Positions 1 through 64,000 of a DNA stretch of 64,000 nt are shown piece by piece. The notes under the pieces were generated by a model. That model was not told where the DNA came from. It searched no databases and saw nothing but the letters and a program-made list of their open reading frames with translations. The stretch is taken from positions 1 through 64,000 of the IMG/VR virus record IMGVR_UViG_3300035660_000005. The stretch is one strand, 5' to 3'. Source of the stretch: a virus. A program made the translations under genes and the position numbers. How positions within the stretch are numbered: the first letter of the stretch is position 1; each line of letters begins with the position of its first letter.

Positions 1-111
1 ATCGAGAGGCGAGCGGCCGCTACGCTGCTCTGGGAGTTCTGACCACGGCATCTCCTGATCCTTCGGGTACATCACGTTAAACCTTCCTCTCTCTTCTCTA
101 TACTCTCTCAT
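1..111 (-). CDS. Hypothetical protein, 5' part only (runs off left edge)
   Basis: An ATG at 111 overlaps the stop of the methyltransferase gene (ATGA arrangement). The frame stays open for 37 codons to the window edge, starting MREYREERGRFNVMYPKD. The start-stop overlap matches the habit of the whole leftward operon, which is the main support. The visible part is hydrophilic and shows no recognisable domain. Its function cannot be judged from this fragment. Confidence 0.5.
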   Translation of the reverse strand, partial: MREYREERGRFNVMYPKDQEMPWSELPEQRSGRSPLD

Positions 112-626
112 CGCGGCAGATAGAAAGAGGAGGGCGGCTTGTGCACCCGCATCACGTTGAGGACGCGGATTGCGTGGTTCGGGCCGCACAGTACTGGGTG
201 AAGTGCGATGCGCTCCAGCCCGAGGTCTTTGTAAGCAGGCAGGACGATGATGTGCAGGAGTAGAAACAGTCCGCCGTCCCGCAGCACCTTCACGGCTGCT
301 GCAGCTATGCGCTTGGGACGCGGTAGATCTGCTTGCCACACAGCGCCGTAACCTGCGTTGTACGGCGGGTCAGCGAGTACAAGGTCGAACGGGCCAAGAT
401 TGGTAGGCAACGCGTCGTAAGGCGCGATGATATCAGCTCCCGTTTCGGGCCTGATATCCGTGGTCGTGCCGAACGCGCAGCTACCGCTGAACATCACCAA
501 CACGTCTCTCGGCTCACGGAGGTAGGTCTCTCGCAGCCGCTTCTCGAAGTAGCGAGGAAACCGCTGAGCCTGGCCGCTATGCGGCTCCACGCCACATAGC
601 CAAGTAGTCGTGTCGATACTGCTCAT
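108..626 (-). CDS. DNA methyltransferase with DPPYN motif
   Basis: The protein (172 aa) has the catalytic motif IV DPPYN preceded by FDLVLA, the signature of amino-group DNA methyltransferases (N6-adenine or N4-cytosine). A motif I-like FSGSCAFGTTT segment lies about 45 residues earlier, as in the alpha or zeta order. It is short for the family and has no clear target-recognition domain, so it may rely on a partner or have loose specificity. I place the start at the ATG at 626, which overlaps the stop of the next small ORF (ATGA), rather than the longer start at 659. Likely role: protecting phage DNA from host restriction. Target sequence unknown. Confidence 0.75.
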   Translation of the reverse strand: MSSIDTTTWLCGVEPHSGQAQRFPRYFEKRLRETYLREPRDVLVMFSGSCAFGTTTDIRPETGADIIAPYDALPTNLGPFDLVLADPPYNAGYGAVWQADLPRPKRIAAAAVKVLRDGGLFLLLHIIVLPAYKDLGLERIALHPVLCGPNHAIRVLNVMRVHKPPSSFYLPR

Positions 627-802
627 TCGCTGCCAAGCTCCGGGCGCTGCTTCAACCACTTGATCGCAGTGCGTAGTCGGACAGCGTAGGCCGGCGTGAC
701 CTCCCTGCCACCACGGCGCCCGTCAGACTCTCTGTGCTGGATCCGCAGCGCCCGCTTTCCAGCGTTGTACTCGTCCAGCGGCATGATTTCCTTCCCGGTC
801 AT
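623..802 (-). CDS. Small basic protein, unknown function
   Basis: This 59-residue ORF starts with ATG immediately after the TAA of the recA-like gene and ends in an ATGA overlap with the methyltransferase, so it fills the gap between them exactly. The product (MTGKEIMPLDEYNAGKRALR at the N-terminus) is rich in Arg and Lys and ends in a predicted helix with AVRLRTAIKWLKQRPEL. No known domain is recognised. The tight coupling to both neighbours supports a real gene. Confidence 0.6.
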   Translation of the reverse strand: MTGKEIMPLDEYNAGKRALRIQHRESDGRRGGREVTPAYAVRLRTAIKWLKQRPELGSE

Positions 803-1903
803 TTACTCGTCCTCCTCGTCATCGTCGCCACCCGGCGGCACAGACACACCACCGCTTGCGCGGTAAGCCTCAAGCCGTTCGTTGATGGCCGCACGGATGT
901 CGTCCGGCACCGTTGAGGCTCTGAAGGTCTGACCTTCGAATGCCAGGTAGCCGCCCTTCTTCGTGACGAGGCCCATCTGCTGTGCCAGCATCATCCGGCT
1001 GGCGGCGTCATCGATGCCGGTTGCATAGTCGATGATGAACTCGGCCTCACGGAACGGTGGTGCCATCTTGTTCTTGCTGAGCTTGGCCTTACAGATGATG
1101 CCCGTGCTGGACCGCTTATCCTTGCCAACCACTCCCACCTGGGTGGTCTCGACGCGGACGGTACAGTGGAAGCCCAGCGGTCGTGCCGCGATAGTGGTCA
1201 TCTGTGGACCACCAAACCCGAACCCACCGATCACCTCTTTGAGCTGGTTTACGAACACGAGCGCGATCTTGTGTTGAGCGATCTCGCGCGTGATCTTGCG
1301 CAGCCCTGCGGACAGGCGCCGGGCGTGAATGCCAGGCTGCATGTCCTCGAAGGAGCCCTCGACCTCTGACTTCGTTGGGGTGCCGGCGATAGAGTCCCAC
1401 ACGATCACGGACAGTAGATCCTCGTCCTCAGCGCGCACGTGGGTGACGATCTCGTCGATCTTGGCGAGGGCATCCTCCACGTGCTCGGGATGCACGATGA
1501 TCACCGGCAGTAGGTCCGAGTCCGTAGGTAGAGTATCCTCGTCGTACAGCCCCATGCGGGCGGCGCGCTCTGTGTCGAACGCGTACTCAGCGTCGATGTA
1601 CACGGCCAGCCCGCCGCGGCGCTGGCACTCGGCCATGATGTGTGTGACGACCGTCGTCTTACCGGAGGCCTCCTTGCCCTGGATCACGGTCAGGCGACCG
1701 CACGGAATGCCTGGCCTGCCGAGCGCCATGTTCAGGGCGAGACACTGCGTGCTGATGAAGTCCGTGATTGCGCTCTCACGGTTCGCACCCGATGAGGTGG
1801 CTGCCTCGTTACCGAAGCGGTCACGTAGCGCGCGCAGGACGACATCGCTCGCACGCAGTCCACTGGACTGCTCACTGGTACGAGGATGACGTCGCTTCGC
1901 CAC
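803..1903 (-). CDS. recA-like: RecA-family recombinase
   Basis: A 366-residue protein with Walker A GKEASGKTT at about residues 76-84, an acidic DAEYAFD stretch after it, and a Walker B-type LSVIVWDS strand, all in RecA order. Family proteins form filaments on single-stranded DNA and catalyse strand exchange, here for phage repair and recombination-dependent replication. It starts with GTG that shares one base with the TAG of the single-strand binding protein gene. The C-terminus is acidic (GGDDDEEDE), as in RecA. It sits between a gp32-like protein and a methyltransferase, making a T4-like recombination set. Confidence 0.9.
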   Translation of the reverse strand: MAKRRHPRTSEQSSGLRASDVVLRALRDRFGNEAATSSGANRESAITDFISTQCLALNMALGRPGIPCGRLTVIQGKEASGKTTVVTHIMAECQRRGGLAVYIDAEYAFDTERAARMGLYDEDTLPTDSDLLPVIIVHPEHVEDALAKIDEIVTHVRAEDEDLLSVIVWDSIAGTPTKSEVEGSFEDMQPGIHARRLSAGLRKITREIAQHKIALVFVNQLKEVIGGFGFGGPQMTTIAARPLGFHCTVRVETTQVGVVGKDKRSSTGIICKAKLSKNKMAPPFREAEFIIDYATGIDDAASRMMLAQQMGLVTKKGGYLAFEGQTFRASTVPDDIRAAINERLEAYRASGGVSVPPGGDDDEEDE

Positions 1904-2865
1904 TATGCTCGCCGCCTCTCTGCGCGACGCTGGAGGACGCCGGCGACGGTCGCGCTCGCGGATCCGGGCTCCGGTGCCTTACCGATGGGGCGACCGGGGC
2001 GTGTGGCTGGCCGTGCGGTCGGTCTCGGTGTCGCCACCCTGGGCTTGACCTTGGGACGGTCTTCGCGTGCCCGTGGCTCGGGCTCGTTGTCCTCTTCCTC
2101 TTCCTCTTCCTCCTCCACCGGAGGCGCCTTGCGGGTCTTGGCGGTCGTAGTAGAAGTGCGGCGCTTCGCGGCCGGCCGCCTTTCGTCCTCCTCATCCTCC
2201 TCGTCGATCTCGTCCGACTCGCCCTCGTAGCCTGCCTGCATCTCCTCGTCGGTGAGGAACGGTCGCAGGTTCCGCAGGTCCTTCAGCGAATCAGGATCCT
2301 CCTCGATCAGGGCGATTACGTCAGGAGCCAAGGCCGATGGCGACTTGCGGGCGCGGATGTTGTAGCGCGTCTTCCGTCCGGAGCCCTCGCGCTCAACGAT
2401 CAGGTCGTACCCGTCCTCAGGGTCGGAGATGTCGCCGTAGTCCGGGTCGGCTATGTAGCGCATGATCTGGTCGTACACCTGACGGCCGAACTCCCAGACC
2501 TGAATCCCAGTGTCGAGGTCGTTGGGCGTCACTATGTTCGCGTGGAAGCGCACGCGCATCGCGAGCGCTGCGGCTTCCTTCCGGTCGTCCTCGTTGCCGG
2601 AGTCGTACAGCTCCTGCGCTCGGTTGCACAGCCAGCACTCGTCGGCTACGCGAAACGCGGCCGGACACGAGATCGAACGCCCACCTATCCAGTGCACGCC
2701 GCCCTTGACAATGGTCCTGCCGTTCGCCTCTTCGTGAGGCGGCAGTATGCGCACGTACGTCCTGCCCACCGGCACTGTGAAGAATCGAACGCCTGCGCCA
2801 CGCTCGGCTTCGTCTTCGTCGCGGTCGGCGAGCATCGCATCCAAGTCAGCTCTTCCCACCACCAT
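1903..2865 (-). CDS. gp32-like single-stranded DNA-binding protein
   Basis: A 320-residue protein with a likely zinc site H58, C67, C77, C80. The Cys-x9-Cys-x2-Cys spacing is that of T4 gp32, and the preceding VGRTYVRILPP strand fits the gp32 core. The C-terminal third is low complexity: a charged linker, a run of about eight Glu residues and a basic Pro/Arg/Ala tail. gp32 normally ends in an acidic tail that recruits partners, so a basic end after an acidic run is unusual. A good ribosome site (GAGGAG) precedes the ATG. Expected role: coat single strands at the fork and control RecA-like and UvsY-like loading. Confidence 0.75.
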   Translation of the reverse strand: MVVGRADLDAMLADRDEDEAERGAGVRFFTVPVGRTYVRILPPHEEANGRTIVKGGVHWIGGRSISCPAAFRVADECWLCNRAQELYDSGNEDDRKEAAALAMRVRFHANIVTPNDLDTGIQVWEFGRQVYDQIMRYIADPDYGDISDPEDGYDLIVEREGSGRKTRYNIRARKSPSALAPDVIALIEEDPDSLKDLRNLRPFLTDEEMQAGYEGESDEIDEEDEEDERRPAAKRRTSTTTAKTRKAPPVEEEEEEEEDNEPEPRAREDRPKVKPRVATPRPTARPATRPGRPIGKAPEPGSASATVAGVLQRRAERRRA

Positions 2866-2916
2866 TGGTTTTCACTCCTCTCCCAGCGGAATGCTGAGTA
2901 TCCACAACCCTATACA

Positions 2917-3378
2917 CTACTCGCTCGCGGCGGCAGTGTCGCGTCTCAGGGTGAACGCAAGCGAGTTGAGCATGTCCCTGCGCTGTCGGAAGGCCTCTCG
3001 TAGGGCTCCGAGGATGGCCGCCCGACGCACGGCCTCGTTGTATGAGTCAACCAACTCCATGACCTGCTCGCTCGTGGTCACCGCGTCGTCAACGCCGGCC
3101 TCGGTTATGCGCTCATTGCGTCCCTTACCTTCGTTCGTCCCACGAAGTTCACGGCCCAGGGCTGCACGCACGACTGCAAGATCCTGCTTTGCGCGACCGA
3201 CCTCGTAGTCCGCCTGTGCGGCCACCGTAGCTACCCACGCGAACAGTCCCGGTTGTGTGCGCAGGTCCTCGCCAGCGTCGACGGGGTCGATCTTGAGTGC
3301 GTCGATCAGCGTGTCGACCCCTACCGTGTAGTCCTCGTCGGCAATAGTGATGACAAACGTCTCGTGTATCGCTTTCAT
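2917..3378 (-). CDS. Putative UvsY-like recombination mediator
   Basis: A 153-residue, mostly helical protein whose C-terminal half (EQVMELVDSYNEAVRRAAIL, then EAFRQRRDMLNSLAF) resembles the helical end of UvsY-type mediators, which load recombinase on gp32-coated DNA. The length is close to T4 UvsY (137 aa). The position next to gp32-like and RecA-like genes supports the call, but the match is by pattern only. The start is the ATG at 3378, with an AGAGGTG site and an ATGA overlap with the upstream gene; the GTG nine bases earlier is unlikely. Alternative: an unrelated coiled-coil phage protein. Confidence 0.45.
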   Translation of the reverse strand: MKAIHETFVITIADEDYTVGVDTLIDALKIDPVDAGEDLRTQPGLFAWVATVAAQADYEVGRAKQDLAVVRAALGRELRGTNEGKGRNERITEAGVDDAVTTSEQVMELVDSYNEAVRRAAILGALREAFRQRRDMLNSLAFTLRRDTAAASE

Positions 3379-3638
3379 TCGGAGCACCTCTCAAGAAGGA
3401 CCGCCACCTCGGCCTCCAGCGCGAGCTTGGTCAACGACAGCATGTAGTAGAGTTCCCACGCTGCTGTGCCCGGTGGAGCCAAGTGACTCGCGGACTTGCG
3501 CGCACGTGTCTCGATGGAGTCCGGGCCCCTCTTGCAACCTCGGATCCGATTGTAGTAGGCTTGCCTCTTGGACGAGGCCCGTGCACCCTCTGAGATCTTT
3601 TGTCGACGCTCTAGTTCGTCTGCGGTTGGTGCCGTCAT
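3375..3638 (-). CDS. Small basic protein, unknown function
   Basis: The 87-residue product begins MTAPTADELERRQKISEG and carries a basic middle (RGCKRGPDSIETRARKS), then a helical end (MLSLTKLALEAEVAVLLERC). I use the ATG at 3638: it has an AAGGGGG ribosome site and overlaps the stop of the DpdA-like gene as ATGA. A longer in-frame start at 3683 would run into that gene. The mix of basic segment and helix would suit nucleic-acid binding, but there is no recognised domain. Confidence 0.6.
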   Translation of the reverse strand: MTAPTADELERRQKISEGARASSKRQAYYNRIRGCKRGPDSIETRARKSASHLAPPGTAAWELYYMLSLTKLALEAEVAVLLERCSE

Positions 3639-4426
3639 GATAACCCCCTTGCGAACTGCAGTAACGCCGCAGCATTCACGCATGCACGACGGCGCGCTCT
3701 TAGATCTGGCTTGCGGTGTAGGTCACTACTGCCGACGTTGTCGACGTAGCGCGCCTTGCCGCCGAGCTCAAGTTCGACGCCGCAGCACGCGGCCCAGTAC
3801 GCGAACGCGCTGTCGTTCGAGCGCACCAGAGCGTGAGGATGACTCACGAGACGAACAATCTCTTGCGTGAGTGAGCCATCGGCGCCGAGTAGGTGGATCG
3901 ACTTTCCAAGGTGCGTCACCGCATCAATGGCTCTGGCTCGGGAGTCCACAAGACTCGGCGAGTCGAAGCGCGAGAAGCACCGTCGGACAGAGTACTTGCT
4001 AAGGCCCAACGTGCGCACCGTCGGTAGAGTGGCCAGCTTGTCAGCACACTTCACGTACTCAGAGACGGTCGCGCCTTGCGGTACCGCCATGATGGTTGTG
4101 AAGTGATCAACACGTCGCATGAGTGTACCGATGAAATCACGAGTCGCTTCGACCGTACCAGGGCCGTCGAACAGTACGTCAGGGGCGACAACCTCCACAG
4201 CACCAATCTCGGCGGCAAGGTCGATCAGTGTGTCGTTGTCAACCAAGGCACCCTCAGCAGTGCCATTGTCAAGTAACACGAACCTACCCGCTGCGGCCGC
4301 ACGCTTGTAGTATGCTCGGTACCCTTCGTTGTCGCGCGCTAACGGCGCTAGACAGAACTCCAGGTCGCCCAGCGCGCACAGATCCAAGAAGTGAACAGAG
4401 CTGATGAAGGCCAAAGCCAGGCGCAT
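3635..4426 (-). CDS. dpdA-like: TGT/DpdA-like (deaza)guanine transglycosylase family protein
   Basis: The 263-residue sequence follows the barrel order of tRNA-guanine transglycosylases and phage DpdA proteins. It has a FVLLDNG strand with D53, APDVLFD with D83, an AVPQG loop (residues 114-118) where family members have QGG, then TLGLSK, a HLLGADG strand near 178-184, and RSNDSAFAY with D205 in the region of the TGT nucleophile. Family members swap guanine for a 7-deazaguanine base: tRNA for TGT, DNA for DpdA. It is short, like small phage DpdA forms. A clear QueD lies at the right edge of the window, so a DNA-modifying role is plausible. The assignment rests on motif order only. Confidence 0.6.
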   Translation of the reverse strand: MRLALAFISSVHFLDLCALGDLEFCLAPLARDNEGYRAYYKRAAAAGRFVLLDNGTAEGALVDNDTLIDLAAEIGAVEVVAPDVLFDGPGTVEATRDFIGTLMRRVDHFTTIMAVPQGATVSEYVKCADKLATLPTVRTLGLSKYSVRRCFSRFDSPSLVDSRARAIDAVTHLGKSIHLLGADGSLTQEIVRLVSHPHALVRSNDSAFAYWAACCGVELELGGKARYVDNVGSSDLHRKPDLRARRRACVNAAALLQFARGLS

Positions 4427-4438
4427 CGACTCTACCTC

Positions 4439-4657
4439 CTACTGGTTCGCCACGTACCGCTTGCAACGACGACACATCCGCAACGTCGCCACAGGGTGAC
4501 GTCCGGACACGTCGTGTCCGAGACGGTGACAGATGAAGGCGCTTCCGTCGACCTTGTCCGCCAGATGGTCGGGCTGCGTGATCATGCCGATACCATGCAG
4601 CAGTCGTGAGAACGCGAGCGCTGCACAACCAACCACCTTGTTCATGAGTTCAACCAC
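4439..4657 (-). CDS. Small Cys/His protein, unknown function
   Basis: The C-terminal half has C-H-x2-G-H and then C-x2-C (ICHRLGH ... MCRRCKRY), a likely small zinc site. The N-terminal half is a short hydrophobic helix (KVVGCAALAFSRLL). The start is uncertain. GTG at 4657 sits eight bases from a GGGGAG ribosome site and gives 72-73 residues; ATG at 4645 gives 68. It lies directly downstream of the primase gene. Similar tiny Cys/His proteins are frequent in phages, but no role can be assigned. Confidence 0.5.
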   Translation of the reverse strand: MVELMNKVVGCAALAFSRLLHGIGMITQPDHLADKVDGSAFICHRLGHDVSGRHPVATLRMCRRCKRYVANQ

Positions 4658-4677
4658 GATAGGTTCTCCCCTGCCCC

Positions 4678-5583
4678 TTACACCCACGCACGCACTCGGC
4701 GAGCCGGCGTGGACGGTTCAGCCTGTGCGATGGCGCGCAACATGACGTCACGTCCCAGCTTACTTGGATCGCCCTCGGCGAGCGACACCACATGTGTGTC
4801 GACAAAGAGCGCCAACCGAGAGGCGGCATCCTCGGCCTCTCGCCTCGCGTCGGCATCCCAAGCAAGACTGACACTACGGAAGCCGGCCTCGGCCAGAAGC
4901 AACACTTGGGCATTGGTGAGGCGCTTACCGAGTGAGGCGACAGCGCGGTCCGGCAGCACAAAGCAGTCAAACACGCCCTCGACCACCACGACACGGTCGA
5001 TACTGTGGCGCACACGGTCCAGGTTGAACAAGTACTGAGACTGCCGGTTGCCGGACGGCGACAAGATCTTCATAGGTTGTACATCGGTAATGTCGCGCGC
5101 TACGAAGGAGACCAGTTGTGAGTTGTGTACCACCGGCACGATGAGCCGTCCGGCATAGCGACCCGTGCGACAGAACCCGATGTTGTACGTTTGCACCAGC
5201 TCAGGTGTGAGGTGTCGACGCGCCGCGTAGTTCCAGAACCTACGGTTGCCGGTGCCGACTGGCAACCTCAGACGCTCGAACTCATCTGGTAGTTTGATCG
5301 CATCCGACTGTCTGCTCGGCTCGTCGTCATCATCTTCGTCGGGAGTTGCCGGCGCAAGTACGTCACTGATCAGGCCCAACCTACGGAGCGCCTTGACGAG
5401 CTGCTCGCCGCGTCCGTGACGTCCGCAGTACTTGCAAGTCCAGAGCCCCCTACGCGCGTGAATGTAGAAGGAGATGCGGTGGTGGTGACAGAACGGACAG
5501 GTGCACGACAACTGGTCAGCACCCGACTCAGTTACGTCACGAGCAACGTGCTCGAGTATGGCCCGCCAGCTAGTTCTCGTCAT
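4678..5583 (-). CDS. DNA primase with zinc-binding and Toprim domains
   Basis: A 301-residue DnaG-type primase. Near the N-terminus it has a zinc ribbon (CTCPFCHHH ... WTCKYCGRHG). In the C-terminal half it has a Toprim domain with VVVVEGVFDCFVL carrying the conserved Glu, then an acidic WDADA motif. No helicase domain follows, so this is a stand-alone primase made next to its helicase. I choose the ATG at 5583 (GAGG ribosome site), which overlaps the helicase 3' end by 14 bp. The longer reading would start inside the helicase. Role: making RNA primers at the phage fork. Confidence 0.85.
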   Translation of the reverse strand: MTRTSWRAILEHVARDVTESGADQLSCTCPFCHHHRISFYIHARRGLWTCKYCGRHGRGEQLVKALRRLGLISDVLAPATPDEDDDDEPSRQSDAIKLPDEFERLRLPVGTGNRRFWNYAARRHLTPELVQTYNIGFCRTGRYAGRLIVPVVHNSQLVSFVARDITDVQPMKILSPSGNRQSQYLFNLDRVRHSIDRVVVVEGVFDCFVLPDRAVASLGKRLTNAQVLLLAEAGFRSVSLAWDADARREAEDAASRLALFVDTHVVSLAEGDPSKLGRDVMLRAIAQAEPSTPARRVRAWV

Positions 5584-6910
5584 CCTCATCCTCAGGAGGT
5601 ATGGGCTCAAGAAGTTGAGCGTGGTCGAAGAGCGCCTGAACGGTGACGGGAATGCCAGGCCGTCCACGCCGAGCCGCGACAACGTCGAGTCGCAACAGGG
5701 GAGGTTTCGACTTCGCCTCTTCTGGCGTCTGCGACATGGCCACCACGAAGTCTGCCTTCATTGCCTTGCCGAGCGACTCAGCGATCTGGCTGATGACGAC
5801 GTCCTTGGTGTTCAACGACTGTCGGTTCGACTGTGTCGCCGTCCACACAGGTAGACCAGTGGTCATGCCGAGGTTTCGCAACTCGAGGAACACGTCCGCC
5901 TGCTCCTCGTACGCACGCTCATGTCGCTGCCGCGAACGCGCGAGGTCACCGTAGTCAATGACGACGAGGCCGATGCGGTGCTCGAACAGCAACTCCTCAA
6001 GATCCGACTCAATGTCGGACACCGATGTGACCTTCGCGGGGAACCACCTGATGAACACCTGAGCGTCTGAGTCTATACGCTGAAGCTGCACCCTGGCCCG
6101 TTCATGCAGTTCGGATCCGGTGACGTGTTCACGTAGTGCCGTCTCGACGGACTCACCCACCAGGTGGGCCATGTACCGACCGTACGTATCCTCGGCCGAG
6201 TTCTCTAGCGAGTAGTGCACAACCGAAACGTTCCGTCTCAGTGCGCTGGCACCAAGCTGCACAAGCGCCATCGACTTACCGCGCTTGAGTGGGCCCATCA
6301 TGACACCGAGCTCGCCCGGTCGTAGCCCTCCGCCCAGCGCCAGGTCGAGGCCTGGAATACCGGTCGATATCGACACTCGGTCCAGGCGCTCTGGGGCGAA
6401 GTACTCAAGCACCTTGTCGAGGTCGTCTGGGAACACAAGGTACTCGTCCTTGTTCGCACGCACCTGTTGCGCAGCACGAACGACGTCGAACGCCTTGTCA
6501 ACCTCGCCCTCGTCGAGGTGGTAGCTCGCGGTACGGACTGCCTGCTCGAACTCGCGCACCTTGATGTAGTACTCCAGCCGATCGCGCACGTATGCCGTCA
6601 CGCCCGTGCTCGGTGCGCCATCCTCCTCGAGGGCGTTCACTAACGCATCCATCAGCTCTGGCTGGACGCCGATCACAGACCATGCGCGCTGAGGCTCGTC
6701 GAGCTCGATCTTGAACGATTCGAGCCCGGGCGCTAGCCGATGTCGCTCGTAGAAGTCGAGCGCGAACTCGGCCAGGAAGTGCAGTTCGGGCGCCTTGAAG
6801 TGCTCGGGCTTCAGGACGCCGCGGAACGCCCGTAGGAAGTCAGTGTCCTCGAGAAGTAGGTATGCTGCGTGCCGAAGTAGTTCACCCTCGGTGACTTGTT
6901 GTGTGCTCAT
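5570..6910 (-). CDS. dnaB-like: Replicative DNA helicase, DnaB family
   Basis: A 446-residue RecA-fold helicase of the DnaB/gp41 type. It has an N-terminal helical domain with YLLLEDTDFLRAF (as in DnaB N-domains), a hinge, then Walker A GPLKRGKS at about residues 206-213 preceded by GELGVMM, a Walker B-like LVVIDYGDL, and a downstream KADFVVAMSQTPEE region. The ATG at 6910 shares a base with the TGA of the initiator gene and has a GGGGAG ribosome site; the TTG just before it is not needed. The order initiator, helicase, primase is that of many phage replication cassettes. Confidence 0.88.
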   Translation of the reverse strand: MSTQQVTEGELLRHAAYLLLEDTDFLRAFRGVLKPEHFKAPELHFLAEFALDFYERHRLAPGLESFKIELDEPQRAWSVIGVQPELMDALVNALEEDGAPSTGVTAYVRDRLEYYIKVREFEQAVRTASYHLDEGEVDKAFDVVRAAQQVRANKDEYLVFPDDLDKVLEYFAPERLDRVSISTGIPGLDLALGGGLRPGELGVMMGPLKRGKSMALVQLGASALRRNVSVVHYSLENSAEDTYGRYMAHLVGESVETALREHVTGSELHERARVQLQRIDSDAQVFIRWFPAKVTSVSDIESDLEELLFEHRIGLVVIDYGDLARSRQRHERAYEEQADVFLELRNLGMTTGLPVWTATQSNRQSLNTKDVVISQIAESLGKAMKADFVVAMSQTPEEAKSKPPLLRLDVVAARRGRPGIPVTVQALFDHAQLLEPIPPEDEDDEN

Positions 6911-7743
6911 CAACTCCCCACCAGGCGCAGCTTGCCGCGAAGTGGTGGATGTTCCGCCTCCTCGTGAACTCTGCGCACTGCATCCCTATACTCCTGCCGC
7001 TCCTTGGGCGTCATGGTCTCGAACTGCTCGTGCTTGGCCTCGCGGTTGCGCAGCGCGTCGTTCGCATCCTGCAGCAGCTCCTCGCGCAACCACCAGAGTC
7101 GACGCAACGGTGGCATGTTCAAGTCTCTCGCCTTGTACATGTCCATTGCGAAGAAGCCACTGAGCATAAGTTCAAGAAGGTGGGGCTCGAAGTCGCGTGT
7201 GAGGTTCTTCGCATGGCGGTAGTCCTCTGGGCGTGGACTGTACCGGGCACCGTAGGCCTTCTCGAAGCGCTCGCTGAATCGACGCAGGAGCGCCTCGTGC
7301 GGTCTCGGCTCCACGAGACGGGGAGCAAGATCGTGTGGGATCTCCTCGAGCGGGCTGTTGATGCGCATGCTGTCCTCCTCAATTTCGAGTCCCTCGTCAC
7401 TATCATTTTGATAACTTGCGTCTACTTCCTTGGACCTGATCTCCTGGGTCCCGGATCTAGGGGATGTAGGATCTAGAGACAAGTTATCAAAATGAGATAG
7501 GGCATCGGTATCAAAAAGCGCGGTCACAAGCAGGCGCGGTCGGCCGCCACCGTGCGATGCCGCATGACGAGTAACGCGGATCAGTTTGGCCCGCTCGAGT
7601 TCTTGGCGACCCTTACTTACTTGTGATATCGTCAGGCCGAGCAGACGCGCAGTCGCTGTAGTGGTGAGCATGCAGCCCCTCACGTGCGAGTAAAGCTGCC
7701 AGAGCTTGGGTACCACCGTTGAAGGTCGACCGCGCTTACTCAC
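6910..7743 (-). CDS. Putative replication initiator / helicase loader
   Basis: The 277-residue protein has an N-terminal winged-helix domain (about residues 1-75, with TTTATARLLGLTISQVSKGR as the recognition region). A low-complexity middle follows, then a helical C-terminal domain (from about 165) rich in Arg, Glu and Trp. This layout is that of initiators such as lambda O and DnaD-like loaders, and the gene lies just upstream of the helicase. It starts with GTG at 7743, overlapping the previous gene by 8 bp. The linker codons contain a 15-bp inverted repeat in AT-richer DNA, annotated separately. Alternative: an operon regulator. Confidence 0.55.
   Translation of the reverse strand: MSKRGRPSTVVPKLWQLYSHVRGCMLTTTATARLLGLTISQVSKGRQELERAKLIRVTRHAASHGGGRPRLLVTALFDTDALSHFDNLSLDPTSPRSGTQEIRSKEVDASYQNDSDEGLEIEEDSMRINSPLEEIPHDLAPRLVEPRPHEALLRRFSERFEKAYGARYSPRPEDYRHAKNLTRDFEPHLLELMLSGFFAMDMYKARDLNMPPLRRLWWLREELLQDANDALRNREAKHEQFETMTPKERQEYRDAVRRVHEEAEHPPLRGKLRLVGS
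7404..7494. repeat. Inverted repeat inside initiator gene; candidate replication origin
   Basis: Two perfect 15-bp arms, CATTTTGATAACTTG at 7404-7418 and its complement at 7480-7494, flank a 61-base spacer that contains GGATCTAG twice (7453-7460 and 7469-7476). The stretch is AT-richer than the coding DNA around it and encodes the unstructured linker of the initiator-like protein. Lambda-type phages keep their origin at this place, inside the initiator gene. Alternatives are a regulator site or a transcript hairpin. Confidence 0.45.
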
Positions 7744-7975
7744 TCACATCCTCGAGCAGGCCCACGCTCTCGAGCCTGTACATAGCTTTGGCGAATGCGG
7801 CCTGACTGACGCCGAGGTTTTTTGCGAACGTGATCAGGTCTACCTCGGTATACCCGTCGAGCGCATGCTTCCGTAGGGACTTGTACACCCGCTGTTCGAC
7901 CGCGCTGAGGTAGTCGCCCCACCGTGTCCAAGCTGTCTCGTCCCACGATGGGTCAGCAAGAGTAAGCGGCATCAT
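7736..7975 (-). CDS. Winged-helix DNA-binding protein
   Basis: A 79-residue protein whose second half reads as a winged helix: YTEVDLITFAKNLGVSQAAF (helix-turn-helix), then AKAMYRLESVGLLEDV (recognition helix and wing). It begins at the ATG at 7975 inside the ATGATG overlap with the HNH gene stop, with a GGAGGTG ribosome site supplied by the HNH coding region. The domain type resembles the N-terminus of its downstream neighbour, so it may help at the origin or regulate the replication operon. Confidence 0.6.
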   Translation of the reverse strand: MMPLTLADPSWDETAWTRWGDYLSAVEQRVYKSLRKHALDGYTEVDLITFAKNLGVSQAAFAKAMYRLESVGLLEDVSE

Positions 7976-8394
7976 GCGCTGCACGGTAGCACCTCCACTT
8001 TGCTATGAACCGGGCAGGATCTGCAGGTGCACTTGTTGGTTCGCTGCTCCTCGCGGGTCACCCAGCGGCAATTCTCAGGCGTGTAGTCGCCGTCATTGTC
8101 GATGCGGTCAAGCTGCAGTCCCTCGGGCCGCTCGCCCATGTCCTCAAGGAAGTTGACGAAAGTGACCCAGCGCGCGCAGACGGCGATTCCTCGACCACCG
8201 TAGTTCTTATAAGAGGGACTCTTGGGGTTCGTGCAGCGCTGCTTCATGTCCGCCCAAATCGTGTAGGTGGAGCTGGGTGGGGTACCGGCTGCCGGATGCT
8301 TGGCGTGTCCGTGCGTTAGAGCGCTTCTATTCCCAAGTCCCGTACCCTTCTTGGCTGCGCTGATGGCAGCGCAGTGCTCCAGCGAGCGGCTCAT
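7972..8394 (-). CDS. HNH homing endonuclease
   Basis: A 140-residue protein with a typical phage free-standing HNH domain: TIWADMKQRCTNPKSPSYKN, GGRGIAVCARW, then LDRIDNDGDYTPENCRWVT and an Asn-containing end (EEQRTN). The motif order and spacing match HNH homing enzymes often inserted among replication genes. I start at the ATG at 8394, which overlaps the UvsW-like stop as ATGA; the 93-base extension beyond it lies in the neighbour's coding sequence. It ends KVEVLPC, where its codons supply the ribosome site of the next gene. No intron is apparent nearby. Confidence 0.85.
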   Translation of the reverse strand: MSRSLEHCAAISAAKKGTGLGNRSALTHGHAKHPAAGTPPSSTYTIWADMKQRCTNPKSPSYKNYGGRGIAVCARWVTFVNFLEDMGERPEGLQLDRIDNDGDYTPENCRWVTREEQRTNKCTCRSCPVHSKVEVLPCSA

Positions 8395-9803
8395 AGCTTT
8401 ACCACCTCCACCGCGGCTCCTACAGACTTGTACGCTCTGGCACGCTCGCGTGCTTGCCGGAACATCGTTCTGGAATGTGTGTCCCAAAGATCGATGACCT
8501 CGAGTCGATCCTTGCCCTCGGCCGTGCGGCTACCGCGACCGATGCGCTGCACGACAACATGCTGAGCGCGACCGCCACCGGCGATCACCAGACCAGCGAG
8601 TTCTGGCACGTCAACCCCCTGGTCGAAGATTACACTTGCAATTATAATGTGCTCACCGCCATCGCGCAACCTTTGCAGCACGTCCTTGCGCGTAGCTACC
8701 TCCGAGGAGCCGTGCACAAACGGTGCGCCTAGCGCTTGAGCCAGGCGAGCGCCGTGCTCGATCATGTTGACAAGTACCAACGTTGGGCGCCCGTCGCGCG
8801 CCAAGGCTTCGGCTGCGGCTACGATGGCCGCGTTGCGTGCATCGTTGCGGACTATCGCGCTACGGTAGAGAGCCGCGTAGTGTGGGAAGTGCCCATCAGC
8901 GACGTCGAACATCACCTCCGGCCATGAGGCCAGTGGTGTGGCGACGTTCCACTGAAGCATCGTAACGAACGCCGGCACACTGACGCCCCTCTGCACTGCC
9001 TCCTGCGGAGACAGCTCCATGATGACGGGGCCTGTAGCGCCGATGAGTTGGAGCCGCGCACGATCGTCGCCCTGCTTGAACGGTGTGGCCGACCACCCAA
9101 AGCGGTAATAGGCCGGTACGGACATCACGACGGGCATGTACGTTTTTGCCGGAAGGGAATGGCACTCGTCGTCATGCACGACGTCGAAACTCCGCAGTAC
9201 GTAGCGAGCCTCCTGTTCGTCCGTTCGTAACCATGATCGTAGTGACTGAAGCATGGCGATTGTCACATCGCCCAACTGCCGGCTTCCTGCCCCGAAGACA
9301 CCGATACGCACACCCGGCAGACGCTCCTTGAACCGCTTGGCAGTCTGCACAGCGAGGTCACGACTGTTGACCAGGACAAGCGTCCGCAGTCCAAGTGCTG
9401 CCGTGATGGCCATCATCATCTCGGTCTTGCCCGTGCCGGTTGCCATATGGAAGACTCCACGCTCGTGCTCAAGAGCGGCAGCAACCGCCGTCTCCTGGTA
9501 ATCTCGCAGCGCGACGGCCAACTTCCATGGGGTGCCCGGTTCTGGTTTGGAGCGGTCATAAACGTACTCGAAGACGATGTCCTCCGCAGTGAGTGCTGCG
9601 GCCACATGCTCCACCAGGCCGGCCGGGAACGCTCCGCGTCGAGACAGTAGAGTGCGCCGACCATCCCACTTGCCTGCCTTGTAAGCTCGCGTGAACCGGA
9701 AACCCTTGTCCCAGTAGCTGAGCGCCTCTCGAACGGTACGCAGTGCAGCGGGTGGACCCTCAACGCCCGCCAGCGTGTTCGTGACGTAGAGCCTCGTGCT
9801 CAC
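8391..9803 (-). CDS. uvsW-like: UvsW-like superfamily 2 helicase
   Basis: A 470-residue helicase. Residues 1-90 resemble the UvsW N-terminal domain (YVTNTLAG ... WDGRRTLLS ... FPAGLVEHV). Then come an RDYQ Q-motif-like element, Walker A MATGTGKTE, a DDECH box, SATPF and a C-terminal arginine-finger motif QRIGRGSR. UvsW-type enzymes unwind branched DNA and R-loops and switch replication from origin to recombination mode. Start: GTG at 9803, overlapping the polymerase stop (GTGA) with an AGGTGAGG ribosome site. The 30 residues upstream in the same frame lie inside the polymerase gene and are left out. Confidence 0.85.
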   Translation of the reverse strand: MSTRLYVTNTLAGVEGPPAALRTVREALSYWDKGFRFTRAYKAGKWDGRRTLLSRRGAFPAGLVEHVAAALTAEDIVFEYVYDRSKPEPGTPWKLAVALRDYQETAVAAALEHERGVFHMATGTGKTEMMMAITAALGLRTLVLVNSRDLAVQTAKRFKERLPGVRIGVFGAGSRQLGDVTIAMLQSLRSWLRTDEQEARYVLRSFDVVHDDECHSLPAKTYMPVVMSVPAYYRFGWSATPFKQGDDRARLQLIGATGPVIMELSPQEAVQRGVSVPAFVTMLQWNVATPLASWPEVMFDVADGHFPHYAALYRSAIVRNDARNAAIVAAAEALARDGRPTLVLVNMIEHGARLAQALGAPFVHGSSEVATRKDVLQRLRDGGEHIIIASVIFDQGVDVPELAGLVIAGGGRAQHVVVQRIGRGSRTAEGKDRLEVIDLWDTHSRTMFRQARERARAYKSVGAAVEVVKL

Positions 9804-12739
9804 CGCCTCACCTTCTGCGTCCTGCCGACGTACTCGGTAGACATGGACTCGCGCACGCGCGTCACGAACGTGCCAGCCCTCAGCTCGCTCCACCCGCGCT
9901 CGAGATCGTCGAGTGTGAGCTCTTTGTCTTCACCCCAGCGCTCGCGCACCTTGACGGCTACGGGCAAGTACCACCCATCCGGCCACCTGAGTCCGCCCCA
10001 GTATCGATTCGTCGCGAAGGGGATGATCAGCTTCGGTACACTATACATGACGTCGTGGATGAGCCGCTTGCAGGCGTCGATGTGCTTCGTAGGCACGACG
10101 GAGATCAACGAGTCATGCAGGCTGATGGCGAGGTGGGCTCCATACTCGTGGTGAAACACTCGTGCTGGGTAGTCCCCAAAGCGCTCTCTCAGCAGTCGAT
10201 GTATGAGGATGCTGTCACCGTACTCCTCGACGCCCTGCCAGTCGTTCAACCCGATCGTTGCGAGGTGCAGAATGTCCGCCGCCGAGCCCTGTGGGAACAT
10301 GCTGATCGCCTCTCTACGGAAGTGTCCTTGCTCCCAGTTCGGACGTCCGTAGACGAGCCCGTCTATCTTCCATTTCCGGAAGTGGCGCACTCGGTCGAAG
10401 ACGTTGGCCGCGATGCGGCGCTCGTTAAGGAGCGCTCTGACCTGGTCGTGATATTCTCTGATCGCCGGATAGACCTTGAAGTAGTTGTCAATCTCCGCCT
10501 TGGCCTCGTCAAGGGGAATACCGAACGCCGCAGCAACGGAGCCCGGCCCACGACCGAAGTTCACACCATGGGTGAAGGTCTTGGCCTTCATTCTGTGGTC
10601 GCCAGTAACCTCCTCAAGTGGCACGTGGAGAACACTCACGGCTGCGGCCGCATGCATGTCCAAGCGCTTATGCCCTGTCAATGCAAGGTGCTCCTCGAGC
10701 TCGTCTGGGATCTCGAAGTACAACGAACCGCAGGTCGCGCAGGACTGCAACTGCTGTATGTAGAGATCGCAGCCGGCCACGTACGCCTCGATCCTGTTCT
10801 CAATCTGGCTGTAGTCCGCATCAACGAGAAGGTGATCAGCGGGTGCGCGAATCATGTTGCGCACGACCGGACTACCGGGTGGGTTCTGCACGTTCGGTCT
10901 GGAGCTCGAAAGGCGCCCACTCTCAGTGCCTGGGATGTGGAAGGTTGGATGCAGGCGACCGTTGGGTTTGACGTATCGCAGCCACGCCTTCGCCTTGTCG
11001 GTTCCGTCACCAATGAATGTCGAGCGCAGCTTGAACACCTGGCTCAGCTCGAGTAGCGTCGTCAAGACCTCTCTTTGCAAGGACGTGAGCTTCGGCGTCT
11101 CGAGTAGGTCCAGTATCGAGCCCTTGGACGACTCACCCTTCGCGGAACCCTGTGAGCCGGCCTTCTTCGTCTCCTCCGCGCTGGGCCTCTTCAAGCCCAG
11201 TCCGATCTTCACGCCCTCCTCACCAATGTGTTCGTACAGCAACCGCTTCAGCTGTGTGTGACTGTTGTAGTTTGTGGGCGGCCTAACGCCACCCCGAACG
11301 AGCACCTCGTCGAGGTGCTCCCTGAGCTCTCTCACCTTCTTGTCTATTTGTGTCCCGAGAGCTCGCATGTACTCGACGTCCATTGGGATGCCTTGGCTTG
11401 ATGCGTACGTCAGGGCGCGCGACAGCGGCATAGCGATCTCATGGAGCAGCCACTCGCCTGCTGGGTTTATCCTGCGCAGCTTCTCGAGTGTGATGTCCTT
11501 GAGGCGACGCTCGCAGTCGGCGTCGGTTGCACTGTACGTCCAGAGTGTCTCCTCAGGGGCACACGCGTAGGAGTGCTTGATCGTCGGTGCCCAGCGCTTG
11601 AGTTCTACATCGTACTTGGGGAAGATACCGTAGACCTCACTCAAGTGTTCGAGGTCGTGAGACCGCTTCTGTTCGTGGTAGAGATGATGTGAGAGCATCG
11701 TGTCGTACTCGAAGCGGCGGACACGGATGTCAAGCTGCTCACGGCAGAAGGCTATGTCGAACGCACCGTTCTGTGCGGACTTCGGCACATCACTCTCGAG
11801 GATCTCCTTGAGTACGGCCTTCACGCACACCAGCGCCTTCGGAGACCACAGTGTGCGCGGCGTACCGCGCCTCGTCCCTACGGTCTCGAGCACTTCTTCG
11901 AGCGAGAGACCGTCGCATTCGATGTAGCGGCCGACCAGCGGTATGACGTACCCTTCACCTGGCACCGTTGAGAAACTAGCGCACAGCACCTGGTTCTCAT
12001 ACGGATCCAAGCCCTCGGTTTCGAGGTCGAATGTGATCTCTTCTGCACTGAGTAGGTAGTCCCGCAACTCGTCGAGCTGTACCAGCGCTTCGGTCTCGGT
12101 GCACTCCGGACCGGGCACGACTATGCGGTAGTCGCCAAACGCCTCGAACTCGCCGGCCTCTTCCTTTGTCGGTTCCGGTAGCGCGTTGGGTTGCAACGCA
12201 TCGTACGCCCGTTGCAGGTCAGCACGGAACTGCTCCTCGTACTGATCCTCATGTTGCATCACTGCACTTGGGTGGTACGTGACGACAGTTTTGACTCCAA
12301 ACTGGTCGCACTTGAACGGCTTGCCGCGCGCCTGTCCGACGGGCATCTCACAGTGCACGGCATCGAGCGCGGAACCACCAAGTGCTACGATGAGCTTCGG
12401 GTTGAGTTGCTCAACGTCCTCCTTGAGGTACTGACGGCAGATCCCGATCTGCTCCGTCGTCGGAGGTGCCTGTGTGCCGCCGCGCTTCGGTGGCCAGCAA
12501 CGGCAGGCGTTCGCGTATGCCACACGGGCTGGGTCGAAGCCGACTTGGCGCAGTCCGTCCCTGAGGTACTGACCGGCTCGTCCTACGAATGGACGTCGTC
12601 GCTGGTCCTCGTCCCTACCGGGTGCCGCACCAACAAACAGTACATCAGCACCCTCAGGCAGTGTCGAGTTGACAACTGCGCTGCGGGGCTCGCGGGACTT
12701 CCAGAGTGGACAGAGCCTGCAATCGGGTGGTGCTGGCAT
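9800..12739 (-). CDS. polA-like: Uracil-DNA glycosylase / 3'-5' exonuclease / DNA polymerase A fusion
   Basis: A 979-residue fusion. Residues 1-180 are a family 4-type uracil-DNA glycosylase with GAAPGRDED, PFVGRAG, HPSA and four cysteines placed as iron-sulphur ligands (C7, C10, C79 or C81, C101). From about 230 there is a proofreading exonuclease (FDLETEGL). From about 450 there is a polymerase A core: motif A DADYSQIE near 640, motif B RMKAKTFTHGVNFG near 720, motif C HDSLISVVP near 876. In motif B, His replaces the usual Phe/Tyr that discriminates sugars. A Cys2-His2 element sits between motifs A and B. ATG follows directly on the sigma-like gene stop. This is the phage replicative polymerase. 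Confidence 0.92.
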   Translation of the reverse strand: MPAPPDCRLCPLWKSREPRSAVVNSTLPEGADVLFVGAAPGRDEDQRRRPFVGRAGQYLRDGLRQVGFDPARVAYANACRCWPPKRGGTQAPPTTEQIGICRQYLKEDVEQLNPKLIVALGGSALDAVHCEMPVGQARGKPFKCDQFGVKTVVTYHPSAVMQHEDQYEEQFRADLQRAYDALQPNALPEPTKEEAGEFEAFGDYRIVVPGPECTETEALVQLDELRDYLLSAEEITFDLETEGLDPYENQVLCASFSTVPGEGYVIPLVGRYIECDGLSLEEVLETVGTRRGTPRTLWSPKALVCVKAVLKEILESDVPKSAQNGAFDIAFCREQLDIRVRRFEYDTMLSHHLYHEQKRSHDLEHLSEVYGIFPKYDVELKRWAPTIKHSYACAPEETLWTYSATDADCERRLKDITLEKLRRINPAGEWLLHEIAMPLSRALTYASSQGIPMDVEYMRALGTQIDKKVRELREHLDEVLVRGGVRPPTNYNSHTQLKRLLYEHIGEEGVKIGLGLKRPSAEETKKAGSQGSAKGESSKGSILDLLETPKLTSLQREVLTTLLELSQVFKLRSTFIGDGTDKAKAWLRYVKPNGRLHPTFHIPGTESGRLSSSRPNVQNPPGSPVVRNMIRAPADHLLVDADYSQIENRIEAYVAGCDLYIQQLQSCATCGSLYFEIPDELEEHLALTGHKRLDMHAAAAVSVLHVPLEEVTGDHRMKAKTFTHGVNFGRGPGSVAAAFGIPLDEAKAEIDNYFKVYPAIREYHDQVRALLNERRIAANVFDRVRHFRKWKIDGLVYGRPNWEQGHFRREAISMFPQGSAADILHLATIGLNDWQGVEEYGDSILIHRLLRERFGDYPARVFHHEYGAHLAISLHDSLISVVPTKHIDACKRLIHDVMYSVPKLIIPFATNRYWGGLRWPDGWYLPVAVKVRERWGEDKELTLDDLERGWSELRAGTFVTRVRESMSTEYVGRTQKVRR

Positions 12740-13321
12740 TTAATCGTGCATCAAGTGGAGCCGCCTGGCGGCCTCCTTGAGTTCTCCCATGCCCTGTACT
12801 CCTCCGAACACGACATGTGCAACCTCGAGGAGGAGCCGGCGTGTGCTCGATGTCGGGAGTCCGAGCATGCGAGCTGCTTCTCGCTTGCTGTAGTCCTGCA
12901 CGAGCACAGCGTGTGCAAGTCTGAATGCGTCGTTGCTGACGGACCCCCTAAGGTCCTCTACGACCGCCGCGACACTTGGGCGCCCGAAGCTGAGGTCCGG
13001 CACGCAGGCCGCGATCTCATCCGTCAGTCGAAGCATCTGGGCGTGCTCCCTCCGATGCTTCAGCTGTCGCGCACGTCGTTGGGAAAGGCTGGACAAGCTC
13101 CTGCGCATGGCGAGACGAAGGAGTGTATTGAACGACGCGCCGCGCGAGGAGTCGTAGGCCCTGTCCACGCGCAGGAACGCGTTGTGTGCTTCATCGATGA
13201 GCTCGTCGACGTCGACATGACGTGCGTACGTAGCCTTCGCGTAGCGCACTGCGGATGCGATAAGGGGTCGTGTCTCGATGTAGCGGGCCGTGGTCAACTC
13301 AGCGGACCTAACATGCTTCAT
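12740..13321 (-). CDS. Sigma-70-like transcription factor
   Basis: A 193-residue protein whose first half resembles sigma region 2 (HVDVDELIDEAHNAFLRVDR, then FNTLLRLAMRRSL). Its end has a region 4-like helix-turn-helix (YSKREAARMLGLPTSSTRRL). The size fits small alternative sigma factors. It ends directly before the polymerase ATG and overlaps the SprT-like stop. If functional it could direct middle or late phage transcription, and the two copies of a 52-bp element in the divergent control regions are candidate targets. Alternative: a replication-linked DNA-binding protein with a similar fold. Confidence 0.6.
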   Translation of the reverse strand: MKHVRSAELTTARYIETRPLIASAVRYAKATYARHVDVDELIDEAHNAFLRVDRAYDSSRGASFNTLLRLAMRRSLSSLSQRRARQLKHRREHAQMLRLTDEIAACVPDLSFGRPSVAAVVEDLRGSVSNDAFRLAHAVLVQDYSKREAARMLGLPTSSTRRLLLEVAHVVFGGVQGMGELKEAARRLHLMHD

Positions 13322-13866
13322 CAGCTTACTCCCTTGAAACGTGAGATGTCAAGCGTCGAAACGCGCCTGCGCTTGCGCTCACGGTAACGGCGGCCCCACT
13401 CGCGCTGGTGCGCCTTGCGCTCCTCGTCCGTTAGCCGGCGTGGTCGAGGACAGGCAGCTCTCGGTGCAACCTTGAGTCCTGCCTCCCTGGCACTGAGGTA
13501 AAGTACACCATACGAGCCGAAGCCGTGTTCCTCGAGCACCATCAAGAAGGCAGCCATGAACTCGGGTCCGTGTCCGCACCAACAACCAACAAGAGCGTGC
13601 ACCGTCTCGTGCAGAACCACCAGAGTATGCCGAGCCCACCTCGGCAGGGTAATCAGCCACGGCGAGCCACGCGCCATCCGCCACTTGTGAGCTGTCGCCC
13701 TCACACGAGGGCCTTCACCAGACTTGTAGCGCTGCCAGACCTCTCGAACCAGGTCGGCACACTGCGTAGCGGACAGTTGAATGTTCGCCGGCGAGGACTG
13801 GAGTTGCGCCTGCCAGCGGTACTCTCGCTGCCGCTGAAAGTCCCTAATCTTGGTCACGATCTGCAC
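13321..13866 (-). CDS. SprT-like zinc metallopeptidase-fold protein
   Basis: A 181-residue protein with a HETVH zinc motif followed by GHGPEF, the arrangement of SprT/Spartan-type and related small phage metallopeptidases. Cellular relatives degrade DNA-protein crosslinks. The basic C-terminus contains REWGRRYRERKRRR, a motif shared with two neighbouring ORFs. Start is GTG at 13866 with an AGGGAAGGG ribosome site, overlapping the upstream gene by 23 bp. Proteolytic activity is inferred only from HExxH. Confidence 0.65.
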   Translation of the reverse strand: MQIVTKIRDFQRQREYRWQAQLQSSPANIQLSATQCADLVREVWQRYKSGEGPRVRATAHKWRMARGSPWLITLPRWARHTLVVLHETVHALVGCWCGHGPEFMAAFLMVLEEHGFGSYGVLYLSAREAGLKVAPRAACPRPRRLTDEERKAHQREWGRRYRERKRRRVSTLDISRFKGVS

Positions 13867-14158
13867 CGGTGCCCTTCCCTCGCTTGAGTTCAGCTTTGCG
13901 CTCCTCCATGACCTGGCCCAGCTTGCTGAGCGAGGTGTGGATCACGCGGCCGTCCTTGAGGTGAACCTCAATGGGCGTGCATGCCGCGAGGTACGCCTGC
14001 ATCTCGTCCGAGTCCAAGCTGAGACGGCCGTCGGCGCGGTAGGTTGTGCGCACACTTCTGGTTGTGCCACTGGCCACCTGCCGAATCTTCTGGCGCTCTC
14101 GGTACTGCCGACCCAGCTCCTTGGCCCGTTCTTTGTTCCGCTGGTACCAGCTCGTCAT
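13844..14158 (-). CDS. Small basic protein with RQYRERQK motif
   Basis: A 104-residue product beginning MTSWYQRNKERAKELGRQYR. The basic N-terminal motif (W-x3-N-x-E, then RxYRERxK) recurs in the product at 14710-15066 and in the tail of the SprT-like protein. The C-terminal half (LDSDEMQAYLAACTPIEVHL ... LSKLGQVMEERKAELKRG) ends in a helix. I start at the ATG at 14158, two bases after the stop of the upstream gene. Likely nucleic-acid binding; exact role unknown. Confidence 0.6.
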   Translation of the reverse strand: MTSWYQRNKERAKELGRQYRERQKIRQVASGTTRSVRTTYRADGRLSLDSDEMQAYLAACTPIEVHLKDGRVIHTSLSKLGQVMEERKAELKRGKGTGADRDQD

Positions 14159-14160
14159 TT

Positions 14161-14691
14161 CTAGTTCTCCTCGTCCTCCTCGTCTTCGCTCTCCATGAAC
14201 CGGACTTCGACGACGACCGGACGTCCACGAACGTCCCGCTGAACGTACACAGGATAGGAGCCGTCGCCGTAGCCGGTGGCTGAGATTGCACCCTCGCCGA
14301 AGCCGAAGAAGTGCAGGTCGTCGTCCCACTCGCCGTCCGACTTCTTGTAGCGCTCGAGTACCGCGTTGTAGTTCAGTGGGAACGCACCGGCGCAGCCGAT
14401 GAACATCTGGCCACTGTCCACACCGTTATGCCCGAGAAGCTCGTGCGAGGATGTGAAGGGGCTGGTCTCGAAGCCCTGGCGCGTGGCGCGCAACACGCTG
14501 ACGCGGTCGCCCCAGTCGCCCTCGTCGCTGGTCTTGACCTCGGCCACCCAGGTGCCCTCACAGTCGTCGAGGATGACGCCCAAGTCGCCCAGCGACTCGA
14601 GTTGGTCGTCCTCGTCAATGTAGCATGGATCGGCGATCAGCAGTTGGCCTTGTACGCTGAACGCCACCCTGGTCACGATCTCCTCCGCCAT
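14161..14691 (-). CDS. DUF4241-like protein
   Basis: A 176-residue protein with features I associate with the DUF4241 family of phage and bacterial proteins: an early LLIADPCYID strand, a central SGQMFIGCAG segment, and the characteristic end GAISATGYGDGSYPVYVQRD. The last 12 residues are acidic. The ATG at 14691 has an AGGAGG site. Function in the family is unknown; it is commonly a beta-rich soluble protein. Confidence 0.6.
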   Translation of the reverse strand: MAEEIVTRVAFSVQGQLLIADPCYIDEDDQLESLGDLGVILDDCEGTWVAEVKTSDEGDWGDRVSVLRATRQGFETSPFTSSHELLGHNGVDSGQMFIGCAGAFPLNYNAVLERYKKSDGEWDDDLHFFGFGEGAISATGYGDGSYPVYVQRDVRGRPVVVEVRFMESEDEEDEEN

Positions 14692-14709
14692 CCGATCCTC
14701 CTTCTCTGC

Positions 14710-15066
14710 TCACCTTGAGCAGAACTTGCAGGCCTGGCGCGAGCCGCGCTTGCTGCACGGCGTCGTGTCCTTGGCCTTGCCCATGTCCGGGCAGCTCACC
14801 GGACCGTGATCTACGAGCGTGCCTTGCTCGACCGTGTCCTCGTCTTCCTCGAACCCGAGGACCGGTTGCTCGATGCCGCGCTCTTGTTGCTCGGCCCACT
14901 GCCGGCCTTCGCGAGCCAACTGGTGGCCGTACTCGCGTTCTATCTTCGTGGCGGCTTTGGCAGCCAGCACACGTTCGCACTCGCGGTTGGGGTCGAGCTT
15001 GTCCCGTTTGCGCTCGCGGTAGCGCCGTGAGGCTTCCTTGCCCTTCTCTGTCTGCCAGTACTTCAT
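14710..15066 (-). CDS. Small charged protein with RRYRERKR motif and Cys tail
   Basis: A 118-residue product beginning MKYWQTEKGKEASRRYRERK, the same basic motif as the gene at 13844. A helical charged middle follows (KAATKIEREYGHQLAREGRQ). The C-terminus has cysteines and a KRGSRQACKFC end that could form a small zinc site. The ATG at 15066 lies two bases after the stop of the upstream gene; the longer frame beyond it is a shadow of that gene. Function unknown. Confidence 0.6.
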   Translation of the reverse strand: MKYWQTEKGKEASRRYRERKRDKLDPNRECERVLAAKAATKIEREYGHQLAREGRQWAEQQERGIEQPVLGFEEDEDTVEQGTLVDHGPVSCPDMGKAKDTTPCSKRGSRQACKFCSR

Positions 15067-15068
15067 CT

Positions 15069-15314
15069 CTACCTCGCTGCCTTCTGGCGCGCTGTCCAGC
15101 CGGCCCAACCACTGTTGCAACCGTCCCACCGCCACCGGTAGCCGTCGTAGTCGAACCACAGGTAGCGCTTACTACCGCTCTCGCTCACGATGATGGCCCG
15201 GTGCCAGGAGCCGGTGTAGTAGAGGTCTACGATGTGCCACCGTTCGTGGCTGCGGCCTTCGAGCCGCTCAACGTAGGCGTCCAACTCAGTTGCGTGCTCG
15301 TCTGTCATCGACAT
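15069..15314 (-). CDS. Small aromatic-rich protein, unknown function
   Basis: An 81-residue protein rich in Trp and Tyr (HERWHIVDLYYTGSWHRAII, then YLWFDYDGYRWRWDG), probably a small beta-sheet domain. The ATG at 15314 has a GGAGGTAGGAG ribosome site, which lies just beyond the stop of the 32-codon leader-like ORF. It is the second gene after the promoter at 15444-15472. No family recognised. Confidence 0.6.
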   Translation of the reverse strand: MSMTDEHATELDAYVERLEGRSHERWHIVDLYYTGSWHRAIIVSESGSKRYLWFDYDGYRWRWDGCNSGWAGWTARQKAAR

Positions 15315-15324
15315 CTCCTACCTC

Positions 15325-15423
15325 CTACTTTGTCCTCTCGTTGTAGTGCTCGAGGTTGAAGACGATCATCGCAGTGAGCATCGAGGTGCTCTGCGGTTGG
15401 CCCTTGCTCTCTGTCGTCTTCAT
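15325..15423 (-). CDS. 32-residue peptide, first gene after leftward promoter
   Basis: ATG at 15423 with a GGAGGTAAGAGGAG ribosome site, stop TAG at 15325. The peptide begins MKTTESKGQPQSTSMLTAMI and ends in a short hydrophobic-aromatic helix (AMIVFNLEHYN). Its start region, from the promoter through the first codons (15415-15478), is identical to that of the small gene at 37486-37653. The conserved leader and strong ribosome site support translation; the function is unknown. Confidence 0.5.
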   Translation of the reverse strand: MKTTESKGQPQSTSMLTAMIVFNLEHYNERTK

Positions 15424-15443
15424 CTCCTCTTACCTCCACCTAT

Positions 15444-15472
15444 ATCATCCATGATAGGAAGACAGAGGTCAA
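15444..15472 (-). promoter_or_regulatory. Sigma70-type promoter, repeat copy A
   Basis: On the minus strand: -35 TTGACC (15472-15467), 17-base spacer, -10 GATGAT (15449-15444). The spacer TCTGTCTTCCTATCATG is nearly identical in the copies at 37674 and 41466 and related at 41752. It drives the leftward operon that starts at 15423. The 64 bases 15415-15478 are identical to 37645-37708. Confidence 0.7.
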
Positions 15473-15547
15473 CGGGTTTTCACACGCATTATCTACTTTC
15501 GGGATTTGATATGCGAATAACTCGTGGCTCGCGCCGCTCTATTTCCG

Positions 15548-15658
15548 AAGTAAAGAGGGTCAAATATATCCTGATTCCACGGCCTACCGGACTATACAGG
15601 TCTTCCAATCGACAGCGATTCTCGTGCATCCTACTGCGTCTGAGAACGTTTAGCTGTG
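15548..15658. promoter_or_regulatory. Composite control element, copy 1
   Basis: A 52-bp block (15548-15599, starting AAGTAAAGAGGGTC and ending CCGGACTATACAG) matches 41550-41601 at 49 of 52 positions. It is followed, after 49 bases, by TTTAGCTGTG at 15649-15658, which recurs at nearly the same distance in copy 2. It lies between the divergent operons, 40-150 bases before the rightward gene at 15698. Candidate roles: promoter for the phage sigma-like factor, or operator. The rest of the 274-base gene-free interval 15424-15697 shows nothing else I can support. Confidence 0.55.
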
Positions 15659-15697
15659 AACCCGATTCACCTGCGGTAAGCGGTATAGAGAGGTGAG

Positions 15698-16069
15698 ATG
15701 GGAGTTCCACTTAAACGTCGCACCGCACGAGAGATGACTGAGCCGGAGCGGGCTTGGGTAGGAGCGCTGCTTGAGGGCGAAGGCAGTGTTTACCCTAACG
15801 GCGGCGGCACCACGATATGCGTAGCTAACACCGACCTCGAACTGATCTCGGCTTTGTTACGGCTCACTGGGGTTGGATGCGTGTCTCTGCAGACACGTGC
15901 AGGGCAACGTAGAGGAAGTGGCACCGCCCGTCATGATCTTTGGTTGTGGACTCTCCACCGACACAACGACGTCTACGCGGTTGCCTGCCAGTGCACCGAG
16001 TATTCGCAGAAGGCTCAACGCGCCATGAAGCTTATCGAACAGCGGGAGGCCAAGCGTGCAGAGCACTAA
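15698..16069 (+). CDS. LAGLIDADG-type homing endonuclease, single motif
   Basis: A 123-residue protein with one LAGLIDADG-like helix, AWVGALLEGEGSVYP, whose acidic end carries the catalytic-type Glu. A beta-rich core (GGTTICVANTDLELI ... LTGVGCVSLQTRAG) and a basic C-terminus follow. Single-motif forms act as dimers. It opens the rightward operon, with a GAGAGGTGAG ribosome site, and overlaps the RNase HII start by 14 bp, so it is probably a free-standing selfish gene inserted at an operon head. Residual activity cannot be judged. Confidence 0.75.
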   Translation: MGVPLKRRTAREMTEPERAWVGALLEGEGSVYPNGGGTTICVANTDLELISALLRLTGVGCVSLQTRAGQRRGSGTARHDLWLWTLHRHNDVYAVACQCTEYSQKAQRAMKLIEQREAKRAEH

Positions 16070-16724
16070 GCCAATCACAATCGGCGTCGACGAGTGTAAT
16101 TTTAGTCCGAGTATCTGTGGCGACTGTGTAGTCGCGGCTTGCACGTTGACTGCCGAGCCACCTGAGGGGCTGCTCGGAGACTCCAAGAAGCTGTCGCGGG
16201 CACGACGGCTCGCAGCCTTCGAGTGGCTGCAAGAGAACTCGCTGTACGTCGTGGAGATCGCCGCAGTGAACCACATCTCGCTCTGCGGTGTGTACAAGGC
16301 GCGCAACGCAGCCGCGAGGCGGGCCGCCGAGGGCTTGATAGCCCTCCTGGAAACCCAGGACGTGTGCGTCGTCATCGACGGCAACCCCTTCCCGTTGGGG
16401 TCACCAGGACGGCTGTGGCAGCACTCAACCCAGGTGAAGTTCATCGTACGTGCCGACGAGACCGTGCCCGAGGTCTCGGCTGCGTCCATTATTGCCAAGA
16501 CCTACACTGACGCCCTCTTCGACGGCTGGGGTCGGAACTGGGCTGGCTACGGTATGGAGCGCGACCACGGCTCCCCGAGTACGAAGCACAAAGACGCACT
16601 GCGCAAGCAAGGCCCATCGCCGCTACACCGCACCCACCACTACGGAGCCGACTGGTGGAAGCAGCTACTGGGTACGGACTGTCACTGCGGTTCGATTGGG
16701 CGTCGATACCCCATCGGGTCGTAA
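16056..16724 (+). CDS. rnhB: Ribonuclease HII
   Basis: A 222-residue RNase HII. The first active-site motif is GVDECN (usually GVDEAG), followed by GDSKKLSRARR, a VVIDGNP strand carrying the second Asp, ADETVPEVSAASIIAKTYTD, and a DHGSPSTKH loop with the last acidic and His residues. The enzyme cuts RNA in RNA-DNA hybrids, removing primers. It starts with GTG at 16056 after a GGGAGG site, inside the end of the LAGLIDADG gene. The altered residues after DE in motif I are unusual but leave the catalytic pair intact. Confidence 0.88.
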   Translation: MQSTKPITIGVDECNFSPSICGDCVVAACTLTAEPPEGLLGDSKKLSRARRLAAFEWLQENSLYVVEIAAVNHISLCGVYKARNAAARRAAEGLIALLETQDVCVVIDGNPFPLGSPGRLWQHSTQVKFIVRADETVPEVSAASIIAKTYTDALFDGWGRNWAGYGMERDHGSPSTKHKDALRKQGPSPLHRTHHYGADWWKQLLGTDCHCGSIGRRYPIGS

Positions 16725-16743
16725 AGAGCAGGGGGAGACACTC

Positions 16744-17112
16744 ATGCTGAGCATCACGACCAAGGTCACAGTTCCAGGCTACCACCATTGGGCCGGCGCT
16801 CCGGACAATGCACAGAACTTCCTGAAGAACATCCACCGACATCTCTTCACGTTCGAGGCCGAGGTGCAGGTAACCGGAAGCCGCCAGGTCGAGTTCTTCG
16901 AGTTGCAGGAGCGGATGCGCTACATACTCGAGAGGGTCGGCTACTTCAACGGCCTACTTGTGAGCAGACATGGCACATCGATGTCGTGCGAGCAGATGGC
17001 TGAGACGATGGCACGGGCGCTGTACAACCAGCACGGTCACATGGTGCTGAAGGTGTCCGTGTCAGAGGATGGCGAGTCTAGCGGGACTTGGACGCGCGAC
17101 CGATACGAGTAA
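16744..17112 (+). CDS. Divergent PTPS/QueD-fold protein
   Basis: A 122-residue protein with the zinc-histidine layout of 6-pyruvoyl-tetrahydropterin synthase folds: a first His pair H14/H15 (GYHHWAGAP), then H31-x-H33 (IHRHLFTFEAEVQV), a SCEQMAETMA segment matching the family's conserved Cys/Glu region, and a terminal VSEDGESSG strand with Glu. It lacks the full LHGHxY motif of the authentic QueD at 63379. It may bind a pterin- or purine-like substrate in a different reaction. ATG at 16744 has a GGGGGAG site. It sits next to a purine phosphoribosyltransferase. Confidence 0.55.
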   Translation: MLSITTKVTVPGYHHWAGAPDNAQNFLKNIHRHLFTFEAEVQVTGSRQVEFFELQERMRYILERVGYFNGLLVSRHGTSMSCEQMAETMARALYNQHGHMVLKVSVSEDGESSGTWTRDRYE

Positions 17113-17115
17113 GTC

Positions 17116-17631
17116 ATGCGGCAGTTACTGACGCGCGAAGCGGTTGAGGACATCGTGCTCGCACTCGCCGAGCGCATCGAGGACGATGAGCGCCTCGGCG
17201 ACGACCCCCTGATGCTCGGTGTGTTGAATGGTGCGTTCATGTTCGTCGCTGACTTAGTGCGCGCACTCGAATGTGGTGTCGCGTGGAGTCATGGCGACGT
17301 CGCATTCATTGGTGTGTCCAGCTACGGCGACAAACAGACCAGCTCCGGTGAACCTGTGTGCACCTACCGACCCGATGTGAACCTGCGCGGACGAACCATA
17401 CTACTGGTGGAAGACATCGTGGATAGCGGCTGCACCATCGAGTGGCTCGACAGCTACTTACACGATGCTGGTGCCGAGCGTGTGCTTGTGTGCTCGCTGC
17501 TGGTGCGTGAAGGCAAAGAGCACCTGGTGGACTTCATCGGGCGCGTGATCAAGCACGGCGACTTCGCATTCGGCTACGGCCTAGACTTGAAGCACCGCAT
17601 GCGGGGCCTGCCGGACATATGGGTCGAGTAG
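17116..17631 (+). CDS. hpt-like: Hypoxanthine/guanine phosphoribosyltransferase-like protein
   Basis: A 171-residue type I phosphoribosyltransferase. The PRPP-binding motif LLVEDIVDSGCTIEWL lies at residues 96-111, with the Glu99-Asp100 pair; GVLNGAFMFVADLVRAL supplies the first loop; and FAFGYGLD near the end is typical of hypoxanthine-guanine enzymes. It would convert a purine base and PRPP to the nucleotide. Phages rarely carry this enzyme. With the deoxyribosyltransferase-like gene downstream and the QueD-like gene upstream it forms a purine-handling group. It begins three bases after the previous stop. Confidence 0.85.
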   Translation: MRQLLTREAVEDIVLALAERIEDDERLGDDPLMLGVLNGAFMFVADLVRALECGVAWSHGDVAFIGVSSYGDKQTSSGEPVCTYRPDVNLRGRTILLVEDIVDSGCTIEWLDSYLHDAGAERVLVCSLLVREGKEHLVDFIGRVIKHGDFAFGYGLDLKHRMRGLPDIWVE

Positions 17632-17644
17632 TAGGGAGGCCAAC

Positions 17645-18187
17645 ATGAGTGGCAGCAAGACACGAGCCAGCTTGGCAGTCGAGCTCCGCTTGACGGAGCC
17701 GATCACCGTCTACCTCGCCGGCCCGATCTCGCACTTGTCGTACGACGAGGCCATGAGCCGTCGCGCCGAGCTTATTGAGCCGCTGCGGGCCGCACAAGTC
17801 ACCTACGGAATCAGGTTCGCCATTCGTTCCCCCATGAGGGGCAAGATGTTCCTAGCGCACGTGCGCGGTCCGTTGAAGCCCGGTGGCTATCGGCAAGCCA
17901 TGAGCACCGACTCGGCCATCGTCGGCAGGGACGAGACAGATGTCCGCGTCTGCGAGGTCATGATCGCAGACTTCCTCGGTGCGCCCGAGAAGAGCATCGG
18001 CACTTGTGTCGAATTCGGCCTCTGCTTGGCGTGGCATAAGTTCGTGATCATGATCATCGAGGAGGGTAAGCTCAACCCTCACGACCACGGCTTCCTCCGG
18101 CGCATCGCCCACTGTATAGTCCGCACGCGGGAGGAGGCGGTCAAGGCGCTGCTCCAGTATGCAGGAGTCGAGCCGGACGAGAGCTAG
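17645..18187 (+). CDS. Nucleoside 2-deoxyribosyltransferase-like protein
   Basis: A 180-residue protein with an N-terminal TVYLAGPIS strand-loop, a Rossmann-like core, and GTCVEFGLCLAWHKFVIMI carrying the family-type Glu. These are hallmarks of nucleoside 2-deoxyribosyltransferases and related N-glycosidases, which exchange or remove bases on deoxynucleosides. There is a GGGAGG ribosome site, and 13 bases separate it from the phosphoribosyltransferase. It could release or swap a modified base on nucleotides; substrate unknown. Confidence 0.7.
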   Translation: MSGSKTRASLAVELRLTEPITVYLAGPISHLSYDEAMSRRAELIEPLRAAQVTYGIRFAIRSPMRGKMFLAHVRGPLKPGGYRQAMSTDSAIVGRDETDVRVCEVMIADFLGAPEKSIGTCVEFGLCLAWHKFVIMIIEEGKLNPHDHGFLRRIAHCIVRTREEAVKALLQYAGVEPDES

Positions 18188-18246
18188 AGCCGTAGTGTTG
18201 CCCTCAGCGGTGATGTATAGTGAGCGCACAAGGCAGGAAATGTGTG

Positions 18247-18498
18247 ATGGTGGCTCGCAGAACTTCGGAAGTCGATGCGGATCTCGCCGAGTTCCGCGGC
18301 CAGGTGCTTGAGTTCATGCGTCACCAGGACGAAGTCAACGCGTCGTTCAGTCACTTCCTCGTCAACTGTTTTCCCCACTTCGTCGAAGCCGTCGGTCGGC
18401 TCGAAGGCAGTGTGCGGTGGATCATGTGGGGTCTCGGCGCGCTGGTGACAATTGGGCTAGCGGCTGGGGTCGCTAACGTAGTGTCGGTGTTCAAGTAG
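18247..18498 (+). CDS. Small membrane protein, holin candidate
   Basis: The product starts with a hydrophilic helix (VARRTSEVDADLAEFRGQVL) and ends in one transmembrane segment (WIMWGLGALVTIGLAAGVANVV) with a short tail. Size and position just ahead of the lysin gene fit a holin or lysis accessory protein. The ATG at 18247 has AGGAAA nine bases upstream; a GTG at 18220 is a weaker alternative. A TATAGT hexamer at 18216-18221 could be part of a weak promoter, but no matching -35 is seen. Confidence 0.55.
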   Translation: MVARRTSEVDADLAEFRGQVLEFMRHQDEVNASFSHFLVNCFPHFVEAVGRLEGSVRWIMWGLGALVTIGLAAGVANVVSVFK

Positions 18499-18511
18499 GA
18501 GGTTCGAGGAC

Positions 18512-18736
18512 ATGCTCTCTAAGCTCATTGCCTTCGTGAAGTCGTATCCGGTGGTCGGCGCTACGTGGCGCCTACTTCGTGCGGCTGGAGCCTACGGACT
18601 CGGCGCGGCAATCGCCTACCTCGCTGGGCACTTCGCCGGTCTCCCAGTGCCCGTCGTTTGGATTCCTACCATCGGTTTCTGCATCCAGGCCCTCGACAAG
18701 TTCCTGCGTGAGAAGGGCGTCATCAACTACCCCTAA
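18512..18736 (+). CDS. Small membrane protein, holin candidate
   Basis: A 74-residue protein with two hydrophobic stretches (AYGLGAAIAYLAGHFAGL and VPVVWIPTIGFCIQAL) separated by a short turn, and a basic N- and C-terminus. This is a class II holin-like topology. It follows the other small membrane gene by 13 bases with an AGGAGG site and precedes the lysin gene. Which of the two forms the lysis hole cannot be told from sequence. Confidence 0.6.
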   Translation: MLSKLIAFVKSYPVVGATWRLLRAAGAYGLGAAIAYLAGHFAGLPVPVVWIPTIGFCIQALDKFLREKGVINYP

Positions 18737-18811
18737 TCGAACACGCACGGGTGCGGGATGTGTTTCACGTTCGACCGTGAATCCGGTAACGCATGAGGAC
18801 AGGAGTGTAAG

Positions 18812-19882
18812 ATGGACAAGAACACAGTAGCGGTGTGGGGCTGGGTCCTTAGCGCAATGGACGGGGGCAACCTCGACCGCATCGTGCAGCGCCTTCGCGA
18901 TAGTGGCGTGACCATGCTCATCGGTCCAAAGGCCTGGGACAGCGGGCAGTGGATGACGAACGTCATCTGGAAGGAAGTCCGCGACGCCCTCAAGCAACGG
19001 ATGCCAGAGCTGAAGGTGTACGCCTGGGGCTACTGCTATCCAAGCACTGCGGTAGCGGACGGTGCGCGCGCTGCCGAATGCGTGACCTACGGACAAGCCG
19101 ACGGCGTCGTGCTCGACGTCGAGATCGAGTTCGAGAACCATCCGCGCGAAGCCCAGCTACTGTGCGAACGCTTCCGTTCGCAGTGTCCCGACACGGACTT
19201 GCTCTACTCCACGTTTGCACTCCCTGCCTACCACAGTGCCTTCCCCTACAGCACCTTCCAGCGCTACTGCAACGGACTCGTGCCGCAGCTGTACTTCACC
19301 TACTGGATCCCGCCTACAGGAAACATGTTCCAGAACGTGACCGCTGCCGCCGGTGCGATGTGTACCCAGCACGGCGCTATCGGAATCGGCTCGGACAGCT
19401 TGATCGTGACCGCTGACCTCTACGACGAGGGCGGACACCGCGCCCCGACAGCGGCCGAGATGGAGGAGTTCGCGCGTGCCTGCAAGCAGCTCAACTGCGG
19501 AGGTATCGCTGCCTGGTCCTACCAGCACATGAGCGATGCACTCTGGAGTGCCTTCCAGCGGGCCGAGGCGATATTCGCCTCAGCGGCACCATCGGACCCA
19601 TGCGCTGAGGTGAAGGCTCAATTGGCGGCAGCCCTTCGACAAGTCGACGCGCAGTCCGCACTCCTCAGCCACTCGGTGACACAGATCGCCGAGCTGACCA
19701 CCGAGCGCGATAACCTCCGCCGTCAGGTGGAGACGATTGCGGCACAGCGCGACGCGTATAGTGCTCAGGCGGAAAAGCGGCTGAAGAGAATTCGCGAGCT
19801 GGAACTGATCATCAAGGGTGCTGGCCAACTGGCGAAGGCAGTCTCCGACTCGTTGAACGGCGTCAAGCCCTACACGGACTAG
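18812..19882 (+). CDS. TIM-barrel glycoside hydrolase, putative endolysin
   Basis: A 356-residue protein. Residues 1-250 look like a glycoside hydrolase barrel: VWGWVLSAM, LIGPKAWD, VYAWGYCYP, DGVVLDVEIEFE (acidic, likely catalytic), LYSTFALP, VPQLYFTYW and GGIAAWSYQ strands in order. Residues from about 265 form a heptad coiled coil (LAAALRQVDAQSALLSHSV and on). It sits at the end of the lysis group after two small membrane proteins, so a peptidoglycan-degrading role is likely. It has no recognisable cell-wall-binding repeat or signal peptide; the coiled coil may oligomerise the enzyme. Confidence 0.65.
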   Translation: MDKNTVAVWGWVLSAMDGGNLDRIVQRLRDSGVTMLIGPKAWDSGQWMTNVIWKEVRDALKQRMPELKVYAWGYCYPSTAVADGARAAECVTYGQADGVVLDVEIEFENHPREAQLLCERFRSQCPDTDLLYSTFALPAYHSAFPYSTFQRYCNGLVPQLYFTYWIPPTGNMFQNVTAAAGAMCTQHGAIGIGSDSLIVTADLYDEGGHRAPTAAEMEEFARACKQLNCGGIAAWSYQHMSDALWSAFQRAEAIFASAAPSDPCAEVKAQLAAALRQVDAQSALLSHSVTQIAELTTERDNLRRQVETIAAQRDAYSAQAEKRLKRIRELELIIKGAGQLAKAVSDSLNGVKPYTD

Positions 19883-22800
19883 ACGTTCGGGTGCACGCCC
19901 CGCAAGAAGTAAAACTGCCAAGACTTGCCCACAGTAGTCTGCGTCTCTAGTCCACATACGGGACCCGTTGACGTCGTCTGTCCAGGCAGGTTAGCCACGA
20001 ACGTATGGCTCGCCAGCACCTCATAGGCTGCGTCTAGCAACTCCACAAGGATGTTCGGTACCGTGTCATCGACTGTGATGCGCACGTAGACCGCGCCTGT
20101 GCTGGCGGCGATCCCACTGTCCACGATGTTCTGCGTCACGTTGTCCTTGCTCACGAACCGCCAGTTGGTGTCAGCGCGCGGAGTGGAGAACTGCACACCC
20201 ACGTAGTGACCAGCCGGGTCGTCGGCGCCGGCCATGGTTACCAGAGTCTGGTTGGACAGTCCGAAGAAGCAGCGCACGTTGGCTATGCTCACCAACTTCA
20301 GCTTGAGCAAGATGCGAGGACTCTGCCGGCGGGTGTGCACCTTCTGGGCTGTGAGAAACGCGAAGCCGCCCTCGTTGCCGGACACCGCGCCTGAGAGGAA
20401 GCTCGCGTACATACCGTCCGCGTCTTCCAAGCAGTAGCTGTCCGTGCCAGATATAGTCAGGGTTCCACCGGCGTAGAGACCTGTTCGGGAAGCTACGGTT
20501 GACGAGTAGCCAGGCTGCATGTCGCCCCACTGGCCCTTCCCGATCATGACGTCCGCGAGCGTGCCACCGTCACCGCCCGGAGGAGGAAGTGTCAGCTTGA
20601 GTACCTGGCCCTCTAGCTCAAGTGCAGGGTCACTTCCAGGATCGAGCGTCACCGCCGCGTGGTGTGGTGGGCCGTCGCCGATGGCTGTATGCTCGGCGTC
20701 GCGCATGATTGCGGCAGGGATGTCCGCGTCGTCCAGTACTCGGAATGCCGGCGGGGCAGCGGGGGCGGCGGCTGGCCCAGCGAGCACCATGTTCGGCTCT
20801 TCGCTGTTCGACTGTACGAGCTTCTTGACAGTCACCGTACCAGCGATGGTGTCCACCACGAGAACGCTGGTGAGGTCGGCCGCTTCGACGATGAAGGCCC
20901 CCTCGTCGTCTGTCGTGATACGGACGCCGAACATGAACTGCTGCCGACCGGGGATGTTGACTCCGGTCGTCGGGTTGATCGGGTTGAGTTGCCCACTCGC
21001 TGTGCTGCCTGTTGCGCTGCCTGCACTCATACCGTCAATCAGGCGCTTGATCCGAATGGACCACTCGTACTGCACCGAGTTGAACCCGACAGTCCAGTGG
21101 GCAGCACTGTCGTCGCCGACCTCCAACGTAATGGCGCGGACACGGAAGCGCTCCATGTTGATCTTGCCGGGGACGTCGACGTAGACCCAGTCGCCGATGT
21201 CGAAGTTCTCAAACACTTCCGACGCGCCGATGATGGACTCCACTACCGACGTGAAGCCCTCGTCTGCCTCACTCAGCGAAGCGAGGGCCAACGCCGCCGC
21301 ACGACCGGCGGTAGAGATGTCCTGCTTGGTGGCGTCCATGAACGTCTCGCGCCGCGGGAAACTGCTGGCCTTCGCGAACTCACTCAGGCCCGAGTCCGAG
21401 GCTACGAGCGCGATCGTCTTGACGGAACCGGATGTGCTCTTGCGATGCTTACTATAGAGGTTGTAGCCCTGGCGGAACGTCGTTGGGGCCTGACCGACAG
21501 TTCGGTCGATGCCGCGTGACACGTAGACCTTGAGCTTGATCCCACTGGTCACGTAGGCGTTGTAGCCCATCGTCACGAACTGGTTTAGTAGTGACGTCAG
21601 CGTGATGCCCGGTTCGACATCCATTGTGAACGTCTCTGGCCACAGCTCGCCGTTACTGTCCACCTCGTCGGTAAAGCCGACCGTCATGCCGAGCAGGGCT
21701 CCGCGGGCGGCCGCCTTCGCGACCTGATCTGCGAGGATGTAGCCAGGAGTTCTGTCGACGTAACTCGTCAGCAGTGGTTCGCGATCGGGCCAGTTGGGTG
21801 GGTAGACGACGGCGTTGTCAAGTAGTGCGAACGGACCACGTCCGGCAACGTTGTAGCCCTGAACAGACTCTTCGCCCTCCTCCAGAACCACCTCTTCAAC
21901 CTGCTCGATCAGGAACGCACAGCGCTCGATTCCGTCGTAGTAGATCCGCACGAGGTTACCATGCGCCAGGTTGGTTGTCGTTGCCTTGAGGTCAGAAGCG
22001 TGGATCGAGAACTTGCCAGCACCTGTGTTGTCGAGCTCCAACGAGGCGCCAACACCGAACGCGTTCTCCAGGATCGCGAGCAGCGTCCCGAAGTTGTCAC
22101 GATCGTAGACGCGAACCTCGACACCGATGCCTCGAAGCGGCTCTTCGGACAGTACGGTGAACGTGCGCGAGTTGGATTCGTCCTCGTGCACCCTTGTGTG
22201 CAACGTGTGGACTTGCCCCGACTCGGCGTCCACTGGGACCGTGAAGATGCCACGACGATTGCGGACACCAGTCGGACCGCCGCAGATCAACTCGTTGAGA
22301 AGTACCTCCAGCTCGAAGTCCCAATCGATCCATCCGTAGTCGTCGCCGTCGAGCGTGAGGTCAGAGTCGTTCCCACTGAAGTCGGCCACGGTCGCGCCGG
22401 CGCCGTCGTCGAAGTGCCACAGCCCTACCGTGTTAGGGTTGGGCGAGTACTCCCATTCCGGTGCGTAGTTGACTACACCGAGGTTGGCCTGAACGATCTG
22501 CATCTCACGGACGTCGGCCTCGACGTAGCTCGCCGTGCCGCCCACGCGCATGTAATCGATAGCGTGGTTGGTGACCGCGGCTGAAGCGACGAGGACACCG
22601 TCCACCAGCAGGTGAAGCGAACCGCCAGCGTAGACCAAACGAACAGCGTGCCAGTCGCCGTCGTCGTAGTGACCGAGCGTAGTGAGGATCGTCGCACCGT
22701 GCTTCGCACGCACGTGTCCCTGGTTGAGCTCGAGGATGTAGCGTGTGAGGACGGGCGCACCGTTCGTGCACAGCTCTACCAACGAACCGGTGCTCTCCCC

Positions 22801-23244
22801 AGTCGGATCCTCGTACGGACCTTGACGCTGACTTCTGAACCACGCCTCCAAAGTCCACGTCGTCTGCGTTGAGGTGAACACACCGTAGGCGTGACTCGAC
22901 CCTTGCACCCAGTAGCCGCTGGCGTCGTACGCGTCGTCTTGTCCGAAGCGGAGGAAGACGCACTCATCGCCGAAGCCCAGTCCTTCGAAGACGACCGTGT
23001 TGCCGACCCTACCGTATGGGGGAACCAGCGACTCCAGTCGAGGTGCAAACGCAAACTCTGGGCCAAGTTGATCGCTGACATGACCGACGGCGTAGTCGCC
23101 TGGGTTCTGAACAAGAACAAGACTGGGCTGCGCGCCGACCTTCTCTTCGACGCCGACGTTCTGCGCAGCGTAATCCGAAGGGGTGAGAGGAGTCAGGACC
23201 TCTACGCCGATGTTCTCGTCAATGTAGTAGCTGACTTCAGCCAC
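19879..23244 (-). CDS. Gp37-like minor tail protein with LamG-type domain
   Basis: A 1121-residue tail protein. Residues 60-100 have an IPT-like strand pattern (PRLESLVPPYGRVGNTVVFE). Residues 105-310 form a LamG/concanavalin-like domain (WTLEAWFRSQ, DDGDWHAVRLVYAGGSLHLLVDG, TVGLWHFDDGAG). The centre (about 380-730) resembles Gp37-like siphovirus tail proteins (YDGIERCAFLIEQVEEVVLE, FDIGDWVYVDVPGKINMERF). The C-terminus is a second beta-rich, probably receptor-facing region. It lies downstream of the Dit-like gene, where baseplate and fibre proteins are encoded, and its end converges with the lysin gene (4-bp overlap). Expected at the tail tip in host binding. Confidence 0.75.
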   Translation of the reverse strand: MAEVSYYIDENIGVEVLTPLTPSDYAAQNVGVEEKVGAQPSLVLVQNPGDYAVGHVSDQLGPEFAFAPRLESLVPPYGRVGNTVVFEGLGFGDECVFLRFGQDDAYDASGYWVQGSSHAYGVFTSTQTTWTLEAWFRSQRQGPYEDPTGESTGSLVELCTNGAPVLTRYILELNQGHVRAKHGATILTTLGHYDDGDWHAVRLVYAGGSLHLLVDGVLVASAAVTNHAIDYMRVGGTASYVEADVREMQIVQANLGVVNYAPEWEYSPNPNTVGLWHFDDGAGATVADFSGNDSDLTLDGDDYGWIDWDFELEVLLNELICGGPTGVRNRRGIFTVPVDAESGQVHTLHTRVHEDESNSRTFTVLSEEPLRGIGVEVRVYDRDNFGTLLAILENAFGVGASLELDNTGAGKFSIHASDLKATTTNLAHGNLVRIYYDGIERCAFLIEQVEEVVLEEGEESVQGYNVAGRGPFALLDNAVVYPPNWPDREPLLTSYVDRTPGYILADQVAKAAARGALLGMTVGFTDEVDSNGELWPETFTMDVEPGITLTSLLNQFVTMGYNAYVTSGIKLKVYVSRGIDRTVGQAPTTFRQGYNLYSKHRKSTSGSVKTIALVASDSGLSEFAKASSFPRRETFMDATKQDISTAGRAAALALASLSEADEGFTSVVESIIGASEVFENFDIGDWVYVDVPGKINMERFRVRAITLEVGDDSAAHWTVGFNSVQYEWSIRIKRLIDGMSAGSATGSTASGQLNPINPTTGVNIPGRQQFMFGVRITTDDEGAFIVEAADLTSVLVVDTIAGTVTVKKLVQSNSEEPNMVLAGPAAAPAAPPAFRVLDDADIPAAIMRDAEHTAIGDGPPHHAAVTLDPGSDPALELEGQVLKLTLPPPGGDGGTLADVMIGKGQWGDMQPGYSSTVASRTGLYAGGTLTISGTDSYCLEDADGMYASFLSGAVSGNEGGFAFLTAQKVHTRRQSPRILLKLKLVSIANVRCFFGLSNQTLVTMAGADDPAGHYVGVQFSTPRADTNWRFVSKDNVTQNIVDSGIAASTGAVYVRITVDDTVPNILVELLDAAYEVLASHTFVANLPGQTTSTGPVCGLETQTTVGKSWQFYFLRGVHPNV

Positions 23245-23265
23245 AGCACACTCCGGATCTAAGAC

Positions 23266-24141
23266 CTAGACCCAGACATCCACGTCGGGTGTAATCCTGC
23301 ACGAGAGTGTACCAAGCACGGCATTGGTCGGAGGTGCACACCGGAGGTAGATCACGCTGCTCACCTGACCTGGCGCGAGGTCACCGATAGCCTTCGACTG
23401 GGCATAGTCGATGCCGTCGAGACTAAGTAGTGTCCACGACGAGGCATTGCCATAGCTCGGTCCCTGCTCCACCGTAAGTGTGATCCCCTGAGCTGTCTTG
23501 GCAGCCGAGACGTTCTTGACGTAGAACTGGTGTACGTGACTAGCACCGCGCGCCTGGTCCTCGAAGTCCTCGTCGGTGGTCAACTCATCACCATCGGAGT
23601 CGGTGAACGAGAGGCGGTCCACTGCACCGGCCTCCAGTCCGTACAGGTGGACGACCGCGAGTAGCGCACTGGTGGAGGCCAACGTGAAACCGAGCTTGAG
23701 ACGGTACGCGACGTGCGCGGCAGCCGCACCGGCCGCCAGGATCGACTGGCGGTAGTTCGGTCGCGTGATGAGTGTCTCGTCCACGGCCAACCCTGAGACG
23801 ACTGTACTCCACGAGCCGTCGCGGCCGTTGGTAGTGTCGTCGGAGTACTCGACATCGAACAGCCCGAAGCGACCAGCCGGGACGGTGTCGCCGATGACCT
23901 TGACATCGGCGAGCTTGCGCACTTCAGGGAAGAGGAAGCACAGATACACGAACTGCCCCGCAGCGATCTGGCCACCGCCAAACAGCGTGTTAACGGTGTC
24001 GCTGTCCTCGTCGTTGATAGCGTCGATCTGCGCGCCAGTCAGTGTGTTGATCCCCTCAACGTCTGTGCGCCAACAGATCACCTGAGTGTTGTCCCTGTCG
24101 TACGCCCACCGTCGTGACGGCGGAGCTGGATAGTTAGGCAT
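23266..24141 (-). CDS. Minor tail protein, unknown subfamily
   Basis: A 291-residue beta-rich protein between the Dit-like and Gp37-like genes. It starts MPNYPAPPSRRWAYDRDNTQ and ends in a domain (HQFYVKNVSAAKTAQGITLT, then DLAPGQVSSVIYLRC) that looks like an immunoglobulin-type fold found in many phage tail proteins. No enzyme motif is visible. Position supports a tail-tip or baseplate component. Confidence 0.6.
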   Translation of the reverse strand: MPNYPAPPSRRWAYDRDNTQVICWRTDVEGINTLTGAQIDAINDEDSDTVNTLFGGGQIAAGQFVYLCFLFPEVRKLADVKVIGDTVPAGRFGLFDVEYSDDTTNGRDGSWSTVVSGLAVDETLITRPNYRQSILAAGAAAAHVAYRLKLGFTLASTSALLAVVHLYGLEAGAVDRLSFTDSDGDELTTDEDFEDQARGASHVHQFYVKNVSAAKTAQGITLTVEQGPSYGNASSWTLLSLDGIDYAQSKAIGDLAPGQVSSVIYLRCAPPTNAVLGTLSCRITPDVDVWV

Positions 24142-24153
24142 GTGTCACCTTCC

Positions 24154-25506
24154 CTACAGGTATCTTGGCTTGTACGTGATCGTAGCCACCGCGTCCGGCG
24201 CAGAGTCGGAGTGCAGCGAGAGCGAGTTGGAGCCAGGCAGCAGCTTCATGAACGCTGGGTCGCCGGCGTGGCGCAGCGAGCCGATGATACTGACCGGGCC
24301 ACCGCCGGTGTCGAGCGTCGCCGTGAAGTTCTCGCAGTCGACCGCGAGGATGTCGTCCACGAGCATGGTCGCCAGCACCTCGACGTACCAACCCGAAGGG
24401 TGAGTGAGGCGCGGGTTCTCGCAAGCTCCGACGACCTCCCACACCAGGTTCGCCGTCTCGAACGTTCCTGGATGGTTGATCACCCACGGCTGTGTCTCAA
24501 GCCACCCACCAACGATGCTGAAGTTGTTCCACCGCTTGCTTCCAACGGCATTTGCACCCAGCCCATGCTTCGTGGCTGTCTGGTTGAACGAGTCAGTAAT
24601 CGAGGCGACGAGACTCTCGTTGACGTAGAGCTGGATACTATTGCCGTCAAGTACGACCTTAACTACGTCGCCGTCTTGCGGTGCGGGATCGCCCTCCCAC
24701 AAGAGTGTATGCCCACCGGCCTGCCTCCGATAGATGTAGTAATGAGCGCCGTCCACGTTCACAAAAAAGCCGTTGTCCACGTCGCTGTACCGAAAAGCCA
24801 CTCTCTGACCGTTGGCCCACTCCGAAAGGACGACCTGCACGGTACAGTCCGACAGGCCCACGTCTATCACTGCCAACTCCTTGTCTCCGCCTCCTGCGGC
24901 TGCAAGGTAGGCCTGATTGTCAACGATGCCCCACGTGCCCCAAAGGATTTCCCAAGGTTGTCCTTCCAGCAAACCACCATCCAGATTCCCCAGGTTCGCA
25001 GCATCATTTGACCTATCGAATGTGTCAGAAGCCCAAAGCAAGTCGTGCTCCAACGTCTCCACCGTCGTCGGCCCGTACCAGAACGGATCGGGCATCACCA
25101 TGTCGACGGTGAACCGTGCGACCGCACCCTTAACGGAGTCGAAGTCCAACGTGCCGAGTACCTCCGCGACCGCCGTGCGCTCGCTCCCATCGGGTAGAAC
25201 CCTTCGCAATGTGAGGAGACTATCACGGCGGCCGAAGAGTTGACGCAGTGCGTCCAAGTTGTCGTAGAGTGTGGCGAGACTGTCGAGGTGATCAGGGATC
25301 CCCCCGTCCGGCGTACAACCGAGCACGAACATCGACAGCGCCAGCTTGCGCTCGTCGTAGTACTTCACGCGCGAGCGCGAGCCGTGTCGATACGGGATCA
25401 CGAGATTGTCGCCGCGTGTTGGCGGTATCCCTGTTCCCGTCGGTACAGCTTCGATGTTCCATGCCAACGTTCTGAGCGACTGGTTGTCTACGTACCAAGC
25501 CTCCAT
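24154..25506 (-). CDS. Distal tail (Dit)-like protein with inserted lectin-like domain
   Basis: A 450-residue protein. The first 150 residues (VIPYRHGSRSRVKYYDERKL, then TLRRVLPDGSERTAVAEVLG and VDMVMPDPFWYG) have the Dit N-terminal pattern. Residues about 165-330 are a jelly-roll like carbohydrate-binding insert (VDNGFFVNVDGAHYYIYRRQ, VVLDGNSIQLYVNESLVA). The Dit C-terminal part resumes after that (VNHPGTF-type HPGTFETANLVWEV). The start is the ATG at 25506, two bases after the tape measure stop; the GTG nine bases earlier would overlap it. Position right after the tape measure gene is the normal Dit position. Confidence 0.7.
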   Translation of the reverse strand: MEAWYVDNQSLRTLAWNIEAVPTGTGIPPTRGDNLVIPYRHGSRSRVKYYDERKLALSMFVLGCTPDGGIPDHLDSLATLYDNLDALRQLFGRRDSLLTLRRVLPDGSERTAVAEVLGTLDFDSVKGAVARFTVDMVMPDPFWYGPTTVETLEHDLLWASDTFDRSNDAANLGNLDGGLLEGQPWEILWGTWGIVDNQAYLAAAGGGDKELAVIDVGLSDCTVQVVLSEWANGQRVAFRYSDVDNGFFVNVDGAHYYIYRRQAGGHTLLWEGDPAPQDGDVVKVVLDGNSIQLYVNESLVASITDSFNQTATKHGLGANAVGSKRWNNFSIVGGWLETQPWVINHPGTFETANLVWEVVGACENPRLTHPSGWYVEVLATMLVDDILAVDCENFTATLDTGGGPVSIIGSLRHAGDPAFMKLLPGSNSLSLHSDSAPDAVATITYKPRYL

Positions 25507-25508
25507 GG

Positions 25509-28500
25509 CTACCACGCTCCCAAGTGACCGAACTGAAGCAACTTGCGATGCAGGCTGTCCTCCGCGGCCTCTGGTCGCGGGTTGTAGACGTGAACGTTGA
25601 GTTCTCTCTTACCTGGACCGGCCTGCTGCCCAGCGAACTTCTGGAGCACGTTCAACGGCCCAGCGCCCGTCGGGTTGAGAACGCCCATCTGTCGCGGCAG
25701 GTCCTTGACTCCAGCGCCCCAACCACCGAGCAGCCCAGCGGCCATGTCACCACCGACCTTGGCGAACTTCGTCGAAGGCGACTCGGCGCCGGCCTCCTCC
25801 TGAGCGGCCGCGATAGCGGCGTCGATGATCTCCCTGATCCTGTCGTAGAGTGTACCAGCGGCCGCATCGAGCCCACGGATCATACCAGCGATCAGTTCCT
25901 CCCCTACACGTCCAAACATCGAGCTGCCCTCGCCCATGGCGTAACTGAACGCTCCACTGGCAGCGTAGCCGACGAGCGCCGCACCACCCTGCTTGGCTGG
26001 TTCGACGCCGGCGATGATGGCCGCGGTCGCGGATGCAACGACAGCATCACCGATACTCGGCGCTTCCGCCTCGGCTGTATCGGTGCCCTCCTGGGCGGTG
26101 TCGACGACAGCTCCGACGATGGACGTGTTGAGTGTGGTGGCAGCCTCGTTGACGGCTGCCGGTAGCCCAGGCAGGCCCATCGCTGCACGAGTGGCGCTAG
26201 CCCACCCCTCGTCGAGCGCGTCCGGAAGATCTGGTAGACCCATCGCCGTACGTGTCGACTCAGCCCACTGGACAGCCATACTCTTGGCGGCCTCGTCTGC
26301 CGCCGTCGGTAGGGCAGAGAGTCCCATCGATGCGCGGGTAGCGTTGGCCCAGCCCTCATCCATGGCGGCCGGAAGATCGGGGAGCGCCATCGACTGACGA
26401 ACCAGGTCTCCCCACTGTGCGGCCATACTCGGAGCGCCAGCTGCAATACCAGAACCGACCTCGTTCGCGATCTTGAGACCGGCCTCGAATAGGGTCGACC
26501 ACGGCCCAGGAATCTTGTCCACGCCAGGGACGTTCTTGAGGCCACCAAGCATCGCGTTAGCGCCCTCACCGATTAGGTCTGCACCGGCACTGAGGCCCTT
26601 GCCGATCAGGTCAGGGAAGGATCCGGCCCACTCTGTGACCTTGGCAATCACGAAGTCCTTGGCGTTCAACACGCCCTGCCAGATCAGGTCAGGGATCTGT
26701 TCGCCTCGAGCAACCAGGCCTGGAGAACCGAACCAGTTCATCGGGTTGAGGATACTGAGGATGTCACCGACCAGCCCGCGCAGTCCACCAAGTAGTGTCT
26801 CCATTGCGTTCTGCACGCCCTGCCACATCAGGCCAGGCACACTCTGGGCGATGCCGAGCACCCCACTGATCCCTGAGCTGAGCGTCCCCAGGATGGTCGA
26901 CGCGATGTTCGAGCCCATCTCAGCGAGGCTGCCCGCGATGCCCGTGATCGCTTCCCACGCCTTGTCACGGAAGAGTGCAAAGAGGAGGCCTGGGATGCCC
27001 CCGAACACTGTGAGCAAGATTGTCTGCCAGTTGCTCGTGAAGAAGTTCGGAATGTCGGAGGTGAAGAAGGACAGGATTGTGTTCCATGCGGCCATTGCCT
27101 GATCGTGGAACACCGTGAAGAGGATACCGGGGATGCCACCGAAGACGACGATCAGGATTTGTGTCCAGTTGTCCTTGAAGAAGTTCGGAATCGTAGTGGT
27201 GAAGAATGGGACGATCTTCTCGTTCCAGACGCCCGCCAGCATCGAACCGAGGTTGCCGAAGAGCCCGGTCACTGCGTCCATAGCGCCCTGGAACAAGCCC
27301 AACAGCTTGGTGCGGATCCCGAAACTGTCGCCCGCGAGCGCGCCGGCGAAGATCCCGATCGGGCCGAGTAGGATACCCGCCACCATCGGCCAGTTGTCCT
27401 TGAGCCAGGCCAACGCCTGCTGTCCCATCTGGAGCAGCGGCTCGAAGAGGTGCATGAAGAACTCGCCGACCTTCTGAAGTGCCGGTAGGAGGACATCTGC
27501 AAAGAACTTCTTGACGTCATCCCAGTGGGTGATCAGGAGGTACGCAATGGCTGCGGCGGCGGCCACGGCCACGACGATGCCGAGAGGCGGTGTCATCATC
27601 GCCATGCCCAGTCCGCGTGCGGCGGTCGTCACCATGGGGAGCGTCTTCCCCATGCCACCGAGGGCACCAGTTAGTCCACCGATCATCGCGGCCGGCTTGA
27701 CTCCCATCGCACCCATGATCTGAAACGCTGGCGCGAAGTCCTTGGTCACGCTCATGGCGGTGCCCTTGATCTGGTTGCCCAACAGCTTCAGACGATTCAT
27801 GAGCGTGCCTTCGATGGCCGCGGCCGCCCTGTCGGTGGCACCTGCCGCCTCTTCGACCGACACCGAGAACGCACTTATGTCACCACCAGATGCGGACAAA
27901 GCTGCAGACAGTTTAGGACCAGCCTTCGCGCCGAACAGGTCGATCGCAACCTGGGCGCGCAGTGTTGGATCCTCGATCTTGCTGATGGAGTCGGACAGAA
28001 TCTTGAACTTCTCTGCCGGGGACATTGCCATGAAGGCAGCCAGGGAATCTCCCGTCAGTCCGATACTCGTCGCTATCGTCTCCAACTTCTTGTTGCTGGC
28101 GTCGGTGTTGTCAGTGAGCAGTACCACGGCCTTGGAAAACGCGGTGGATGTGGACGCGGCGTCAATGCCCGATGCCTCGAAGAGGTTGAGGTAGCTGATG
28201 GCGTCATCCATGCTCATACCCAGAGTCGTGAAGGTCGGAGCCAACGTATTCAGCGCTCCCGTACTCGCCTGGACGTTTGTACCGAACCGCTGGTGAGAGA
28301 CGATGAGGCGATCCATGATGCCTTCGCCATCGGCCGCCGTTCCGCCCCACGCGTCGAGAACGGCATCAAAGTCCTTCACACTCTGCACCGCATCAAGACC
28401 TGTGGCAGTGGAGAACTTGAGGTACTGCTCCGTCATGCCACGGACCTCTTCCTTGTTCTGGGCGTTCACGCCTTGCATGGCGATGAGGTTCTCGGAGACA

Positions 28501-28820
28501 CCGGCGATGGCTGCCTGACTCTGAAGGTTGCTCTTGGAAAGGTCGATGGTCACGCCCTTGATGGCGTTCAGGTCGCTGCCAGTCACTCCAGTTTGGGCAG
28601 ACAGTTGGGCCATGCTGGCGTCAAGTTGGTTGAACGAGGTGCCGAGGACGCCCACGCCGGCACCGAGGCCGGCGCCGATGGCGCCACCGAGGGCTGGGCC
28701 AAGCATCTTTCCGATAGACGCAGAGCCAGTCTTGGCCCTGGCCTCGGCCTGGTCCATCCCCTTCATGAAGTCGTCAGTTTTCGTCTTGAGATCGAAGACT
28801 GACTCTCCGGCATCACCCAT
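25509..28820 (-). CDS. Tape measure protein
   Basis: A 1103-residue protein, the longest tail gene. The N-terminal third is helical with Gly-rich GPALGGAIGAGLGAGVGVLG and a TP901-type tape measure core. A hydrophobic membrane-like segment (PPLGIVVAVAAAAAIAYLLI) lies near residue 415. In the middle there is a duplicated unit (IPNFFKDNWTQILIVVFGGI and IPNFFTSNWQTILLTVFGGI). In the C-terminal half there is a repeated GWANATRASMGL / GWASATRAAMGL unit, encoded within about 26150-26400. Tape measure proteins set tail length and help DNA entry. Its size and place after the chaperone pair make the call firm. Confidence 0.9.
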   Translation of the reverse strand: MGDAGESVFDLKTKTDDFMKGMDQAEARAKTGSASIGKMLGPALGGAIGAGLGAGVGVLGTSFNQLDASMAQLSAQTGVTGSDLNAIKGVTIDLSKSNLQSQAAIAGVSENLIAMQGVNAQNKEEVRGMTEQYLKFSTATGLDAVQSVKDFDAVLDAWGGTAADGEGIMDRLIVSHQRFGTNVQASTGALNTLAPTFTTLGMSMDDAISYLNLFEASGIDAASTSTAFSKAVVLLTDNTDASNKKLETIATSIGLTGDSLAAFMAMSPAEKFKILSDSISKIEDPTLRAQVAIDLFGAKAGPKLSAALSASGGDISAFSVSVEEAAGATDRAAAAIEGTLMNRLKLLGNQIKGTAMSVTKDFAPAFQIMGAMGVKPAAMIGGLTGALGGMGKTLPMVTTAARGLGMAMMTPPLGIVVAVAAAAAIAYLLITHWDDVKKFFADVLLPALQKVGEFFMHLFEPLLQMGQQALAWLKDNWPMVAGILLGPIGIFAGALAGDSFGIRTKLLGLFQGAMDAVTGLFGNLGSMLAGVWNEKIVPFFTTTIPNFFKDNWTQILIVVFGGIPGILFTVFHDQAMAAWNTILSFFTSDIPNFFTSNWQTILLTVFGGIPGLLFALFRDKAWEAITGIAGSLAEMGSNIASTILGTLSSGISGVLGIAQSVPGLMWQGVQNAMETLLGGLRGLVGDILSILNPMNWFGSPGLVARGEQIPDLIWQGVLNAKDFVIAKVTEWAGSFPDLIGKGLSAGADLIGEGANAMLGGLKNVPGVDKIPGPWSTLFEAGLKIANEVGSGIAAGAPSMAAQWGDLVRQSMALPDLPAAMDEGWANATRASMGLSALPTAADEAAKSMAVQWAESTRTAMGLPDLPDALDEGWASATRAAMGLPGLPAAVNEAATTLNTSIVGAVVDTAQEGTDTAEAEAPSIGDAVVASATAAIIAGVEPAKQGGAALVGYAASGAFSYAMGEGSSMFGRVGEELIAGMIRGLDAAAGTLYDRIREIIDAAIAAAQEEAGAESPSTKFAKVGGDMAAGLLGGWGAGVKDLPRQMGVLNPTGAGPLNVLQKFAGQQAGPGKRELNVHVYNPRPEAAEDSLHRKLLQFGHLGAW

Positions 28821-28824
28821 CTAA

Positions 28825-29187
28825 CTAGTCCCTATGGAACCCGATTCCAATCGGTCCAAGTGTCTTCTCGTACTCGTCCACGTGCAGCCTCTTGGCCGGT
28901 CGGCGGGAGCGCGAACGACTTCGCAGCTCGGAAAGCATCTGCTGCTGGGCGGACTTCTTCATGTGTGGGAACGCGCTCGTGCGAGCCATCATGACTTCCG
29001 TCGTTGCGAGCAGTTGAGGAAGTTGTTCGACGTACATCGCCAACACCCAGTTCGGAAGTCGACACAGCTCCTCGAACCCGAGCCCGAACCAGAAGGTCAG
29101 GATCGGGAACGACTCCACCGCTTCGCGGAGTGAGTCACGCTCGACGGAGTCGTCTTGCTCGCTCACGAACGGACTCCTTGACGGCAC
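28825..29187 (-). CDS. Tail assembly chaperone, frameshift extension (T-like)
   Basis: This ORF lies between the G-like chaperone and the tape measure gene. It overlaps the G-like gene by 53 bases and stays open upstream to a TAG at 29256-29254. It has no good start: GTG at 29187 touches its own AGAGG. It therefore looks like the extension of a frameshifted product. It sits one base forward of the G-like frame, so the shift would be +1 (or -2), not the usual -1. The product is Pro/Arg-rich at its start, with a helical FGLGFEELCRLPNWVLAMYV core and a basic end. Confidence 0.65.
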   Translation of the reverse strand: MPSRSPFVSEQDDSVERDSLREAVESFPILTFWFGLGFEELCRLPNWVLAMYVEQLPQLLATTEVMMARTSAFPHMKKSAQQQMLSELRSRSRSRRPAKRLHVDEYEKTLGPIGIGFHRD

Positions 29188-29593
29188 CCTCTGCGTCGTC
29201 GGCCAGCTGCTCCTCCACTTCGTGCTCGACGGCGAGCAGCTTTCGCAGTGCGCCTATCTCCATTCCAGCGTATAGAACGAGCTTGCGCTGGGCGACGATT
29301 GGTAGGGCCTCGATCTTGTCACGCGGGAGGGTCGTCATGAGGGCCAAGATCTCCACCCGAATTTCGGCCAACGAGTCCGCCAGCTTCATGACGCGCTCCT
29401 CGTTGGTCGGGGATGTAGACTCGATCTCACGCAGGATCCACTCCTCGCGCTTGGAGAGTGCGCGGACCTTCGCCTCTTCGAACTTCGTCATGTGCGACAG
29501 CGTTCGAAGTTCGTACCGTTCGCCGTCGACGGTGAAGGGGATGGCAGGCTCGATCTGGGTGGAGAGTGTGATCAGGTTGTCTGTGTCCGACAT
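29135..29593 (-). CDS. Tail assembly chaperone (G-like)
   Basis: A 152-residue protein starting MSDTDNLITLSTQIEPAIPF, with a YELRTLSHMTKFEEAKV core and a charged helical C-terminus. Size, charge and position between the major tail gene and the tape measure gene are typical of the short chaperone of the pair that binds the tape measure protein during tail assembly. Its stop lies inside the extension ORF, as expected for a programmed frameshift system. Confidence 0.7.
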   Translation of the reverse strand: MSDTDNLITLSTQIEPAIPFTVDGERYELRTLSHMTKFEEAKVRALSKREEWILREIESTSPTNEERVMKLADSLAEIRVEILALMTTLPRDKIEALPIVAQRKLVLYAGMEIGALRKLLAVEHEVEEQLADDAEGAVKESVRERARRLRRA

Positions 29594-29811
29594 AGCTCTG
29601 AGTCCTCCTCTATGCTAATGTCATACTCCAGCCGAATCCCCATAGCGGCATAGTGCCGCTGGAGCTGGCTGAGCTTTTCCATCACCTCGCGAGCCTTGCG
29701 GCGGTACAACCCGCTGAGTCGCTTGTACTCGCGAGCGGTGTCGCGGAAGTCGCGGAACAGTGCCCGCAGAACCTCCGTCGTATCAGGCGTCTGGGACTCC
29801 GCCATAGCCAT
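29572..29811 (-). CDS. Small helical tail-module protein
   Basis: A 79-residue, strongly helical protein (LRALFRDFRDTAREYKRLSG, then REVMEKLSQLQRHY) located between the major tail protein and the chaperone. It ends 22 bases inside the chaperone gene. The start is MAMAESQ, either ATG at 29811 or the second one at 29805. It may be a tail assembly helper; no family recognised. Confidence 0.55.
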   Translation of the reverse strand: MAMAESQTPDTTEVLRALFRDFRDTAREYKRLSGLYRRKAREVMEKLSQLQRHYAAMGIRLEYDISIEEDSELCRTQTT

Positions 29812-29838
29812 GTCCCTTGTTCGCTTGATCCGTCGAAC

Positions 29839-30426
29839 TTATGCCGGTGTTGGCGGAGCGTCCTGAGCCCGCAGCGAGCCGAAGCGCACTTCGGGAGTGG
29901 CCGCATCCGGGTCCTCGAGGGCTTCCCACTCCGTGTCGAGGATCGTCTTGTCGTCCTTCACGAAGGCCGGAGCCGGCGAGCCGGACTGCACAACGATCGG
30001 GATCTCGAACTGCATGAAGGCGTCCATGTAGGGTGAAGGCCCACGGATAAGCATCGCGAAGCGTGCGACGTCGAAGCCCTGGCGCAGCGGGAAGCTGCGG
30101 TGGCCGGCGGCGCCCACACCCGGAGCGATGTCGGAGACGAACGCGTCGTTCATGACCCGTGCGTAGCGTTCTAGGGTCAACTCCGCGATCGAGAAGGACA
30201 CCTTCATGTGCTCCTCTGTGCGGATGGCCTTGACTGGGCCACTGGCCTGGTCCACGTAGAGCAGGTCGACGCTCTCGTCGTGAGAGGTGGTGATTCCGCC
30301 CTCAGTGCGGCCGAGCGACACCCAGTCCCCAGTGGGCTCGGCGTCGATGTCAGGGAACTCGGTGCCCACCGGAGCGACGAAGACGTCCGCTGGACCTGCG
30401 ATGATCTCGTACGGTGTAGTGCTCAT
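29839..30426 (-). CDS. Major tail protein
   Basis: A 195-residue beta-rich protein starting MSTTPYEIIAGPADVFVAPV. It has GDWVSLGRTEGGITTSHDES, a pattern widely shared by tail tube proteins, and a long strand region ending VRFGSLRAQDAPPTP. Location upstream of the chaperones and after the connector genes fits. I use the ATG at 30426, one base after the previous stop, with a GAGGAG site. It forms the tail tube. Confidence 0.75.
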   Translation of the reverse strand: MSTTPYEIIAGPADVFVAPVGTEFPDIDAEPTGDWVSLGRTEGGITTSHDESVDLLYVDQASGPVKAIRTEEHMKVSFSIAELTLERYARVMNDAFVSDIAPGVGAAGHRSFPLRQGFDVARFAMLIRGPSPYMDAFMQFEIPIVVQSGSPAPAFVKDDKTILDTEWEALEDPDAATPEVRFGSLRAQDAPPTPA

Positions 30427-30427
30427 G

Positions 30428-30682
30428 TTACTCCTCACTTGCCTCAGGGGCAGGAGCCGGTAGCTCCACCCACCTTGGCTCTGGTTCCGGCTCCGGAAGC
30501 GGAAGAGCCGGAACGTGAACCTTGTCCACGTTCCACTCCGCTCCTGTGTCGGCTAGGATGCGCTTCTTCGTCACCTCGTCCACATCGTGCGAGTCGCCGA
30601 CCTTCCACGACAAGCCTGACGTCGGATCCACGTAGACGCCGCACGGCCCGAGGTACGTAAGGGTGAACATCTTCGGCTTCAT
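30428..30682 (-). CDS. Small structural-module protein with Pro/Glu tail
   Basis: An 84-residue protein with a compact N-terminal domain (MFTLTYLGPCGVYVDPTSGL, then ILADTGAEWNV) and a Pro-Glu rich end (LPEPEPEP). Similar small proteins occur next to tail genes in many siphoviruses. The ATG at 30682 is preceded by an AGGAGG site. No function is known. Confidence 0.55.
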   Translation of the reverse strand: MKPKMFTLTYLGPCGVYVDPTSGLSWKVGDSHDVDEVTKKRILADTGAEWNVDKVHVPALPLPEPEPEPRWVELPAPAPEASEE

Positions 30683-30698
30683 TATACCTCCTCTGTCG

Positions 30699-31139
30699 TC
30701 ACTCGGGAATCGGCTCCGTACCGACCATCGTCTCTACGAACAACGTCTCTTGGAACCACGTTCCGGTCTCGTCGGGCGTCATGTTTGGCCCACTGACGAT
30801 CGTCGTGTAGTGAACGAGGTAGAGCTTTCCCGAGCTAGGCTGCCGCACGCTGCGGCGATTCTTCAGGTGCCACTTGTCAATCACGGCACGACTGATCAGC
30901 TCCACCTGCCTCAGCGAGGGCGCGATACAGCGGATGGATAGTCGCGCTCGTACGAGCGGCAGGTACTTCTCGATTACTGGGAAGCCCACCTCGGCGAGGG
31001 AGACACAGCCGATGCTGAACTCCTCTTCCTTCGCCGGACCGACCATCACGCCACCAGGCGCCGCATCAGCGATCTCGGCAAAGCTCTGAAGCTCAACCAT
31101 CAGCAGTTCAGGTACAGACACCAGTGTGATCTCCACCAC
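30699..31139 (-). CDS. Putative tail terminator
   Basis: A 146-residue protein with alternating strand and helix (SIGCVSLAEVGFPVIEKYLP, RLSIRCIAPSLRQVELISRA, KLYLVHYTTIVSGPNM). It is the fourth gene after the head-tail adaptor and directly before the tail genes, where the tail terminator is normally encoded. It starts with GTG at 31139 with a GAGGAGGGG site upstream. The call is positional. Confidence 0.5.
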   Translation of the reverse strand: MVEITLVSVPELLMVELQSFAEIADAAPGGVMVGPAKEEEFSIGCVSLAEVGFPVIEKYLPLVRARLSIRCIAPSLRQVELISRAVIDKWHLKNRRSVRQPSSGKLYLVHYTTIVSGPNMTPDETGTWFQETLFVETMVGTEPIPE

Positions 31140-31141
31140 CG

Positions 31142-31585
31142 CTAAAACCCCTCCTCACTCATGGCCTGCTTTAGCTGCGCTTGGTATCCTGCCGTCGCTG
31201 CCTCCACCGCGGGCTCGAGGAACTGGTGATCTCCGCCACGTCGGTTCTCGTACTCGGCATAGCTGATCCACGACCCGACACGAACTACGGCTCCGTCATC
31301 TACCCACTGGGGGATCTCCCCCATCGCCGGTAGCGACATCGCTGAGCCCTTAGGTGGCGTGGCCGCCTGGCCCTCGTCGCCACTGCCCTGGTAGTTGCGT
31401 GGCGCGGCGTGGATCGAACGCGAGAGTGTGCCGGTCAGACGGTGAACTCGAGTCTTCATGTTGGTCACCGCCGTCTCCGCCCAAGCGATCATCGAACGCG
31501 ACACAGCGCGCTTGACCTTCTGCTTGATCTCCACGCCCTTCCAGTTCAGCGTGTAGCCGCTGACTCCAGGCGATCCCTTAGGCAT
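31142..31585 (-). CDS. HK97 gp10-like neck protein
   Basis: A 147-residue protein with the layout of HK97 gp10-type proteins: an N-terminal helix (KVKRAVSRSMIAWAETAVTN), a MKTRVHRLTGTLSRSI segment typical of the family, a central strand DDGAVVRVGSWISYAEYENR, then a C-terminal helix. It overlaps the head closure-like gene by 8 bp. Role: neck or tail completion. Confidence 0.7.
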   Translation of the reverse strand: MPKGSPGVSGYTLNWKGVEIKQKVKRAVSRSMIAWAETAVTNMKTRVHRLTGTLSRSIHAAPRNYQGSGDEGQAATPPKGSAMSLPAMGEIPQWVDDGAVVRVGSWISYAEYENRRGGDHQFLEPAVEAATAGYQAQLKQAMSEEGF

Positions 31586-31952
31586 CTGCTATGCTCCTCA
31601 CTACACGACAGGGACACTCCAGGTGGTGGAGCTGCCCGTCGCCGCCGTACACCTTACGTACGAGTGCGATGTCCAGCTCTCGTGCCAGCACCTGTTCACC
31701 ATCTGGCCCCAGGATTTGCGAGATCCGATCTCCCTCGTTCGCGTCCACGCTCGGGTCCATGTAGACGACGTACTCGATGTCCACGTAACCACGCTGCGCG
31801 AGCGACTGCCGCTCACGACCACTCGCCGAGCGCAACCGACAAGAGATGTCTGTCGCCTTGTCGTCCCACTCGTCTACCGGCTGGTTGAACCGGTCCTTGA
31901 TGCCGCGCGGCTTCTGGATCGTCGCGCGCATTGCGAGTAGCGACGTGAACAT
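31578..31952 (-). CDS. Head closure / head-tail stopper-like protein
   Basis: A 124-residue beta-barrel-like protein (RFNQPVDEWDDKATDISCRL, YVDIEYVVYMDPSVDANEGD, QILGPDGEQ) resembling SPP1 gp16-type stoppers. It sits between the adaptor and the gp10-like gene, the standard place. It closes the capsid after packaging and joins the tail. Confidence 0.6.
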   Translation of the reverse strand: MFTSLLAMRATIQKPRGIKDRFNQPVDEWDDKATDISCRLRSASGRERQSLAQRGYVDIEYVVYMDPSVDANEGDRISQILGPDGEQVLARELDIALVRKVYGGDGQLHHLECPCRVVRSIADA

Positions 31953-31961
31953 CGCTACGCT

Positions 31962-32324
31962 CTAGCCCATCCGGTAGGCGCGGACCTTGAAGGCGGACTC
32001 GTGCGCTGCCTCGAAGTTCACGTAGACCTTGCCGGCGTCCGCGCCCGACTGCTTGTTGTAGACGTCCACTGGGAACGGACCGAACGTCCAGGTCTCGGTC
32101 TTCGGGATCGACTTCACAATGTCCTCGACCACCTTGCCGTCGACGGTAGCTGTCGTCACGATGGTCACACTGTACGGGTTGTCTGCGTCGGAGTTGCGGA
32201 CCTCGATCCAGCAGTAGCCATTGTTGGCGAACATGAGACCCTCGGCGGTCCCTGTGGTCTCAGTAGGCGTCTTAACGCCGGCACGACTGATCTGGGTCGG
32301 CACAACATCTACTCGAACGGCCAT
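31962..32324 (-). CDS. Structural-module protein, unknown
   Basis: A 120-residue beta-rich protein (MAVRVDVVPTQISRAGVKTP ... NNGYCWIEVRNSD ... GPFPVDVYNKQSG), placed among connector genes. The repeated strand pattern suggests an immunoglobulin-like or decoration fold. ATG at 32324 has an AGGAGG site. No specific function can be given. Confidence 0.55.
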   Translation of the reverse strand: MAVRVDVVPTQISRAGVKTPTETTGTAEGLMFANNGYCWIEVRNSDADNPYSVTIVTTATVDGKVVEDIVKSIPKTETWTFGPFPVDVYNKQSGADAGKVYVNFEAAHESAFKVRAYRMG

Positions 32325-32336
32325 GGTAGCCTCCTC

Positions 32337-32945
32337 TTATGTGCTTCGAATGTGGACCTTCTTGTAAGGTCCCAAGTACTCTGTCGCGATGGGCGGGATT
32401 ACGATGGTCGCGTCGCCGGCCCTGGAGTACGAGTAGTCGCCAAGCGACTCACTTGCGAGCCGATTGGCGTCGCGTGCGGAGCAGGCATACGTCGTTGCAG
32501 CGATGGCCGCAACCGCCTCCCGCACCAACGGTGGTACGACGCCCATCGCAGTGTAGGTGACTTCGATGCGGGCCCACTCGCCCGGTGGAACCTCGACAAC
32601 GGCTTCCTCGAACCCTTCTGGTGTCCGGTATCGCTCGTAGTGCAGTCGGATCTTGCCGCGCTCCTGAACGTCGTAGCTGGTATTCGCTACCAACGTCACG
32701 CCAAGATCGTCCGCTGTGATGAACGCCTTGACGACCACCGCGGTCGGACTCTCGTCCTTCAGTTGCAGTAGGGAGTCCTGGCGCACATCATAGAACTTCT
32801 CAGTGACGGTGCCGCTGGTGTCCCAGTCCTTCTTGCAGACGTGCTTCACCCACTCGGATGCAGCCTCGAGGTACTTCTCGATGTCCGCGTCGTTCGCACT
32901 CGGGTCCTTCAACCAGCGCTTGACGTCGTCCTTGGTCGCGAGCAT
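32337..32945 (-). CDS. Head-tail adaptor (gp6-like connector)
   Basis: A 202-residue protein beginning MLATKDDVKRWLKDPSANDA and continuing DIEKYLEAASEWVKHVCKKD, the helical start of gp6/gp15-type head-tail adaptors, with a C-terminal helix (VREAVAAIAATTYACSARDA). This family forms the ring that attaches to the portal. Position is consistent. Confidence 0.7.
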   Translation of the reverse strand: MLATKDDVKRWLKDPSANDADIEKYLEAASEWVKHVCKKDWDTSGTVTEKFYDVRQDSLLQLKDESPTAVVVKAFITADDLGVTLVANTSYDVQERGKIRLHYERYRTPEGFEEAVVEVPPGEWARIEVTYTAMGVVPPLVREAVAAIAATTYACSARDANRLASESLGDYSYSRAGDATIVIPPIATEYLGPYKKVHIRST

Positions 32946-32948
32946 CGC

Positions 32949-33344
32949 TTAGCCTCTACGGACCTCCACGAGGGCGGTAACGATCACCGCATCTGCGATG
33001 ACGTCGCAGCCGGCGACGTTGACCACCAACTCGCCGCAGACCAGTTGAGGCTTGGTGGCCGGAGTAGCGCGGTCAGCCCCGACAGTGTCCTTCTCCACCT
33101 CAGTGATCTGAGCAAGCGGGAAGTCGGCGTTGTTGTTGGTGAGCGTGAGTAGCGTCTTGGGTACTGGGAGAGTGCAGGTGATCACAACGTCGGTAGTGCC
33201 AGGACAGGTCGGGTCGTAGTCCACGGCGAGTGCGATCAGACGCACGATGCCACCAGGAACTCCTGCCCTACCGGAACCCGTCGCCACTCCTGGGCCCACG
33301 CCGGCGGTCGTCACCTTGATTGTCTCTAGCCTGACCAACGCCAT
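32949..33344 (-). CDS. Structural-module protein, unknown
   Basis: A 131-residue beta-rich protein with several Thr/Val strands (DVVITCTLPVPKTLLTLTNN, then CDVIADAVIVTALVEVRRG). It lies three bases from the adaptor gene. Possibly a capsid-associated or decoration protein. No family recognised. Confidence 0.5.
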   Translation of the reverse strand: MALVRLETIKVTTAGVGPGVATGSGRAGVPGGIVRLIALAVDYDPTCPGTTDVVITCTLPVPKTLLTLTNNNADFPLAQITEVEKDTVGADRATPATKPQLVCGELVVNVAGCDVIADAVIVTALVEVRRG

Positions 33345-33347
33345 GTT

Positions 33348-33689
33348 CTAGTCCTCCTCTGTGGCAGCCAGATCCGTACTGAGGCACTTGTGTTGGTGCT
33401 TGTACGCCTTCCCGCACTTCTCGCATGTCTGCGATTCCGGCCTCGGCTCACGCAAGTCCTTGACCTCTAGGGGTCCGACTTCGCCCGGTGCATCTGGGTA
33501 GATCACCGTCTCGCCCGCTTCCTCTTCGTGCAATTCGCGGACGTGGACTCCGTGTGCCCTCCCGGCCGCCTTGGCAAGAGCCGGATCTTCGGTAGTGTAG
33601 ACGCCAGGGCGGAACCGCTTGGTTCCGTAGCACCAGGTGTTGCAGAGATCCGACACCTCGAGCTCCCAGGTCTTCTTCGGCTGTGCCAT
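33348..33689 (-). CDS. Small structural-module protein with Cys/His tail
   Basis: The 113-residue product starts MAQPKKTWELEVSDLCNTWC at the ATG at 33689 with a GGAGG site. The larger frame beyond it is a shadow. The C-terminus has C-x2-C, then H and C (CEKCGKAYKHQHKC), a likely zinc knuckle. It sits within the capsid-connector operon, where a zinc-stabilised cap would be unusual. Function unknown. Confidence 0.55.
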   Translation of the reverse strand: MAQPKKTWELEVSDLCNTWCYGTKRFRPGVYTTEDPALAKAAGRAHGVHVRELHEEEAGETVIYPDAPGEVGPLEVKDLREPRPESQTCEKCGKAYKHQHKCLSTDLAATEED

Positions 33690-33717
33690 GTGGCTATGCC
33701 TCCTCGGGTTGCGAGCG

Positions 33718-34065
33718 TTACACGCTCGCGTCGATCGCGACGAGCAGCTCGCCCAGCTCACGCGAACCAGGGTAGCTGCCGGCCTGAGCGAGCGTGTCGA
33801 TGTTGTGCCAGTCGATGGTGTAGTTGGCCTCGGTGTCACCGACCAGGGTTCGTAGTGCGTCAAGCACATGCGCCAGCTCCGCGGGGCCTGGCATCGCGTA
33901 GGTCGGGTTGCCATCGTTCCACGCGTTGACTGTGGCAGCCACGGCGTTCGCGCCGGCGCCGATGTGCGCACAGATGTGCAGAAGGGCCTCAGTCAACTCC
34001 GCTGGGCCAGGCATGCCGGCACCACCGGCGGTGAGCCACTTCACGTGATCAGTCTGGTAGGACAT
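33718..34065 (-). CDS. Structural-module protein with three PGxxEL repeats
   Basis: The 115-residue protein has three copies of a short unit spaced about 40 residues apart: GMPGPAELTEALLHI, AMPGPAELAHVLDAL and SYPGSRELGELLVAI. Each is a turn followed by an amphipathic helix. The repeat pattern suggests a three-fold or solenoid-like small scaffold. It lies between the connector genes and the capsid region. Confidence 0.55.
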   Translation of the reverse strand: MSYQTDHVKWLTAGGAGMPGPAELTEALLHICAHIGAGANAVAATVNAWNDGNPTYAMPGPAELAHVLDALRTLVGDTEANYTIDWHNIDTLAQAGSYPGSRELGELLVAIDASV

Positions 34066-34075
34066 GTCTGTCTCC

Positions 34076-34345
34076 TTACGTGCTTAGCAGCCTCGCCTGA
34101 TCCTCCGTCGCCGGCGGTGGCTCGGCCTGCTCTTCTGCTTGCAGTTCCTCGGCCTTCGCGTAGCGATAGCCGAGATCCCAACCCTCGAGCGCGGCCTTGG
34201 CAGCGATCACCTGAGTCTCTGCCTCTTCGCGCGCAGCCTCGATCTGTTCAGCCTGCTCGTCGAGCTCTTGAAGCTGCGCTCGGTTAAGCACCACCTGGCG
34301 CTCGATCATGTCGCGGTCGATCAGGGTCGTCTGTGGCTGTGCCAT
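34076..34345 (-). CDS. Small coiled-coil protein
   Basis: An 89-residue protein dominated by a heptad helix (IERQVVLNRAQLQELDEQAE, then AREEAETQVIAAKAALEG) and a short acidic-Pro tail. It sits in the capsid module, so a scaffold-like or assembly role is possible. No family recognised. Confidence 0.5.
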   Translation of the reverse strand: MAQPQTTLIDRDMIERQVVLNRAQLQELDEQAEQIEAAREEAETQVIAAKAALEGWDLGYRYAKAEELQAEEQAEPPPATEDQARLLST

Positions 34346-34380
34346 AGTTGGCTATGCCCTCCTTATAGTCCTCTCCACGC

Positions 34381-35007
34381 TTAGGACGCGTAGAGCGGGA
34401 TCTTGAAGAACGTGTCGCCGACCTTGACACGGATGTAGCCCGTGTTCGCAGGTAGTGCGGCGGGCGAGCCGGTCTTGGCCGCCAGGTTGGTCTCCTCGTC
34501 GAGCTTAGCGAAGCAGTCCCACTTCAGGGAGTCCTCGGCCGCCTCGACACGGATGAACGACACGTCGCCGGTCACTGCGCACGACATGTTCATGCGCCCA
34601 CGCGCGAACATGAGGTCGCCCGCGATGGTGCGCACCGAGTTGAGGTCGCTGACGGCTTCGAGTTCGAGAACGCGCGCCACGCCACTGAGGTTACCCGTCG
34701 TGCCCTTCAGGTAGACGTCGATGTGCTTGCCAATGATGTTGGTGCCGGCGATGCCGTCGTTGAAGCGGGGCGAGGTCTCGCCGCCGATCACCGAGGCCGT
34801 GCCGGTCACGCTAGCTGCTGGCTTCGACTGGGAGCCGATAATGCTGCCGGAAGTGGCGGTGAAGTCGCGGCTGTTGATGCGGACGGTCTTGCCGTCGGTC
34901 TTGGTGTAGAGAAGTAGGTGGCCGGCAGCCGCGTCGATCTCAACCACGGCCGCGCCTGCGGGGGTAGGCCCAAAGAGCAGGGCCTTGAGGGTACGGTACT
35001 TGAGCAT
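34381..35007 (-). CDS. Putative capsid-associated (decoration or fibre) protein
   Basis: A 208-residue beta-rich protein directly downstream of the major capsid gene, separated from it by strong hairpins. Features include VRINSRDFTATSGSIIGSQS, VIGGETSPRFNDGIAGTN and a C-terminal YIRVKVGDTFFKIPLYAS. Gene position directly after the capsid gene is typical of decoration proteins. The assignment is by position and fold type only. Confidence 0.45.
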   Translation of the reverse strand: MLKYRTLKALLFGPTPAGAAVVEIDAAAGHLLLYTKTDGKTVRINSRDFTATSGSIIGSQSKPAASVTGTASVIGGETSPRFNDGIAGTNIIGKHIDVYLKGTTGNLSGVARVLELEAVSDLNSVRTIAGDLMFARGRMNMSCAVTGDVSFIRVEAAEDSLKWDCFAKLDEETNLAAKTGSPAALPANTGYIRVKVGDTFFKIPLYAS

Positions 35008-35081
35008 TTCGTAGTCCTCCTGTCGAGCGCTCCTCGCGGGAGCGATCGTCTCCTCCTGACGATTCGTCAGAGAGGCCTAGC

Positions 35082-35114
35082 GGGAGCGGGCAGTCCGTTA
35101 AGTTGCCCGCTCCC
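35082..35114 (-). terminator. Strong hairpin after the major capsid gene
   Basis: A perfect 11-bp stem (35082-35092 with 35104-35114, GGGAGCGGGCA) with an 11-base loop lies 27 bases after the capsid stop. Two smaller hairpins follow within 70 bases (35059-35073 CTGAC/GTCAG, and a GCTCC/GGAGC pair near 35028-35042). There is no T-run, so it may attenuate transcription or protect the capsid mRNA 3' end rather than terminate fully. Confidence 0.55.
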
Positions 35115-35140
35115 CATATTCAGTTTGACGTCGTGGTCGA

Positions 35141-36115
35141 TTACGGCTCGACGCTGACGTTGTAAGCGATGGCCGTCGCCTTGGCGACTGCGATCCGCGC
35201 GTCGATACGCGTGGTCACGATGAAGCTCGTGACGCCCTCGCGGGGGTCACGGAACTGCTCCATCTTGATGGCCCGACGGAAGCCCGCGTAGAGGTTCATG
35301 CGGTGGGTAAGCAGAACGAACGACTTGTCCGGACTGCCTGGGATCACCTTCATGAGCGGGACACTCACGATGGAGATCCCCTGGTAGGTGAGCGGGCGGG
35401 TGCCGGATAGGATCTCGTCACCCAGAGCAGTGCCGCGCTCAGCGAGCTGGTCGCGGTACTTCTCCTCAAGGATGGTCGGGACGTAGAAGCGCATGTTCGC
35501 GAGGTCGCGCTTGTACATCGGCGGCAGGCTCTTCAGAAGCGTGCCGAAGACGGTCTGGTAGTCCTGGCCGAGAACGGTGACGTCAGCGGCGTTGTTGCCC
35601 GTCTGCTCGCCACAGCGTGCCAGCCAGCCATCCAGCAGGTTGAGGTAGCCGGTGGTGTCGTCGGTGTTGTCGACGAAGGAGTTGTCCATGTCACCGCAGA
35701 TCATGAGCTCCTCGACGTCGCGACCGACACCCTCCGCCACCATCGAGATGATGGTGTCGGCGAAGCCAGCGCGCTCCACCTGGTCCTCAAGGACCTCGTC
35801 GGTGACTGGGACCTCACCGCGAAGCAGCACGGTGGACATCTCGATGACGCCGGTTGTTGGCTTCACACGATTGGCCGTGTCCAGCCGCTCACCCTCGGTG
35901 CCTGCACGCATGATGCGTGCGGAGAAGTCGATTGTGCTCTCCTGCCACTTACTGGCGTTGTTCATGACGGTGCGAACGTCGGGGAGCATCTTCTGCGGCT
36001 TGATCGCCATCCGCAGGAACGTCTGCACCTGCTCAATGGTGAGCGGAGCCTCGCCTGCGCCGCCGAAGTCGGCAAGCGCCAGCGTGGCCTTGCGAAGCAG
36101 CTCTTCGTTTGTCAT
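35141..36115 (-). CDS. Major capsid protein
   Basis: A 324-residue HK97-fold-type capsid protein. It has an N-terminal helical arm (MTNEELLRKATLALADFGGA), an E-loop/spine region (SARIMRAGTEGERLDTANRV), then RGEVPVTDEVLEDQVERAGF, and a C-terminal domain with VLLTHRMNLYAGFRRAIKME and TTRIDARIAVAKATAIAYNV. The length and motif order match siphovirus capsid proteins. Scaffold-like genes lie upstream and hairpins downstream, as for a strongly expressed gene. Confidence 0.8.
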   Translation of the reverse strand: MTNEELLRKATLALADFGGAGEAPLTIEQVQTFLRMAIKPQKMLPDVRTVMNNASKWQESTIDFSARIMRAGTEGERLDTANRVKPTTGVIEMSTVLLRGEVPVTDEVLEDQVERAGFADTIISMVAEGVGRDVEELMICGDMDNSFVDNTDDTTGYLNLLDGWLARCGEQTGNNAADVTVLGQDYQTVFGTLLKSLPPMYKRDLANMRFYVPTILEEKYRDQLAERGTALGDEILSGTRPLTYQGISIVSVPLMKVIPGSPDKSFVLLTHRMNLYAGFRRAIKMEQFRDPREGVTSFIVTTRIDARIAVAKATAIAYNVSVEP

Positions 36116-36158
36116 GGTCGTTCCTCTCTCCTTAGGGTTGGTCTGTCTTCCCCTGGCT

Positions 36159-36596
36159 CTACTTCAGCTCGAGCGAGTGGCCGGAGCCACGCCGCACGAA
36201 CTTCGTGAAGGCCTTCGCTAGCGACGTCTCGGGGGTGTCGTCGTCCTTGGGTGCCGTGTCGTCGCCCTCGATGCTCTTGCGCAGAGCCGTAGCCTTCTCC
36301 AGCTTGCCCACACGGTCCATCACCGCGTCGAACGCCTTGGTGAGGGTCTCCATGAAAGCGCTCAGAGCAGCGACGGTCTTTGCGACATCGCCCTCTCCGC
36401 CCAGCGCCTTCTCGACGGCATCGATGCGCGCCGTAAGCGCGGTCAGGTCTACCGTCCCCGGCTTTGGGTCAGGAGTGGCGTTGGGATCCGGCGTCGCGTT
36501 GGGGTCAGGGGTTGCGTTCGGGTCCGCCGGCTTCAGGGCGGCCTGAAGTGTCTCGTTGAGTCCCGCCCAGAACCCGTCCTTCTTCTCTTCGGCCAT
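36159..36596 (-). CDS. Putative scaffolding protein with PDPNAT repeats
   Basis: A 145-residue protein with an N-terminal helix, then a tandem repeat of PDPNAT (three units), then a helix-rich stretch (RIDAVEKALGGEGDVAKTVA and LTKAFDAVMDRVGKLEKATA) and a basic C-terminal end (FTKFVRRGSGHSLELK). Helical, charged proteins just before the capsid gene are usually scaffolds. The repeat is encoded by near-identical 18-base units. Confidence 0.55.
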   Translation of the reverse strand: MAEEKKDGFWAGLNETLQAALKPADPNATPDPNATPDPNATPDPKPGTVDLTALTARIDAVEKALGGEGDVAKTVAALSAFMETLTKAFDAVMDRVGKLEKATALRKSIEGDDTAPKDDDTPETSLAKAFTKFVRRGSGHSLELK

Positions 36597-36607
36597 TGTC
36601 GTCTCCC

Positions 36608-37150
36608 TTACTCTTCGCCAGCCGCCTCCACCTTGGCCCGTAGGTCCTCCACGGCCTTGGCGAGCTGGCTGGCCTTGTCCTCGCTGGTGGCCTCGGAGCG
36701 GTAAATGTTCGCCACCTGCTTACAGAAGTTGGGCCACTCCGCGAGGATCGCCTTCTGCATTCCTGGTGTTGGGTACGCGTTGTCTGGCTTCTTGGCCTTC
36801 ATCTTCTCCCACATGGTCTTCAGGAAGTCGATGAACGCCTTCGGTGCGGGGTATCCGTAGCCGTCCGGCTTCTTGTTGCCGTACTGCTCCTCAAGGAACT
36901 TGAGGATCGTGTCGCAGGCGTCCTTCACTTCCTTCGGGACGTCTCCGTCCTTGAGCTCCGTCAGCTGGGCAGTGAGGTCGTTGGCGGCCTTGATGAGTTC
37001 GGCCTCCTGCTTGATGAGTTCGTCCAGCTCCTCGACGCCGGTGATGTCCGCATTCTTCATAACGGCCCATCCCTCCTCTTCGTTCGCGGAATGATCGACG
37101 CCGGACGTCTCGTCCCAGCGCAGGTTGACAATCTTCTTAGCAGTAGGCAT
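36608..37150 (-). CDS. Putative capsid assembly protein
   Basis: A 180-residue protein beginning MPTAKKIVNLRWDETSGVDH and then SANEEEGWAVMK, an opening seen in several phage prohead-associated proteins. A long charged helical region follows. It is the first gene of the capsid-tail operon, followed directly by the scaffold-like gene. Possibly a second scaffold or a protease-linked protein; no catalytic residues are evident. Confidence 0.5.
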   Translation of the reverse strand: MPTAKKIVNLRWDETSGVDHSANEEEGWAVMKNADITGVEELDELIKQEAELIKAANDLTAQLTELKDGDVPKEVKDACDTILKFLEEQYGNKKPDGYGYPAPKAFIDFLKTMWEKMKAKKPDNAYPTPGMQKAILAEWPNFCKQVANIYRSEATSEDKASQLAKAVEDLRAKVEAAGEE

Positions 37151-37334
37151 GGTAGTCCGACCTCATTCTAAGCGACGACAACACCAGTGGGCAACACAAC
37201 GGTACCCCACGGCTTTAGGGAGACTCGACGGGGCACAGGTAGGTCTTAGAGGACTTCGTGAGGTGCGGGACACGAGGAACGAACCACACGCTAACAGCGC
37301 GCTTGAGGCGACACGCACACTGGCGGGACACCAA

Positions 37335-37364
37335 GAGCGGGCCGTCTTAGGACCGGCCCGCTCC
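37335..37364 (-). terminator. Perfect GC-rich hairpin upstream of capsid operon
   Basis: A perfect 10-bp stem GAGCGGGCCG with its complement (37335-37344 and 37354-37363) and a 9-base loop. It shares the GAGCGGGC core with the hairpin after the capsid gene. There is no T-run. It lies between the small genes at 37403-37653 and the capsid operon start at 37150, so it may end transcripts from the promoter at 37674. The rest of 37151-37402 holds no convincing ORF. Confidence 0.5.
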
Positions 37365-37402
37365 TAGCGGAGGTGTGTTGGAGAGACTGTCAACTGTCTA
37401 CG

Positions 37403-37486
37403 TTACGGTCGTCGCATCTTCTCGAGGTCGTACTTGATGATCAGGCTGAGCCTGAACAGGGTCGCTTCGGCCGACGTCATCTTCAT
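37403..37486 (-). CDS. 27-residue peptide
   Basis: ATG at 37486 (ribosome site GGAGGGTG) overlaps the stop of the previous small ORF by one base; stop TAA at 37403. The peptide is MKMTSAEATLFRLSLIIKYD plus a short basic end. Its C-terminal hydrophobic segment resembles that of the 32-residue peptide at 15325. Coding evidence is limited to the ribosome site and overlap. Confidence 0.4.
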   Translation of the reverse strand: MKMTSAEATLFRLSLIIKYDLEKMRRP

Positions 37487-37653
37487 TACTTCACCCTCCT
37501 CGGGAACTGGATGACCTTGCCGCGGTCGCGCTCCTGGATCCGTTCGAGTATCGGGCGCTCGAAGCAGCGTGCCATCTCGCGGCGACTACCGCTGGACTCG
37601 CGCAGGAACCGATGTAGTTCCAGGTCGATGATTCCGTCTGTTTGCGTCTTCAT
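37486..37653 (-). CDS. 55-residue basic peptide, first gene after promoter copy B
   Basis: ATG at 37653 with a GGAGGTAAGAGGAG site just downstream of the promoter at 37674-37702. The product starts MKTQTDGIIDLELHRFLRES and is rich in Arg and Glu with a basic end. The leader and first codons are identical to those of the peptide gene at 15423, so a duplicated expression cassette was joined to different small genes. Confidence 0.5.
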   Translation of the reverse strand: MKTQTDGIIDLELHRFLRESSGSRREMARCFERPILERIQERDRGKVIQFPRRVK

Positions 37654-37673
37654 CTCCTCTTACCTCCACCTAT

Positions 37674-37702
37674 ATCATCCATGATAGGAAGACAGAGGTC
37701 AA
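37674..37702 (-). promoter_or_regulatory. Sigma70-type promoter, repeat copy B
   Basis: -35 TTGACC (37702-37697), 17-base spacer, -10 GATGAT (37679-37674) on the minus strand. Bases 37645-37708 are identical to 15415-15478. The AT-rich DNA upstream (37703-37742) resembles the region upstream of the rightward promoter at 41752. Confidence 0.7.
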
Positions 37703-37735
37703 CGGGTTAGAGAGCAATATTTGGAATTTGATTTA

Positions 37736-38047
37736 CTAATCAGTACTGCATTGTACTGGATGAAGTGCTGCCCATGCTGGCGAGCACTGGATCAAGACGG
37801 TAGCTGTCACAGTGGTCGGGGAGCGAGGAGTTGAACCTCGGCTTCCTGGTCCCAGGCCAGGGGTGCTGCCGTAACACCTCTCCCCGACTAGAGCCGGCTC
37901 CGTTGGCGTCGCGGGCTCGACGGCGGCGGCCGCTGGCGCGGAGCTCGTGCCGGCAGTGGGGCTCGGCTCAGCACTTGAACTGTACAACGTATGCGCACTC
38001 ACCAGCAACACAACGACGGTCAGCAGCTTCAGCAGGAAGGCGAGCAT
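37736..38047 (-). CDS. Putative membrane-anchored peptide; 3' half overlaps the tRNA
   Basis: ATG at 38047 overlaps the upstream stop (TGATG). The first 20 residues form a signal anchor (MLAFLLKLLTVVVLLVSAHT), followed by a Ser/Pro/Ala-rich stretch. The later part of the frame is the tRNA-Pro sequence read as codons, so the reading frame past about 37886 may be fortuitous. The N-terminal part may be real and could end early by transcript processing at the tRNA. The length is therefore uncertain. Confidence 0.35.
   Translation of the reverse strand: MLAFLLKLLTVVVLLVSAHTLYSSSAEPSPTAGTSSAPAAAAVEPATPTEPALVGERCYGSTPGLGPGSRGSTPRSPTTVTATVLIQCSPAWAALHPVQCSTD
37813..37886 (-). tRNA. tRNA-Pro (anticodon TGG), encoded CCA
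   Basis: Reverse-strand cloverleaf of 74 nt. Acceptor stem CGGGGAG/CTCCCCG; D-stem GTGT/GCAC; anticodon stem CCTGG/CCAGG with loop CCTGGGA (anticodon TGG); T-arm CGAGG-TTCAACT-CCTCG; discriminator A; genomic CCA end. Position 33, normally T, is C, and position 8 is A rather than T. The acceptor end resembles cellular tRNA-Pro. All stems pair fully, so the gene is likely functional, though with odd conserved positions. Confidence 0.75.
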
Positions 38048-38265
38048 CACCACGCCCTAATCCCGCTCGGTGCGCCGCCACGTCCCTCCTCGTGTGGAGT
38101 GAACAGGTCAGCTGCGTTGACGATACGGCCACCGTGCTCGTTATACCGGATCTCATGAGCTGGGACTGAGTTGCCCGAGCGCCGCGCTGGTTGCACTCGC
38201 TTGGCTAGCACATCACGCATGGTCGTGCGAGGCGGAATGCTACCCCGAGGCGGAATGCCTCTCAC
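38047..38265 (-). CDS. Small basic protein; start codons overlap a direct repeat
   Basis: GTG at 38265 overlaps the stop of the upstream gene (GTGA), giving 72 residues; ATG at 38220 gives 57. The region between the two starts contains a 13-bp direct repeat (38228-38240 and 38246-38258), so the true start is open. The product ends ADLFTPHEEGRGGAPSGIRA. No domain recognised. Confidence 0.45.
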   Translation of the reverse strand: MRGIPPRGSIPPRTTMRDVLAKRVQPARRSGNSVPAHEIRYNEHGGRIVNAADLFTPHEEGRGGAPSGIRAW

Positions 38266-38921
38266 CAGAAGCTCGGTTCACCACTGTCGCTGGGTGTCGG
38301 TGGAATCTCTGGTCCCTCTTCCTCCTCGCGTTCCTGTGGGGCATGCTCGTCAGGCGCCAGCTCCTCTGCACGGAACCAGATCTCTTCCATCGAGCCGAAC
38401 CTGACGAAGTAGACCCAGCTCTCCCGAGGGTCGCGCTCGATGCGCACGACGCGACCGTGGTACTCGAACCACTGGGACTCCTTCTCGCACACGACGATGT
38501 AGTCGCCAACGTTGAACACTGGCTTCTCATCTTTCGCGGTCAGTCGTTCCATCGTGGTTGCTCCGCCGTCGTTAATTAGCCGGGTCGGTGGTTTCGCGAC
38601 ACGAGGATCGTCCTCTGGCTGAGCCAACTCCAACTGACGAACTGCTTGCTCACACACCGCTTCCAACGCCGGCGGCAGTGGAGGCGGCTCGAAGAGGTGG
38701 CGAAGTTCGGGTGGTGCGCTCTCGCGACACCAGGCGTCTAGCGCCTTTCCGCGTCGACGTGCGAACTCGAGGTACTCGTCCACCAGACCCCTCGTCCAAC
38801 TCTCACCAGGTTCCTTCGGGTCTCGCGAGCCGATGCGCTCGATCCGGATCAACAGTGAGTGGTCTGTGTGGGAAAGTGCGGGCAGCTCAAGTCTTGGCAG
38901 TTCCGGCGTCCGTGTCACCAT
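38262..38921 (-). CDS. Protein with C-terminal SH3-like domain
   Basis: A 219-residue protein. The first part is helical and charged. From about 135 there is a small beta-barrel type pattern (VFNVGDYIVVCEKESQWFEY, HGRVVRIERDPRESWVYFVR, EEIWFRAEEL), typical of SH3-like or KOW-like folds that bind nucleic acid or protein. The end is acidic and Pro-rich. ATG at 38921 has a GGGAGG site. Role unknown. Confidence 0.5.
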   Translation of the reverse strand: MVTRTPELPRLELPALSHTDHSLLIRIERIGSRDPKEPGESWTRGLVDEYLEFARRRGKALDAWCRESAPPELRHLFEPPPLPPALEAVCEQAVRQLELAQPEDDPRVAKPPTRLINDGGATTMERLTAKDEKPVFNVGDYIVVCEKESQWFEYHGRVVRIERDPRESWVYFVRFGSMEEIWFRAEELAPDEHAPQEREEEEGPEIPPTPSDSGEPSFW

Positions 38922-39051
38922 TGTGAGCCTCCCTCAACCTCTTCGCCTTCTCGATTATAAGGCGCCACAGCAGGCGAACGCTAGCCCCAGAGACCCTGTG
39001 CGAGCGCGCCTTCGTGCGCCGCTGTTCCCTGCGTTCGTTACGTGTTGTCAC
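38887..39051 (-). CDS. Small basic ORF (54 codons), tentative
   Basis: GTG at 39051, one base after the stop of the upstream gene; TGA at 38887. It overlaps the start of the SH3-like gene by 35 bp. The peptide is very basic (TTRNERREQRRTKARSHR) with one hydrophobic stretch (VRLLWRLIIEKAKRL). It fills an otherwise empty 131-base gap. No ribosome site stands out, so this is tentative. Confidence 0.35.
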   Translation of the reverse strand: MTTRNERREQRRTKARSHRVSGASVRLLWRLIIEKAKRLREAHNGDTDAGTAKT

Positions 39052-39052
39052 G

Positions 39053-39220
39053 CTACTCCTGGGCCTGGGTCAAGAGCGAGCGACAGAAGTCCTTGAACAG
39101 GTACTTCCACTGCGGCTTGAAGTCCTTCTGGGTTAGCGGGTTGCCCTCTGCCCACTTGAGGAAGCCTTCCTGCGTGAGCAGCCACGCCATCGTCTTCGGG
39201 TCTGTGAAGTTCTCGCTCAT
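39053..39220 (-). CDS. Small protein, unknown function
   Basis: A 55-residue product from the ATG at 39220, which has a GGAGG ribosome site (the longer frame upstream lacks one). It starts MSENFTDPKTMAWLLTQEGF and contains several aromatic residues (KPQWKYLFKDFCRSLL). Compact helical protein; no family recognised. The 66 bases upstream to 39338 hold no further ORF. Confidence 0.5.
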   Translation of the reverse strand: MSENFTDPKTMAWLLTQEGFLKWAEGNPLTQKDFKPQWKYLFKDFCRSLLTQAQE

Positions 39221-39337
39221 CAGTGAGCCTCCTCTATCTGGGATGCGGTACTGCTCGACGAGTTGCTGCATAGACCACCTAGCGACGTCGCGCCGAACCG
39301 ATGTGACTGGTACACTATTTCCGGCACCGTATTCCCC

Positions 39338-39769
39338 TTACGGTAGTGTGCCCTCTGCGGTGGCGGTGACCTCCAGGTTGGCGCCGGCACAACTCGGTGC
39401 GGGGTCGCCCATCGTCACGGTGAACTTGAGTGTACGGCTATGGCCTGCCTTCAGCTCGATCGGGAGTCCGTAGGGCCCGACGTAGTCAAGCGCGCACACG
39501 TCGCCGTCGTTGAACGTCAACGTCAACGCTGCAAGCGTCACGTCCTTGGTGTTGGGGTTGGTGACTGCCACGTCCATCTTGACATGGTCGCCGGGTAGGA
39601 TTCCATCCAGCACCGAGGCGTCGGGCGTCACAACCAACACCTGCACTGTACCCACCTGGAACGTGTCCGTGCCTGACCCGGTCACCCGAAGGACTGCGAA
39701 CGTCGCCACGCCCACCAAGGCTAGCACGATGGCCGCCCCGGCTGCGATCAGCAGTTTCTTTTCTTTCAT
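39338..39769 (-). CDS. Membrane-anchored Ig-like protein
   Basis: A 143-residue protein with an N-terminal signal anchor (KKLLIAAGAAIVLALVGVAT) and an exported beta-sandwich-like domain (VKMDVAVTNPNTKDVTLAAL, IELKAGHSRTLKFTV). There is no lipobox and no cleavage site as clear as in a secreted protein. It may modify the host surface, for example in exclusion of other phages, but that is speculative. It overlaps the next upstream gene by 4 bp. Confidence 0.5.
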   Translation of the reverse strand: MKEKKLLIAAGAAIVLALVGVATFAVLRVTGSGTDTFQVGTVQVLVVTPDASVLDGILPGDHVKMDVAVTNPNTKDVTLAALTLTFNDGDVCALDYVGPYGLPIELKAGHSRTLKFTVTMGDPAPSCAGANLEVTATAEGTLP

Positions 39770-40137
39770 GCGCCGGCTTCCTTCTTGATGTACCGACCGT
39801 GCGCGTCGCGCGCAGGGGCACTCGTCACCGGCGCCGGCGTCGCGTCTTCGAGGCAGGGAAGCGGTGTCGGTGTCACTTCGGCCCTGAGCTCATCGATAAG
39901 TAGGTCGGTGGCGAGCTCGACGGACTCGCCGCGCGTCATGGTGGCACCGTCTGTGAGGCGCTCCTGGATGGCTGCCTGGAACGCTGTGTGCGACTTGCCG
40001 TGCAGCACGCCGCCACAGCGGCAGATGCACACCGGCAGGTGAGCGTCCTCGCAAGCTGCCGAACCCTTGGCCGAGAGCGGCCGCTTGTAGACCTTGCTCG
40101 GGTCTCGCTTGATTGCGTAGACTGCTTTCCTCGTCAT
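39766..40137 (-). CDS. Small Cys-rich protein
   Basis: The 123-residue product starts MTRKAVYAIKRDPSKVYKRP at the ATG at 40137 (AAGGAGG site, ATGA overlap). It has a Cys cluster CxCxC then GGxxHG (CICRCGGVLHGKSH), a motif common in small phage zinc-type proteins. The C-terminus ends RDAHGRYIKKEAGA. Function unknown. Confidence 0.55.
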   Translation of the reverse strand: MTRKAVYAIKRDPSKVYKRPLSAKGSAACEDAHLPVCICRCGGVLHGKSHTAFQAAIQERLTDGATMTRGESVELATDLLIDELRAEVTPTPLPCLEDATPAPVTSAPARDAHGRYIKKEAGA

Positions 40138-40313
40138 CGTGCAACCTCCTTCAGGCTGATGACTGCTATTGGAAGACAGCCGGGGCATACGATGCCCTTA
40201 CCCGCGGGTGGTGGGTAGCCGTCGGTGCCGTGGTGAGTGTGCTCGCCGCACAGACAGCAGTCGCCTTCCACGCCGCCGGTAATAGTGTCTTCCTTGCTTG
40301 CCGTTGGTTCCAT
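40134..40313 (-). CDS. Zinc-ribbon-type microprotein
   Basis: A 59-residue ORF from the ATG at 40313 to a TGA that overlaps the next ATG. It contains CCLCGEHTHHG and CPGC, a plausible treble-clef or zinc-ribbon pair, followed by a short helix (LPIAVISLKEVAR). The ribosome site is AGAAGAG. The coding end supplies the AAGGAGG site of the next gene, supporting real translation. Confidence 0.5.
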   Translation of the reverse strand: MEPTASKEDTITGGVEGDCCLCGEHTHHGTDGYPPPAGKGIVCPGCLPIAVISLKEVAR

Positions 40314-40380
40314 CTCTTCTCTCTACTCCCTTGTCCTCGTTGGGTGTCGACTACCGCATCTACCGGTTGACGCCTGCGCC

Positions 40381-40746
40381 TCAGCCGCTGTTGTAGATGT
40401 CGTCGACCAGTGCGCGCGCTCCGGTCTCGAGCTCGCCCTTGTCGCGCAAGGCAATCATGCGGTTCACGAACTCAGTCTTGCGCACCTCGACGCGGTCGTG
40501 GCGACGCTTCGCCTCGTCGTACTGTGCCTGGACGCGGGCCGTGCGACGCTCGGTCTTGCGTACCGGGTCGTGCGTGCCGCAGTAGGGTTGCTCGCCGAGT
40601 GGTGCGTTCTGGGGATCGGCCAGGTCGAGTCGGGGGTCGTGGCGCATGACCGTGGCGTTCTTCTCGCACCGCGAGGAGTCCCAACCTCGCCAAACCTTCT
40701 CACTGCACTTCACCGGCCGTCCGTTGTTGTCCACTATCTTGGCCAT
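40381..40746 (-). CDS. Small charged protein with His/Cys residues
   Basis: A 121-residue protein starting MAKIVDNNGRPVKCSEKVWR, with C14, C27 and a CGTHD segment, then a long basic-acidic helix (ARVQAQYDEAKRRHDRVEVR). ATG at 40746 has a GGAGGTGAAG site. The pattern suggests a small N-terminal zinc domain plus coiled coil. No family recognised. Confidence 0.5.
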   Translation of the reverse strand: MAKIVDNNGRPVKCSEKVWRGWDSSRCEKNATVMRHDPRLDLADPQNAPLGEQPYCGTHDPVRKTERRTARVQAQYDEAKRRHDRVEVRKTEFVNRMIALRDKGELETGARALVDDIYNSG

Positions 40747-40747
40747 C

Positions 40748-41191
40748 CTACTTCACCTCCTCCAGTTTGAGGTCGCTCACTCGCACCTTGCCGAGCGTGT
40801 CGTCTACGAGCCAGTGAACGACGATCTTGTTGCCGCCGCAGGCAGCCGAGTACCCGTAGTTGGCTTGCTCTCGGCTGAAGCCAACGACGATGCCGACCGT
40901 GTCGATGTGCGCGGTCGCGTAGCGGTGGTGGTGTCGAGAAACCTCGCTGGGCCTCAGCACCACTCGGTCGCCCTTCTGGAACCCTGCCTGTCGAGGCCAC
41001 CTCGTGCGCCGTGTGACCACGCCGACACCGTCGCCATCTGCGGCCGTGCCAACTGGTTCTGGCCCGTATTTGTTGGCCACGCGCGCGTCCATTTCGAGTT
41101 CGCGGCCGCGCTCGAGTCCGCACTCGTAGCACTGGCTTGGGTCGTGCTGCGAGCCCTCTCCGCGTGCGATCGGATCGTTGAGCTCAAACAT
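40748..41191 (-). CDS. Protein with SH3/KOW-like C-terminal domain
   Basis: A 147-residue protein. The start has CYECGLERGRELE; the C-terminal part has FQKGDRVVLRPSEVSRHHHR, HIDTVGIVVGFSREQANYGY and GNKIVVHWLVDDTLGKVRVS, a small beta-barrel pattern like that at 38262. ATG at 41191 has a GGAGG site two bases after the previous gene stop. Role unknown. Confidence 0.5.
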   Translation of the reverse strand: MFELNDPIARGEGSQHDPSQCYECGLERGRELEMDARVANKYGPEPVGTAADGDGVGVVTRRTRWPRQAGFQKGDRVVLRPSEVSRHHHRYATAHIDTVGIVVGFSREQANYGYSAACGGNKIVVHWLVDDTLGKVRVSDLKLEEVK

Positions 41192-41192
41192 C

Positions 41193-41444
41193 TTAATTGA
41201 CCTCCTCCGTCATGAGCCGCCACCGTCGGGTCACCTCGCCAAGCTCTTCGTTAGTGACCTCGCCGCGCTCCCAACGTTGGCGAGTCTCTTGGAGCTGCCT
41301 GGTCACCTCTTCGAGCGTGGTCGTCTGGCGGAGGGTCTCGCGCTCCTGCCGTCTCTGCTCGAGCTCGCGCTCTTTCACACGGCTCTCCCAGAAGCGACCC
41401 ATCTCCTCCACCTCTGTCCTCCGCCCTTTGAAGTTCCCTGTCAT
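41193..41444 (-). CDS. Small coiled-coil protein, first gene after promoter copy C
   Basis: An 83-residue protein, nearly all helix (RVKERELEQRRQERETLRQT and TRQLQETRQRWERGEV). ATG at 41444 is preceded by GGAGGTAAGAGGAG, the same leader as the other repeat-promoter genes. It is the first gene of the leftward accessory operon. No family recognised. Confidence 0.55.
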   Translation of the reverse strand: MTGNFKGRRTEVEEMGRFWESRVKERELEQRRQERETLRQTTTLEEVTRQLQETRQRWERGEVTNEELGEVTRRWRLMTEEVN

Positions 41445-41465
41445 CTCCTCTTACCTCCTACATCT

Positions 41466-41494
41466 ATCGTCCAGGATAGGAAGACAGAGGTCAA
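41466..41494 (-). promoter_or_regulatory. Sigma70-type promoter, repeat copy C
   Basis: -35 TTGACC (41494-41489), 17-base spacer, -10 GACGAT (41471-41466), minus strand. The spacer TCTGTCTTCCTATCCTG differs from copies A and B at one base. It drives the leftward operon starting at 41444. It is part of the gene-free interval 41445-41800. Confidence 0.65.
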
Positions 41495-41549
41495 CGGGTT
41501 TGGCGACCAATTTCCAAGAAATTTTCACAGTCGCTCCGTGGAATAAGCC

Positions 41550-41689
41550 AAGTAAAGAGGGTCTAATATATCCTGATTCCACAGCCTGCCGGACTATACA
41601 GTCGCACGAATGCCGACCGTAGAATCGTGTCCTAGTGCGGCAGGTTCCATTTAGCTGTGATAGGAAGTTCAGGGAGGTCCACAGCTAAA
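41550..41689. promoter_or_regulatory. Composite control element, copy 2, with inverted repeat
   Basis: The 52-bp block at 41550-41601 matches 15548-15599 at 49 of 52 positions. TTTAGCTGTG follows at 41650-41659, at the same distance as in copy 1, and its exact complement CACAGCTAAA lies at 41680-41689, making a 10-bp inverted repeat with a 20-base spacer. It sits within the 356-base gene-free interval 41445-41800, whose other contents are promoters at 41466 and 41752. Candidate binding site for a phage regulator or the sigma-like factor. Confidence 0.6.
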
Positions 41690-41751
41690 CGGTTGGACGC
41701 TGTCGCCTCTAACATTCGTAAATGAAATCTCAGATATTGCTCTCTAACCCG

Positions 41752-41780
41752 TTGACTCCTATCTTCCTATCTGGTACAAT
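41752..41780 (+). promoter_or_regulatory. Strong sigma70-type promoter, repeat copy D (rightward)
   Basis: TTGACT (41752-41757), 17-base spacer CCTATCTTCCTATCTGG, TACAAT (41775-41780), close to consensus. It shares the CTTCCTATC spacer core with the three leftward copies but points right, and drives the microprotein operon at 41801. The upstream AT-rich DNA resembles that upstream of copy B. Confidence 0.75.
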
Positions 41781-41800
41781 AGGTGTGGAGGTAGATGGAG

Positions 41801-41902
41801 ATGAAAGAGAAGAAGTCGACTTGCAAGGCCTGCGGCCACACCGACAAACACTCTTGGCTCTCGGGTTGTCACGCAGGTTGTGGATGCAGCGAGGTCAAGT
41901 AA
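41801..41902 (+). CDS. 33-residue Cys/His microprotein, first gene of rightward operon
   Basis: ATG at 41801 (GGAGGTAGATGGAG site), stop at 41900-41902. The sequence MKEKKSTCKACGHTDKHSWL then SGCHAGCGCSEV has C-x2-C, two His and a GCxxGCGC end, consistent with one or two zinc sites. It is among the first products after the strong promoter at 41752, so it may act early in infection. No homologue recognised. Confidence 0.55.
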   Translation: MKEKKSTCKACGHTDKHSWLSGCHAGCGCSEVK

Positions 41903-41903
41903 G

Positions 41904-42104
41904 ATGGCCTCGCGCGTTTACGTGAGCACAAGACAGTTCGAGCTCAGCCACGGACATCGACCGCGCGGCTGCGGTCACTGGGCTTTCACATGCGGCGACG
42001 AGTCCGAGCTTCACTGGTTCAACGGGCTCTACAGTAGGGCCTGCTGGACAGCCAAGCACGAAGCCAAGATCCTCGGCTTCGATCTCGTGACGGCGCAGCC
42101 GTAG
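41904..42104 (+). CDS. Small protein with Cys/His/Trp residues
   Basis: A 66-residue product from the ATG at 41904, one base after the previous stop. It contains HGHRPRGCGHWAFTCGDE, perhaps a metal site, then a C-terminal helix (SRACWTAKHEAKILGFD). Coupled translation with the previous microprotein is likely. Function unknown. Confidence 0.5.
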   Translation: MASRVYVSTRQFELSHGHRPRGCGHWAFTCGDESELHWFNGLYSRACWTAKHEAKILGFDLVTAQP

Positions 42105-42117
42105 TAAAGGAAAGAGG

Positions 42118-42306
42118 ATGGGCAAGTTCCATGGTCAGTGCCTCGAGGACACGGTCTGCAAGCAATGTGGGCAGCGGTGCTGCAAGTGGTGCCGTGAGGG
42201 GTTCCCTCCGTTGTGTCCCGAGTGCGCCTTGATCCAGCGCCGGGAGCGCGCGGTGGCAGCCAAGAGGTTGGCCGCGGCTTACTGGCCGCAGAAGGAGTCG
42301 CCATGA
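42118..42306 (+). CDS. 62-residue zinc-finger-like microprotein
   Basis: The product has CKQCGQRCCKWC and then CPEC (cysteines at 8-9 paired spots), a likely zinc-binding domain of the ring or ribbon type, and a basic helix at the end (LIQRRERAVAAKRLAAAY). AAAGGAAAGAGG provides the ribosome site. The stop overlaps the next ATG by 4 bp. Confidence 0.55.
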   Translation: MGKFHGQCLEDTVCKQCGQRCCKWCREGFPPLCPECALIQRRERAVAAKRLAAAYWPQKESP

Positions 42307-42854
42307 CTGAAGCGCGCTGCAAGCATGGCATGATAACGGCCTACTGCGCGTTCTGCCGCAACCCACTGGACACCATCCACCAGGCGGCTGTGCTGTCCGC
42401 TGAGCGCGTGCGCGAGCGGCGAGACAAGCGCTACGCGAGCGCGGACGTTCGCGACCTGTGGAAGGCCATCGGGTTCCTCGCAGCGCGTGCCACGATCTCT
42501 ATCGTAGACCGCGACGAGGATGGAGCCGCCGAGTGTGAGGACGAGTACCAGATCGCAACCGGCGAGACCATCCACGTTCCGGTCAACCCAACGAAGTGGG
42601 GTCACTCGATCACGTTCGAGTTCGAGGCGACCAATTACGAGTTGGCGATCATCGGCTTGCCGCCGTCACTGCTCGAGTTGGCCACGCGCAACGGCACAAC
42701 GCACAGACTACTGAGCAGCACCGCCTTGGGTTGGGCACTCTTCACCTTGGGCTTCCGCGTGGGAGCTCAAGACGTCGACCGCGTTCTCGCCAATGTGCCA
42801 CCGGAGCACTTGGATGTCGTCACCCTCGGCGCTCTCTGCGGTATGGAGAGGTAG
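42303..42854 (+). CDS. Protein with N-terminal Cys/His cluster
   Basis: A 183-residue protein starting MTEARCKHGMITAYCAFCRN, a C-x-H ... C-x2-C cluster typical of small zinc domains, followed by a helix and a beta-rich domain (FEFEATNYELAIIGLPPSLL). The ATG at 42303 overlaps the previous stop. The C-terminal region has no recognised family; it is the largest product of this microprotein group. Confidence 0.55.
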   Translation: MTEARCKHGMITAYCAFCRNPLDTIHQAAVLSAERVRERRDKRYASADVRDLWKAIGFLAARATISIVDRDEDGAAECEDEYQIATGETIHVPVNPTKWGHSITFEFEATNYELAIIGLPPSLLELATRNGTTHRLLSSTALGWALFTLGFRVGAQDVDRVLANVPPEHLDVVTLGALCGMER

Positions 42855-42865
42855 GAGAGGTTGCC

Positions 42866-43033
42866 ATGCACAGGCCGCACGCTGTGACAGTCGAGGTCAA
42901 CATCAAGGACAACAGAGCCGAGAAGGGCTTCCGTACCGAAACACGTACGGTGCACATCAGCGCCCGCAACCAGGCCAATGCTGAGCGGGCAGCGCTCAAG
43001 AGGTTCCCAGGGTGCAAGGTCGTCGAGGAGTGA
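42866..43033 (+). CDS. Small beta-helix-type protein, unknown
   Basis: A 55-residue product from the ATG at 42866 (GGAGAGG site). MHRPHAVTVEVNIKDNRAEK, then HISARNQANAERAALKRFPG and CKVVEE, is a strand-helix pattern found in small DNA-mimic or adaptor proteins, without clear family. The position in the early-type operon is its only context. Confidence 0.5.
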   Translation: MHRPHAVTVEVNIKDNRAEKGFRTETRTVHISARNQANAERAALKRFPGCKVVEE

Positions 43034-43034
43034 G

Positions 43035-43247
43035 ATGGGAAACATCCGCGAGCCCGACATCCGCGAGCCCTATGTGAGCGAGCTGGTGAACCTCTACCAC
43101 CTGGCTAAGACGGCGGTCGGCGACCAGCGCTCCTCTCGCATGATATGGGCCGCCAAAGCATTCCACAAGGCACATCCTGAGGTGCCCACTATCCAGGCGT
43201 ACAAGCGGCTGGACAAGGCGATAGGCCAAAAGGGGGTACTGAACTGA
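43035..43247 (+). CDS. Small helical protein, unknown
   Basis: A 70-residue, mostly helical protein (VSELVNLYHLAKTAVGDQRS, then FHKAHPEVPTIQAYKRLDKA). The ATG at 43035 is one base after the previous stop. Its end shares a base with the start of the membrane protein gene. No family recognised. Confidence 0.5.
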   Translation: MGNIREPDIREPYVSELVNLYHLAKTAVGDQRSSRMIWAAKAFHKAHPEVPTIQAYKRLDKAIGQKGVLN

Positions 43248-43480
43248 TGATCGGGCTTGTGCTGTTCTGGGTCTTCGCCGGAGTACTTGTTTGGGTAGTC
43301 GGCGCACTGGCTACGACCAAGGTAGCCTACCGTATAGAGTTCATCGACTACTACTCCGATCCAGTTTTCGTCGGCATAGTAGTGATGGCGTGGCCAGGCT
43401 TCGCGTGTGTCGGCGCCGCAGTCGGCGCCGCGTGGCTGCTCGGCCAAGCTGCAATGTGGGTAGACGAGCACAGCGGATGA
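43247..43480 (+). CDS. Small integral membrane protein
   Basis: A 77-residue protein with two strong hydrophobic segments (IGLVLFWVFAGVLVWVVGAL and VFVGIVVMAWPGFACVGAAV) and a short hydrophilic turn containing Asp and Tyr. It lies in the accessory operon, not the lysis group. It could act on the host envelope, as in superinfection exclusion, but no direct evidence exists. Confidence 0.55.
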   Translation: MIGLVLFWVFAGVLVWVVGALATTKVAYRIEFIDYYSDPVFVGIVVMAWPGFACVGAAVGAAWLLGQAAMWVDEHSG

Positions 43481-43743
43481 CCGGCTACGACTTCGAAGAC
43501 CGCGGCAAGACGCTCTACTTCCCAGGCTCACACTGGGGCAAGCACAACGAGTTGGCTGTGCATGGGCGTAAGGACGACCTCGTTGTCGTGAAGGTGCCAG
43601 CACTCACTGCCTACATCAGTCGCGGCACCGGGTCACACTACTGCCCAGCCGAGTTCCTAGTACTGCAAAAGCGAGGAGCAAGCGCGATGCCAGGCTACAC
43701 GCACGCAGAGCTTCTCATCGCAATTCCGCTGAGGGTGGTATGA
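43477..43743 (+). CDS. Small protein, unknown function
   Basis: An 88-residue product (ATGA overlap with the membrane protein gene and with the next gene). It begins MTGYDFEDRGKTLYFPGSHW and is beta-rich with a short basic turn. No family recognised; it is unlike the Cys-rich proteins of the same operon. Confidence 0.5.
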   Translation: MTGYDFEDRGKTLYFPGSHWGKHNELAVHGRKDDLVVVKVPALTAYISRGTGSHYCPAEFLVLQKRGASAMPGYTHAELLIAIPLRVV

Positions 43744-44393
43744 AGTACGACTACGGCTTCCCGCTCATGGTCGACATCGTGCCGGCCACGAAGCCACCTG
43801 AGAAGGACGGCTTCTGGATCCAGCACTACGAGATCACCGAAGAGGAGGTGCACCGACAGCACTGCCGCCTCGACTGGACAATGCGTGGTCTCGAGCCTGG
43901 CACCTACTGCGTGCTACACCAGCGGCGTGATGGACACGACAGTCAGTGGATGTCCGACACTTGGCTCGAACGGTACACCAACGCGGACTTCCTCAAGAAG
44001 GCAACTGGCCACGTCCTTGTCATCGGACTGGGCATTGGCTTGTTACCTGTGGCACTCTGCCGCAAGGTGGATGTGGAGTCTGTCACTGTGCTGGAGATCG
44101 AGCCGCAGGTAATCGCTTTGGTGGAGCCGCACATCCGGCACCCGAAGCTCCGCCCCGTTGTCCAAGGCGACGCCTTCGAGCCACCACCGGCACTGCTCAG
44201 TGTTCGGTACTTCGACGCCGTCTACGCGGACATCTGGGCCGACATCTGTTCCGATAACTGGGAGACAATGAAGCCGTTGCTAGCCCTCTACCGGAAGGCC
44301 GCTAAGAAGGGCGCGCTGGTGACGGCGTGGCTCAAGGATTATATCCAAGCCGAACACAAAGCAACACGGCAACGGTACGGAGGGTACTGGTGA
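43740..44393 (+). CDS. SAM-dependent methyltransferase, spermidine-synthase-like fold
   Basis: A 217-residue protein with a class I methyltransferase core: HVLVIGLGIGLLPVAL (SAM loop), VTVLEIEPQVIALVE (acidic end of strand 2), then VVQGDAF and YFDAVYADIWAD. This order is that of the spermidine synthase-like branch. No DNA-methylase DPPY motif is seen, so the target may be a small molecule or protein. The N-terminal region before the SAM loop is unusually long. Substrate unknown. Confidence 0.65.
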   Translation: MKYDYGFPLMVDIVPATKPPEKDGFWIQHYEITEEEVHRQHCRLDWTMRGLEPGTYCVLHQRRDGHDSQWMSDTWLERYTNADFLKKATGHVLVIGLGIGLLPVALCRKVDVESVTVLEIEPQVIALVEPHIRHPKLRPVVQGDAFEPPPALLSVRYFDAVYADIWADICSDNWETMKPLLALYRKAAKKGALVTAWLKDYIQAEHKATRQRYGGYW

Positions 44394-44674
44394 TGAAGCA
44401 AGTACGGGCAGAAGGTATCCCGAAAAGGGCAGCGCTAATCCCTCTGGGCTCCCCACTCCTGGAAGTTAGGGAAAGAGGTAGACTTGTGAGAACGCTTTGG
44501 CTCGAGCGACCGCCCGCCGGCATCGGTATACAACTGGTCGACCCGCATCGGCAGCAACCTTTCAGTGTGTGGTACCGAGGCCAGATCCACTACTTCTGCG
44601 CGACGCGCACAGAAGCAGAGGGGCTGCTCGCTGAGCTACAAACAAGTCCGCCAGCGGTGGAGGAGCTCGAATGA
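44393..44674 (+). CDS. Small basic-then-acidic protein, unknown
   Basis: A 93-residue product starting MKQVRAEGIPKRAALIPLGS; the ATG at 44393 shares a base with the methyltransferase stop (TGATG). It is rich in Arg early and in Glu at the end (SPPAVEELE). No motifs recognised. It may partner the methyltransferase, given coupled translation. Confidence 0.5.
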   Translation: MKQVRAEGIPKRAALIPLGSPLLEVRERGRLVRTLWLERPPAGIGIQLVDPHRQQPFSVWYRGQIHYFCATRTEAEGLLAELQTSPPAVEELE

Positions 44675-44931
44675 AGATGGCGATTGACCGCGACTACCTC
44701 ATGTTCGCGCTTACGAACGCGCCGCACGGTGCAGAGATTGACGGCATGCGCATCCTCCGCCGGAGCGGAGACCTGGAGATCACTTGGCACATGCCCGACG
44801 ATCCTATCGCCTGCGGCAAGATCTTCCTCGGGTCGGGAAGAGGCATCGAGGCATTTCCATGGGCAGCTGGAGGGAAGACAGCGGCGCCGCCACCGAGCCG
44901 ACCTCAGACGGTCGAGAGGGGAATGAAGTAG
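44671..44931 (+). CDS. Small protein, unknown function
   Basis: An 86-residue product (ATGA overlap) starting MKMAIDRDYLMFALTNAPHG. It has a compact N-terminal half and a Pro-rich tail (GGKTAAPPPSRPQTVERGMK). No family recognised. The end lies two bases before the next start. Confidence 0.5.
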   Translation: MKMAIDRDYLMFALTNAPHGAEIDGMRILRRSGDLEITWHMPDDPIACGKIFLGSGRGIEAFPWAAGGKTAAPPPSRPQTVERGMK

Positions 44932-44933
44932 AG

Positions 44934-45116
44934 ATGAAGTCCGAGTCTCTGACGATCCGATACCTCAAGCAGGTCGACAGTCTGCTTGAGCAGGCCTACG
45001 AGAACACAAGTTACATCAAGGTGCGGGCGATCATCACCGGCGCACGTGCACACGTAGCCATGGCGCTCGACAACATCGCCGCGTACAAGGCTGGATCACG
45101 TGGCACCACACAGTAA
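44934..45116 (+). CDS. Small helical protein
   Basis: A 60-residue product starting MKSESLTIRYLKQVDSLLEQ and continuing as one helix with a short basic end. ATG at 44934, ribosome site GAAG, overlap by 17 bp with the next ORF. No family recognised. Confidence 0.45.
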   Translation: MKSESLTIRYLKQVDSLLEQAYENTSYIKVRAIITGARAHVAMALDNIAAYKAGSRGTTQ

Positions 45117-45294
45117 GCGCCGACGAAATCCAGGCCCCATTGGCCGGCCACCAGAAGACCGCAAGGGCGTCTACGCCAAGCAGAAGGCGAAGGCAGACCA
45201 AGCGGTGCTGGACAAGCTGGCACGTCGACGGATCTTGCTGCCGACCCCCAGGCAGGTCATACAAGTCAACAAGACGAGGAGTGACAAAGCATGA
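45100..45294 (+). CDS. Small basic protein
   Basis: A 64-residue, strongly basic product (SKRRRNPGPIGRPPEDRKGV and AKQKAKADQAVLDKLARRRI). It starts at GTG 45100, weakly supported, overlapping the previous ORF by 17 bases. The stop overlaps the next start (ATGA). Likely nucleic-acid or acidic-protein binding; unproven. Confidence 0.45.
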   Translation: MAPHSKRRRNPGPIGRPPEDRKGVYAKQKAKADQAVLDKLARRRILLPTPRQVIQVNKTRSDKA

Positions 45295-45497
45295 AGGTGC
45301 TGACCGAAGCCCAGATCGTGGACGCGATGCGCAGTTCGTTGAAAGAGCGCCCACTCGGAGCGATGGGCACATGCATCGTGGATGGAGCGCGCGTGATCTA
45401 CGAGCTTGCTATGCGGCTGGGTCACACAACCGCCCGTGAACAGATGGCCTTCGCCAAGCAGTGCATGCCGAAGGACACGTGGAAGGAGCGAGCATGA
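45291..45497 (+). CDS. Small helical protein
   Basis: A 68-residue product starting MKVLTEAQIVDAMRSSLKER. It is all helical with Cys and Met scattered (TCIVDGARVIYELAMRLGHT, REQMAFAKQCMPKD). It is linked to both neighbours by ATGA overlaps. No family recognised. Confidence 0.5.
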   Translation: MKVLTEAQIVDAMRSSLKERPLGAMGTCIVDGARVIYELAMRLGHTTAREQMAFAKQCMPKDTWKERA

Positions 45498-45799
45498 AGG
45501 AAGAGTCGCACCTCGTCTACATCGTTTGGCGCGACAGCGTCGGCGCACCTCACTACGTGGGCTGCGATTGCGAAGACATACCGGCGACTATCCTGCTAGA
45601 GGGCGTGGCCTGGATCGTGAACGAAACCGAACAGGATCTGGTCGTCGCGGCCTACCGTTCGAACGACGGCGGCTGGATGGATGTAGTCGCGATTCCACGA
45701 TGCGCCATCGAGAAGATCTACCGCATCCAATGGCCCCAACCGGTGCTGCAGGTCGAAGCGATTAAGCTGGATGCAGACTTCCTCGGGGCACCGGACTAG
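45494..45799 (+). CDS. Small beta-rich protein, last gene of the rightward operon
   Basis: A 101-residue product starting MKEESHLVYIVWRDSVGAPH and continuing YVGCDCEDI, with alternating strands (DLVVAAYRSNDGGWMDVVAI) like a small barrel. Its stop converges with the stop of the 1425-residue gene on the other strand (4-bp overlap), ending the operon without an obvious terminator. No family recognised. Confidence 0.5.
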   Translation: MKEESHLVYIVWRDSVGAPHYVGCDCEDIPATILLEGVAWIVNETEQDLVVAAYRSNDGGWMDVVAIPRCAIEKIYRIQWPQPVLQVEAIKLDADFLGAPD

Positions 45800-48700
45800 C
45801 GGGTAGTCACGACTGGCTTGCGCTTCGCGAAGCCACCCATACTGAGCCCGCGAATCTGCCCGCTCTTCACGAGACGCCAGCCGGCGTCGTTCCAGAGTAC
45901 GCCCATCCACACGCTGTTGGCGGGAATGGTCGTCTCCTTCGACTTACCGTCAGGAAGTGTGAGCTTTGTCGTGACCTCCCAAGGCCACGCGACGATGTCG
46001 ACCCACTCACCAACGGGGATGATCCCTGCAGCGCCGTGCTGAAGATAGATGCGTCGGTCGCCGGCCTGCACGTAACCCCACTGTCCCTTCTGGAGCTCGT
46101 CTGCCATGATGAACTCGTCGTGGGCGTCGAGCTCTGGGTCACGCGGCATGTTGGTAGCCTTGTAGCAGACACCGAACGTGTACTGCTCCTCAGCGGCCTT
46201 CTCGAGCACGGTATACTCGAACGGCTGGGTGTCGCCACTCTTGGCGACCTCCGCCTGGTCGGTGTGGCTCGCACCGGCAGCAAGCGCGAACATCTGTCCG
46301 TCCAGGCCCACCTCTCCGAACAGGAGCTCGCTCTCGTTCCAGTTGCGCAACAGGTCGTCGTCCACGTTGACAAGTACCAGCTTCTTGACGCCGGCAGACT
46401 TCAGGTCACGCGACGCATCAAGCGCGGACGGCAGTGCCCTGCCGCCTGGTAGGTACTGCGTGTCCTTCCAGCCGTGCGCTCCGGCGAAGACAAGGTCAGC
46501 GTCCTCCACCATGTAGCGGTCGGGGCCAAGTGGTCCCCAGATGATGGTGGTGCGCTTCTCTTCCTTCTCGTCATAGACTGCGATCTCGAAGCAGACCGCT
46601 CCCTCTTCGCCAGCACAGCGGCCATAAGCACCCCATGGGCGCACGTACACACGGTCTTGTGAGTAGCCTGCATCGTAGCCAGTGCACAGCTCCACGCCGA
46701 GTGTCTCTGCCTGCTCCTTGATGTCCGCCAGATGCGTGTTGTACGGGTTGGTGATGAACCACGCGTCCACTGCCTTCGGCAGCTTCTCGAGTAATCCTGG
46801 TCCGCCGTCGAACACGAACGACTTGTTCGCCACCTGAACAAGCAGTCCGTACGGGGAGATGCGCGACTCTACCTGCTCGCCGCCGGTGCCGAGTAGTGTC
46901 ACCTTGATGTCGGCCGCCTTGACCAGACGTGGTCCGTTCTCGTCCAGTACCAAGTCGAACAACGGCGTCGCTTCTGGGTCGCCACGTCGGTCGAACTTCA
47001 CGGCGGGCACAACCCCTGCCGAGCCTGCGATCAGTGTCGCGATGCCCTGAGCCAGACTTGGACTCCAGTACTCGGGTTCGCGGTCAGCCGCCTCGCGCAC
47101 TACCAACTCGATCGTCTTCGAGCCGGCCATCGGCTTGTACGAGATGAACGCTGGGATGACAGTCGGCACGCCCTTGATCTGCCAGACCCACTTGCCGTGC
47201 ACCTGTCGGTACAGTGTGTTCCCGCCACCGTGGTGCTTCGAAACGGTGTCGGACTTGACGATGTTGGGGTGCTCCTCGACCCACTTCTTGGCGCTGGTGA
47301 GTGTCCACTCGTCGTCCGTCGGGAACCTGAGCGCCTGGACTGTGGTGGTCTTCTCCCCCTTGAGCTTCCCAATCACGGCGAATACTCGAGGCTTGGTAGC
47401 CTGGATGGTGATGCGTCGGAACGAGTCCTGCTCGAAGTCACCAGGCTCTCGCACCCTATGTCGAATCTCGTTCTCCGTCGTCTCCCAAGCCTTTGCCAGC
47501 ATCTCCTCGGTCTCCTTCTTTACGACGCCGGCAAGCACCTTCCACTGATCAGCGTCCTCCACTTCCAGTGCCGCCAACAGCGCGTCGCCACTCTTTGGGA
47601 TGTCGATGAAGTACGGACCATGGGCACCATCACTCCACACCAAGTGTGGTTGACGCTTTCCGCGTAGCTCCTTGATGACGTCGGCGAGCTTGTGCTCCTC
47701 GGCGTAGGGCGTGTCGGACTCAGGCTTGCTGACGAGCCACACACGCCGACCACCCATCGGTGCGAACGTGATCTGGTAACGACCCTTCACCTTCGAGCCG
47801 CTCAGGAACACCTCGAACATGTGCTCACGCGCCACACCCAGTTTGTACGTGCCTCTGTCGTACACAAAGAACTTGGCCCATGCCTGTGACGTGGCGCCGA
47901 CCTCCTCCGGCTCCGAGATTGCCGGCTTGCCGACGCCAACGTTCAGCCACTCCGTCGGCTGTGCTAGCTTCCACGAGCCCTGAAGGCTATCGTCTGTCGG
48001 CAGGTTCTGGAGACGGTCGCCACCGGCAGCCTTCACCTCAGACGCCTTGCCCAGGAATGTTGTGAAGCCCCACAGTGCGTCCTCGCCCTGCAAGCGGAGG
48101 TCGCCGTGCACCGAGTGGTCGGTGTCGAGCAGGGTAGACTCACTGGTGCCCTTCGCTTCATCCTCAGTCAGGCCACGCCAGTGGTGATGGTAGACGAAGC
48201 GTCCACGACCCGAGCGTGGCAGTGCGTCGAACCAGCTCTTCTTCCAGTAGGCAGCTACCTCGCCGGCACGGCCCTCTTCCTCGTGTGGGCCTGCCTTCGC
48301 GAGTGAGAACATCAAGCTCTGCGGCACGAACTCGAAGTCGACTACCTTCATCCCTCTGCGCCTTGAGCGTGTAGCGACGCCTGGTACCGACCACAACTCG
48401 GCGTTCGGGTCGCAGTCATTCGACGCCATATGGTAGTCGTCGCAACGCTCGCAGAGGATGATTGTGCTCTTCTGCGTCGGCTCCATCTTCTCCTCGCGGA
48501 GTGCGCCGTAGCGGCGAGCCAGATCGATTGCTTGCTGCACCGTGTACGCTGGTCGGGAGCGATCAGGTCCCTGCGGTGTCGGCTTGCCCCACGTGAGCGT
48601 TCCGTCGCTCAGTAGGATCATCTCCTCCACCGTCACGTTGAGTGTGTCGCCCTCGCCCGCCAACTGTGTCGGCGAGACGAACGTCTTGCCCAGTTTCTGG

Positions 48701-50073
48701 TAGGGCTTGCCGTCGATGTCCACGACACGACCCTTGGGGATTCCCTCGCTCGGTTCGCGCAGTGCACAGTCGTAAGTGTAGCCGTTGGCCACCTTGTTCA
48801 CGCTCAGGACGCGTGCCTTGATCTCCACCGTGCGCTTCGTCTTCGCGTAGTCGTTGGTGGAGCCAAAGCTGTACGGCATGTTCGGGTCTCGCGTCACCAC
48901 ACCCTCGATCGGGAGGTCGCGCCCGCCAGGCCCACCGTAGTTGAGCAGCCGGTTAGCCATCGACTTCAGTGACGCCTCGCTCTTCGCTTCCTGCTGTGGC
49001 AGTGCGACGAAGCGCGCTCCGAGCGTCGAGGCTGCTCGCTTGATCAATGCGTATCGTTCACTGAACGGCTGCTCGTGCACATCGGCCCCGTCGAAGTAGA
49101 CCATGTCGTACAAGAACACGACCGGCGTGGCGCCCTCGAACTTGTTGGCGAGCAACGAGATCAGCTCTGGACGCGCCACGTACTTGCCACCCGAGACCGC
49201 CTGGAGCTCGCCCTCGACCACCATGGACGTCTTGCACTTGCGTAGGGTGTCCATCAGTGAGGGCACGTCGTACTCCTGCTTGGCGTCCTCGGAGTAGATC
49301 ATCGCACGACCGCCAGCACAGTGGATCAGCGCACGTAGTCCGTCCACCTTCGGTGACACCAACACAGTGCCCTGCTTGTCCACAACCTTCGAGGCCCAGT
49401 CGTCCCACAACTCCTTGACGGAGACGAAGTCGGTGTAGTACTTCATGGACGGCTTCTGTGCGGTGTACTTGTCGAAGGGGTTGATGCCGGCGCTCTTGAA
49501 CCGAGGAGCCCTGTTCTCTGGCCCGAACCGAGCACGACGCTTCTCGAGGCTCGCCGCCTTGACGAGCTTCGCCTCGCCAGTCGTAGTGCGCAGCACAAGG
49601 TCGAACACCGGCACGTACTGTCCCTCGTGTGGACCCTGCGGACTGAACAGTAGGTGCAACTCCTTGCCGGTCTTGTCAGGATCGAAGAAGCGACGCAGCA
49701 GTAGCATGAGCGACTCACGGTAGTAGTTTGGCACATCCCCATCTTCGCGGATGAGGATATCCAGGTCGTGGGCAGCAGCCAGTCCCTCGCGCGCAGCGCT
49801 GCCGACCACGCTCACGTAGTCGGGAACCACGACGACGTCGCTGGCCGCCTGCTTCGGGAGCTTCGCCTGATCCAGCCCAGGGTGCACGTTGTGTTCCATG
49901 CCACGCTTCTCCATCTCGGCAACGATGAAGCTGTGGGCATTGACGATGGTCTCGATGGACGCACCGTTCTCCTTGGTGTTGGCGAACCACTGGTGCGTGC
50001 GGCGATGCAGCGAGAGTAGCTCGTCATCCGGTGCCTTCTTCAGGGCAGCCGGGGTGATCTCTTCGAGGGTCAT
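45796..50073 (-). CDS. Multidomain fusion: nucleotidyltransferase, LigD-type ligase and phosphoesterase, MBL-like, XkdF-type protease
   Basis: A 1425-residue protein. Residues 80-110 are nucleotidyltransferase-like (GSAAREGLAAAHDLDILI). From 235 to about 425 there is an ATP-dependent ligase core: adenylation motif PKVDG with K242, VVEGEL, IEGVV, and KRTVEIKA. At 541-554 there is a CxxC-type cluster. At 625-790 there is a LigD-phosphoesterase pattern (FVYHHHW, VHGDLRLQ, YDRGTYKL, VKGRYQITF, VWLVSKPE). At 885-935 there is a module often seen before phage proteases (FRRITIQ, AKKWVEEH). At 1057-1275 there is a metallo-beta-lactamase-like fold lacking HxHxDH. At 1297-1414 there is an XkdF-like protease domain ending GLSMGG with S1411. 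It lies in the packaging operon after a MuF-like gene. Confidence 0.75.
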   Translation of the reverse strand: MTLEEITPAALKKAPDDELLSLHRRTHQWFANTKENGASIETIVNAHSFIVAEMEKRGMEHNVHPGLDQAKLPKQAASDVVVVPDYVSVVGSAAREGLAAAHDLDILIREDGDVPNYYRESLMLLLRRFFDPDKTGKELHLLFSPQGPHEGQYVPVFDLVLRTTTGEAKLVKAASLEKRRARFGPENRAPRFKSAGINPFDKYTAQKPSMKYYTDFVSVKELWDDWASKVVDKQGTVLVSPKVDGLRALIHCAGGRAMIYSEDAKQEYDVPSLMDTLRKCKTSMVVEGELQAVSGGKYVARPELISLLANKFEGATPVVFLYDMVYFDGADVHEQPFSERYALIKRAASTLGARFVALPQQEAKSEASLKSMANRLLNYGGPGGRDLPIEGVVTRDPNMPYSFGSTNDYAKTKRTVEIKARVLSVNKVANGYTYDCALREPSEGIPKGRVVDIDGKPYQKLGKTFVSPTQLAGEGDTLNVTVEEMILLSDGTLTWGKPTPQGPDRSRPAYTVQQAIDLARRYGALREEKMEPTQKSTIILCERCDDYHMASNDCDPNAELWSVPGVATRSRRRGMKVVDFEFVPQSLMFSLAKAGPHEEEGRAGEVAAYWKKSWFDALPRSGRGRFVYHHHWRGLTEDEAKGTSESTLLDTDHSVHGDLRLQGEDALWGFTTFLGKASEVKAAGGDRLQNLPTDDSLQGSWKLAQPTEWLNVGVGKPAISEPEEVGATSQAWAKFFVYDRGTYKLGVAREHMFEVFLSGSKVKGRYQITFAPMGGRRVWLVSKPESDTPYAEEHKLADVIKELRGKRQPHLVWSDGAHGPYFIDIPKSGDALLAALEVEDADQWKVLAGVVKKETEEMLAKAWETTENEIRHRVREPGDFEQDSFRRITIQATKPRVFAVIGKLKGEKTTTVQALRFPTDDEWTLTSAKKWVEEHPNIVKSDTVSKHHGGGNTLYRQVHGKWVWQIKGVPTVIPAFISYKPMAGSKTIELVVREAADREPEYWSPSLAQGIATLIAGSAGVVPAVKFDRRGDPEATPLFDLVLDENGPRLVKAADIKVTLLGTGGEQVESRISPYGLLVQVANKSFVFDGGPGLLEKLPKAVDAWFITNPYNTHLADIKEQAETLGVELCTGYDAGYSQDRVYVRPWGAYGRCAGEEGAVCFEIAVYDEKEEKRTTIIWGPLGPDRYMVEDADLVFAGAHGWKDTQYLPGGRALPSALDASRDLKSAGVKKLVLVNVDDDLLRNWNESELLFGEVGLDGQMFALAAGASHTDQAEVAKSGDTQPFEYTVLEKAAEEQYTFGVCYKATNMPRDPELDAHDEFIMADELQKGQWGYVQAGDRRIYLQHGAAGIIPVGEWVDIVAWPWEVTTKLTLPDGKSKETTIPANSVWMGVLWNDAGWRLVKSGQIRGLSMGGFAKRKPVVTTR

Positions 50074-50090
50074 GTCACTATCCTATCACA

Positions 50091-51020
50091 TTAGACCGGA
50101 AAGCTCTCCATGGGTGGAAGCCAGCCCTTCGTGTTGGCCCCGATGTCGCAACGGCAGTGGGGGTGCAGTGGCGGGTACTCGCCACCCCACTCGAAGGAGT
50201 TGCCAATCTTGACCCAGCCCTGACCAGCAGCTTCGATACAGTAGTCGCACACCCGAGAGATGGTCGCTGCCGGCGAGCCGGCGGCCGTCAACCAGCGCCG
50301 CTCCTTGATGCCGTTACGCACCATCGTCTCGTGCGCTGTGTTGCCGTAGACGCGGGCCGTCTCTGTACGAGCTACCGTCTCCGCCCACTTGCGTCCAGCC
50401 TCGGGCATCGCGTGCAAGATCTCGGACGTTACTTCGGGCACGGTCTTCGGACGTGCTGGGTTCGCCGCCTCCAACGCGATGCGCGCCAACTCCTCAGCCC
50501 ACGTGCCGGCCGAGTCCTCCAGGTAGCCGGTGACCTGCCCGGACAGTTCTGGGTACAACTCGTGGAACATCAGCTCGGTGTCTGTCCACCTGTAGCCACC
50601 ACCCAGTTGCTTCTCCACGAGCTCGGCCCAAGGTGGCTTCGTTTTCATCCCCAACTGCCGACGGACCGAGCGCTCACCCAGCTCGGCGGTGCTCGCCAAC
50701 TCGGACATCAGTTGACGTGCCGGCTTGTCGAGCTTGAGCTTCTGCTCGATGTGCTTGGCCAGCGCTGCCTTTGCCTTCGCCGGTGCGCGTGCCTCGTCAG
50801 GGAACTTCTCCCAGAGGGCGCGAGCGATGCGCGCCAGCTCTGCTGACGAGACCTGCTCGGCGAGGCCGCCGTAGTACTCCTTCGCCGCTCGTCTTACCTT
50901 GGCCTCAGCCGCGAGCCGCTGCTGGTAGCGTGTCGCCCATTGTCCGCTCGGACTGGCCGCCAACCAGACCGCCTCCAGACCACGGTGCAGTCGCTTGACT
51001 GTGTCCCAGCCTACCTTCAT
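50091..51020 (-). CDS. Minor head protein, SPP1 gp7 / Mu F-like
   Basis: A 309-residue protein. The C-terminal region has ETARVYGNTAHETMVRNGIK, a CDYCIEAAGQGW cluster and YPPLHPHCRC, the hallmark pattern of the Mu gpF/SPP1 gp7 C-terminal domain, which has a Cys/His site. These proteins associate with the portal and may enter the host with DNA. The start is the ATG at 51020; the listed TTG-coded residue is not needed. The gene lies upstream of the giant fusion, after portal and fibre-like genes. Confidence 0.75.
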   Translation of the reverse strand: MKVGWDTVKRLHRGLEAVWLAASPSGQWATRYQQRLAAEAKVRRAAKEYYGGLAEQVSSAELARIARALWEKFPDEARAPAKAKAALAKHIEQKLKLDKPARQLMSELASTAELGERSVRRQLGMKTKPPWAELVEKQLGGGYRWTDTELMFHELYPELSGQVTGYLEDSAGTWAEELARIALEAANPARPKTVPEVTSEILHAMPEAGRKWAETVARTETARVYGNTAHETMVRNGIKERRWLTAAGSPAATISRVCDYCIEAAGQGWVKIGNSFEWGGEYPPLHPHCRCDIGANTKGWLPPMESFPV

Positions 51021-51078
51021 CAATCGGTCCCCAACGTGTACCTGGAAGAAGTCTCTGCAAGTCTCCGCGAAGCTGGCG

Positions 51079-51807
51079 TCATGTCGTCAGGCTCTCGAAC
51101 GTTGATGATGGCTCTGGTTCAGGACCGGCACCGAGTGGTGGTCTCCAAGGTCCCTCACACTCATCCAGTCGCGGCACCTCATAGCGCTGACAGAGCAGGT
51201 GGGTCAGCTGCTCAAGCTCGAGTCCCAGACGTACGATCCGAAGACGGGCCATGACGGACACCTCGGTGTAAAGCGCGTCCACCTCCTGTAGCACCGCGTC
51301 GTTGACGCCGTGCTTCTTGAACCAGCCGTTGCAGCCCCACTCGTACTCGTGAAGGCAACGTCGGCGCAGTGCAGCATAGCGTCGGTCCTCGTTTCCACTG
51401 GACATCCCGCAAAGGAAGCCTTGGACCACGAGGAAGTCACTGTGGGGACAGCGCGTGTCTATCGTCATGTCCACCGCCCGCAGTGCGAGGATCCGCACCT
51501 CCTCCGCTCGACAGACGCCATCGTTGTGCTCGACCACTCGGCCGATGAGGTCGACCGCCCCGAACACTACCAAGCGAACCATCTCGCTGGGATGGCGACT
51601 GCTTAGGAAGTTGGTCTGACACCATGGCAGGCAGGCGTGTACTCCATGGAGTGACCCGTACGACGTCGTCCCAATCTCACCCTCTGGGAGCTGGTCGGCT
51701 ACGAGGTGACTGTCGTCCCACAGGCACGGCATGAACGTACTCTGTAAGACAGGCACGTCGTCCTTCGTGTCCCAACGAACACGCCACTCCCTGAACGCGG
51801 TCCTCAC
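51079..51807 (-). CDS. Hypothetical protein, 242 aa
   Basis: Starts with GTG at 51807, overlapping the previous stop (GTGA). The longer frame to 51990 reads through the previous gene and is rejected. The protein has several Cys/His residues (LHGVHACLPWC, DTRCPHSDFLVVQGFLC) and a long helical part. No family recognised. It sits between the Cys-rich 74-residue protein and the MuF-like gene. Confidence 0.5.
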   Translation of the reverse strand: MRTAFREWRVRWDTKDDVPVLQSTFMPCLWDDSHLVADQLPEGEIGTTSYGSLHGVHACLPWCQTNFLSSRHPSEMVRLVVFGAVDLIGRVVEHNDGVCRAEEVRILALRAVDMTIDTRCPHSDFLVVQGFLCGMSSGNEDRRYAALRRRCLHEYEWGCNGWFKKHGVNDAVLQEVDALYTEVSVMARLRIVRLGLELEQLTHLLCQRYEVPRLDECEGPWRPPLGAGPEPEPSSTFESLTT

Positions 51808-52028
51808 TGTCGGTGTACCTCGTGCTGCTCCTTGCAGTCCTGTGAGCAGTAGTCGTTGTGCAGCAGCTTGATCAGGTTCTCGAGGCACTGCCAGCATAGT
51901 AGCTGAGTCCACGGCAGCCCCACGATCCCGATCGACACCATCAACGTCACGCGTGGTAGGTCGTCCAGGTCGCGCTCCGCACTGCAGCATGAACAGATGA
52001 ACGTCTTCTCTTCCAGCTCCATCATCAT
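51804..52028 (-). CDS. Cys-rich small protein, zinc-type
   Basis: A 74-residue product with CSCC, CWQCL and CSQDC spaced through the chain, a pattern of two zinc sites, and an amphipathic helix between. Starts within ATGATGATG at 52028 or a few bases later, following an AGGAGAAGGGA site. No family recognised; similar Cys-rich peptides are common in this window. Confidence 0.5.
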   Translation of the reverse strand: MMMELEEKTFICSCCSAERDLDDLPRVTLMVSIGIVGLPWTQLLCWQCLENLIKLLHNDYCSQDCKEQHEVHRQ

Positions 52029-52189
52029 CGTTCCCTTCTCCTAGCGGACGACACGGTGAACCGCCAGTTCCTTCTGAGCGCCGGCTGACCCTTGGCGTTG
52101 ACGACGTACCACATCCGCATCATCTTCTTGTCTTGCGGCTGCTCCTCCTCGCGCTCACGAGTGGCGATCTTCTTGTAGGGCTCGCTCAT
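52025..52189 (-). CDS. Small basic protein
   Basis: The ATG at 52189 (overlapping the stop of the previous membrane peptide gene) gives 54 residues: MSEPYKKIATREREEEQPQD, then a basic aromatic end (QPALRRNWRFTVSSARRRER). The longer frame to 52288 lies inside the upstream membrane peptide gene. No family recognised. Confidence 0.45.
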   Translation of the reverse strand: MSEPYKKIATREREEEQPQDKKMMRMWYVVNAKGQPALRRNWRFTVSSARRRER

Positions 52190-52350
52190 GACAGCAGCGC
52201 TACCAACGCAATCACCAGCGCGGCGCACCCGAGCACCGCCCCGGCTACCGTGCCAAGCGTGTTCCAGAGAACCATGGTGTGCGTCCAACCACCACGCTGA
52301 GCGATGTCCTTCAGGATCTCCACGAGCGTCGCGTCGCCTTCGTTCGTCAA
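52186..52350 (-). CDS. Small membrane peptide with TTG start
   Basis: The frame ends TGA at 52186 in an ATGA overlap with the next gene. An in-frame TAA lies four codons before the TTG at 52350, so TTG is the only good start, and it has an AAGGGGG ribosome site at seven bases. The 54-residue product has one transmembrane segment (TVAGAVLGCAALVIALVALL). A TTG start is unusual here. Possibly lysis- or envelope-related. Confidence 0.5.
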   Translation of the reverse strand: MTNEGDATLVEILKDIAQRGGWTHTMVLWNTLGTVAGAVLGCAALVIALVALLS

Positions 52351-52362
52351 CTTACGACCCCC

Positions 52363-52449
52363 TTACGGGTACGGGATATGTGCACTCATGAGTGCGAGGA
52401 GGATCCCCGTCACGATAGCCAACGACGAGAGCAGTAGCATCCTAACCAT
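52363..52449 (-). CDS. 28-residue hydrophobic peptide
   Basis: ATG at 52449 (GGAGGGCTAAG site, the Shine-Dalgarno overlapping the previous gene end), TAA at 52363. The peptide is one membrane segment (VRMLLLSSLAIVTGILLALM) with a short tail. It is followed by the membrane peptide at 52186. Two adjacent single-segment peptides in a structural operon could be a spanin-like or holin-like pair, but they lie far from the lysin. Confidence 0.4.
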   Translation of the reverse strand: MVRMLLLSSLAIVTGILLALMSAHIPYP

Positions 52450-52450
52450 C

Positions 52451-52765
52451 TTAGCCCTCCGTGCCGTCACCTATCACGTCCGACAGCATGCCGTAGAACT
52501 TGCCCTCGCTGACGGCCTCGACGATGCCACCACCCTCCCAACGATAGTACCACCAACCACCCACGACGACCTCGATGTCCTTGTGGAAGCAGCCCTTGGA
52601 GTCGCGGATCACCTCATCCTCTGCCCAGGTGTACTCGGTGACCGTCTCGTCTGGTCCCTTCACTCGTAGCGTGACGGTCGTCGGATCGGTGAGCGCGCCA
52701 ACTCCGTTGTCGAAGGTAGCCGACACTCGCACCGTGATTCCGATCGCGTAGGCGTTGGTGTCCAT
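52451..52765 (-). CDS. Structural-module protein, unknown
   Basis: A 104-residue beta-rich protein (YAIGITVRVSATFDNGVGAL, DPTTVTLRVKGPDETVTEYT, KDIEVVVGGWWYYRWEGGG) with the strand pattern of an immunoglobulin-like or fibre-head domain. It follows the fibre-like gene. ATG at 52765. No family recognised. Confidence 0.55.
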   Translation of the reverse strand: MDTNAYAIGITVRVSATFDNGVGALTDPTTVTLRVKGPDETVTEYTWAEDEVIRDSKGCFHKDIEVVVGGWWYYRWEGGGIVEAVSEGKFYGMLSDVIGDGTEG

Positions 52766-52766
52766 G

Positions 52767-54254
52767 TTACTCGTCCTCCACTGTCACGTTGCCGTCCACG
52801 ACGCGAGCGTCGTCAGCCATCGCGTCTCCGACCGTCACCCTCGCATCGCCGATCGCCACTCCGCCGGCTACCAACTTCACGTCGCCTACAGCGGCCCGTC
52901 CGCGCATCCGGATCAGTGGTGTCGGGAAGACCAGCGTCAGTGTAACTGGGGTCGGAGTCAGTTCCAGCAGCTTGTAAAGAAGTGGCACTGGCACGTCGAT
53001 CCTAAGCGTCACTGGCTCGGGTTGTACAGTCAGGGCCTTGTAGACCGTCGGCTCCGGTAGTGTGAGCTCGATGCTGACGGCCCCTGGCGTGAGGGTCAAC
53101 GACTTGGAGATCTCGATTGCCGGGAACGTGAGCTCGATTACGACCGAGTCGGGCGCGACGACTCGTGGTTCGTAGACCCAACCGCCCAGTCCCGCGTAGT
53201 GGTAGACCACACCGTTGGTGTTCACGAAGTCGTGTGTGCCGACCTCGAAGTTGGTGGTGAGGAACTCCTGGATGGCGTCAGCTACCGGTTCTGGTGCATC
53301 GTTACATCGTGCACAGGCGTTAGAGGCCATCGTGTCGGTACGGAACATGCACTCGCGCGCAGTCTTCGGATCCTTCAACATCGTGAAGCGTGGGATAACC
53401 TCGCCCAAGGTGACGATCCTGTCGTCTACGCCGTTACCAGGATACGAGCCCTGCTCAGCGATGTTTCCTCCGAGTAGGAGGTAACAGTACTCGGCACCAT
53501 CTTGGTTGAACAGGTGGCTCGTGCCCTCGACCGTGAAGCCGTCGACGTCGAGCGACTTGATGGATGTGCCGACGTAGGGGTCCGAGTCCTGTGCGCCAAA
53601 GAATGCCGCGGCCTCTCCCGCTGCAATGGACAGGGTTCGCCACATCGGTTGCACCCAGAAGCCACCTGTGCTCTTGAAGACTGCTCCGAACTTGGGCGCG
53701 AAGCCCGCTCCTGTGAACGAGCGCAGATCGGTCCCATCCCCGATGTACTTGTCGATTCGGATCCGACTTGGTACTTCTCGCAGTGCCAGAACGTGGTAGA
53801 GCTCACCCGCCTTGTTCGTGGCGATATCGAGCGCAACCGAAAAGCCGTCCACGTCAAGCGAGGTGATGAGGTTCGGATCAAGACCTCCAGCGCCGCCCAG
53901 CCACGCGGCCAAGCCAGCCGGAAAGTCCTTGTGCGAGAGAATCGGTGGCTCGGTAAGAAGAGTACTGTTGACGACGATCACGAACTGAGGTGGGAAGCCC
54001 ACACCGGTAACGTGGTGGTCGCTGTGTCCAGTCCCCACGTAGGTCATCGTCTTGACACCAACAAGTCCACCCACGAACGCGGACGGCAGCACAAGGGGAA
54101 TCGCTACCGGTGCAGGGGTGAGGATCTTCAGCCCGATCCAGACCAACGGCTCGGGCAGTGCGACGCCTATAACAACGGGATCCGGCAACAACGTCAGCGT
54201 CGCCACGCCGCAAGGCAGCATCTCGATAAGCCGGCGAGTCGTACCTCTAGCCAT
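52767..54254 (-). CDS. Fibre-like protein with repeated TPxPVxIxLxLP segments
   Basis: A 495-residue protein. The N-terminus (LPDPVVIGVALPEPLVWIGL, LTPAPVAIPLVLPSAF) and the C-terminal part (LTPGAVSIELTLPEPTVYKA, VQPEPVTLRIDVPVPLLYKL, LTPTPVTLTLVFPTPLI) carry the same short repeat. They flank about 300 residues made of three fibre-type modules (TGVGFPPQFVIVVNS, TGAGFAPKFGAVFKS; LDVDGFSV, LDVDGFTV). The end has a degenerate hexad-like run (VGDVKLVAGGVAIGDARVTV). Likely a fibre or capsid surface protein. Confidence 0.6.
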   Translation of the reverse strand: MARGTTRRLIEMLPCGVATLTLLPDPVVIGVALPEPLVWIGLKILTPAPVAIPLVLPSAFVGGLVGVKTMTYVGTGHSDHHVTGVGFPPQFVIVVNSTLLTEPPILSHKDFPAGLAAWLGGAGGLDPNLITSLDVDGFSVALDIATNKAGELYHVLALREVPSRIRIDKYIGDGTDLRSFTGAGFAPKFGAVFKSTGGFWVQPMWRTLSIAAGEAAAFFGAQDSDPYVGTSIKSLDVDGFTVEGTSHLFNQDGAEYCYLLLGGNIAEQGSYPGNGVDDRIVTLGEVIPRFTMLKDPKTARECMFRTDTMASNACARCNDAPEPVADAIQEFLTTNFEVGTHDFVNTNGVVYHYAGLGGWVYEPRVVAPDSVVIELTFPAIEISKSLTLTPGAVSIELTLPEPTVYKALTVQPEPVTLRIDVPVPLLYKLLELTPTPVTLTLVFPTPLIRMRGRAAVGDVKLVAGGVAIGDARVTVGDAMADDARVVDGNVTVEDE

Positions 54255-54268
54255 GTGAACTCACCGCT

Positions 54269-54616
54269 TTACGCGTGCTGAAGGACCTTCCAGGGAAAGG
54301 CACGACCCGTCCCGAAGGTCTGCTTGAGCGTGAACCTGAGTGCACCGGCGTCAGTCAGCTCATTGGAGATTGGCACACTGATCTTGATCAGGTCGTCCGT
54401 CAACTGGACGCCCTGAAATGACCCAAGGTACGCCACGCGTCGCGTGCCACCTGTCAGGATCATCTGGTAGGCGCGCAACTCCAACACGTCGCCGGCCGCC
54501 ATGTTGACCGTGTCCACGTGAAGTGTGAACGTGCCGGCCACGTTGACGTCCGCCAGAACGTGCTCGGTGGCGACCACCGCCGTCTGGGTGCCTTGTCCGA
54601 AAGCCGTTACAGCCAT
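54269..54616 (-). CDS. Structural protein, unknown family
   Basis: A 115-residue beta-rich protein (MAVTAFGQGTQTAVVATEHV, VNVAGTFTLHVDTVNMAAGD, GGTRRVAYLGSFQGVQ) of a type seen beside phage fibre genes. Probably a trimeric or dimeric surface part. ATG at 54616. Confidence 0.55.
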   Translation of the reverse strand: MAVTAFGQGTQTAVVATEHVLADVNVAGTFTLHVDTVNMAAGDVLELRAYQMILTGGTRRVAYLGSFQGVQLTDDLIKISVPISNELTDAGALRFTLKQTFGTGRAFPWKVLQHA

Positions 54617-54617
54617 G

Positions 54618-55172
54618 TTAGAACCCCGCTCTCAGTGAAAGGACAGGTATCGGAATGAAGTTGCTTGCATAGGTTGCACCCACCATTGGGTTCGGCAGTG
54701 GATAGGCGTTGGTCTGTTGGAGCATCGCGAGCACAGTCATGCACGAGCCACCGGGAAAGTAGGCGTAGGGCCACTTGGGGGAGACGCTAGAACACACCAT
54801 GGCCATGTAGTACCCACCAGGGTTGAGCTGGGTGTCCGCGATGTCGTAGGTCTGCCAGGTGTTGGTGCCGACCAGTGCGACGCCGCCGACGGACACCAAC
54901 CGGTTGCCCCCCTTGTCGTAGATCCCCACGTCGACGTTACCGCCAAGATTGAGTGTGGCGATAAACCAAGCCAGTTCGCGGATGATGACCGTCCGACAGA
55001 TAACGAACGGGATGTAGAACGCCAGGTTGGTTGTCGGCCACGACGCCGACGTGCCCATGGCTCCGTAGTACTGCGGGCCGGACATCGCCATGATAGCCGC
55101 ACCAATCGACTCCTGCGAGTAGGGGTGAATCGTCGGGAGTGGCCACGTGTCGGGGATCAGCGGAACATCCAT
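54618..55172 (-). CDS. Receptor-binding-like jelly-roll protein, paralog 1
   Basis: A 184-residue protein with a jelly-roll like core: VDVGIYDKGGNRLVSVGGVA, GTNTWQTYDIADTQLNPGGY, YMAMVCSSVSP, and LQQTNAYPLPNPMVGATY. The next gene (55173-55709) shows the same order of motifs, so the two are tandem duplicates. Located in a block with the fibre-like gene, they are candidates for receptor binding or surface decoration. Confidence 0.6.
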   Translation of the reverse strand: MDVPLIPDTWPLPTIHPYSQESIGAAIMAMSGPQYYGAMGTSASWPTTNLAFYIPFVICRTVIIRELAWFIATLNLGGNVDVGIYDKGGNRLVSVGGVALVGTNTWQTYDIADTQLNPGGYYMAMVCSSVSPKWPYAYFPGGSCMTVLAMLQQTNAYPLPNPMVGATYASNFIPIPVLSLRAGF

Positions 55173-55709
55173 TTAGATGATCCCCCTCGCACCCAGTCCG
55201 AACTTCCACACGCGGTCATTGGTGACGCGAACAACGGTGCCCATGATGGCTGGTAGTGGGAAGGCACTGCTCTGCTGGATCACGCCCATGCCCTGCTGGT
55301 ACTGTGCATTGCCACTGATCTGGCCGAAGAACCGTTGCGTAGTGTTGTCGCAGGCAAGCGCGAGGTAGAACAGTCCGGGCCCGATGAGTGTATCCGCGAC
55401 ATCGACGACCTGTACGGTCTGCGTTCCAGAGGGAACAGTCGAACCGGTGCTGACCAAGCGCCGACCGTCGAACGTGTAGATGCCTACGTCCCAGTGGCCG
55501 CTGATCACGTCACCGTTACATGCCCACAGCGTGAGGACCAATAGTGGTGAGGCAAGTCGGAATGGGTAGTACAGCGCTCGGTTGGTAGAGCTCCAAGTTA
55601 GGGAGGCGCTAGCCGATCCCCAAGAACCGACTCCGCCCATGCTGCAGACCGAGCACGGATCGATGACGATCGGAAAGTCGAGCAGGGTGAGACCAGACGG
55701 GTAGTCCAT
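55173..55709 (-). CDS. Receptor-binding-like jelly-roll protein, paralog 2
   Basis: The 178-residue product from the ATG at 55709 (AGGGA site; the longer frame to 55793 overlaps the next gene). It shares with paralog 1 the segments WDVGIYTFDGRRLVSTGS, GTQTVQVVDVADTLIGPGLF, YLALACDN and QQSSAFPLPAIMGTVV. It differs in its N-terminus, which carries CSVCSMGG cysteines. Tandem duplication followed by divergence is likely. Confidence 0.6.
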   Translation of the reverse strand: MDYPSGLTLLDFPIVIDPCSVCSMGGVGSWGSASASLTWSSTNRALYYPFRLASPLLVLTLWACNGDVISGHWDVGIYTFDGRRLVSTGSTVPSGTQTVQVVDVADTLIGPGLFYLALACDNTTQRFFGQISGNAQYQQGMGVIQQSSAFPLPAIMGTVVRVTNDRVWKFGLGARGII

Positions 55710-55716
55710 GTCGTCC

Positions 55717-56157
55717 CTACGTGAGCTGCCCGAGCCCTTCAGCGTTCCACTGGAGGGCGATGATCCCACCGTTGCCGTCGAAGGGAAAGCCACCTGTGTC
55801 GATGAAGAACAAGAGGAGCGAGTGCGCGTCGTCGGTGACGAACTTGTAGATCACAAGACCGACACACTGTCGCGTTCCCACGCCGAGCGATGTCCAGGTC
55901 GCGTCCTCTGCATCCATCTCCGCCCGGTTGTTGGGGTCGTCCTCGTTCACGACCTGACCGGTCAGCACCTTACGGACGTAGTTGGCCCCGTCGTACTCGT
56001 CCAGTGTAGCGAGGTCACCGACGAACTGAGCGTCCTGTTCGGTGTCAGCTGTGGTGTTGCTCATGACGAGCAGCGCGCGGATGTCAGCGCCGGCCTCTTG
56101 CCAGTTCAGCTCGCCGCGCGCGATTGCTGCCTTGGCCGGTGTGTATGCAAAGCTCAT
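55717..56157 (-). CDS. Structural-module protein, unknown
   Basis: A 146-residue protein starting MSFAYTPAKAAIARGELNWQ, then ADIRALLVMSNTTADTEQDA and a beta-rich end (HSLLLFFIDTGGFPFDGNGG). The overall pattern is frequent in phage structural regions next to fibre genes. Overlaps the upstream gene by 4 bp. Confidence 0.55.
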   Translation of the reverse strand: MSFAYTPAKAAIARGELNWQEAGADIRALLVMSNTTADTEQDAQFVGDLATLDEYDGANYVRKVLTGQVVNEDDPNNRAEMDAEDATWTSLGVGTRQCVGLVIYKFVTDDAHSLLLFFIDTGGFPFDGNGGIIALQWNAEGLGQLT

Positions 56158-56534
56158 GTCCCCTTACCTCCCGTAGAGTTGTTCACTGTATGCTTTCCGT
56201 GCCACCGGCTCGCACGCCACCACCAGTGTCCCGCCACAGCCGTGGCAACAGCAGCGGGCCATCCGTGCCAGAACACCTGCTCCAATGTGTCGCCACTGGG
56301 CCAGTGTGATACCAACGCTGCCCATCCCCATGGCCGGCCCGACTCCACTGCATGGTTCCAAAGGGCGATCCCCAGCCCACCGAACCCGATCGTGACTCCC
56401 CAGAAGAAGAGCACGAGCTCGAGGTATGGGCGCCAAGGGTGTTTGCGGAGCCACAAGAAGGACGCAGCGAGGATTGCGATGATGCCGAAGCACGTGGGCG
56501 TCATGACCCTCTCCTTGGTGAGTGGATTCTTCAT
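56154..56534 (-). CDS. Small membrane protein
   Basis: A 126-residue protein with two or three hydrophobic segments (FGIIAILAASFLWLR, LELVLFFWGVTIGFGGLGIA, WPAAVATAVAGHWWW) and a Trp-rich loop. Two starts are possible (ATG at 56534 or at 56504, each with a GGAG site). It sits between structural genes, and a membrane role in DNA entry or lysis is possible. No family recognised. Confidence 0.5.
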   Translation of the reverse strand: MKNPLTKERVMTPTCFGIIAILAASFLWLRKHPWRPYLELVLFFWGVTIGFGGLGIALWNHAVESGRPWGWAALVSHWPSGDTLEQVFWHGWPAAVATAVAGHWWWRASRWHGKHTVNNSTGGKGT

Positions 56535-56674
56535 GCTGGTACGGCCTCCCGCTCCCTCACTGGAACCTCGGGCGGCGCCTCTTGCGGCACGTTAGGCACG
56601 CGACGCACGACATAAGGGTTACCGACCCGCCTAGGCTCCTCGGTTGTCTTCCTGACTGGGGCTCTCGTTCCCAC
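56531..56674 (-). CDS. 47-residue ORF overlapping the portal end, tentative
   Basis: A GTG at 56674 with GGGAGAG upstream opens a frame of 47 codons that overlaps the portal 3' end by 44 bases and ends in ATGA with the membrane gene. The product is charged and Pro/Val rich (TEEPRRVGNPYVVRRVPNVP). It fills a gap of 96 bases that would otherwise be empty. Evidence is limited to spacing and overlaps. Confidence 0.4.
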   Translation of the reverse strand: MGTRAPVRKTTEEPRRVGNPYVVRRVPNVPQEAPPEVPVREREAVPA

Positions 56675-58199
56675 CTGGAATCTCTCCCGTCTCCATGACC
56701 TCGCGGACGACCTCGTCGACCTGCTCCAGTCGAGTGAGCACAGCGTCCTGTGTGCGCTGCATCGCAGCCATCATGTCGACACTCTGAGCCATCGCCATCG
56801 CCATCCCTGCGCCAGCAGCTCCCTTCGACTGGAGGTACTCGGCGAGTGTCACGTTCATGTCGTCACGGGCCGGCAGACCGAGCTTCTCGCGACCCTCGTT
56901 CAGCGTGACCATGTTAGTGCGCACAAGGTTCACGGCGTTGGCGATGTCCGCCGTCTCGTCGCTGACGTCAGGCGCCTCGAACTCTACGCGCCACGCCACG
57001 GTCTCCTCATTGATCCGTCGTGCTCGAGCGTACTCGGTACGGATGAACCGTCCAAGTCGGTCGCAAAGAATGGACTGCGCCGGAGTCACGACGGCGTTCT
57101 TGTAGATGCGGTTGATGGCCACGCTGACGTTGCCACCAAGCATCCCGCGCTGGACGGTACCCAATCTGTCAGGAGGCATACGATGTGCCTCGAGGATTCG
57201 TGCGTCGGTGACGTCCATGAGCTTGGTGAAGTGCATGTCGTTCTGTACGGCCGTCAGTCGTTCGACCTTGAACTGCGCGGTGCCCGACAACGGCACCATG
57301 AGGTTACGGTGCGGGTCCTTGTGCTGGACCTTGAGCTGCTCTTCGAACTCGTCCATGAACGTCTCGATCTCTGCGTCCTTGCCGGTCAGTCCCGACACGA
57401 CGAAGATGTAGCGAGGCTCTCTCGCGTTGGAGAAGAACTTGATGTTATAGTCTCTCGCTGCGATTGCGAGCGTAATGTAGCCCACGCCCGAGATGTAGCC
57501 TGGAATCCCGTACCACGAATTGCGTCGACTCGTCTTCACGAACACCAGCATCTCGTTGGCGAGCTTGTCGAAGCCTGTGCCTGGGGGCGCTGTGCGACCG
57601 TTGCTTGACAGTACTGCCACGTCACGCAACGGCTGTCCAGTGGACACGTCCACTCCCCACCGCTTGAACCAGACCTGCCGCGTGTTGCGGATCTGTACGT
57701 AGAACATACCGTTCCGGTGTGCACGGACTGTGTGTGCCGGCACGTGGTACAGTCGTTGCACCACGCCATTGATGTCGCGTGCTGCCTCGAACATGCCCCA
57801 CCCGACGGTCTCGTAGTCAAGCCAGACGGCGTTCAACAGTTCGATGAACGTCTGCTGCTCGGTGATCTCGTCCAGCCAGTTGTAGATGTCGGCTTCCTGT
57901 TCAGGAGGCGCGCTCTCGTGTTCGGGCACCAGCTTCGGCCCATTGGCGATCACATCCATGGCCTTCTGTTCTAGCGAGGCCGAGTGGGGAGGGTGGGACT
58001 CTGCAAGGAGCACAAGCTGCTCCATGGAGTAGGGTGGCCTCTGAATTGCGACACCGTAGCTGGCGATCTGCGAGAACGGATCCTCTAGCAACTGCTTGGA
58101 GGGGAACTCGGACAGGCGCTCCAACTCTTCGCCGCCGTAGCCTCCGATGATGCGTGCCTTGAAGATCCTGCTACCCTGGGCCTCTGTTCGTGCGACCAT
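56631..58199 (-). CDS. Portal protein
   Basis: A 522-residue protein with portal features: FGVAIQRPP-like SYGVAIQRPPYSMEQL, a stem region with NWLDEITEQQTFIELLNAVW, YNIKFFSNAREPRYIFVVSG, and SGTAQFKVERLT with AHRMPPDRLG, typical of SPP1/PBSX-type portals. The C-terminal portion is helical and acidic. ATG at 58199 has a GGAGGGCG site. It forms the dodecameric DNA gate at the capsid vertex and follows terminase in the operon. Confidence 0.85.
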   Translation of the reverse strand: MVARTEAQGSRIFKARIIGGYGGEELERLSEFPSKQLLEDPFSQIASYGVAIQRPPYSMEQLVLLAESHPPHSASLEQKAMDVIANGPKLVPEHESAPPEQEADIYNWLDEITEQQTFIELLNAVWLDYETVGWGMFEAARDINGVVQRLYHVPAHTVRAHRNGMFYVQIRNTRQVWFKRWGVDVSTGQPLRDVAVLSSNGRTAPPGTGFDKLANEMLVFVKTSRRNSWYGIPGYISGVGYITLAIAARDYNIKFFSNAREPRYIFVVSGLTGKDAEIETFMDEFEEQLKVQHKDPHRNLMVPLSGTAQFKVERLTAVQNDMHFTKLMDVTDARILEAHRMPPDRLGTVQRGMLGGNVSVAINRIYKNAVVTPAQSILCDRLGRFIRTEYARARRINEETVAWRVEFEAPDVSDETADIANAVNLVRTNMVTLNEGREKLGLPARDDMNVTLAEYLQSKGAAGAGMAMAMAQSVDMMAAMQRTQDAVLTRLEQVDEVVREVMETGEIPGGNESPSQEDNRGA

Positions 58200-58201
58200 G
58201 G

Positions 58202-58519
58202 TTAGTCGCCCTCCTGTCGTCGGGTTGTAGCGTAGTTATAGGTCCACTCGATGCACCACGCCAACAGCTCGATCTCCTCTTGCGTACCCAGCGGTCGCTG
58301 GTCTTCGACACAGATCTGGCGCAGTGCCAACGGACCGTGGGGGCCATCCAACGCAACGGCAACGGCGTACCGTGCACGTCGGCCCTTCACCCTCATGTGC
58401 ACCTCCGATTGTACCACCTTGATCCCCTGTTGGGCCACCAGTATGGACGCCTCTTGGAGGCTGGAGACTAGCACGGACCTGGCATGGGCCCGTCTTCCGG
58501 CAGTGTACCTAGAGGGCAT
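58202..58519 (-). CDS. Small protein between terminase and portal
   Basis: The ATG at 58519 gives a 105-residue product (SD GGGGG 11-12 bases upstream; the TTG at 58531 is too close). It has an N-terminal basic stretch (RYTAGRRAHARSVLVSSLQE) and a central HMRVKGRRARYAVAVALDG region, and ends TTRRQEGD. No family recognised. Its place between the large terminase and the portal might suit a packaging accessory, but no motif supports this. Confidence 0.5.
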   Translation of the reverse strand: MPSRYTAGRRAHARSVLVSSLQEASILVAQQGIKVVQSEVHMRVKGRRARYAVAVALDGPHGPLALRQICVEDQRPLGTQEEIELLAWCIEWTYNYATTRRQEGD

Positions 58520-58547
58520 GAGTGTGGTCAACCCCCACGCTTGTCAC

Positions 58548-59957
58548 CTACAAACCCCGAGGCCTGTGTAGTCGACTGATCGTCCGCTTACCTCCAGCGA
58601 TCTGCCACGCGAGAGCTAGTGTGCATATCTCATCCGGTGGGTGACCTGACCCGTAGAGGTCGTCCGTTGTGACCGCTCGATGTAGCTCCGTCAGTGAGTT
58701 CAACGCTGGCCATTCGACCTCGCCGTTGTCCACCGCCGTCTCGTAGTCGAGGTACAGCTTCACCTTCGACGCCGGCGTCATGATGTAGGGGGTCACCTGT
58801 GAGATGGGAATGTCAAGGTAGGTGTTGATTACGTCGCCGATGCCCGTGGCGTCGTGGATGGCGTGAGCGTGATACTCCTTGCCCCACTCGTTGTAGAGCT
58901 TCACCACTTTCGGCCATGGCCACCTGAAGCAACGCACCCAACGCACGAGACGTGGCGGCGTAACGTCGTACCGCACGACAGCCACGACCGAGAGGTCCAC
59001 CTTGCGTGCCCAGTCCGCAGCCACCACGTAGTCACCGCCGTCCACCGGATCCTCGAACAGACACACCTGGTTGAGGCCGTCGTCGACAGGAGCGCCTGAG
59101 AACATCGCCTCAAGGGCTTCCCTCGCGAACAGCATTCCACCCTCGTCTGGGGCCTCGAGGTCGTACTCGGTACGCCACATCCGACCGGTCACCTGGATGC
59201 GTTTGGAGGCGATGTTCTCGGGCAGAAGCCACGACCCAGGGTTCTTCGGGTTACACAACGTTTCCTTATAGCACCAGCGCCGGACGGGCCATCCCTTCTC
59301 AGCGGCGCGCTTGAGTAGCTCCGTCATCGTTCCGGCCTCGTGGTGGTGCGTGGACGCAAGGATGGTCTGTGCCGGTCTTCGCGGGTCGGTGACCATCGTC
59401 TGGCCCATCAGGGCGTCGATGATCTCGACGTCGCATTCTTCCGCCTCATCGATGCGTAGACGCTGAGGGTGAGGACCACGTGCGGCTCTCGATGACGCTG
59501 TGAGGGCTTGCATGGTGTTGCCCATGAGTGTGCGCGTCCACGTACGCCGAGGCTCGTTGGCCAAGAGCCAATGCGGCGCCGTGACAGCCTCGAGCTTGCC
59601 GTCGACCGTCTCCTCTGCGCTATGGCCCCAAGCCTTCTCAGCAGCTTCATGTGCACGCCTGGACTGTTCGCCCGAGCCGCCCGCCAACACGACGTCGAAG
59701 CCTGAGATGAGCTCGATGAGTGACAAGCCGGCCAAGGCCCACGTCTTGCCGCCAAAGCCTCTGGATGCAATCCAGATGATGATTGGCGACTTAGCGAAGT
59801 AGGCCTCGATGATGGCGTCGGCAGGACTCGTGTGGTCGGGGCAGCATGCCTTACGGGGATAGCGTAGACCGAAGTAGAGCTCTAGCTGGGCTAGCAACTC
59901 GTGCGGAGTTTGGGGGGCTCGGTACACGACGGGCAGGTTGTCGTCGTTCGACGTCAC
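58548..59957 (-). CDS. terL: Terminase large subunit
   Basis: A 469-residue packaging motor. The ATPase has Walker A ASRGFGGK at about 64-71, Walker B LRIDEAEE at 167-174, and STHHHE as coupling motif. The nuclease has GDYVVAADWARKVDLSVVAV (first Asp), a central HDATGIGDVINT-type Asp motif, and a C-terminal Asp region with PDEICTLALAWQ. The start is GTG at 59957, which lies where transcription from the promoter at 59964-59992 should begin, so the message may be leaderless. No ribosome site precedes it. The C-terminal 15 residues are basic. Confidence 0.88.
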   Translation of the reverse strand: MTSNDDNLPVVYRAPQTPHELLAQLELYFGLRYPRKACCPDHTSPADAIIEAYFAKSPIIIWIASRGFGGKTWALAGLSLIELISGFDVVLAGGSGEQSRRAHEAAEKAWGHSAEETVDGKLEAVTAPHWLLANEPRRTWTRTLMGNTMQALTASSRAARGPHPQRLRIDEAEECDVEIIDALMGQTMVTDPRRPAQTILASTHHHEAGTMTELLKRAAEKGWPVRRWCYKETLCNPKNPGSWLLPENIASKRIQVTGRMWRTEYDLEAPDEGGMLFAREALEAMFSGAPVDDGLNQVCLFEDPVDGGDYVVAADWARKVDLSVVAVVRYDVTPPRLVRWVRCFRWPWPKVVKLYNEWGKEYHAHAIHDATGIGDVINTYLDIPISQVTPYIMTPASKVKLYLDYETAVDNGEVEWPALNSLTELHRAVTTDDLYGSGHPPDEICTLALAWQIAGGKRTISRLHRPRGL

Positions 59958-59963
59958 CAGCTA

Positions 59964-59992
59964 ATCGTACCGCATCGAGGATGTGAAGTCAA
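59964..59992 (-). promoter_or_regulatory. Strong sigma70-type promoter for the terminase-portal operon
   Basis: Minus strand: TTGACT (59992-59987), 17-base spacer, TACGAT (59969-59964). The predicted start is seven bases downstream, at the GTG of the terminase. It shares the TTGACT hexamer and 17-base spacing with the copy D promoter, but not its spacer. Bases 59993-60115 hold no ORF I can support. Confidence 0.65.
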
Positions 59993-60115
59993 GCGATCTT
60001 CTGATCCCGCACTGTTGTGTGTCGCCTGAGGTACGGTGTTAGCGTGTGGCTCGCTGTGCACGTCCCGCCAGCGTGCGTGTGGTCGGACGCGTTGGAGATT
60101 ACGTCGCCGTCTACT

Positions 60116-60664
60116 TTACTTACTCAACTGCAGGCGAGACGGCACGCCGTCCACTTCCTCGAGCGTCAGCACGTCAGGGACACCGACACGCTCAGTCTCC
60201 TCACGGAGTACCCGTCGGCATATGGCGGCGAAGAAGTCCCACTCGGGCTGTGGGATAGTGCGCTCAGGTGGGAACTTGACTACCTTGAGTCGGGATGTCG
60301 TCGCGTACATCAGTCCAGCCTCGGGAGGAACTTCGTCCGGTCGTACCAGGTCCTTCGGTGTCACGTAGTAGAAGTACTGGCAGAGGGCGAGGTATCGAGC
60401 CCTCTTGGAGGCTGTCTTTACGTCGTGCAGGAAGTCGGCTCGGCTCACCTTCACCTCGAAGCCGGTGGGTCGGTAACCTCCGCTCGGCCAGAGGTGGAAA
60501 GCCCACGCATCCAGCCGCCGCTCTACGTTCTGGCGGTCACTACCCTTCATCCAAGCGAGGCGGTTGTAGTTGTAGCCTGTTCCTGCACGGAGCTCAAGGA
60601 AGAAGGCCCATGCGGGTGGTCGGTAGTACCTGCGAAGCAGAGCGAGGATCTCGGCTGTGTTCAC
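60116..60664 (-). CDS. MmcB-like nuclease-fold protein
   Basis: A 182-residue protein of the MmcB/DUF type (RRLDAWAFHLWPSGGYRPTG, GFEVKVSRADFLHDVK, then FYYVTPKDL and AGLMYATTSR). The GFEVK motif matches the PD-(D/E)xK active site. MmcB relatives are implicated in DNA repair. It starts with GTG at 60664, overlapping the TGA of the helix-turn-helix gene. Located just upstream of terminase; it may act in packaging-end repair or recombination. Confidence 0.7.
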   Translation of the reverse strand: MNTAEILALLRRYYRPPAWAFFLELRAGTGYNYNRLAWMKGSDRQNVERRLDAWAFHLWPSGGYRPTGFEVKVSRADFLHDVKTASKRARYLALCQYFYYVTPKDLVRPDEVPPEAGLMYATTSRLKVVKFPPERTIPQPEWDFFAAICRRVLREETERVGVPDVLTLEEVDGVPSRLQLSK

Positions 60665-61269
60665 GCTTGCGACTCCTCAACTGTGGGTGGTGTAAGCCGT
60701 CGTAGCGTGTCGGGTCGAAGTAGCAGCTTGTGCGCGACGCCCGACGCATCCACGACGATGACCATCGGCGTTGCTGGCTTGCCATCGTCGTCGCTGCCTA
60801 CGCGCGTGGGCACTCGGTGGAGCTGTAGCAGGTCTTCGACGGCCGCCTCGTTCTTCATCAGCGCCTCAAGGATCTCGCGCTCAGCCTCTGCCCACTTCGG
60901 GTCGAGAGCGTTCTCTACCACCTCGCCGGGGATGGCTTGGCCATGCTCGTCCTTGCCTAAAGACGGACGACGCATGAAGGGTCTGGACTTCTCCAGTCCA
61001 TCCAGACGTGCCCACAACTCTCTCGAGATGAGGTGCCGTGAAGCGAGTGCCTCAACGACTGCGTTGGCCGTCACCTCCACGACGATGCCGCGGAGCAGTT
61101 CGCGTGCGTGTGCGATGTCGATCCAGTACTGGGCCGGCGACACACCGATCAGGTCAGCCGCTTCGGGGCCAGGTGTGCGCTGCAGGTACAACTTCCACGC
61201 TTGGATGATGCGCTCGAGCACTGTGTGGTCGTTGTACCAACGCTTCTTGTACGCTCGAGGCTTGGTCAT
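60661..61269 (-). CDS. HTH protein, possible small terminase-like factor
   Basis: A 202-residue product from the ATG at 61269 (ATGA overlap). Its first half has a helix-turn-helix pattern (RIIQAWKLYLQRTPGPEAAD, then IGVSPAQYWIDIAHARELLR), and the second half is acidic and helical. Position before the nuclease and terminase would suit a small terminase, but no family is recognised. Alternative: operon regulator. Confidence 0.45.
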   Translation of the reverse strand: MTKPRAYKKRWYNDHTVLERIIQAWKLYLQRTPGPEAADLIGVSPAQYWIDIAHARELLRGIVVEVTANAVVEALASRHLISRELWARLDGLEKSRPFMRRPSLGKDEHGQAIPGEVVENALDPKWAEAEREILEALMKNEAAVEDLLQLHRVPTRVGSDDDGKPATPMVIVVDASGVAHKLLLRPDTLRRLTPPTVEESQA

Positions 61270-61709
61270 GGCCTCGTCCACGCAGGCATCCAGGGATCGA
61301 AGACCAGTTCCCACCAGAAGCAAGGCCCACTCACAGAGGTCAAGCGCTTGTCCACGGTCTCGACGCGATGTAGCCAGAGCAGCGGCATCCCGAGTGCCAA
61401 CGCTACGTCGCGCGCTCTCGGCCCCGCCGCCTCATCGTTGTAGCCTACCGTGATCATCGGAAGCATGCGCGCGTGCGAAGATCCGCCGGTGCAGACGCCT
61501 TGGCAGGACGAACCAGTTACGACGCCGGCCTCCCACAGTCCCCACACCAGCTCGTAGATGCCTGGATCAAGATGACAGTCGGCAGTAGAACAATCCTCCG
61601 GCGCATCAGGCGCGTGGTGCCGACAGTCGCCCCAGACGTCCGGCTCAAGCAGGGCATACCACAGACGGGCGAGTCGTCTCCGAAATGTCATGTTGATCCA
61701 CTGCTTCAT
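61266..61709 (-). CDS. Cys-rich small protein, unknown function
   Basis: The 147-residue product from the ATG at 61709 (ATGA overlap with the YkgJ-like stop). It contains CRHHAPDAPEDCSTADCHL and CQGVC segments with possible metal binding, and ends with a Trp-rich stretch (GPCFWWELVFDPWMPAW). No family recognised. Confidence 0.5.
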   Translation of the reverse strand: MKQWINMTFRRRLARLWYALLEPDVWGDCRHHAPDAPEDCSTADCHLDPGIYELVWGLWEAGVVTGSSCQGVCTGGSSHARMLPMITVGYNDEAAGPRARDVALALGMPLLWLHRVETVDKRLTSVSGPCFWWELVFDPWMPAWTRP

Positions 61710-62104
61710 GCTTCGATCTCCCTCAACGTAGCTGCAAGCGCCTCGCCATCCGAGCGCAGACGCACGTTCCATGCACAGTGCGGATAGTGGACAGCAGGTT
61801 CACCGTAGGGGAAGTCTCGACATACGGACGGTCGACGGCTGTGGATGATACACGCTGCCTTGCGTCGACCCTCGGCAGGTCTGAAGAACGAGCAGGCGTA
61901 AGTCCACACACCGTCAGAGTGTTGCGTTGGCACCAAGTTGCCGAACCAGATACTGACGTCGATGGAGCCGGGTGGGTCGCGGTACCACTCGCCCGCTAGT
62001 TCAAGCGGTGACAGTCCACCCAGACTGAAGCGCTGACAGCACTCACCACACCGGTTGCACTTGATGCGCTTGAACTCTTCCCTGGTGACCAACGGTCTCC
62101 TCAC
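61706..62104 (-). CDS. YkgJ-like Cys-cluster protein
   Basis: A 132-residue protein with KCNRCGECCQRFSLGGLS at the N-terminus and ACIIHSRRPSVCRDFPYGEP near the end: the zinc or iron-sulphur Cys cluster (C-x2-C-x3-CC, later C and C with RP-x2-CRDFP) of the YkgJ/Fe-S protein family. Family members have unclear functions. GTG at 62104 gives the full motif; upstream AGGA is the likely ribosome site. Confidence 0.65.
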   Translation of the reverse strand: MRRPLVTREEFKRIKCNRCGECCQRFSLGGLSPLELAGEWYRDPPGSIDVSIWFGNLVPTQHSDGVWTYACSFFRPAEGRRKAACIIHSRRPSVCRDFPYGEPAVHYPHCAWNVRLRSDGEALAATLREIEA

Positions 62105-62109
62105 GCAAC

Positions 62110-62289
62110 TCAGTCCTGCTTCGGGTGGCGAATCGCGTGCAGTTCGAGCAGCTGGGCCTCAGCGCGGATCTTGCGCGCCTTGGCCTGGATCCACGCTACG
62201 GTGGCACCGATCAGTCCCACAGCGTTCAGGAACACCAGGGTCGCTGCGCAGGCCATAAGCACCTGGAACGGTAGGAAGTCATACCACAT
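62110..62289 (-). CDS. Small membrane protein, helical tail
   Basis: A 59-residue ORF overlapping the ClpP-like stop by 11 bp (ATG at 62289, ribosome site GAGGTGACGG). It has one transmembrane segment (FQVLMACAATLVFLNAVGLI) followed by a basic helix (QAKARKIRAEAQLLELHAIR). Suggests a membrane-anchored regulator or holin accessory. No family recognised. Confidence 0.55.
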   Translation of the reverse strand: MWYDFLPFQVLMACAATLVFLNAVGLIGATVAWIQAKARKIRAEAQLLELHAIRHPKQD

Positions 62290-63001
62290 CCGTCACCTCG
62301 CTTTGGAGTGCTGCGAGCTCAGTAAGCAGCTCAGGCGACGGTGGCTCGTAGCCCTCGTCACCGGGCTCAAGGAAGCGCTTGTGCCGACCGAGGTAGTACA
62401 GGTCGTCCGAGGTCACGATGCCATCAGCAAGACCGTACCGGACAGACTCCTCCGCGGACAACCAGAGCATGCGGTCGATGTCCGCCAACAACTCGTCGCG
62501 AGAGCGCTTCACGCCGCACTCGATGTAGCAGTCCACCATGGCGTCGCGGATCTTGTTCATCTCCTGCTGGCACAGCTCCAGGTCCCTCGAGTCCACGGAG
62601 AACTCCTGTGCGTTGATCCTCGGTAGGTGCAGCATCAGTCGGGCATGCGGCAGTAGTAAGCGGCGTCGACCAGCCGCGAAGATCAGCGAGGCCATGGACG
62701 CGCACGACATGCCGATGGTGGTCACTGGCGCCGGCGATGCACGAATCGTGTCGTACAGAGTCATGCCGACGTCGATGGACCCACCCTCACTGGCGACGAA
62801 CAGCACGATGGGATCGCTGCTCTCCAACGCAAGCGCAAGCAGGCTCTCGAACACTCGGGTCGGCGAGTACATGTCCTGCCGTGCCGTGTAGCTTAGCATA
62901 GGACCCACAAGGAACAAGGCACGTCGGCTCGTGCCGACGATCTCGGCTCCCCAGGCAAGCTCGTTGTCGCGGATTCTGTCGGGACGTGGTCTCACAAACA
63001 T
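62279..63001 (-). CDS. clpP-like: ClpP-like serine protease
   Basis: A 240-residue ClpP-fold protein (S14 type). The catalytic Ser is S102 in GMSCASMASLIFAAG, His125 lies in ARLMLHLP, and the Asp comes with the family DIDRMLWLSAEE-like end. An SEGGSIDVG oxyanion-loop-like Gly motif precedes the active Ser. Phage ClpP-like proteins usually act as prohead proteases, but here it is far from the capsid gene and beside the nucleotide genes. The ATG at 63001 has an AAGGAG site. Confidence 0.75.
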   Translation of the reverse strand: MFVRPRPDRIRDNELAWGAEIVGTSRRALFLVGPMLSYTARQDMYSPTRVFESLLALALESSDPIVLFVASEGGSIDVGMTLYDTIRASPAPVTTIGMSCASMASLIFAAGRRRLLLPHARLMLHLPRINAQEFSVDSRDLELCQQEMNKIRDAMVDCYIECGVKRSRDELLADIDRMLWLSAEESVRYGLADGIVTSDDLYYLGRHKRFLEPGDEGYEPPSPELLTELAALQSEVTDVV

Positions 63002-63003
63002 GA

Positions 63004-63372
63004 CTACTCCTTGCTCACTGTTTCCCAGCGGTCATCGAGCTCGAGCACCTGCCGGCCGGCTTGCTGGTCGAGGTAGTATTGCAGAAGCGTGAGACAGTGC
63101 CAAGCCGCGTGGGCCATGTGCGGAAGGCCCGACTCGTCGTCGATGTCCTCACCGTTGATGGAGGCGAAGACATGACGCAGAAGAGCATTGTACGACAGGC
63201 TCCAGTTGTAGCCCTTGCGGAAGTTGTGGGCCGCGTACTTCTCGAGCGCCCGTCCGTACACCTCGCCCAGCACCAGTAGCGCCTCTGCTGGCGCCAAGAA
63301 CAGTTGTGACGGCTTTGAGCACTTCTCGCCACCGGTCAGCCGGTTCTTGACTCTTACCTCGTCGGTCATCAT
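63004..63372 (-). CDS. mazZ-like: DUF5664-like dATP/dGTP diphosphohydrolase
   Basis: A 122-residue protein matching the DUF5664 pattern: KPSQLFLAPAEALLVLGEVY, GRALEKYAAHNFRKGYNWSL, ALLRHVFASINGEDIDDESG and HMAHAAWHCLTLL. The conserved E-x2-K-Y and D-D-E-S-G residues are those of the metal-binding core. Relatives such as MazZ hydrolyse dATP/dGTP and occur with phages having altered nucleotide pools or modified DNA. Directly beside QueD, which points to base modification or purine pool control. Confidence 0.75.
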   Translation of the reverse strand: MMTDEVRVKNRLTGGEKCSKPSQLFLAPAEALLVLGEVYGRALEKYAAHNFRKGYNWSLSYNALLRHVFASINGEDIDDESGLPHMAHAAWHCLTLLQYYLDQQAGRQVLELDDRWETVSKE

Positions 63373-63378
63373 GTCTCC

Positions 63379-64000
63379 TCATGCCAAGCGGTGCTGAACG
63401 CGCCGACCACGGCCTGTCTTGACCACCTCGCCGGCGTCGCGCAGAACGTGAAGGGCACGATGGAGGCCGCCTGCCACGCTCACGTAGGCGCTCAACTCGC
63501 GGGCTGTCTTTGGGCCGGTTGAGAGAGCGACCAAGATGCGCTTTCCTTGAGTCATGTCCGAGGTGATGGACACCGTATGGTCAGTGGGGACACTACCGTG
63601 ACGCTCGGGTCGCCAGGGCTTGAGTTCCGCATCGTACTCGGCGTAGCCGGATTCCGTCTCCCACACGCGGACCTTCTCCACGTAGGCCGGCATGTTCCCG
63701 GTCACCTCGAGTTCAGCCACCAGGAATCGGTAGATGTGGTAGGCGAGCTGCTCCGCGGTGGTGACCTCCACGCCCAACGTTGGAGCTGACTGGTTCAGGA
63801 ACGTATGATCGAGCAGTCCATGCAGCCTCTTCAGTGCAGCACCGACAGCGGTGAAATCGACGAGCATGCCCTCCTTGGCGTGACCGTGACCACAGGGCAC
63901 GAGACTGCGACCTACGATGAACACCTCCACTGTGTACTTGTGCCCATGGAGGTTGTGACACCTGCCGTCGTGGTTGGGCAGTCTGTGCGCACACTCGAGC
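63379..64000 (-). CDS. queD: QueD (6-carboxytetrahydropterin synthase) with C-terminal winged-helix domain, 5' end outside
   Basis: The frame runs off the right edge. It reads ECAHRLPNHDGRCHNLHGHK, then YTVEVFIVGR, with the zinc histidines of LHGH, the upstream His and a catalytic-type Cys (GRCHN). Downstream come DFTAVGAALKRLHGLLDHTF and VRVWETESGYAEYD with the late Glu. The final 70 residues are a winged helix (GKRILVALSTGPKTARELSA, HRALHVLRDAGEVVKTGR), not part of normal QueD. QueD makes the precursor of preQ0. The gene overlaps nothing and lies seven bases before the DUF5664-like gene. Confidence 0.85.
   Translation of the reverse strand, partial: LECAHRLPNHDGRCHNLHGHKYTVEVFIVGRSLVPCGHGHAKEGMLVDFTAVGAALKRLHGLLDHTFLNQSAPTLGVEVTTAEQLAYHIYRFLVAELEVTGNMPAYVEKVRVWETESGYAEYDAELKPWRPERHGSVPTDHTVSITSDMTQGKRILVALSTGPKTARELSAYVSVAGGLHRALHVLRDAGEVVKTGRGRRVQHRLA

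What the first reader, a model, noticed from the sequence alone, without database searches (positions are those of the whole stretch)
3635..4426. DpdA-like gene in the replication operon suggests modified phage DNA
A protein with TGT/DpdA motif order sits among recombination and replication genes. DpdA-type enzymes insert 7-deazaguanines into DNA and occur in phages with restriction-resistant DNA. Together with QueD and a DUF5664-like hydrolase in the same window, it points to a 7-deazaguanine pathway. QueC, QueE and FolE are not visible here and would have to lie outside or in the host.
Basis: partly seen in the sequence, partly recalled or inferred. Interest (0 to 1): 0.75.

Follow-up and report, generated by a model that had tools for sequence, protein, structure and literature searches.

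The report
Phage DpdA-like enzyme, QueC-less deazaguanine pathway
The gene very probably encodes an enzyme that swaps guanines in the phage's own DNA for a modified base, and the same phage carries the genes to make that base, with an unusual protein standing where the usual last enzyme of the pathway would be.

Summary
Confirmed: window 3635-4426(-) is a 263-aa gene with a strong ribosome site. No Pfam or NCBIfam family names it, but its AlphaFold2 model (pLDDT 91.7) aligns best with tRNA-guanine transglycosylases (50 of 50 listed structures, Z 18). The catalytic residues of phage 9g DpdA line up with residues invariant in 48 of 48 family sequences. It is not a DpdA1 (9g type); its family includes proteins of Campylobacter phage CP220 and Cellulophaga phage phi13:1. 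The family sits beside folE/queD/queE far more often than control loci do. No queC was found. Instead, window 16744-17112(+) encodes a QueD-fold protein (T34) that keeps the zinc histidines but has lost QueD's catalytic Cys/His. T34 and QueC never occur together in 49 records searched whole (30 T34, 15 QueC, 0 both) or in 80 T34-seeded loci (0 QueC). Best reading: FolE-QueD-QueE make CDG, T34 converts it (perhaps by decarboxylation to 7-deazaguanine), and the DpdA-like enzyme inserts the base into DNA. The DUF5664-like hydrolase is real but not linked to the pathway. The DNA chemistry is untested.

The parts
3635..4426 (-). DpdA-like DNA-guanine transglycosylase gene (263 aa; PHROG 20335 family)
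   Evidence: ORF; AF2 pLDDT 91.7; 50 of 50 VIA-align rows are TGT/arcTGT, Z 18.1-18.5; D53, D83, H178, D205 in register with 9g DpdA D72, D114, H196, D215
4435..4440 (-). Shine-Dalgarno AGGAGG of the dpdA-like gene
   Evidence: sequence read directly
16744..17112 (+). T34: QueD-fold paralogue (122 aa, PHROG 17812), mutually exclusive with QueC
   Evidence: AF2 pLDDT 86.1; E. coli QueD Z 14.5, 2.1 A over 114 residues
16731..16737 (+). GGGGGAG, likely ribosome site of T34
   Evidence: sequence read directly
63379..64000 (-). QueD (6-carboxytetrahydropterin synthase); the gene runs on to 64026, beyond the window
   Evidence: PF01242 E 3.5e-31 and 2e-29. FolE (record 72214-72885, -) and QueE (record 73023-73931, -) lie outside the window

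Best explanation
The gene encodes a TGT-fold DNA-guanine transglycosylase of the DpdA kind. Phage FolE, QueD and QueE turn GTP into 7-carboxy-7-deazaguanine (CDG). No QueC makes preQ0; T34, a remodelled QueD paralogue, acts on CDG in its place, most simply as a decarboxylase giving 7-deazaguanine. After replication the DpdA-like enzyme attacks C1' of a deoxyguanosine with D205 (general acid D53), releases guanine and inserts the 7-deazaguanine base, which should block many restriction enzymes. Shown here: genes, folds, conserved residues, co-occurrence, QueC/T34 exclusion. Inferred from known families: FolE/QueD/QueE chemistry and base exchange. Inference only: DNA (not tRNA) as substrate, T34's reaction (about 50% for decarboxylation), and the restriction benefit.
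For: Fold: all 50 listed rows are TGT or arcTGT, Z 18.1-18.5, rmsd 3.1-3.8 A, 233-239 aligned; Foldseek's top hit is TGT 2nso E 1e-6; in the viral library, phiST M4SLA5 E 5e-20 and phage 'queuine tRNA-ribosyltransferases'. Residues: profile alignment puts D53/D83/H178/D205 on 9g DpdA D72/D114/H196/D215, and D205 on E. coli Tgt D264; D53, D83, H178 and D205 are invariant in 48 of 48 sequences incl. CP220. Company: FolE+QueD+QueE all within reach in 33 of 68 family loci and 0 of 80 RecA control loci; any of the three in 45 of 68 and 2 of 80. No DpdA1 in any of the 44 family-carrying records; it was found in 3 of the other 5. Own FolE PF01227 E 2e-50, QueE PHROG 2076 E 1e-34, QueD. T34 versus QueC in 49 whole records: 30 T34, 15 QueC over cut-off, 0 both (Fisher p 2.5e-9, not corrected for kinship). 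T34-seeded loci: 0 of 80 QueC, while 26 carry the DpdA-like family and 22 carry DpdA1. L030 (T34) and L078 (QueC) are sister DpdA-like proteins, support 100/97.
Against: No sequence profile of a known TGT or DpdA family matches the protein on its own, and profile alignments to DpdA1 and TGT are weak (E 0.0026 and 0.0029, probabilities 12% and 11%), although genuine DpdA1 against TGT scores worse (E 0.012, 3.5%) in the same test. A shared fold does not show the substrate. 21 of 68 family loci show none of the three synthesis genes (or QueC) within the flank. The record is not proven complete, so QueC could be missing only from it. T34's chemistry is a guess; G014 has T34 and a 47-position sub-threshold QueC-like match (E 1.5e-4). 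P0001's place in the tree is unresolved and its composition is atypical.
Confidence: 0.78

Rival explanations
1. Same enzyme, but T34 is not on the base pathway: CDG itself is inserted (dCDG), or the host's QueC supplies preQ0.
For: Hutinet 2019 raised the CDG option for phage Bipper, which lacks queC (passage); Bipper lacks T34 too. Hosts commonly have QueC (12 to 14 of 14 control genomes match).
Against: T34 replaces QueC without exception in the 49 records and in the 80 T34-seeded loci, with two different DpdA types, which an unrelated protein would not do. It keeps QueD's zinc triad and anchoring glutamate.
Confidence: 0.25
2. The enzyme modifies tRNA, or boosts host queuosine, rather than DNA.
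For: Its fold is that of tRNA TGT. The phage carries 22 tRNA genes including all four GUN-anticodon tRNAs, Tyr, His, Asn and Asp.
Against: No PF01702 match, no CxCxxC zinc motif in the protein. No QueC, and a QueD paralogue instead. The family includes CPT_0056 of CP220; Campylobacter phages of this group were reported as highly modified by dADG (Hutinet 2019 passage).
Confidence: 0.08
3. The base is built into a deoxynucleotide and inserted by the polymerase; the TGT-like protein is secondary. The phosphoribosyltransferase and nucleoside deoxyribosyltransferase genes just after T34 (17116-18187,+) would do this.
For: T34, PF00156 and PF05014 genes lie in tandem. Hutinet 2019 mentions possible undetected 2'-deoxyribosyltransferases and a modified-dGTP route (passages).
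Against: PF05014 occurs in 2 of 49 records and PF00156 in 11 of 49 over cut-off, so neither is a steady partner; the TGT-fold gene with invariant catalytic residues is.
Confidence: 0.06
4. A TGT-fold protein repurposed for something other than nucleic acid, as with Cap10 in type IV CBASS.
For: Cap10-CdnD is among the Foldseek hits (9ntn_A, E 1e-3).
Against: TGT scores far better, and the DpdA catalytic residues are kept. The gene keeps company with base synthesis genes.
Confidence: 0.05

Closest known systems
CPT_0056 of Campylobacter phage CP220 (DpdA3, a label recalled from Cui et al. 2023, not checked)
   Same: Same sequence family: E 1.5e-29 by profile, 211 columns at 22% identity; phage with QueC and QueE
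   Different: CP220 has QueC and no T34; very long branch in the tree
phi13:1 gp036 / phiST M4SLA5 (Cellulophaga phages) and MA9V-3 XQU63045
   Same: Unnamed homologues (27-28% identity); phi13:1 and MA9V-3 have FolE, QueD, QueE, T34 and no QueC
   Different: P0001 falls outside their well-supported clade; an AAA_18 kinase gene lies just before theirs, not in this phage
DpdA (DpdA1) of Enterobacteria phage 9g
   Same: Fold class and the D...H...SxDS catalytic order
   Different: No detectable sequence-family match: PHROG 887 does not find it; 9g has a QueC-family protein, known as Gat-QueC (PMC6884629 passage)
Z. mobilis / E. coli tRNA-guanine transglycosylase
   Same: Barrel fold; nucleophile position
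   Different: Longer; P0001 has no PF01702 match and no zinc motif
E. coli QueD, for T34
   Same: Fold Z 14.5 over 114 residues; zinc His triad and Glu110 equivalent kept
   Different: Catalytic Cys27 replaced by Leu in 35 of 35; no equivalent of His71

Membership tests
DpdA (phage DNA-guanine transglycosylases), broad sense | TGT-type barrel | tested here: met
   50 of 50 listed rows TGT/arcTGT, Z about 18
DpdA (phage DNA-guanine transglycosylases), broad sense | Catalytic residues incl. the histidine at position 196 (named in Hutinet 2019) | tested here: met
   D53/H178/D205 in register with 9g D72/H196/D215; invariant in 48 of 48
DpdA (phage DNA-guanine transglycosylases), broad sense | Genomic link with 7-deazaguanine synthesis genes | tested here: met
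   Own FolE, QueD, QueE; 33 of 68 family loci against 0 of 80 controls
DpdA (phage DNA-guanine transglycosylases), broad sense | Base exchange in DNA | not testable with these tools
   needs enzyme assay or nucleoside mass spectrometry
DpdA1 (9g type, PHROG 887) | Sequence-profile match to the subfamily | tested here: not met
   hmmscan lists PHROG 20335, 15826 and 723 only; PHROG 887 absent from the record
DpdA3 (CP220 type; label recalled) | Homology with the CP220 protein | tested here: met
   family profile hits CP220 54696-55364 at E 1.5e-29. That this protein is the published DpdA3 is recalled, not checked
tRNA-guanine transglycosylase (PF01702) | Pfam TGT match | tested here: not met
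   0 Pfam families at E<=1; the model also misses real DpdA of 9g, so it speaks against tRNA-TGT, not against DpdA
tRNA-guanine transglycosylase (PF01702) | CxCxxC...H zinc site (motif recalled) | tested here: not met
   cysteines at 17, 25, 127, 150, 214, 215, 249 only
QueD, for T34 | QueD fold and zinc His triad | tested here: met
   Z 14.5; H14/H31/H33 opposite H16/H31/H33; that these bind zinc is recalled
QueD, for T34 | Catalytic Cys27 and His71 (roles recalled) | tested here: not met
   Leu at the Cys position in 35 of 35, no His opposite His71
DpdL (CDG decarboxylase predicted in Cui et al. 2023; recalled) | Identity with the published protein | not testable with these tools
   paper not held; no paper with this sense of the term found

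The most novel reading that the evidence does not exclude
T34 (PHROG 17812) is an undescribed enzyme that took over QueC's place: a QueD paralogue that has lost QueD's catalytic cysteine and histidine and converts CDG, probably to unsubstituted 7-deazaguanine. It works with two widely diverged DpdA types and marks a large QueC-less branch of DNA-modifying phages. In this phage it would lead to extensive 7-deazaguanine in DNA. If the 2023 DpdL is this same protein, only the distribution and the exclusion rule are new.
Probability: 0.35. Interest if true: 0.72.

Novelty: new member of a known kind. Interest (0 to 1): 0.55.

Why it matters
It names an unnamed protein family (PHROG 20335, 'hypothetical' or oddly named in every deposited phage found here) as DpdA-like transglycosylases, and gives a simple rule (T34 or QueC, never both) that predicts which modified guanine a phage carries. 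The prediction is easy to test in cultured phages such as Cellulophaga phage phi13:1/phiST, so the unknown DNA chemistry of a large set of uncultured phages becomes testable. If T34 makes 7-deazaguanine, it shows how a zinc pterin enzyme was turned to another reaction on a related ring.

Tried and rejected
DUF5664/PF18909 as a pathway gene: rejected, 3 of 49 records. Nucleoside deoxyribosyltransferase as a steady partner: rejected, 2 of 49. Phosphoribosyltransferase: 11 of 49 over cut-off, optional at most. PF01702 as a test for rival transglycosylases: useless, it misses 9g DpdA. A residue rule at S143/K144 for CDG against preQ0: S143 and K144 are invariant in the 32 QueC-less-clade rows but also common in QueC rows (K144 in 7 of 11), so not diagnostic. 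Close relatives of this phage by its PolA: none matched. Single-protein scan of IMG/VR with P0001: none. Family in bacterial/archaeal genomes: none by one short pattern, weak evidence. Solved structures by sequence: nothing relevant for the DpdA-like protein. No match of the first 25 kb to phage records by megablast. The ORF test across the record ends gave several open frames and no verdict on circular permutation. A QueC motif search (SGGxDS or Cx8CxxCxxC) in the record found none.

Rows dropped: in the 68-locus counts, 8 of 76 family loci were left out by judgement as repeats or scraps (L012, L027, L050, L053, L074, L077, L079, L082); the tree and conservation used 46 of 76 full-length relatives (four of them named phages) after a redundancy filter, plus P0001 and CP220. 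Whole-record searches used 38 of the 76 IMG/VR family records, mostly the longest. The 80 T34-seeded loci are the best 80 of 389 and include at least four contigs already seen (L348, L352, L353, L377).

Full report
WHAT IS THERE. The ORF at 3635-4426(-) is real: 263 aa, ATG start, AGGAGG nine bases upstream, inside a minus-strand run of RecA, gp32-like, primase, helicase and PolA genes. No Pfam or NCBIfam family matches it, and the only strong PHROG hit is 20335, of unknown function. In deposited phages its relatives are 'hypothetical', or carry names such as polynucleotide kinase, integrase or NadR. tblastn found it in 12 of 50,697 phage records, and a profile-guided scan found 76 loci in IMG/VR.

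FOLD AND RESIDUES. With a 43-sequence alignment AlphaFold2 gives pLDDT 91.7, pTM 0.90. All 50 listed structural alignments are bacterial or archaeal tRNA-guanine transglycosylases, Z 18.1-18.5 over 233-239 residues, 3.1-3.8 A, 14-16% identity. Foldseek's own list also holds aldolases and other barrels at weaker E-values. Profile alignment with 78 DpdA1 sequences puts D53 on 9g D72, D83 on D114, H178 on H196 and D205 on D215; the alignment with 81 bacterial TGTs puts D205 on E. coli D264. Taking D264 as the nucleophile and D72 as the counterpart of the TGT general acid is recalled from TGT enzymology. The profile scores themselves are weak (E 0.0026 and 0.0029), but accepted DpdA1 against TGT scores worse (E 0.012) in the same test, so sequence alone could not have shown it for either. 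D53, D83, H178 and D205 are invariant in 48 of 48 sequences. H196 is the residue position that Hutinet et al. 2019 name as conserved in DpdA and missing in DpdA2 (passage).

WHICH SUBFAMILY. It is not DpdA1: PHROG 887 finds 9g, Bipper and phiSM and none of the 44 records that carry this family. The family does include CPT_0056 of Campylobacter phage CP220 (E 1.5e-29; 22% identity over 211 columns). Hutinet et al. 2019 placed Campylobacter phages among those with synthesis genes but no DpdA, and cited a report that their genomes are highly modified by dADG (passage). I recall from the abstract of Cui et al. 2023 that a subfamily DpdA3 was later described that allows complete guanine replacement; the paper is not held (its title was seen in reference lists), so equating this family with DpdA3 is recall plus inference.

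COMPANY. Within the fetched flanks, FolE, QueD and QueE all occur in 33 of 68 non-redundant family loci and in 0 of 80 control loci seeded on phage RecA; at least one of them in 45 of 68 against 2 of 80. In this phage QueD is at 63379-64026, FolE at 72214-72885 and QueE at 73023-73931 of the 78,297-base record. The own QueE keeps the three cluster cysteines. If the genome is circularly permuted, FolE/QueE would lie about 8 kb from the dpdA-like gene, but the end-joining ORF test did not settle this.

QUEC AND T34. QueC is not found in the record at E<=10, nor by motif. A gene cluster analysis of the family loci turned up a small conserved protein, phi13:1 gp034 and relatives, here called T34. 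In this phage it is 16744-17112(+), 122 aa (profile E 1.1e-30, from an alignment that includes it). It is PHROG 17812, unknown function. Its model (pLDDT 86.1) aligns best with E. coli QueD, Z 14.5, 2.1 A over 114 residues, and its profile with QueD, E 5e-8. It keeps the three zinc histidines and the glutamate opposite Glu110, but has Leu for Cys27 and nothing for His71 (the roles of these QueD residues are recalled). In 49 records searched whole, T34 occurs in 30 and QueC over its cut-off in 15, never both; four have neither, one of them phage Bipper. Of the 30 T34 records, 25 have QueE. One T34 record (G014) has a 47-position sub-threshold QueC-like match. At locus level the table is 29 FDE+T34, 8 FDE+QueC, 0 with both T34 and QueC, of 72 loci. 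A separate scan seeded on T34 gave 80 loci: FolE 54, QueD 42, QueE 46, QueC 0, this DpdA family 26, DpdA1 22. The exclusion is not one inheritance only: T34-bearing L030 and QueC-bearing L078 are sister DpdA-like proteins (100/97), and P0001 itself falls outside the large QueC-less clade, though its exact place is unresolved.

MECHANISM. Shown: genes, folds, residues, co-occurrence. From established families: FolE, QueD and QueE yield CDG (pathway as restated in PMC13329287, passages), and DpdA exchanges guanine for a 7-deazaguanine base in DNA (PMC6884629, passages). Inferred: T34 acts on CDG, since it takes QueC's place and its fold binds rings of the same kind; decarboxylation to 7-deazaguanine is the simplest reaction and agrees with my recall that dDG and a predicted CDG decarboxylase (DpdL) appear in the 2023 abstract. 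I put the DNA transglycosylase at about 0.85, T34 as a base-modifying enzyme at about 0.75, and decarboxylation at about 0.5.

RIVALS. Direct insertion of CDG or host-made preQ0 would leave T34 unexplained. A tRNA role is the best biological rival, because the phage has 22 tRNA genes including all four GUN tRNAs, but the zinc site and Pfam TGT match are missing. A nucleotide-level route through the neighbouring transferases is not supported by their distribution.

Right on the gene, on QueD, and on FolE/QueE lying outside. The DUF5664-like gene exists but occurs in only 3 of 49 records. QueC is replaced rather than hidden.

LITERATURE. Seen as passages only: PMC6884629, PMC13120357 on MA9V-3, whose authors name FolE and QueE but not DpdA or QueC, PMC13329287, PMC12783734, PMC11097641. 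Searches for DpdL, DpdA3, dCDG and Cellulophaga phage terms in the held library found no description of T34 in the listings seen; most subscription papers are not held, so this does not show that T34 is unpublished.

Noticed in passing
L002:8374-10163 (record 68374-70163), plus window 37813-37886: An array of 21 tRNA genes on the minus strand and a separate tRNA-Pro: 22 in all, every amino acid except Cys, including all four GUN (queuosine-type) tRNAs.
   Followed up: partly
window 9800-12739: Family A DNA polymerase with an N-terminal uracil-DNA glycosylase domain (PF03167 E 1e-27, PF00476 E 6e-49).
   Followed up: no
window 45796-50073: A 1425-aa protein with an ATP-dependent DNA ligase domain and an XkdF-like phage protease domain in one frame.
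   Followed up: no
window 16056-18187: Plus-strand run RNase HII, T34, phosphoribosyltransferase, nucleoside deoxyribosyltransferase-like; the last two are not steady partners of the pathway.
   Followed up: yes
L005:19487-19984, L004:19534-20004 and most QueC-less loci; L090:10494-11036: A P-loop (AAA_18) kinase-like gene lies directly before the dpdA-like gene in most QueC-less relatives, and P-loop proteins flank the CP220 gene; none next to it in this phage.
   Followed up: partly
window 62279-63001 and 61706-62104: ClpP-like protease (PF00574 E 2e-32) and a CxxCxxCC metal-chelating protein beside QueD and the DUF5664-like gene.
   Followed up: no
L063:9067-9978, L075:7507-8472, L032:6324-7247, L073:9168-9983: In some relatives the T34 frame runs on to 270-320 aa, so T34 may be fused to a second domain there.
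   Followed up: no
window 13321-13866: SprT-like/HEXXH metalloprotease-like protein (PF10263 E 0.014, TIGR04338 E 2e-4) next to a sigma-factor-like gene.
   Followed up: no

Follow-up and report, generated by a model that had tools for sequence, protein, structure and literature searches.

The genome of an uncultured bacterial virus (IMG/VR record IMGVR_UViG_3300035660_000005; 78,297 bases, 61% GC) contains a duplicated control region, which is real and conserved and of a fairly ordinary kind. In the window, positions 1 to 64,000 of this record, two divergent junctions (locus 1 and locus 2) share a 52-bp block that is followed by the motif TTTAGCTGTGA (Table 1). Its intergenic position, strong conservation, presence at both divergent junctions and non-coding character make a well-supported case from sequence that the region of the block and TTTAGCTGTGA is regulatory DNA. 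Our leading, though tentative, interpretation is that the block is a candidate promoter or activation site for both rightward operons, dependent on a phage factor, and that TAGCTGTG is the site of a separate regulator.

Table 1. Features of the two divergent loci and of related sites.
Feature	Positions	Strand	Remarks
52-bp block, copy 1	15548-15599	+	A/T core AAATATAT at 15562-15569
52-bp block, copy 2	41550-41601	+	A/T core TAATATAT at 41564-41571
Middle part, copy 1	15600-15648	+	49 nt, weakly conserved
Middle part, copy 2	41602-41649	+	48 nt, weakly conserved
TTTAGCTGTGA, copy 1	15649-15659	+	
TTTAGCTGTGA, copy 2	41650-41660	+	
Inverted TTTAGCTGTG copy	41680-41689	-	+ strand reads CACAGCTAAA; absent from the initial annotation
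Degenerate early-promoter core	41658-41679	-	GACCTC ... CTTCCTATC leftward, between two inverted TTTAGCTGTG copies; by eye
Leftward early promoter, copy 1	15444-15478	-	AACCCG + TTGACC-17-GATGAT
Leftward early promoter, copy 2	41466-41500	-	TTGACC-17-GACGAT
Third leftward early promoter	37674-37708	-	inside a 64/64 copy of the first; tRNA-Pro upstream, no block
Rightward sigma-70-like promoter	41746-41780	+	early-promoter family; hexamers TTGACT-17-TACAAT at 41752-41780
Rightward operon 1	15698-19882	+	
Rightward operon 2	41795-45799	+	about 13 small genes; spermidine-synthase/methyltransferase-like gene at 43740-44393
Sigma-70-family-like protein	12740-13321	-	193 aa; leftward operon of locus 1

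The initial annotation had described a composite element of ~110 bp in both regions. Its core was confirmed: the two blocks are identical at 49 of 52 positions, and TTTAGCTGTGA matches at 11 of 11, beginning 49 nt (locus 1) or 48 nt (locus 2) after the block. TTTAGCTGTG starts on the + strand at 15649 and 41650, and the A that follows it extends the shared run to 11 nt; when the two stretches downstream were shuffled 20,000 times, an 11-nt run at an offset within 2 nt never appeared. At both loci the block lies, as annotated, between a leftward sigma-70-like promoter (15472 to 15444; 41494 to 41466) and rightward genes. The element is real, but the duplication is larger than ~110 bp, as the loci align over ~240 bp including the leftward early promoter and the spacer. 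Promoter, spacer and block form a single 181-column blastn match between the loci (72%, E 5e-23), so the leftward promoter belongs to the duplicated unit. Within the ~240-bp alignment, conservation is confined to three islands, namely the early promoter, the block and TTTAGCTGTGA. Next to the block, its 30-bp flanks agree at 12/30 and 7/30 positions and the similarity of the middle parts is weak (44 of 2,000 shuffles were equally good), so conservation is patchy and does not resemble a fresh copy of the whole region. The spacing that had been called fixed holds only within the unit: the leftward -35 is 75 away from the block at locus 1 and 55 at locus 2, and the rightward start codon 98 and 193, respectively.

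A search of the whole record returned only two block copies, with no further copy at 0 mismatches and a next-best match of 29/52. Likewise, a profile built from both copies found only these two above threshold in 120 sequences (918,416 bases). ATATAT is restricted to the two blocks in the 78 kb. Runs of at least 8 A/T occur four times in the record, twice inside blocks; Markov simulations predict 0.4 to 4.9 such runs, so this count is not unusual. A coding explanation was rejected, since the three base differences cause two amino-acid changes in the + frame open in both copies, and the long ORFs crossing the block use different frames at the two loci. Genes were called with a simple in-house script; some of its calls, such as 8475-9650 (+), are probably false, and one or more ORFs near 65.6-66.0 kb of the record escaped it. 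The part GTAAAGAG of the block, seemingly common to other gaps, was dropped, as those gaps may be coding stretches missed by the gene caller.

Host sigma-70 -35 and -10 hexamers spaced by 16-18 nt were sought in the block, and none was found. At locus 2, the rightward promoter downstream of the block is a strong sigma-70-like one. At locus 1, no sigma-70-like promoter was recognised on the + strand of 15424-15697, where a position-weight scan, using approximate weights, reached 7.6, the same value as the 90th percentile of 150 random windows. Operon 1 thus appears to need something else. None of the leftward structural operons has the block upstream, and several carry sigma-70-like promoter candidates instead, which argues against a general promoter of the phage sigma factor. 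The initial proposal of a conserved protein complex or a promoter of the phage sigma-like factor is thus partly supported, chiefly as far as regulatory DNA is concerned.

According to the mechanism we favour, host-type promoters would drive early leftward transcription and yield phage regulators, the sigma-like protein among them. One of these regulators, possibly as alternative-sigma holoenzyme or as an activator together with RNA polymerase, would then bind the block. Its recognition would direct rightward transcription of operon 1, otherwise devoid of a recognisable promoter, and would give operon 2 an additional, later start; TTTAGCTGTGA, with its motif TAGCTGTG, would be a separate regulator site at a fixed distance. 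Several observations argue for such a rightward promoter. Both block copies (2/2) have the same orientation ahead of rightward operons, whereas the third leftward early promoter (37.7 kb), which is not accompanied by the start of a rightward operon, has no block. The confinement of ATATAT to the two blocks points in the same direction, as does the presence of a sigma-70-family-like gene. Its product matched NCBIfam sigma70-ECF (TIGR02937) with an E value of 1.4e-5, although its 24.8 bits lie below the curated cut-off of 42.9, and the Foldseek top matches of its AlphaFold model (mean pLDDT 73) were mostly sigma factors (best E 0.009, none <0.001). The assignment as sigma-like is plausible on the basis of these two comparisons. 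Phage transcription is almost entirely leftward apart from the two rightward operons. Operon 1 encodes a LAGLIDADG-like ORF, an RNase HII-like protein, an unknown protein, a phosphoribosyltransferase, a nucleoside deoxyribosyltransferase, two small ORFs and a TIM-barrel/glycosidase-like ORF, the model of the last being of low confidence. The predicted TIM-barrel/glycosidase-like gene beside two small ORFs makes the operon end compatible with lysis, which also favours the rightward reading.

TAGCTGTG occurs six times, and 5/6 copies are intergenic (p 2.5e-6), which further favours the interpretation above; the intergenic set includes one missed ORF, within which none of the five sites falls. 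Two copies lie in a further, third promoter region, which lacks the block, so TAGCTGTG is probably, judging by this distribution, a site separate from the block.

Other points weaken the case for a rightward promoter. The leftward late operons have no copy of the block, the 52 conserved bp exceed what a promoter needs, and, for transcription beginning immediately after the block, TTTAGCTGTGA would lie ~45 nt downstream of the start, which is odd for an activator site. Conservation rests on two copies in one genome, with no relative carrying the element. It appears doubtful that the composite is a hitherto undescribed two-part phage initiation element, in which a ~52-bp promoter of the phage's own ECF/FliA-like sigma would need TTTAGCTGTGA ~45 nt downstream, perhaps pairing with the block as nascent RNA; the uncultured phage lineage concerned has relatives in a Chloroflexota MAG.

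Relatives were sought in several collections. Blastn against phage records gave one chance-like record each at E values up to 10, and the element was not found in plasmids. In IMG/VR, an 18-mer of the block matched one unrelated A/T-rich contig and a 24-mer of the early promoter matched nothing; a gapped two-site pattern gave seven matches, none with surroundings resembling the element, and a 24-position pattern had no match in genome contigs. The isolate phage records searched held no close relative of this phage, and single-protein queries (RNase HII, capsid, terminase) returned no relatives. A capsid alignment revealed at least 393 relatives among 599 stretches, of which 80 were kept. The records of 11 of these yielded one 17-bp chance match to the element. 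Eight of the 11 records were read whole, all eight being included in the two-copy profile search; base-by-base scoring of four of the eight gave best block matches of 27-29/52, the level of shuffles. These records are fragments, so absence of the block from them is weak evidence, except for G001. This best-covered relative, which was also the only one returned by the methyltransferase-like gene query, spans the region matching 37-46 kb; its matched genes there are all leftward, with neither a divergent junction nor a block, in favour of the link between block and rightward transcription. Two capsid relatives lie in an Ardenticatenales MAG, in which the element gave short chance matches only and the sigma-like protein had no match; the polymerase query found distant matches only in this MAG and none in four virus records.

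The foremost alternative, rather unlikely in our view, is that the block is not a promoter core but serves a phage regulator, as operator or in an architectural role, amid divergent early promoters; regulator binding would repress these promoters and help a late one, as with phi29 p4. In phi29, p4 sites lie between the early A2c/A2b and the late A3 promoters (PMC3100819). Regulator sites between early and late promoters would be what the block has in common with this p4/p6 switch region (A2c-A2b-A3), and its position fits a candidate site of this type. At locus 2 the block is flanked by a leftward and a rightward promoter, its long unbroken conservation suits a multi-protein complex, and several repeated sites (TAGCTGTG, CTTCCTATC) lie nearby. 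However, the distance to the leftward -35 differs by 20 bp between the loci, and operon 1 would be left without a known promoter. Unlike p4 sites, the block is asymmetric and present in duplicate, one copy per locus, with no clear inverted-repeat structure by eye.

An improbable alternative takes the composite as an activated promoter that points leftward and forms a tandem with the early promoter, with CACAGCTA as upstream activator site and TATATT/TATAGT on the - strand of the block as -10. TATATT (9.0; TATAGT, 7.4) is indeed the best -10-like hexamer on either strand of both gaps, which also counts against a rightward start. CACAGCTA is equally oriented upstream of the 71.2-kb leftward promoter, and the constant 48-49 nt spacing would suit an activator site. 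Nevertheless, the - strand has no good -35 at normal spacing, operon 1 would remain promoterless, and the orientation evidence comes from few sites.

Weaker than these two, and of low probability, is a rightward structured leader RNA for anti-termination or translational control, closed by a helix between CACRGC in the block and GCUGUG in TTTAGCTGTG. The helix is possible in both copies and present in the two-sequence consensus fold, and at block position 34, where the copies differ (G/A), pairing is retained (G-U versus A-U) on the + strand only; this is, however, a single supporting base change. HK022 offers a precedent in putL and putR, two similar RNA elements of ~70 nt in one phage (PMC9378689), likewise near early promoters. 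Here, in contrast, no stable conserved two-hairpin fold was found, and at locus 2 the rightward promoter follows the element instead of preceding it. A stable fold was rejected, since stability is at chance level (z 0.30 and -1.21; 9/100 column shuffles as good). Further points against the leader RNA are that copy 1, by eye, does not keep the second helix of copy 2 and that TAGCTGTG elsewhere lacks a pairing partner. At gathering score, no Rfam family matched the block, the sole match in the window being a tRNA.

Also weaker than the first two, and very improbable, is a role in DNA processing, for example within a replication origin: the A/T core, given a genome of 61% GC, and both copies at transcription divergence points would fit, but no iterons or short repeats were detected at the blocks besides the two copies, skew tracks gene direction, and the 30-mers richest in A/T are found mainly upstream of early promoters, so that the A/T richness of the block looks promoter-related. 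It is just as improbable that the block has no special function and is the still undiverged part of a regulatory region duplicated or homogenised by recombination, because, although short promoter modules are copied in this genome (64/64 between 15415 and 37645, and a 92-nt inverted copy at 79%), a sharp-edged 94% block and an 11/11 island between diverged flanks are hard to explain without selection or very local conversion.

Returning to the rightward promoter, one precedent is Xp10, where two 43-bp intergenic repeats, low in copy and well conserved, act as phage-specific promoters (PMC4331800); this favours our reading. The promoters of the phiEco32 gp36 and 7-11 gp47 sigma factors are, like those of Xp10, described as low-copy conserved intergenic repeats, upstream or divergent (PMC4331800, PMC8948821). 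phiEco32 and 7-11 combine a sigma-like protein with host-type early promoters, as this phage may, while Xp10 encodes an RNA polymerase instead. Compared with all three, this phage has two copies only, both rightward and none before structural operons. By eye, the block has no match to the bipartite 7-11 consensus with its 16-nt spacing, and it agrees with TAATGTATA at only 6-7 of 9 positions on either strand. The authors of the 7-11 study report being unable to predict the 7-11 sigma promoters by computation (PMC8948821), and the unreliability of such predictions weakens our reading as well. Mycobacteriophages of Cluster O carry more than 30 short repeat copies (PMC4351075). Their 17-bp palindrome, the start-associated sequences of Cluster K and the stoperators of Cluster A are likewise repeated and often intergenic, but here two long asymmetric copies lie at divergent junctions instead of many short ones. 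PeSLs are mobile promoter cassettes of the T4 type. The 64-bp early promoter module resembles them as a short promoter module copied around the genome; stem-loop cassette structure and movement, however, belong to PeSLs.

If the region were merely a duplicated operator, it would represent normal phage regulation. Should the phage sigma-like protein prove to target the block, this would provide a testable promoter pair for a phage without a close relative in the isolate records searched and would explain how a mostly leftward-transcribing phage drives two rightward operons.

Between the two 52-bp blocks, 49 of 52 positions are identical, and the best other block-like place in the record reaches 29/52. 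The initial annotation had placed the pair at both divergent regions, each followed by TTTAGCTGTGA at almost the same distance, and had called for a genome-wide search for further copies. This observation is confirmed and extended: TTTAGCTGTGA follows after gaps of 49 nt (locus 1) and 48 nt (locus 2), and an 11-nt shared run at near-equal offset was reached in 0 of 20,000 shuffles. The stretch between block and TTTAGCTGTGA is weakly similar (44 of 2000 shuffles were equally good), and the block flanks are identical at 12/30 and 7/30 positions. Promoter, spacer and block form one blastn match (181 columns, 72%); judged by sequence, the leftward promoter belongs to the duplicated unit. This match and the patchy identity indicate that the loci are copies of a single divergent control region of ~240 bp, of which three islands were kept.

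The virus record is 78,297 b long, and the window covers its bases 1-64000. It is a tailed bacteriophage, with DNA polymerase A, DnaB-like helicase, UvsX/RecA-like and gp32-like proteins as well as portal, capsid, head protease and terminase; the tRNA genes number 22 in total. Our own gene calls place nearly all genes leftward, the exceptions being two operons; two short + strand calls around 8.5-9.6 kb are probably spurious. The block positions coincide exactly with both divergent junctions, where these operons start.

Features of the control regions and neighbouring genes (window or record coordinates)
Feature	Position	Strand	Remark
Blocks	15548-15599; 41550-41601		
TTTAGCTGTGA	15649; 41650		
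Early promoters	15472; 37702; 41494; 41752	-; -; -; +	AACCCGTTGACYYCTRTCTTCCTATC with -10
TAGCTGTG, intergenic	locus 1		one copy
TAGCTGTG, intergenic	locus 2		inverted pair
TAGCTGTG, intergenic	record 71231-71238; 71275-71282		7231 and 7275 of L004 (rest of record); around 11-bp hairpin (by eye)
Inverted TTTAGCTGTG copies	41650-41689		flank degenerate early-promoter core (GACCTC...CTTCCTATC, leftward reading)
TCACCT/AGGTGA hairpin	15668-15694		could mask ribosome site of LAGLIDADG-like ORF (centroid fold); stability no greater than shuffles
Operons 1; 2	15698-19882; 41795-45799	+; +	
Sigma-like gene	12740-13321	-	in leftward operon at locus 1
DNA polymerase A ORF	9800-12739	-	3'-5' exonuclease and N-terminal uracil-DNA-glycosylase superfamily domain in single ORF
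1425-aa ORF	45796-50073	-	ATP-dependent DNA ligase domain (229-413) fused to XkdF-type S78 protease domain (1289-1418)
LAGLIDADG-like paralogues	15698-16069; record 65626-66039	+; -	45% identity, 104 columns; first directly follows element at locus 1
QueD and QueE resemblance (by eye; deazaguanine pathway)	63379-64000 (on to record 64026); record 73023-73775	-; -	

The 15.4-kb and 37.6-kb promoter copies are identical at 64/64 bases, and a 92-nt inverted copy joins 37.7 and 41.7 kb, which indicates that short promoter modules are copied within this genome. The third leftward promoter copy (37.7 kb) has neither a block upstream nor a rightward operon start. Downstream of the 41.5-kb block, a strong sigma-70-like promoter points rightward. 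Such a promoter was looked for on the + strand at 15.5 kb and none was found; operon 1 must therefore be started by something else, and the block is the sole conserved candidate. We favour the block as a predicted phage-factor-dependent promoter or activation site of both rightward operons. For the last gene of operon 1, the model is of low confidence (mean pLDDT 63) and is similar to TIM-barrel proteins, among which glycosidases are frequent; a late role in lysis would be compatible with this.

The main rivals are a switch site like that of phi29, as outlined in PMC3100819, and an activated promoter directed leftward. On the - strand the block holds two -10-like hexamers, TATATT and TATAGT, with no good -35 at normal spacing. 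An RNA reading fares worse: no Rfam family matched, folding was no better than shuffles, and 9 of 100 column shuffles reached the two-sequence consensus fold. The single feature that can sustain it is a predicted pairing, possible in both copies, between CACRGC in the block and GCUGUG of TTTAGCTGTG, in which the G/A difference is still paired on the + strand. The block is probably not coding sequence.

TAGCTGTG occurs six times in the record, five times between genes (p 2.5e-6 for this share). A leftward promoter, TTGCCA-16-TAAACT, has the 71.23/71.28-kb pair immediately upstream of it and is followed by a small operon and, beyond that, the tRNA cluster; the block is absent there. Because it is present at this third place without a block, we favour TAGCTGTG as a site of its own, a candidate regulator-binding site rather than a mere pairing partner of the block.

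Searches of phages, plasmids, IMG/VR (patterns) and genome contigs found no copy of the element beyond this record; the readable records of the capsid relatives (61, 56 and 55% identity among matches listed) are fragments. Several of these relatives carry genes related to the 1425-aa ORF. The best-covered one (G001) spans window gene 53 through gene 76; its matched genes are leftward, including a methyltransferase-like gene whose window counterpart is rightward, and the block is absent from this region. This one relative is thin evidence, which would fit a block accompanying divergent junctions. Two contigs of the Ardenticatenales MAG CSMAG_412 (L118, L119) share the gene order and are 59-60% identical in the capsid, which is no more than a hint at Chloroflexota as a possible host group.

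Against the sigma70-ECF superfamily model the sigma-like protein has a match of E 1.4e-5, with a score short of the model's cut-off. Its best matches among sequences of solved structures are sigma factors (E 0.19 or worse), as are most structural matches of its single-sequence AlphaFold model (mean pLDDT 73, best E 0.009); it is probably a sigma-family protein. The reading in the initial annotation, a conserved protein complex or a promoter of the sigma-like factor, is partly supported. The element is conserved and sits at both divergent junctions; on its + strand the block lacks a sigma-70 consensus promoter. As precedent, phage-sigma promoters are described in PMC4331800 as well conserved and few in copies, with two 43-bp intergenic repeats of Xp10 holding confirmed phage promoters; as a caution, for 7-11, PMC8948821 reports that computation failed to predict the sigma promoters, whose bipartite consensus came only via primer extension. 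The element is ordinary in kind; its length is unusual, as is its presence in no more than two copies.
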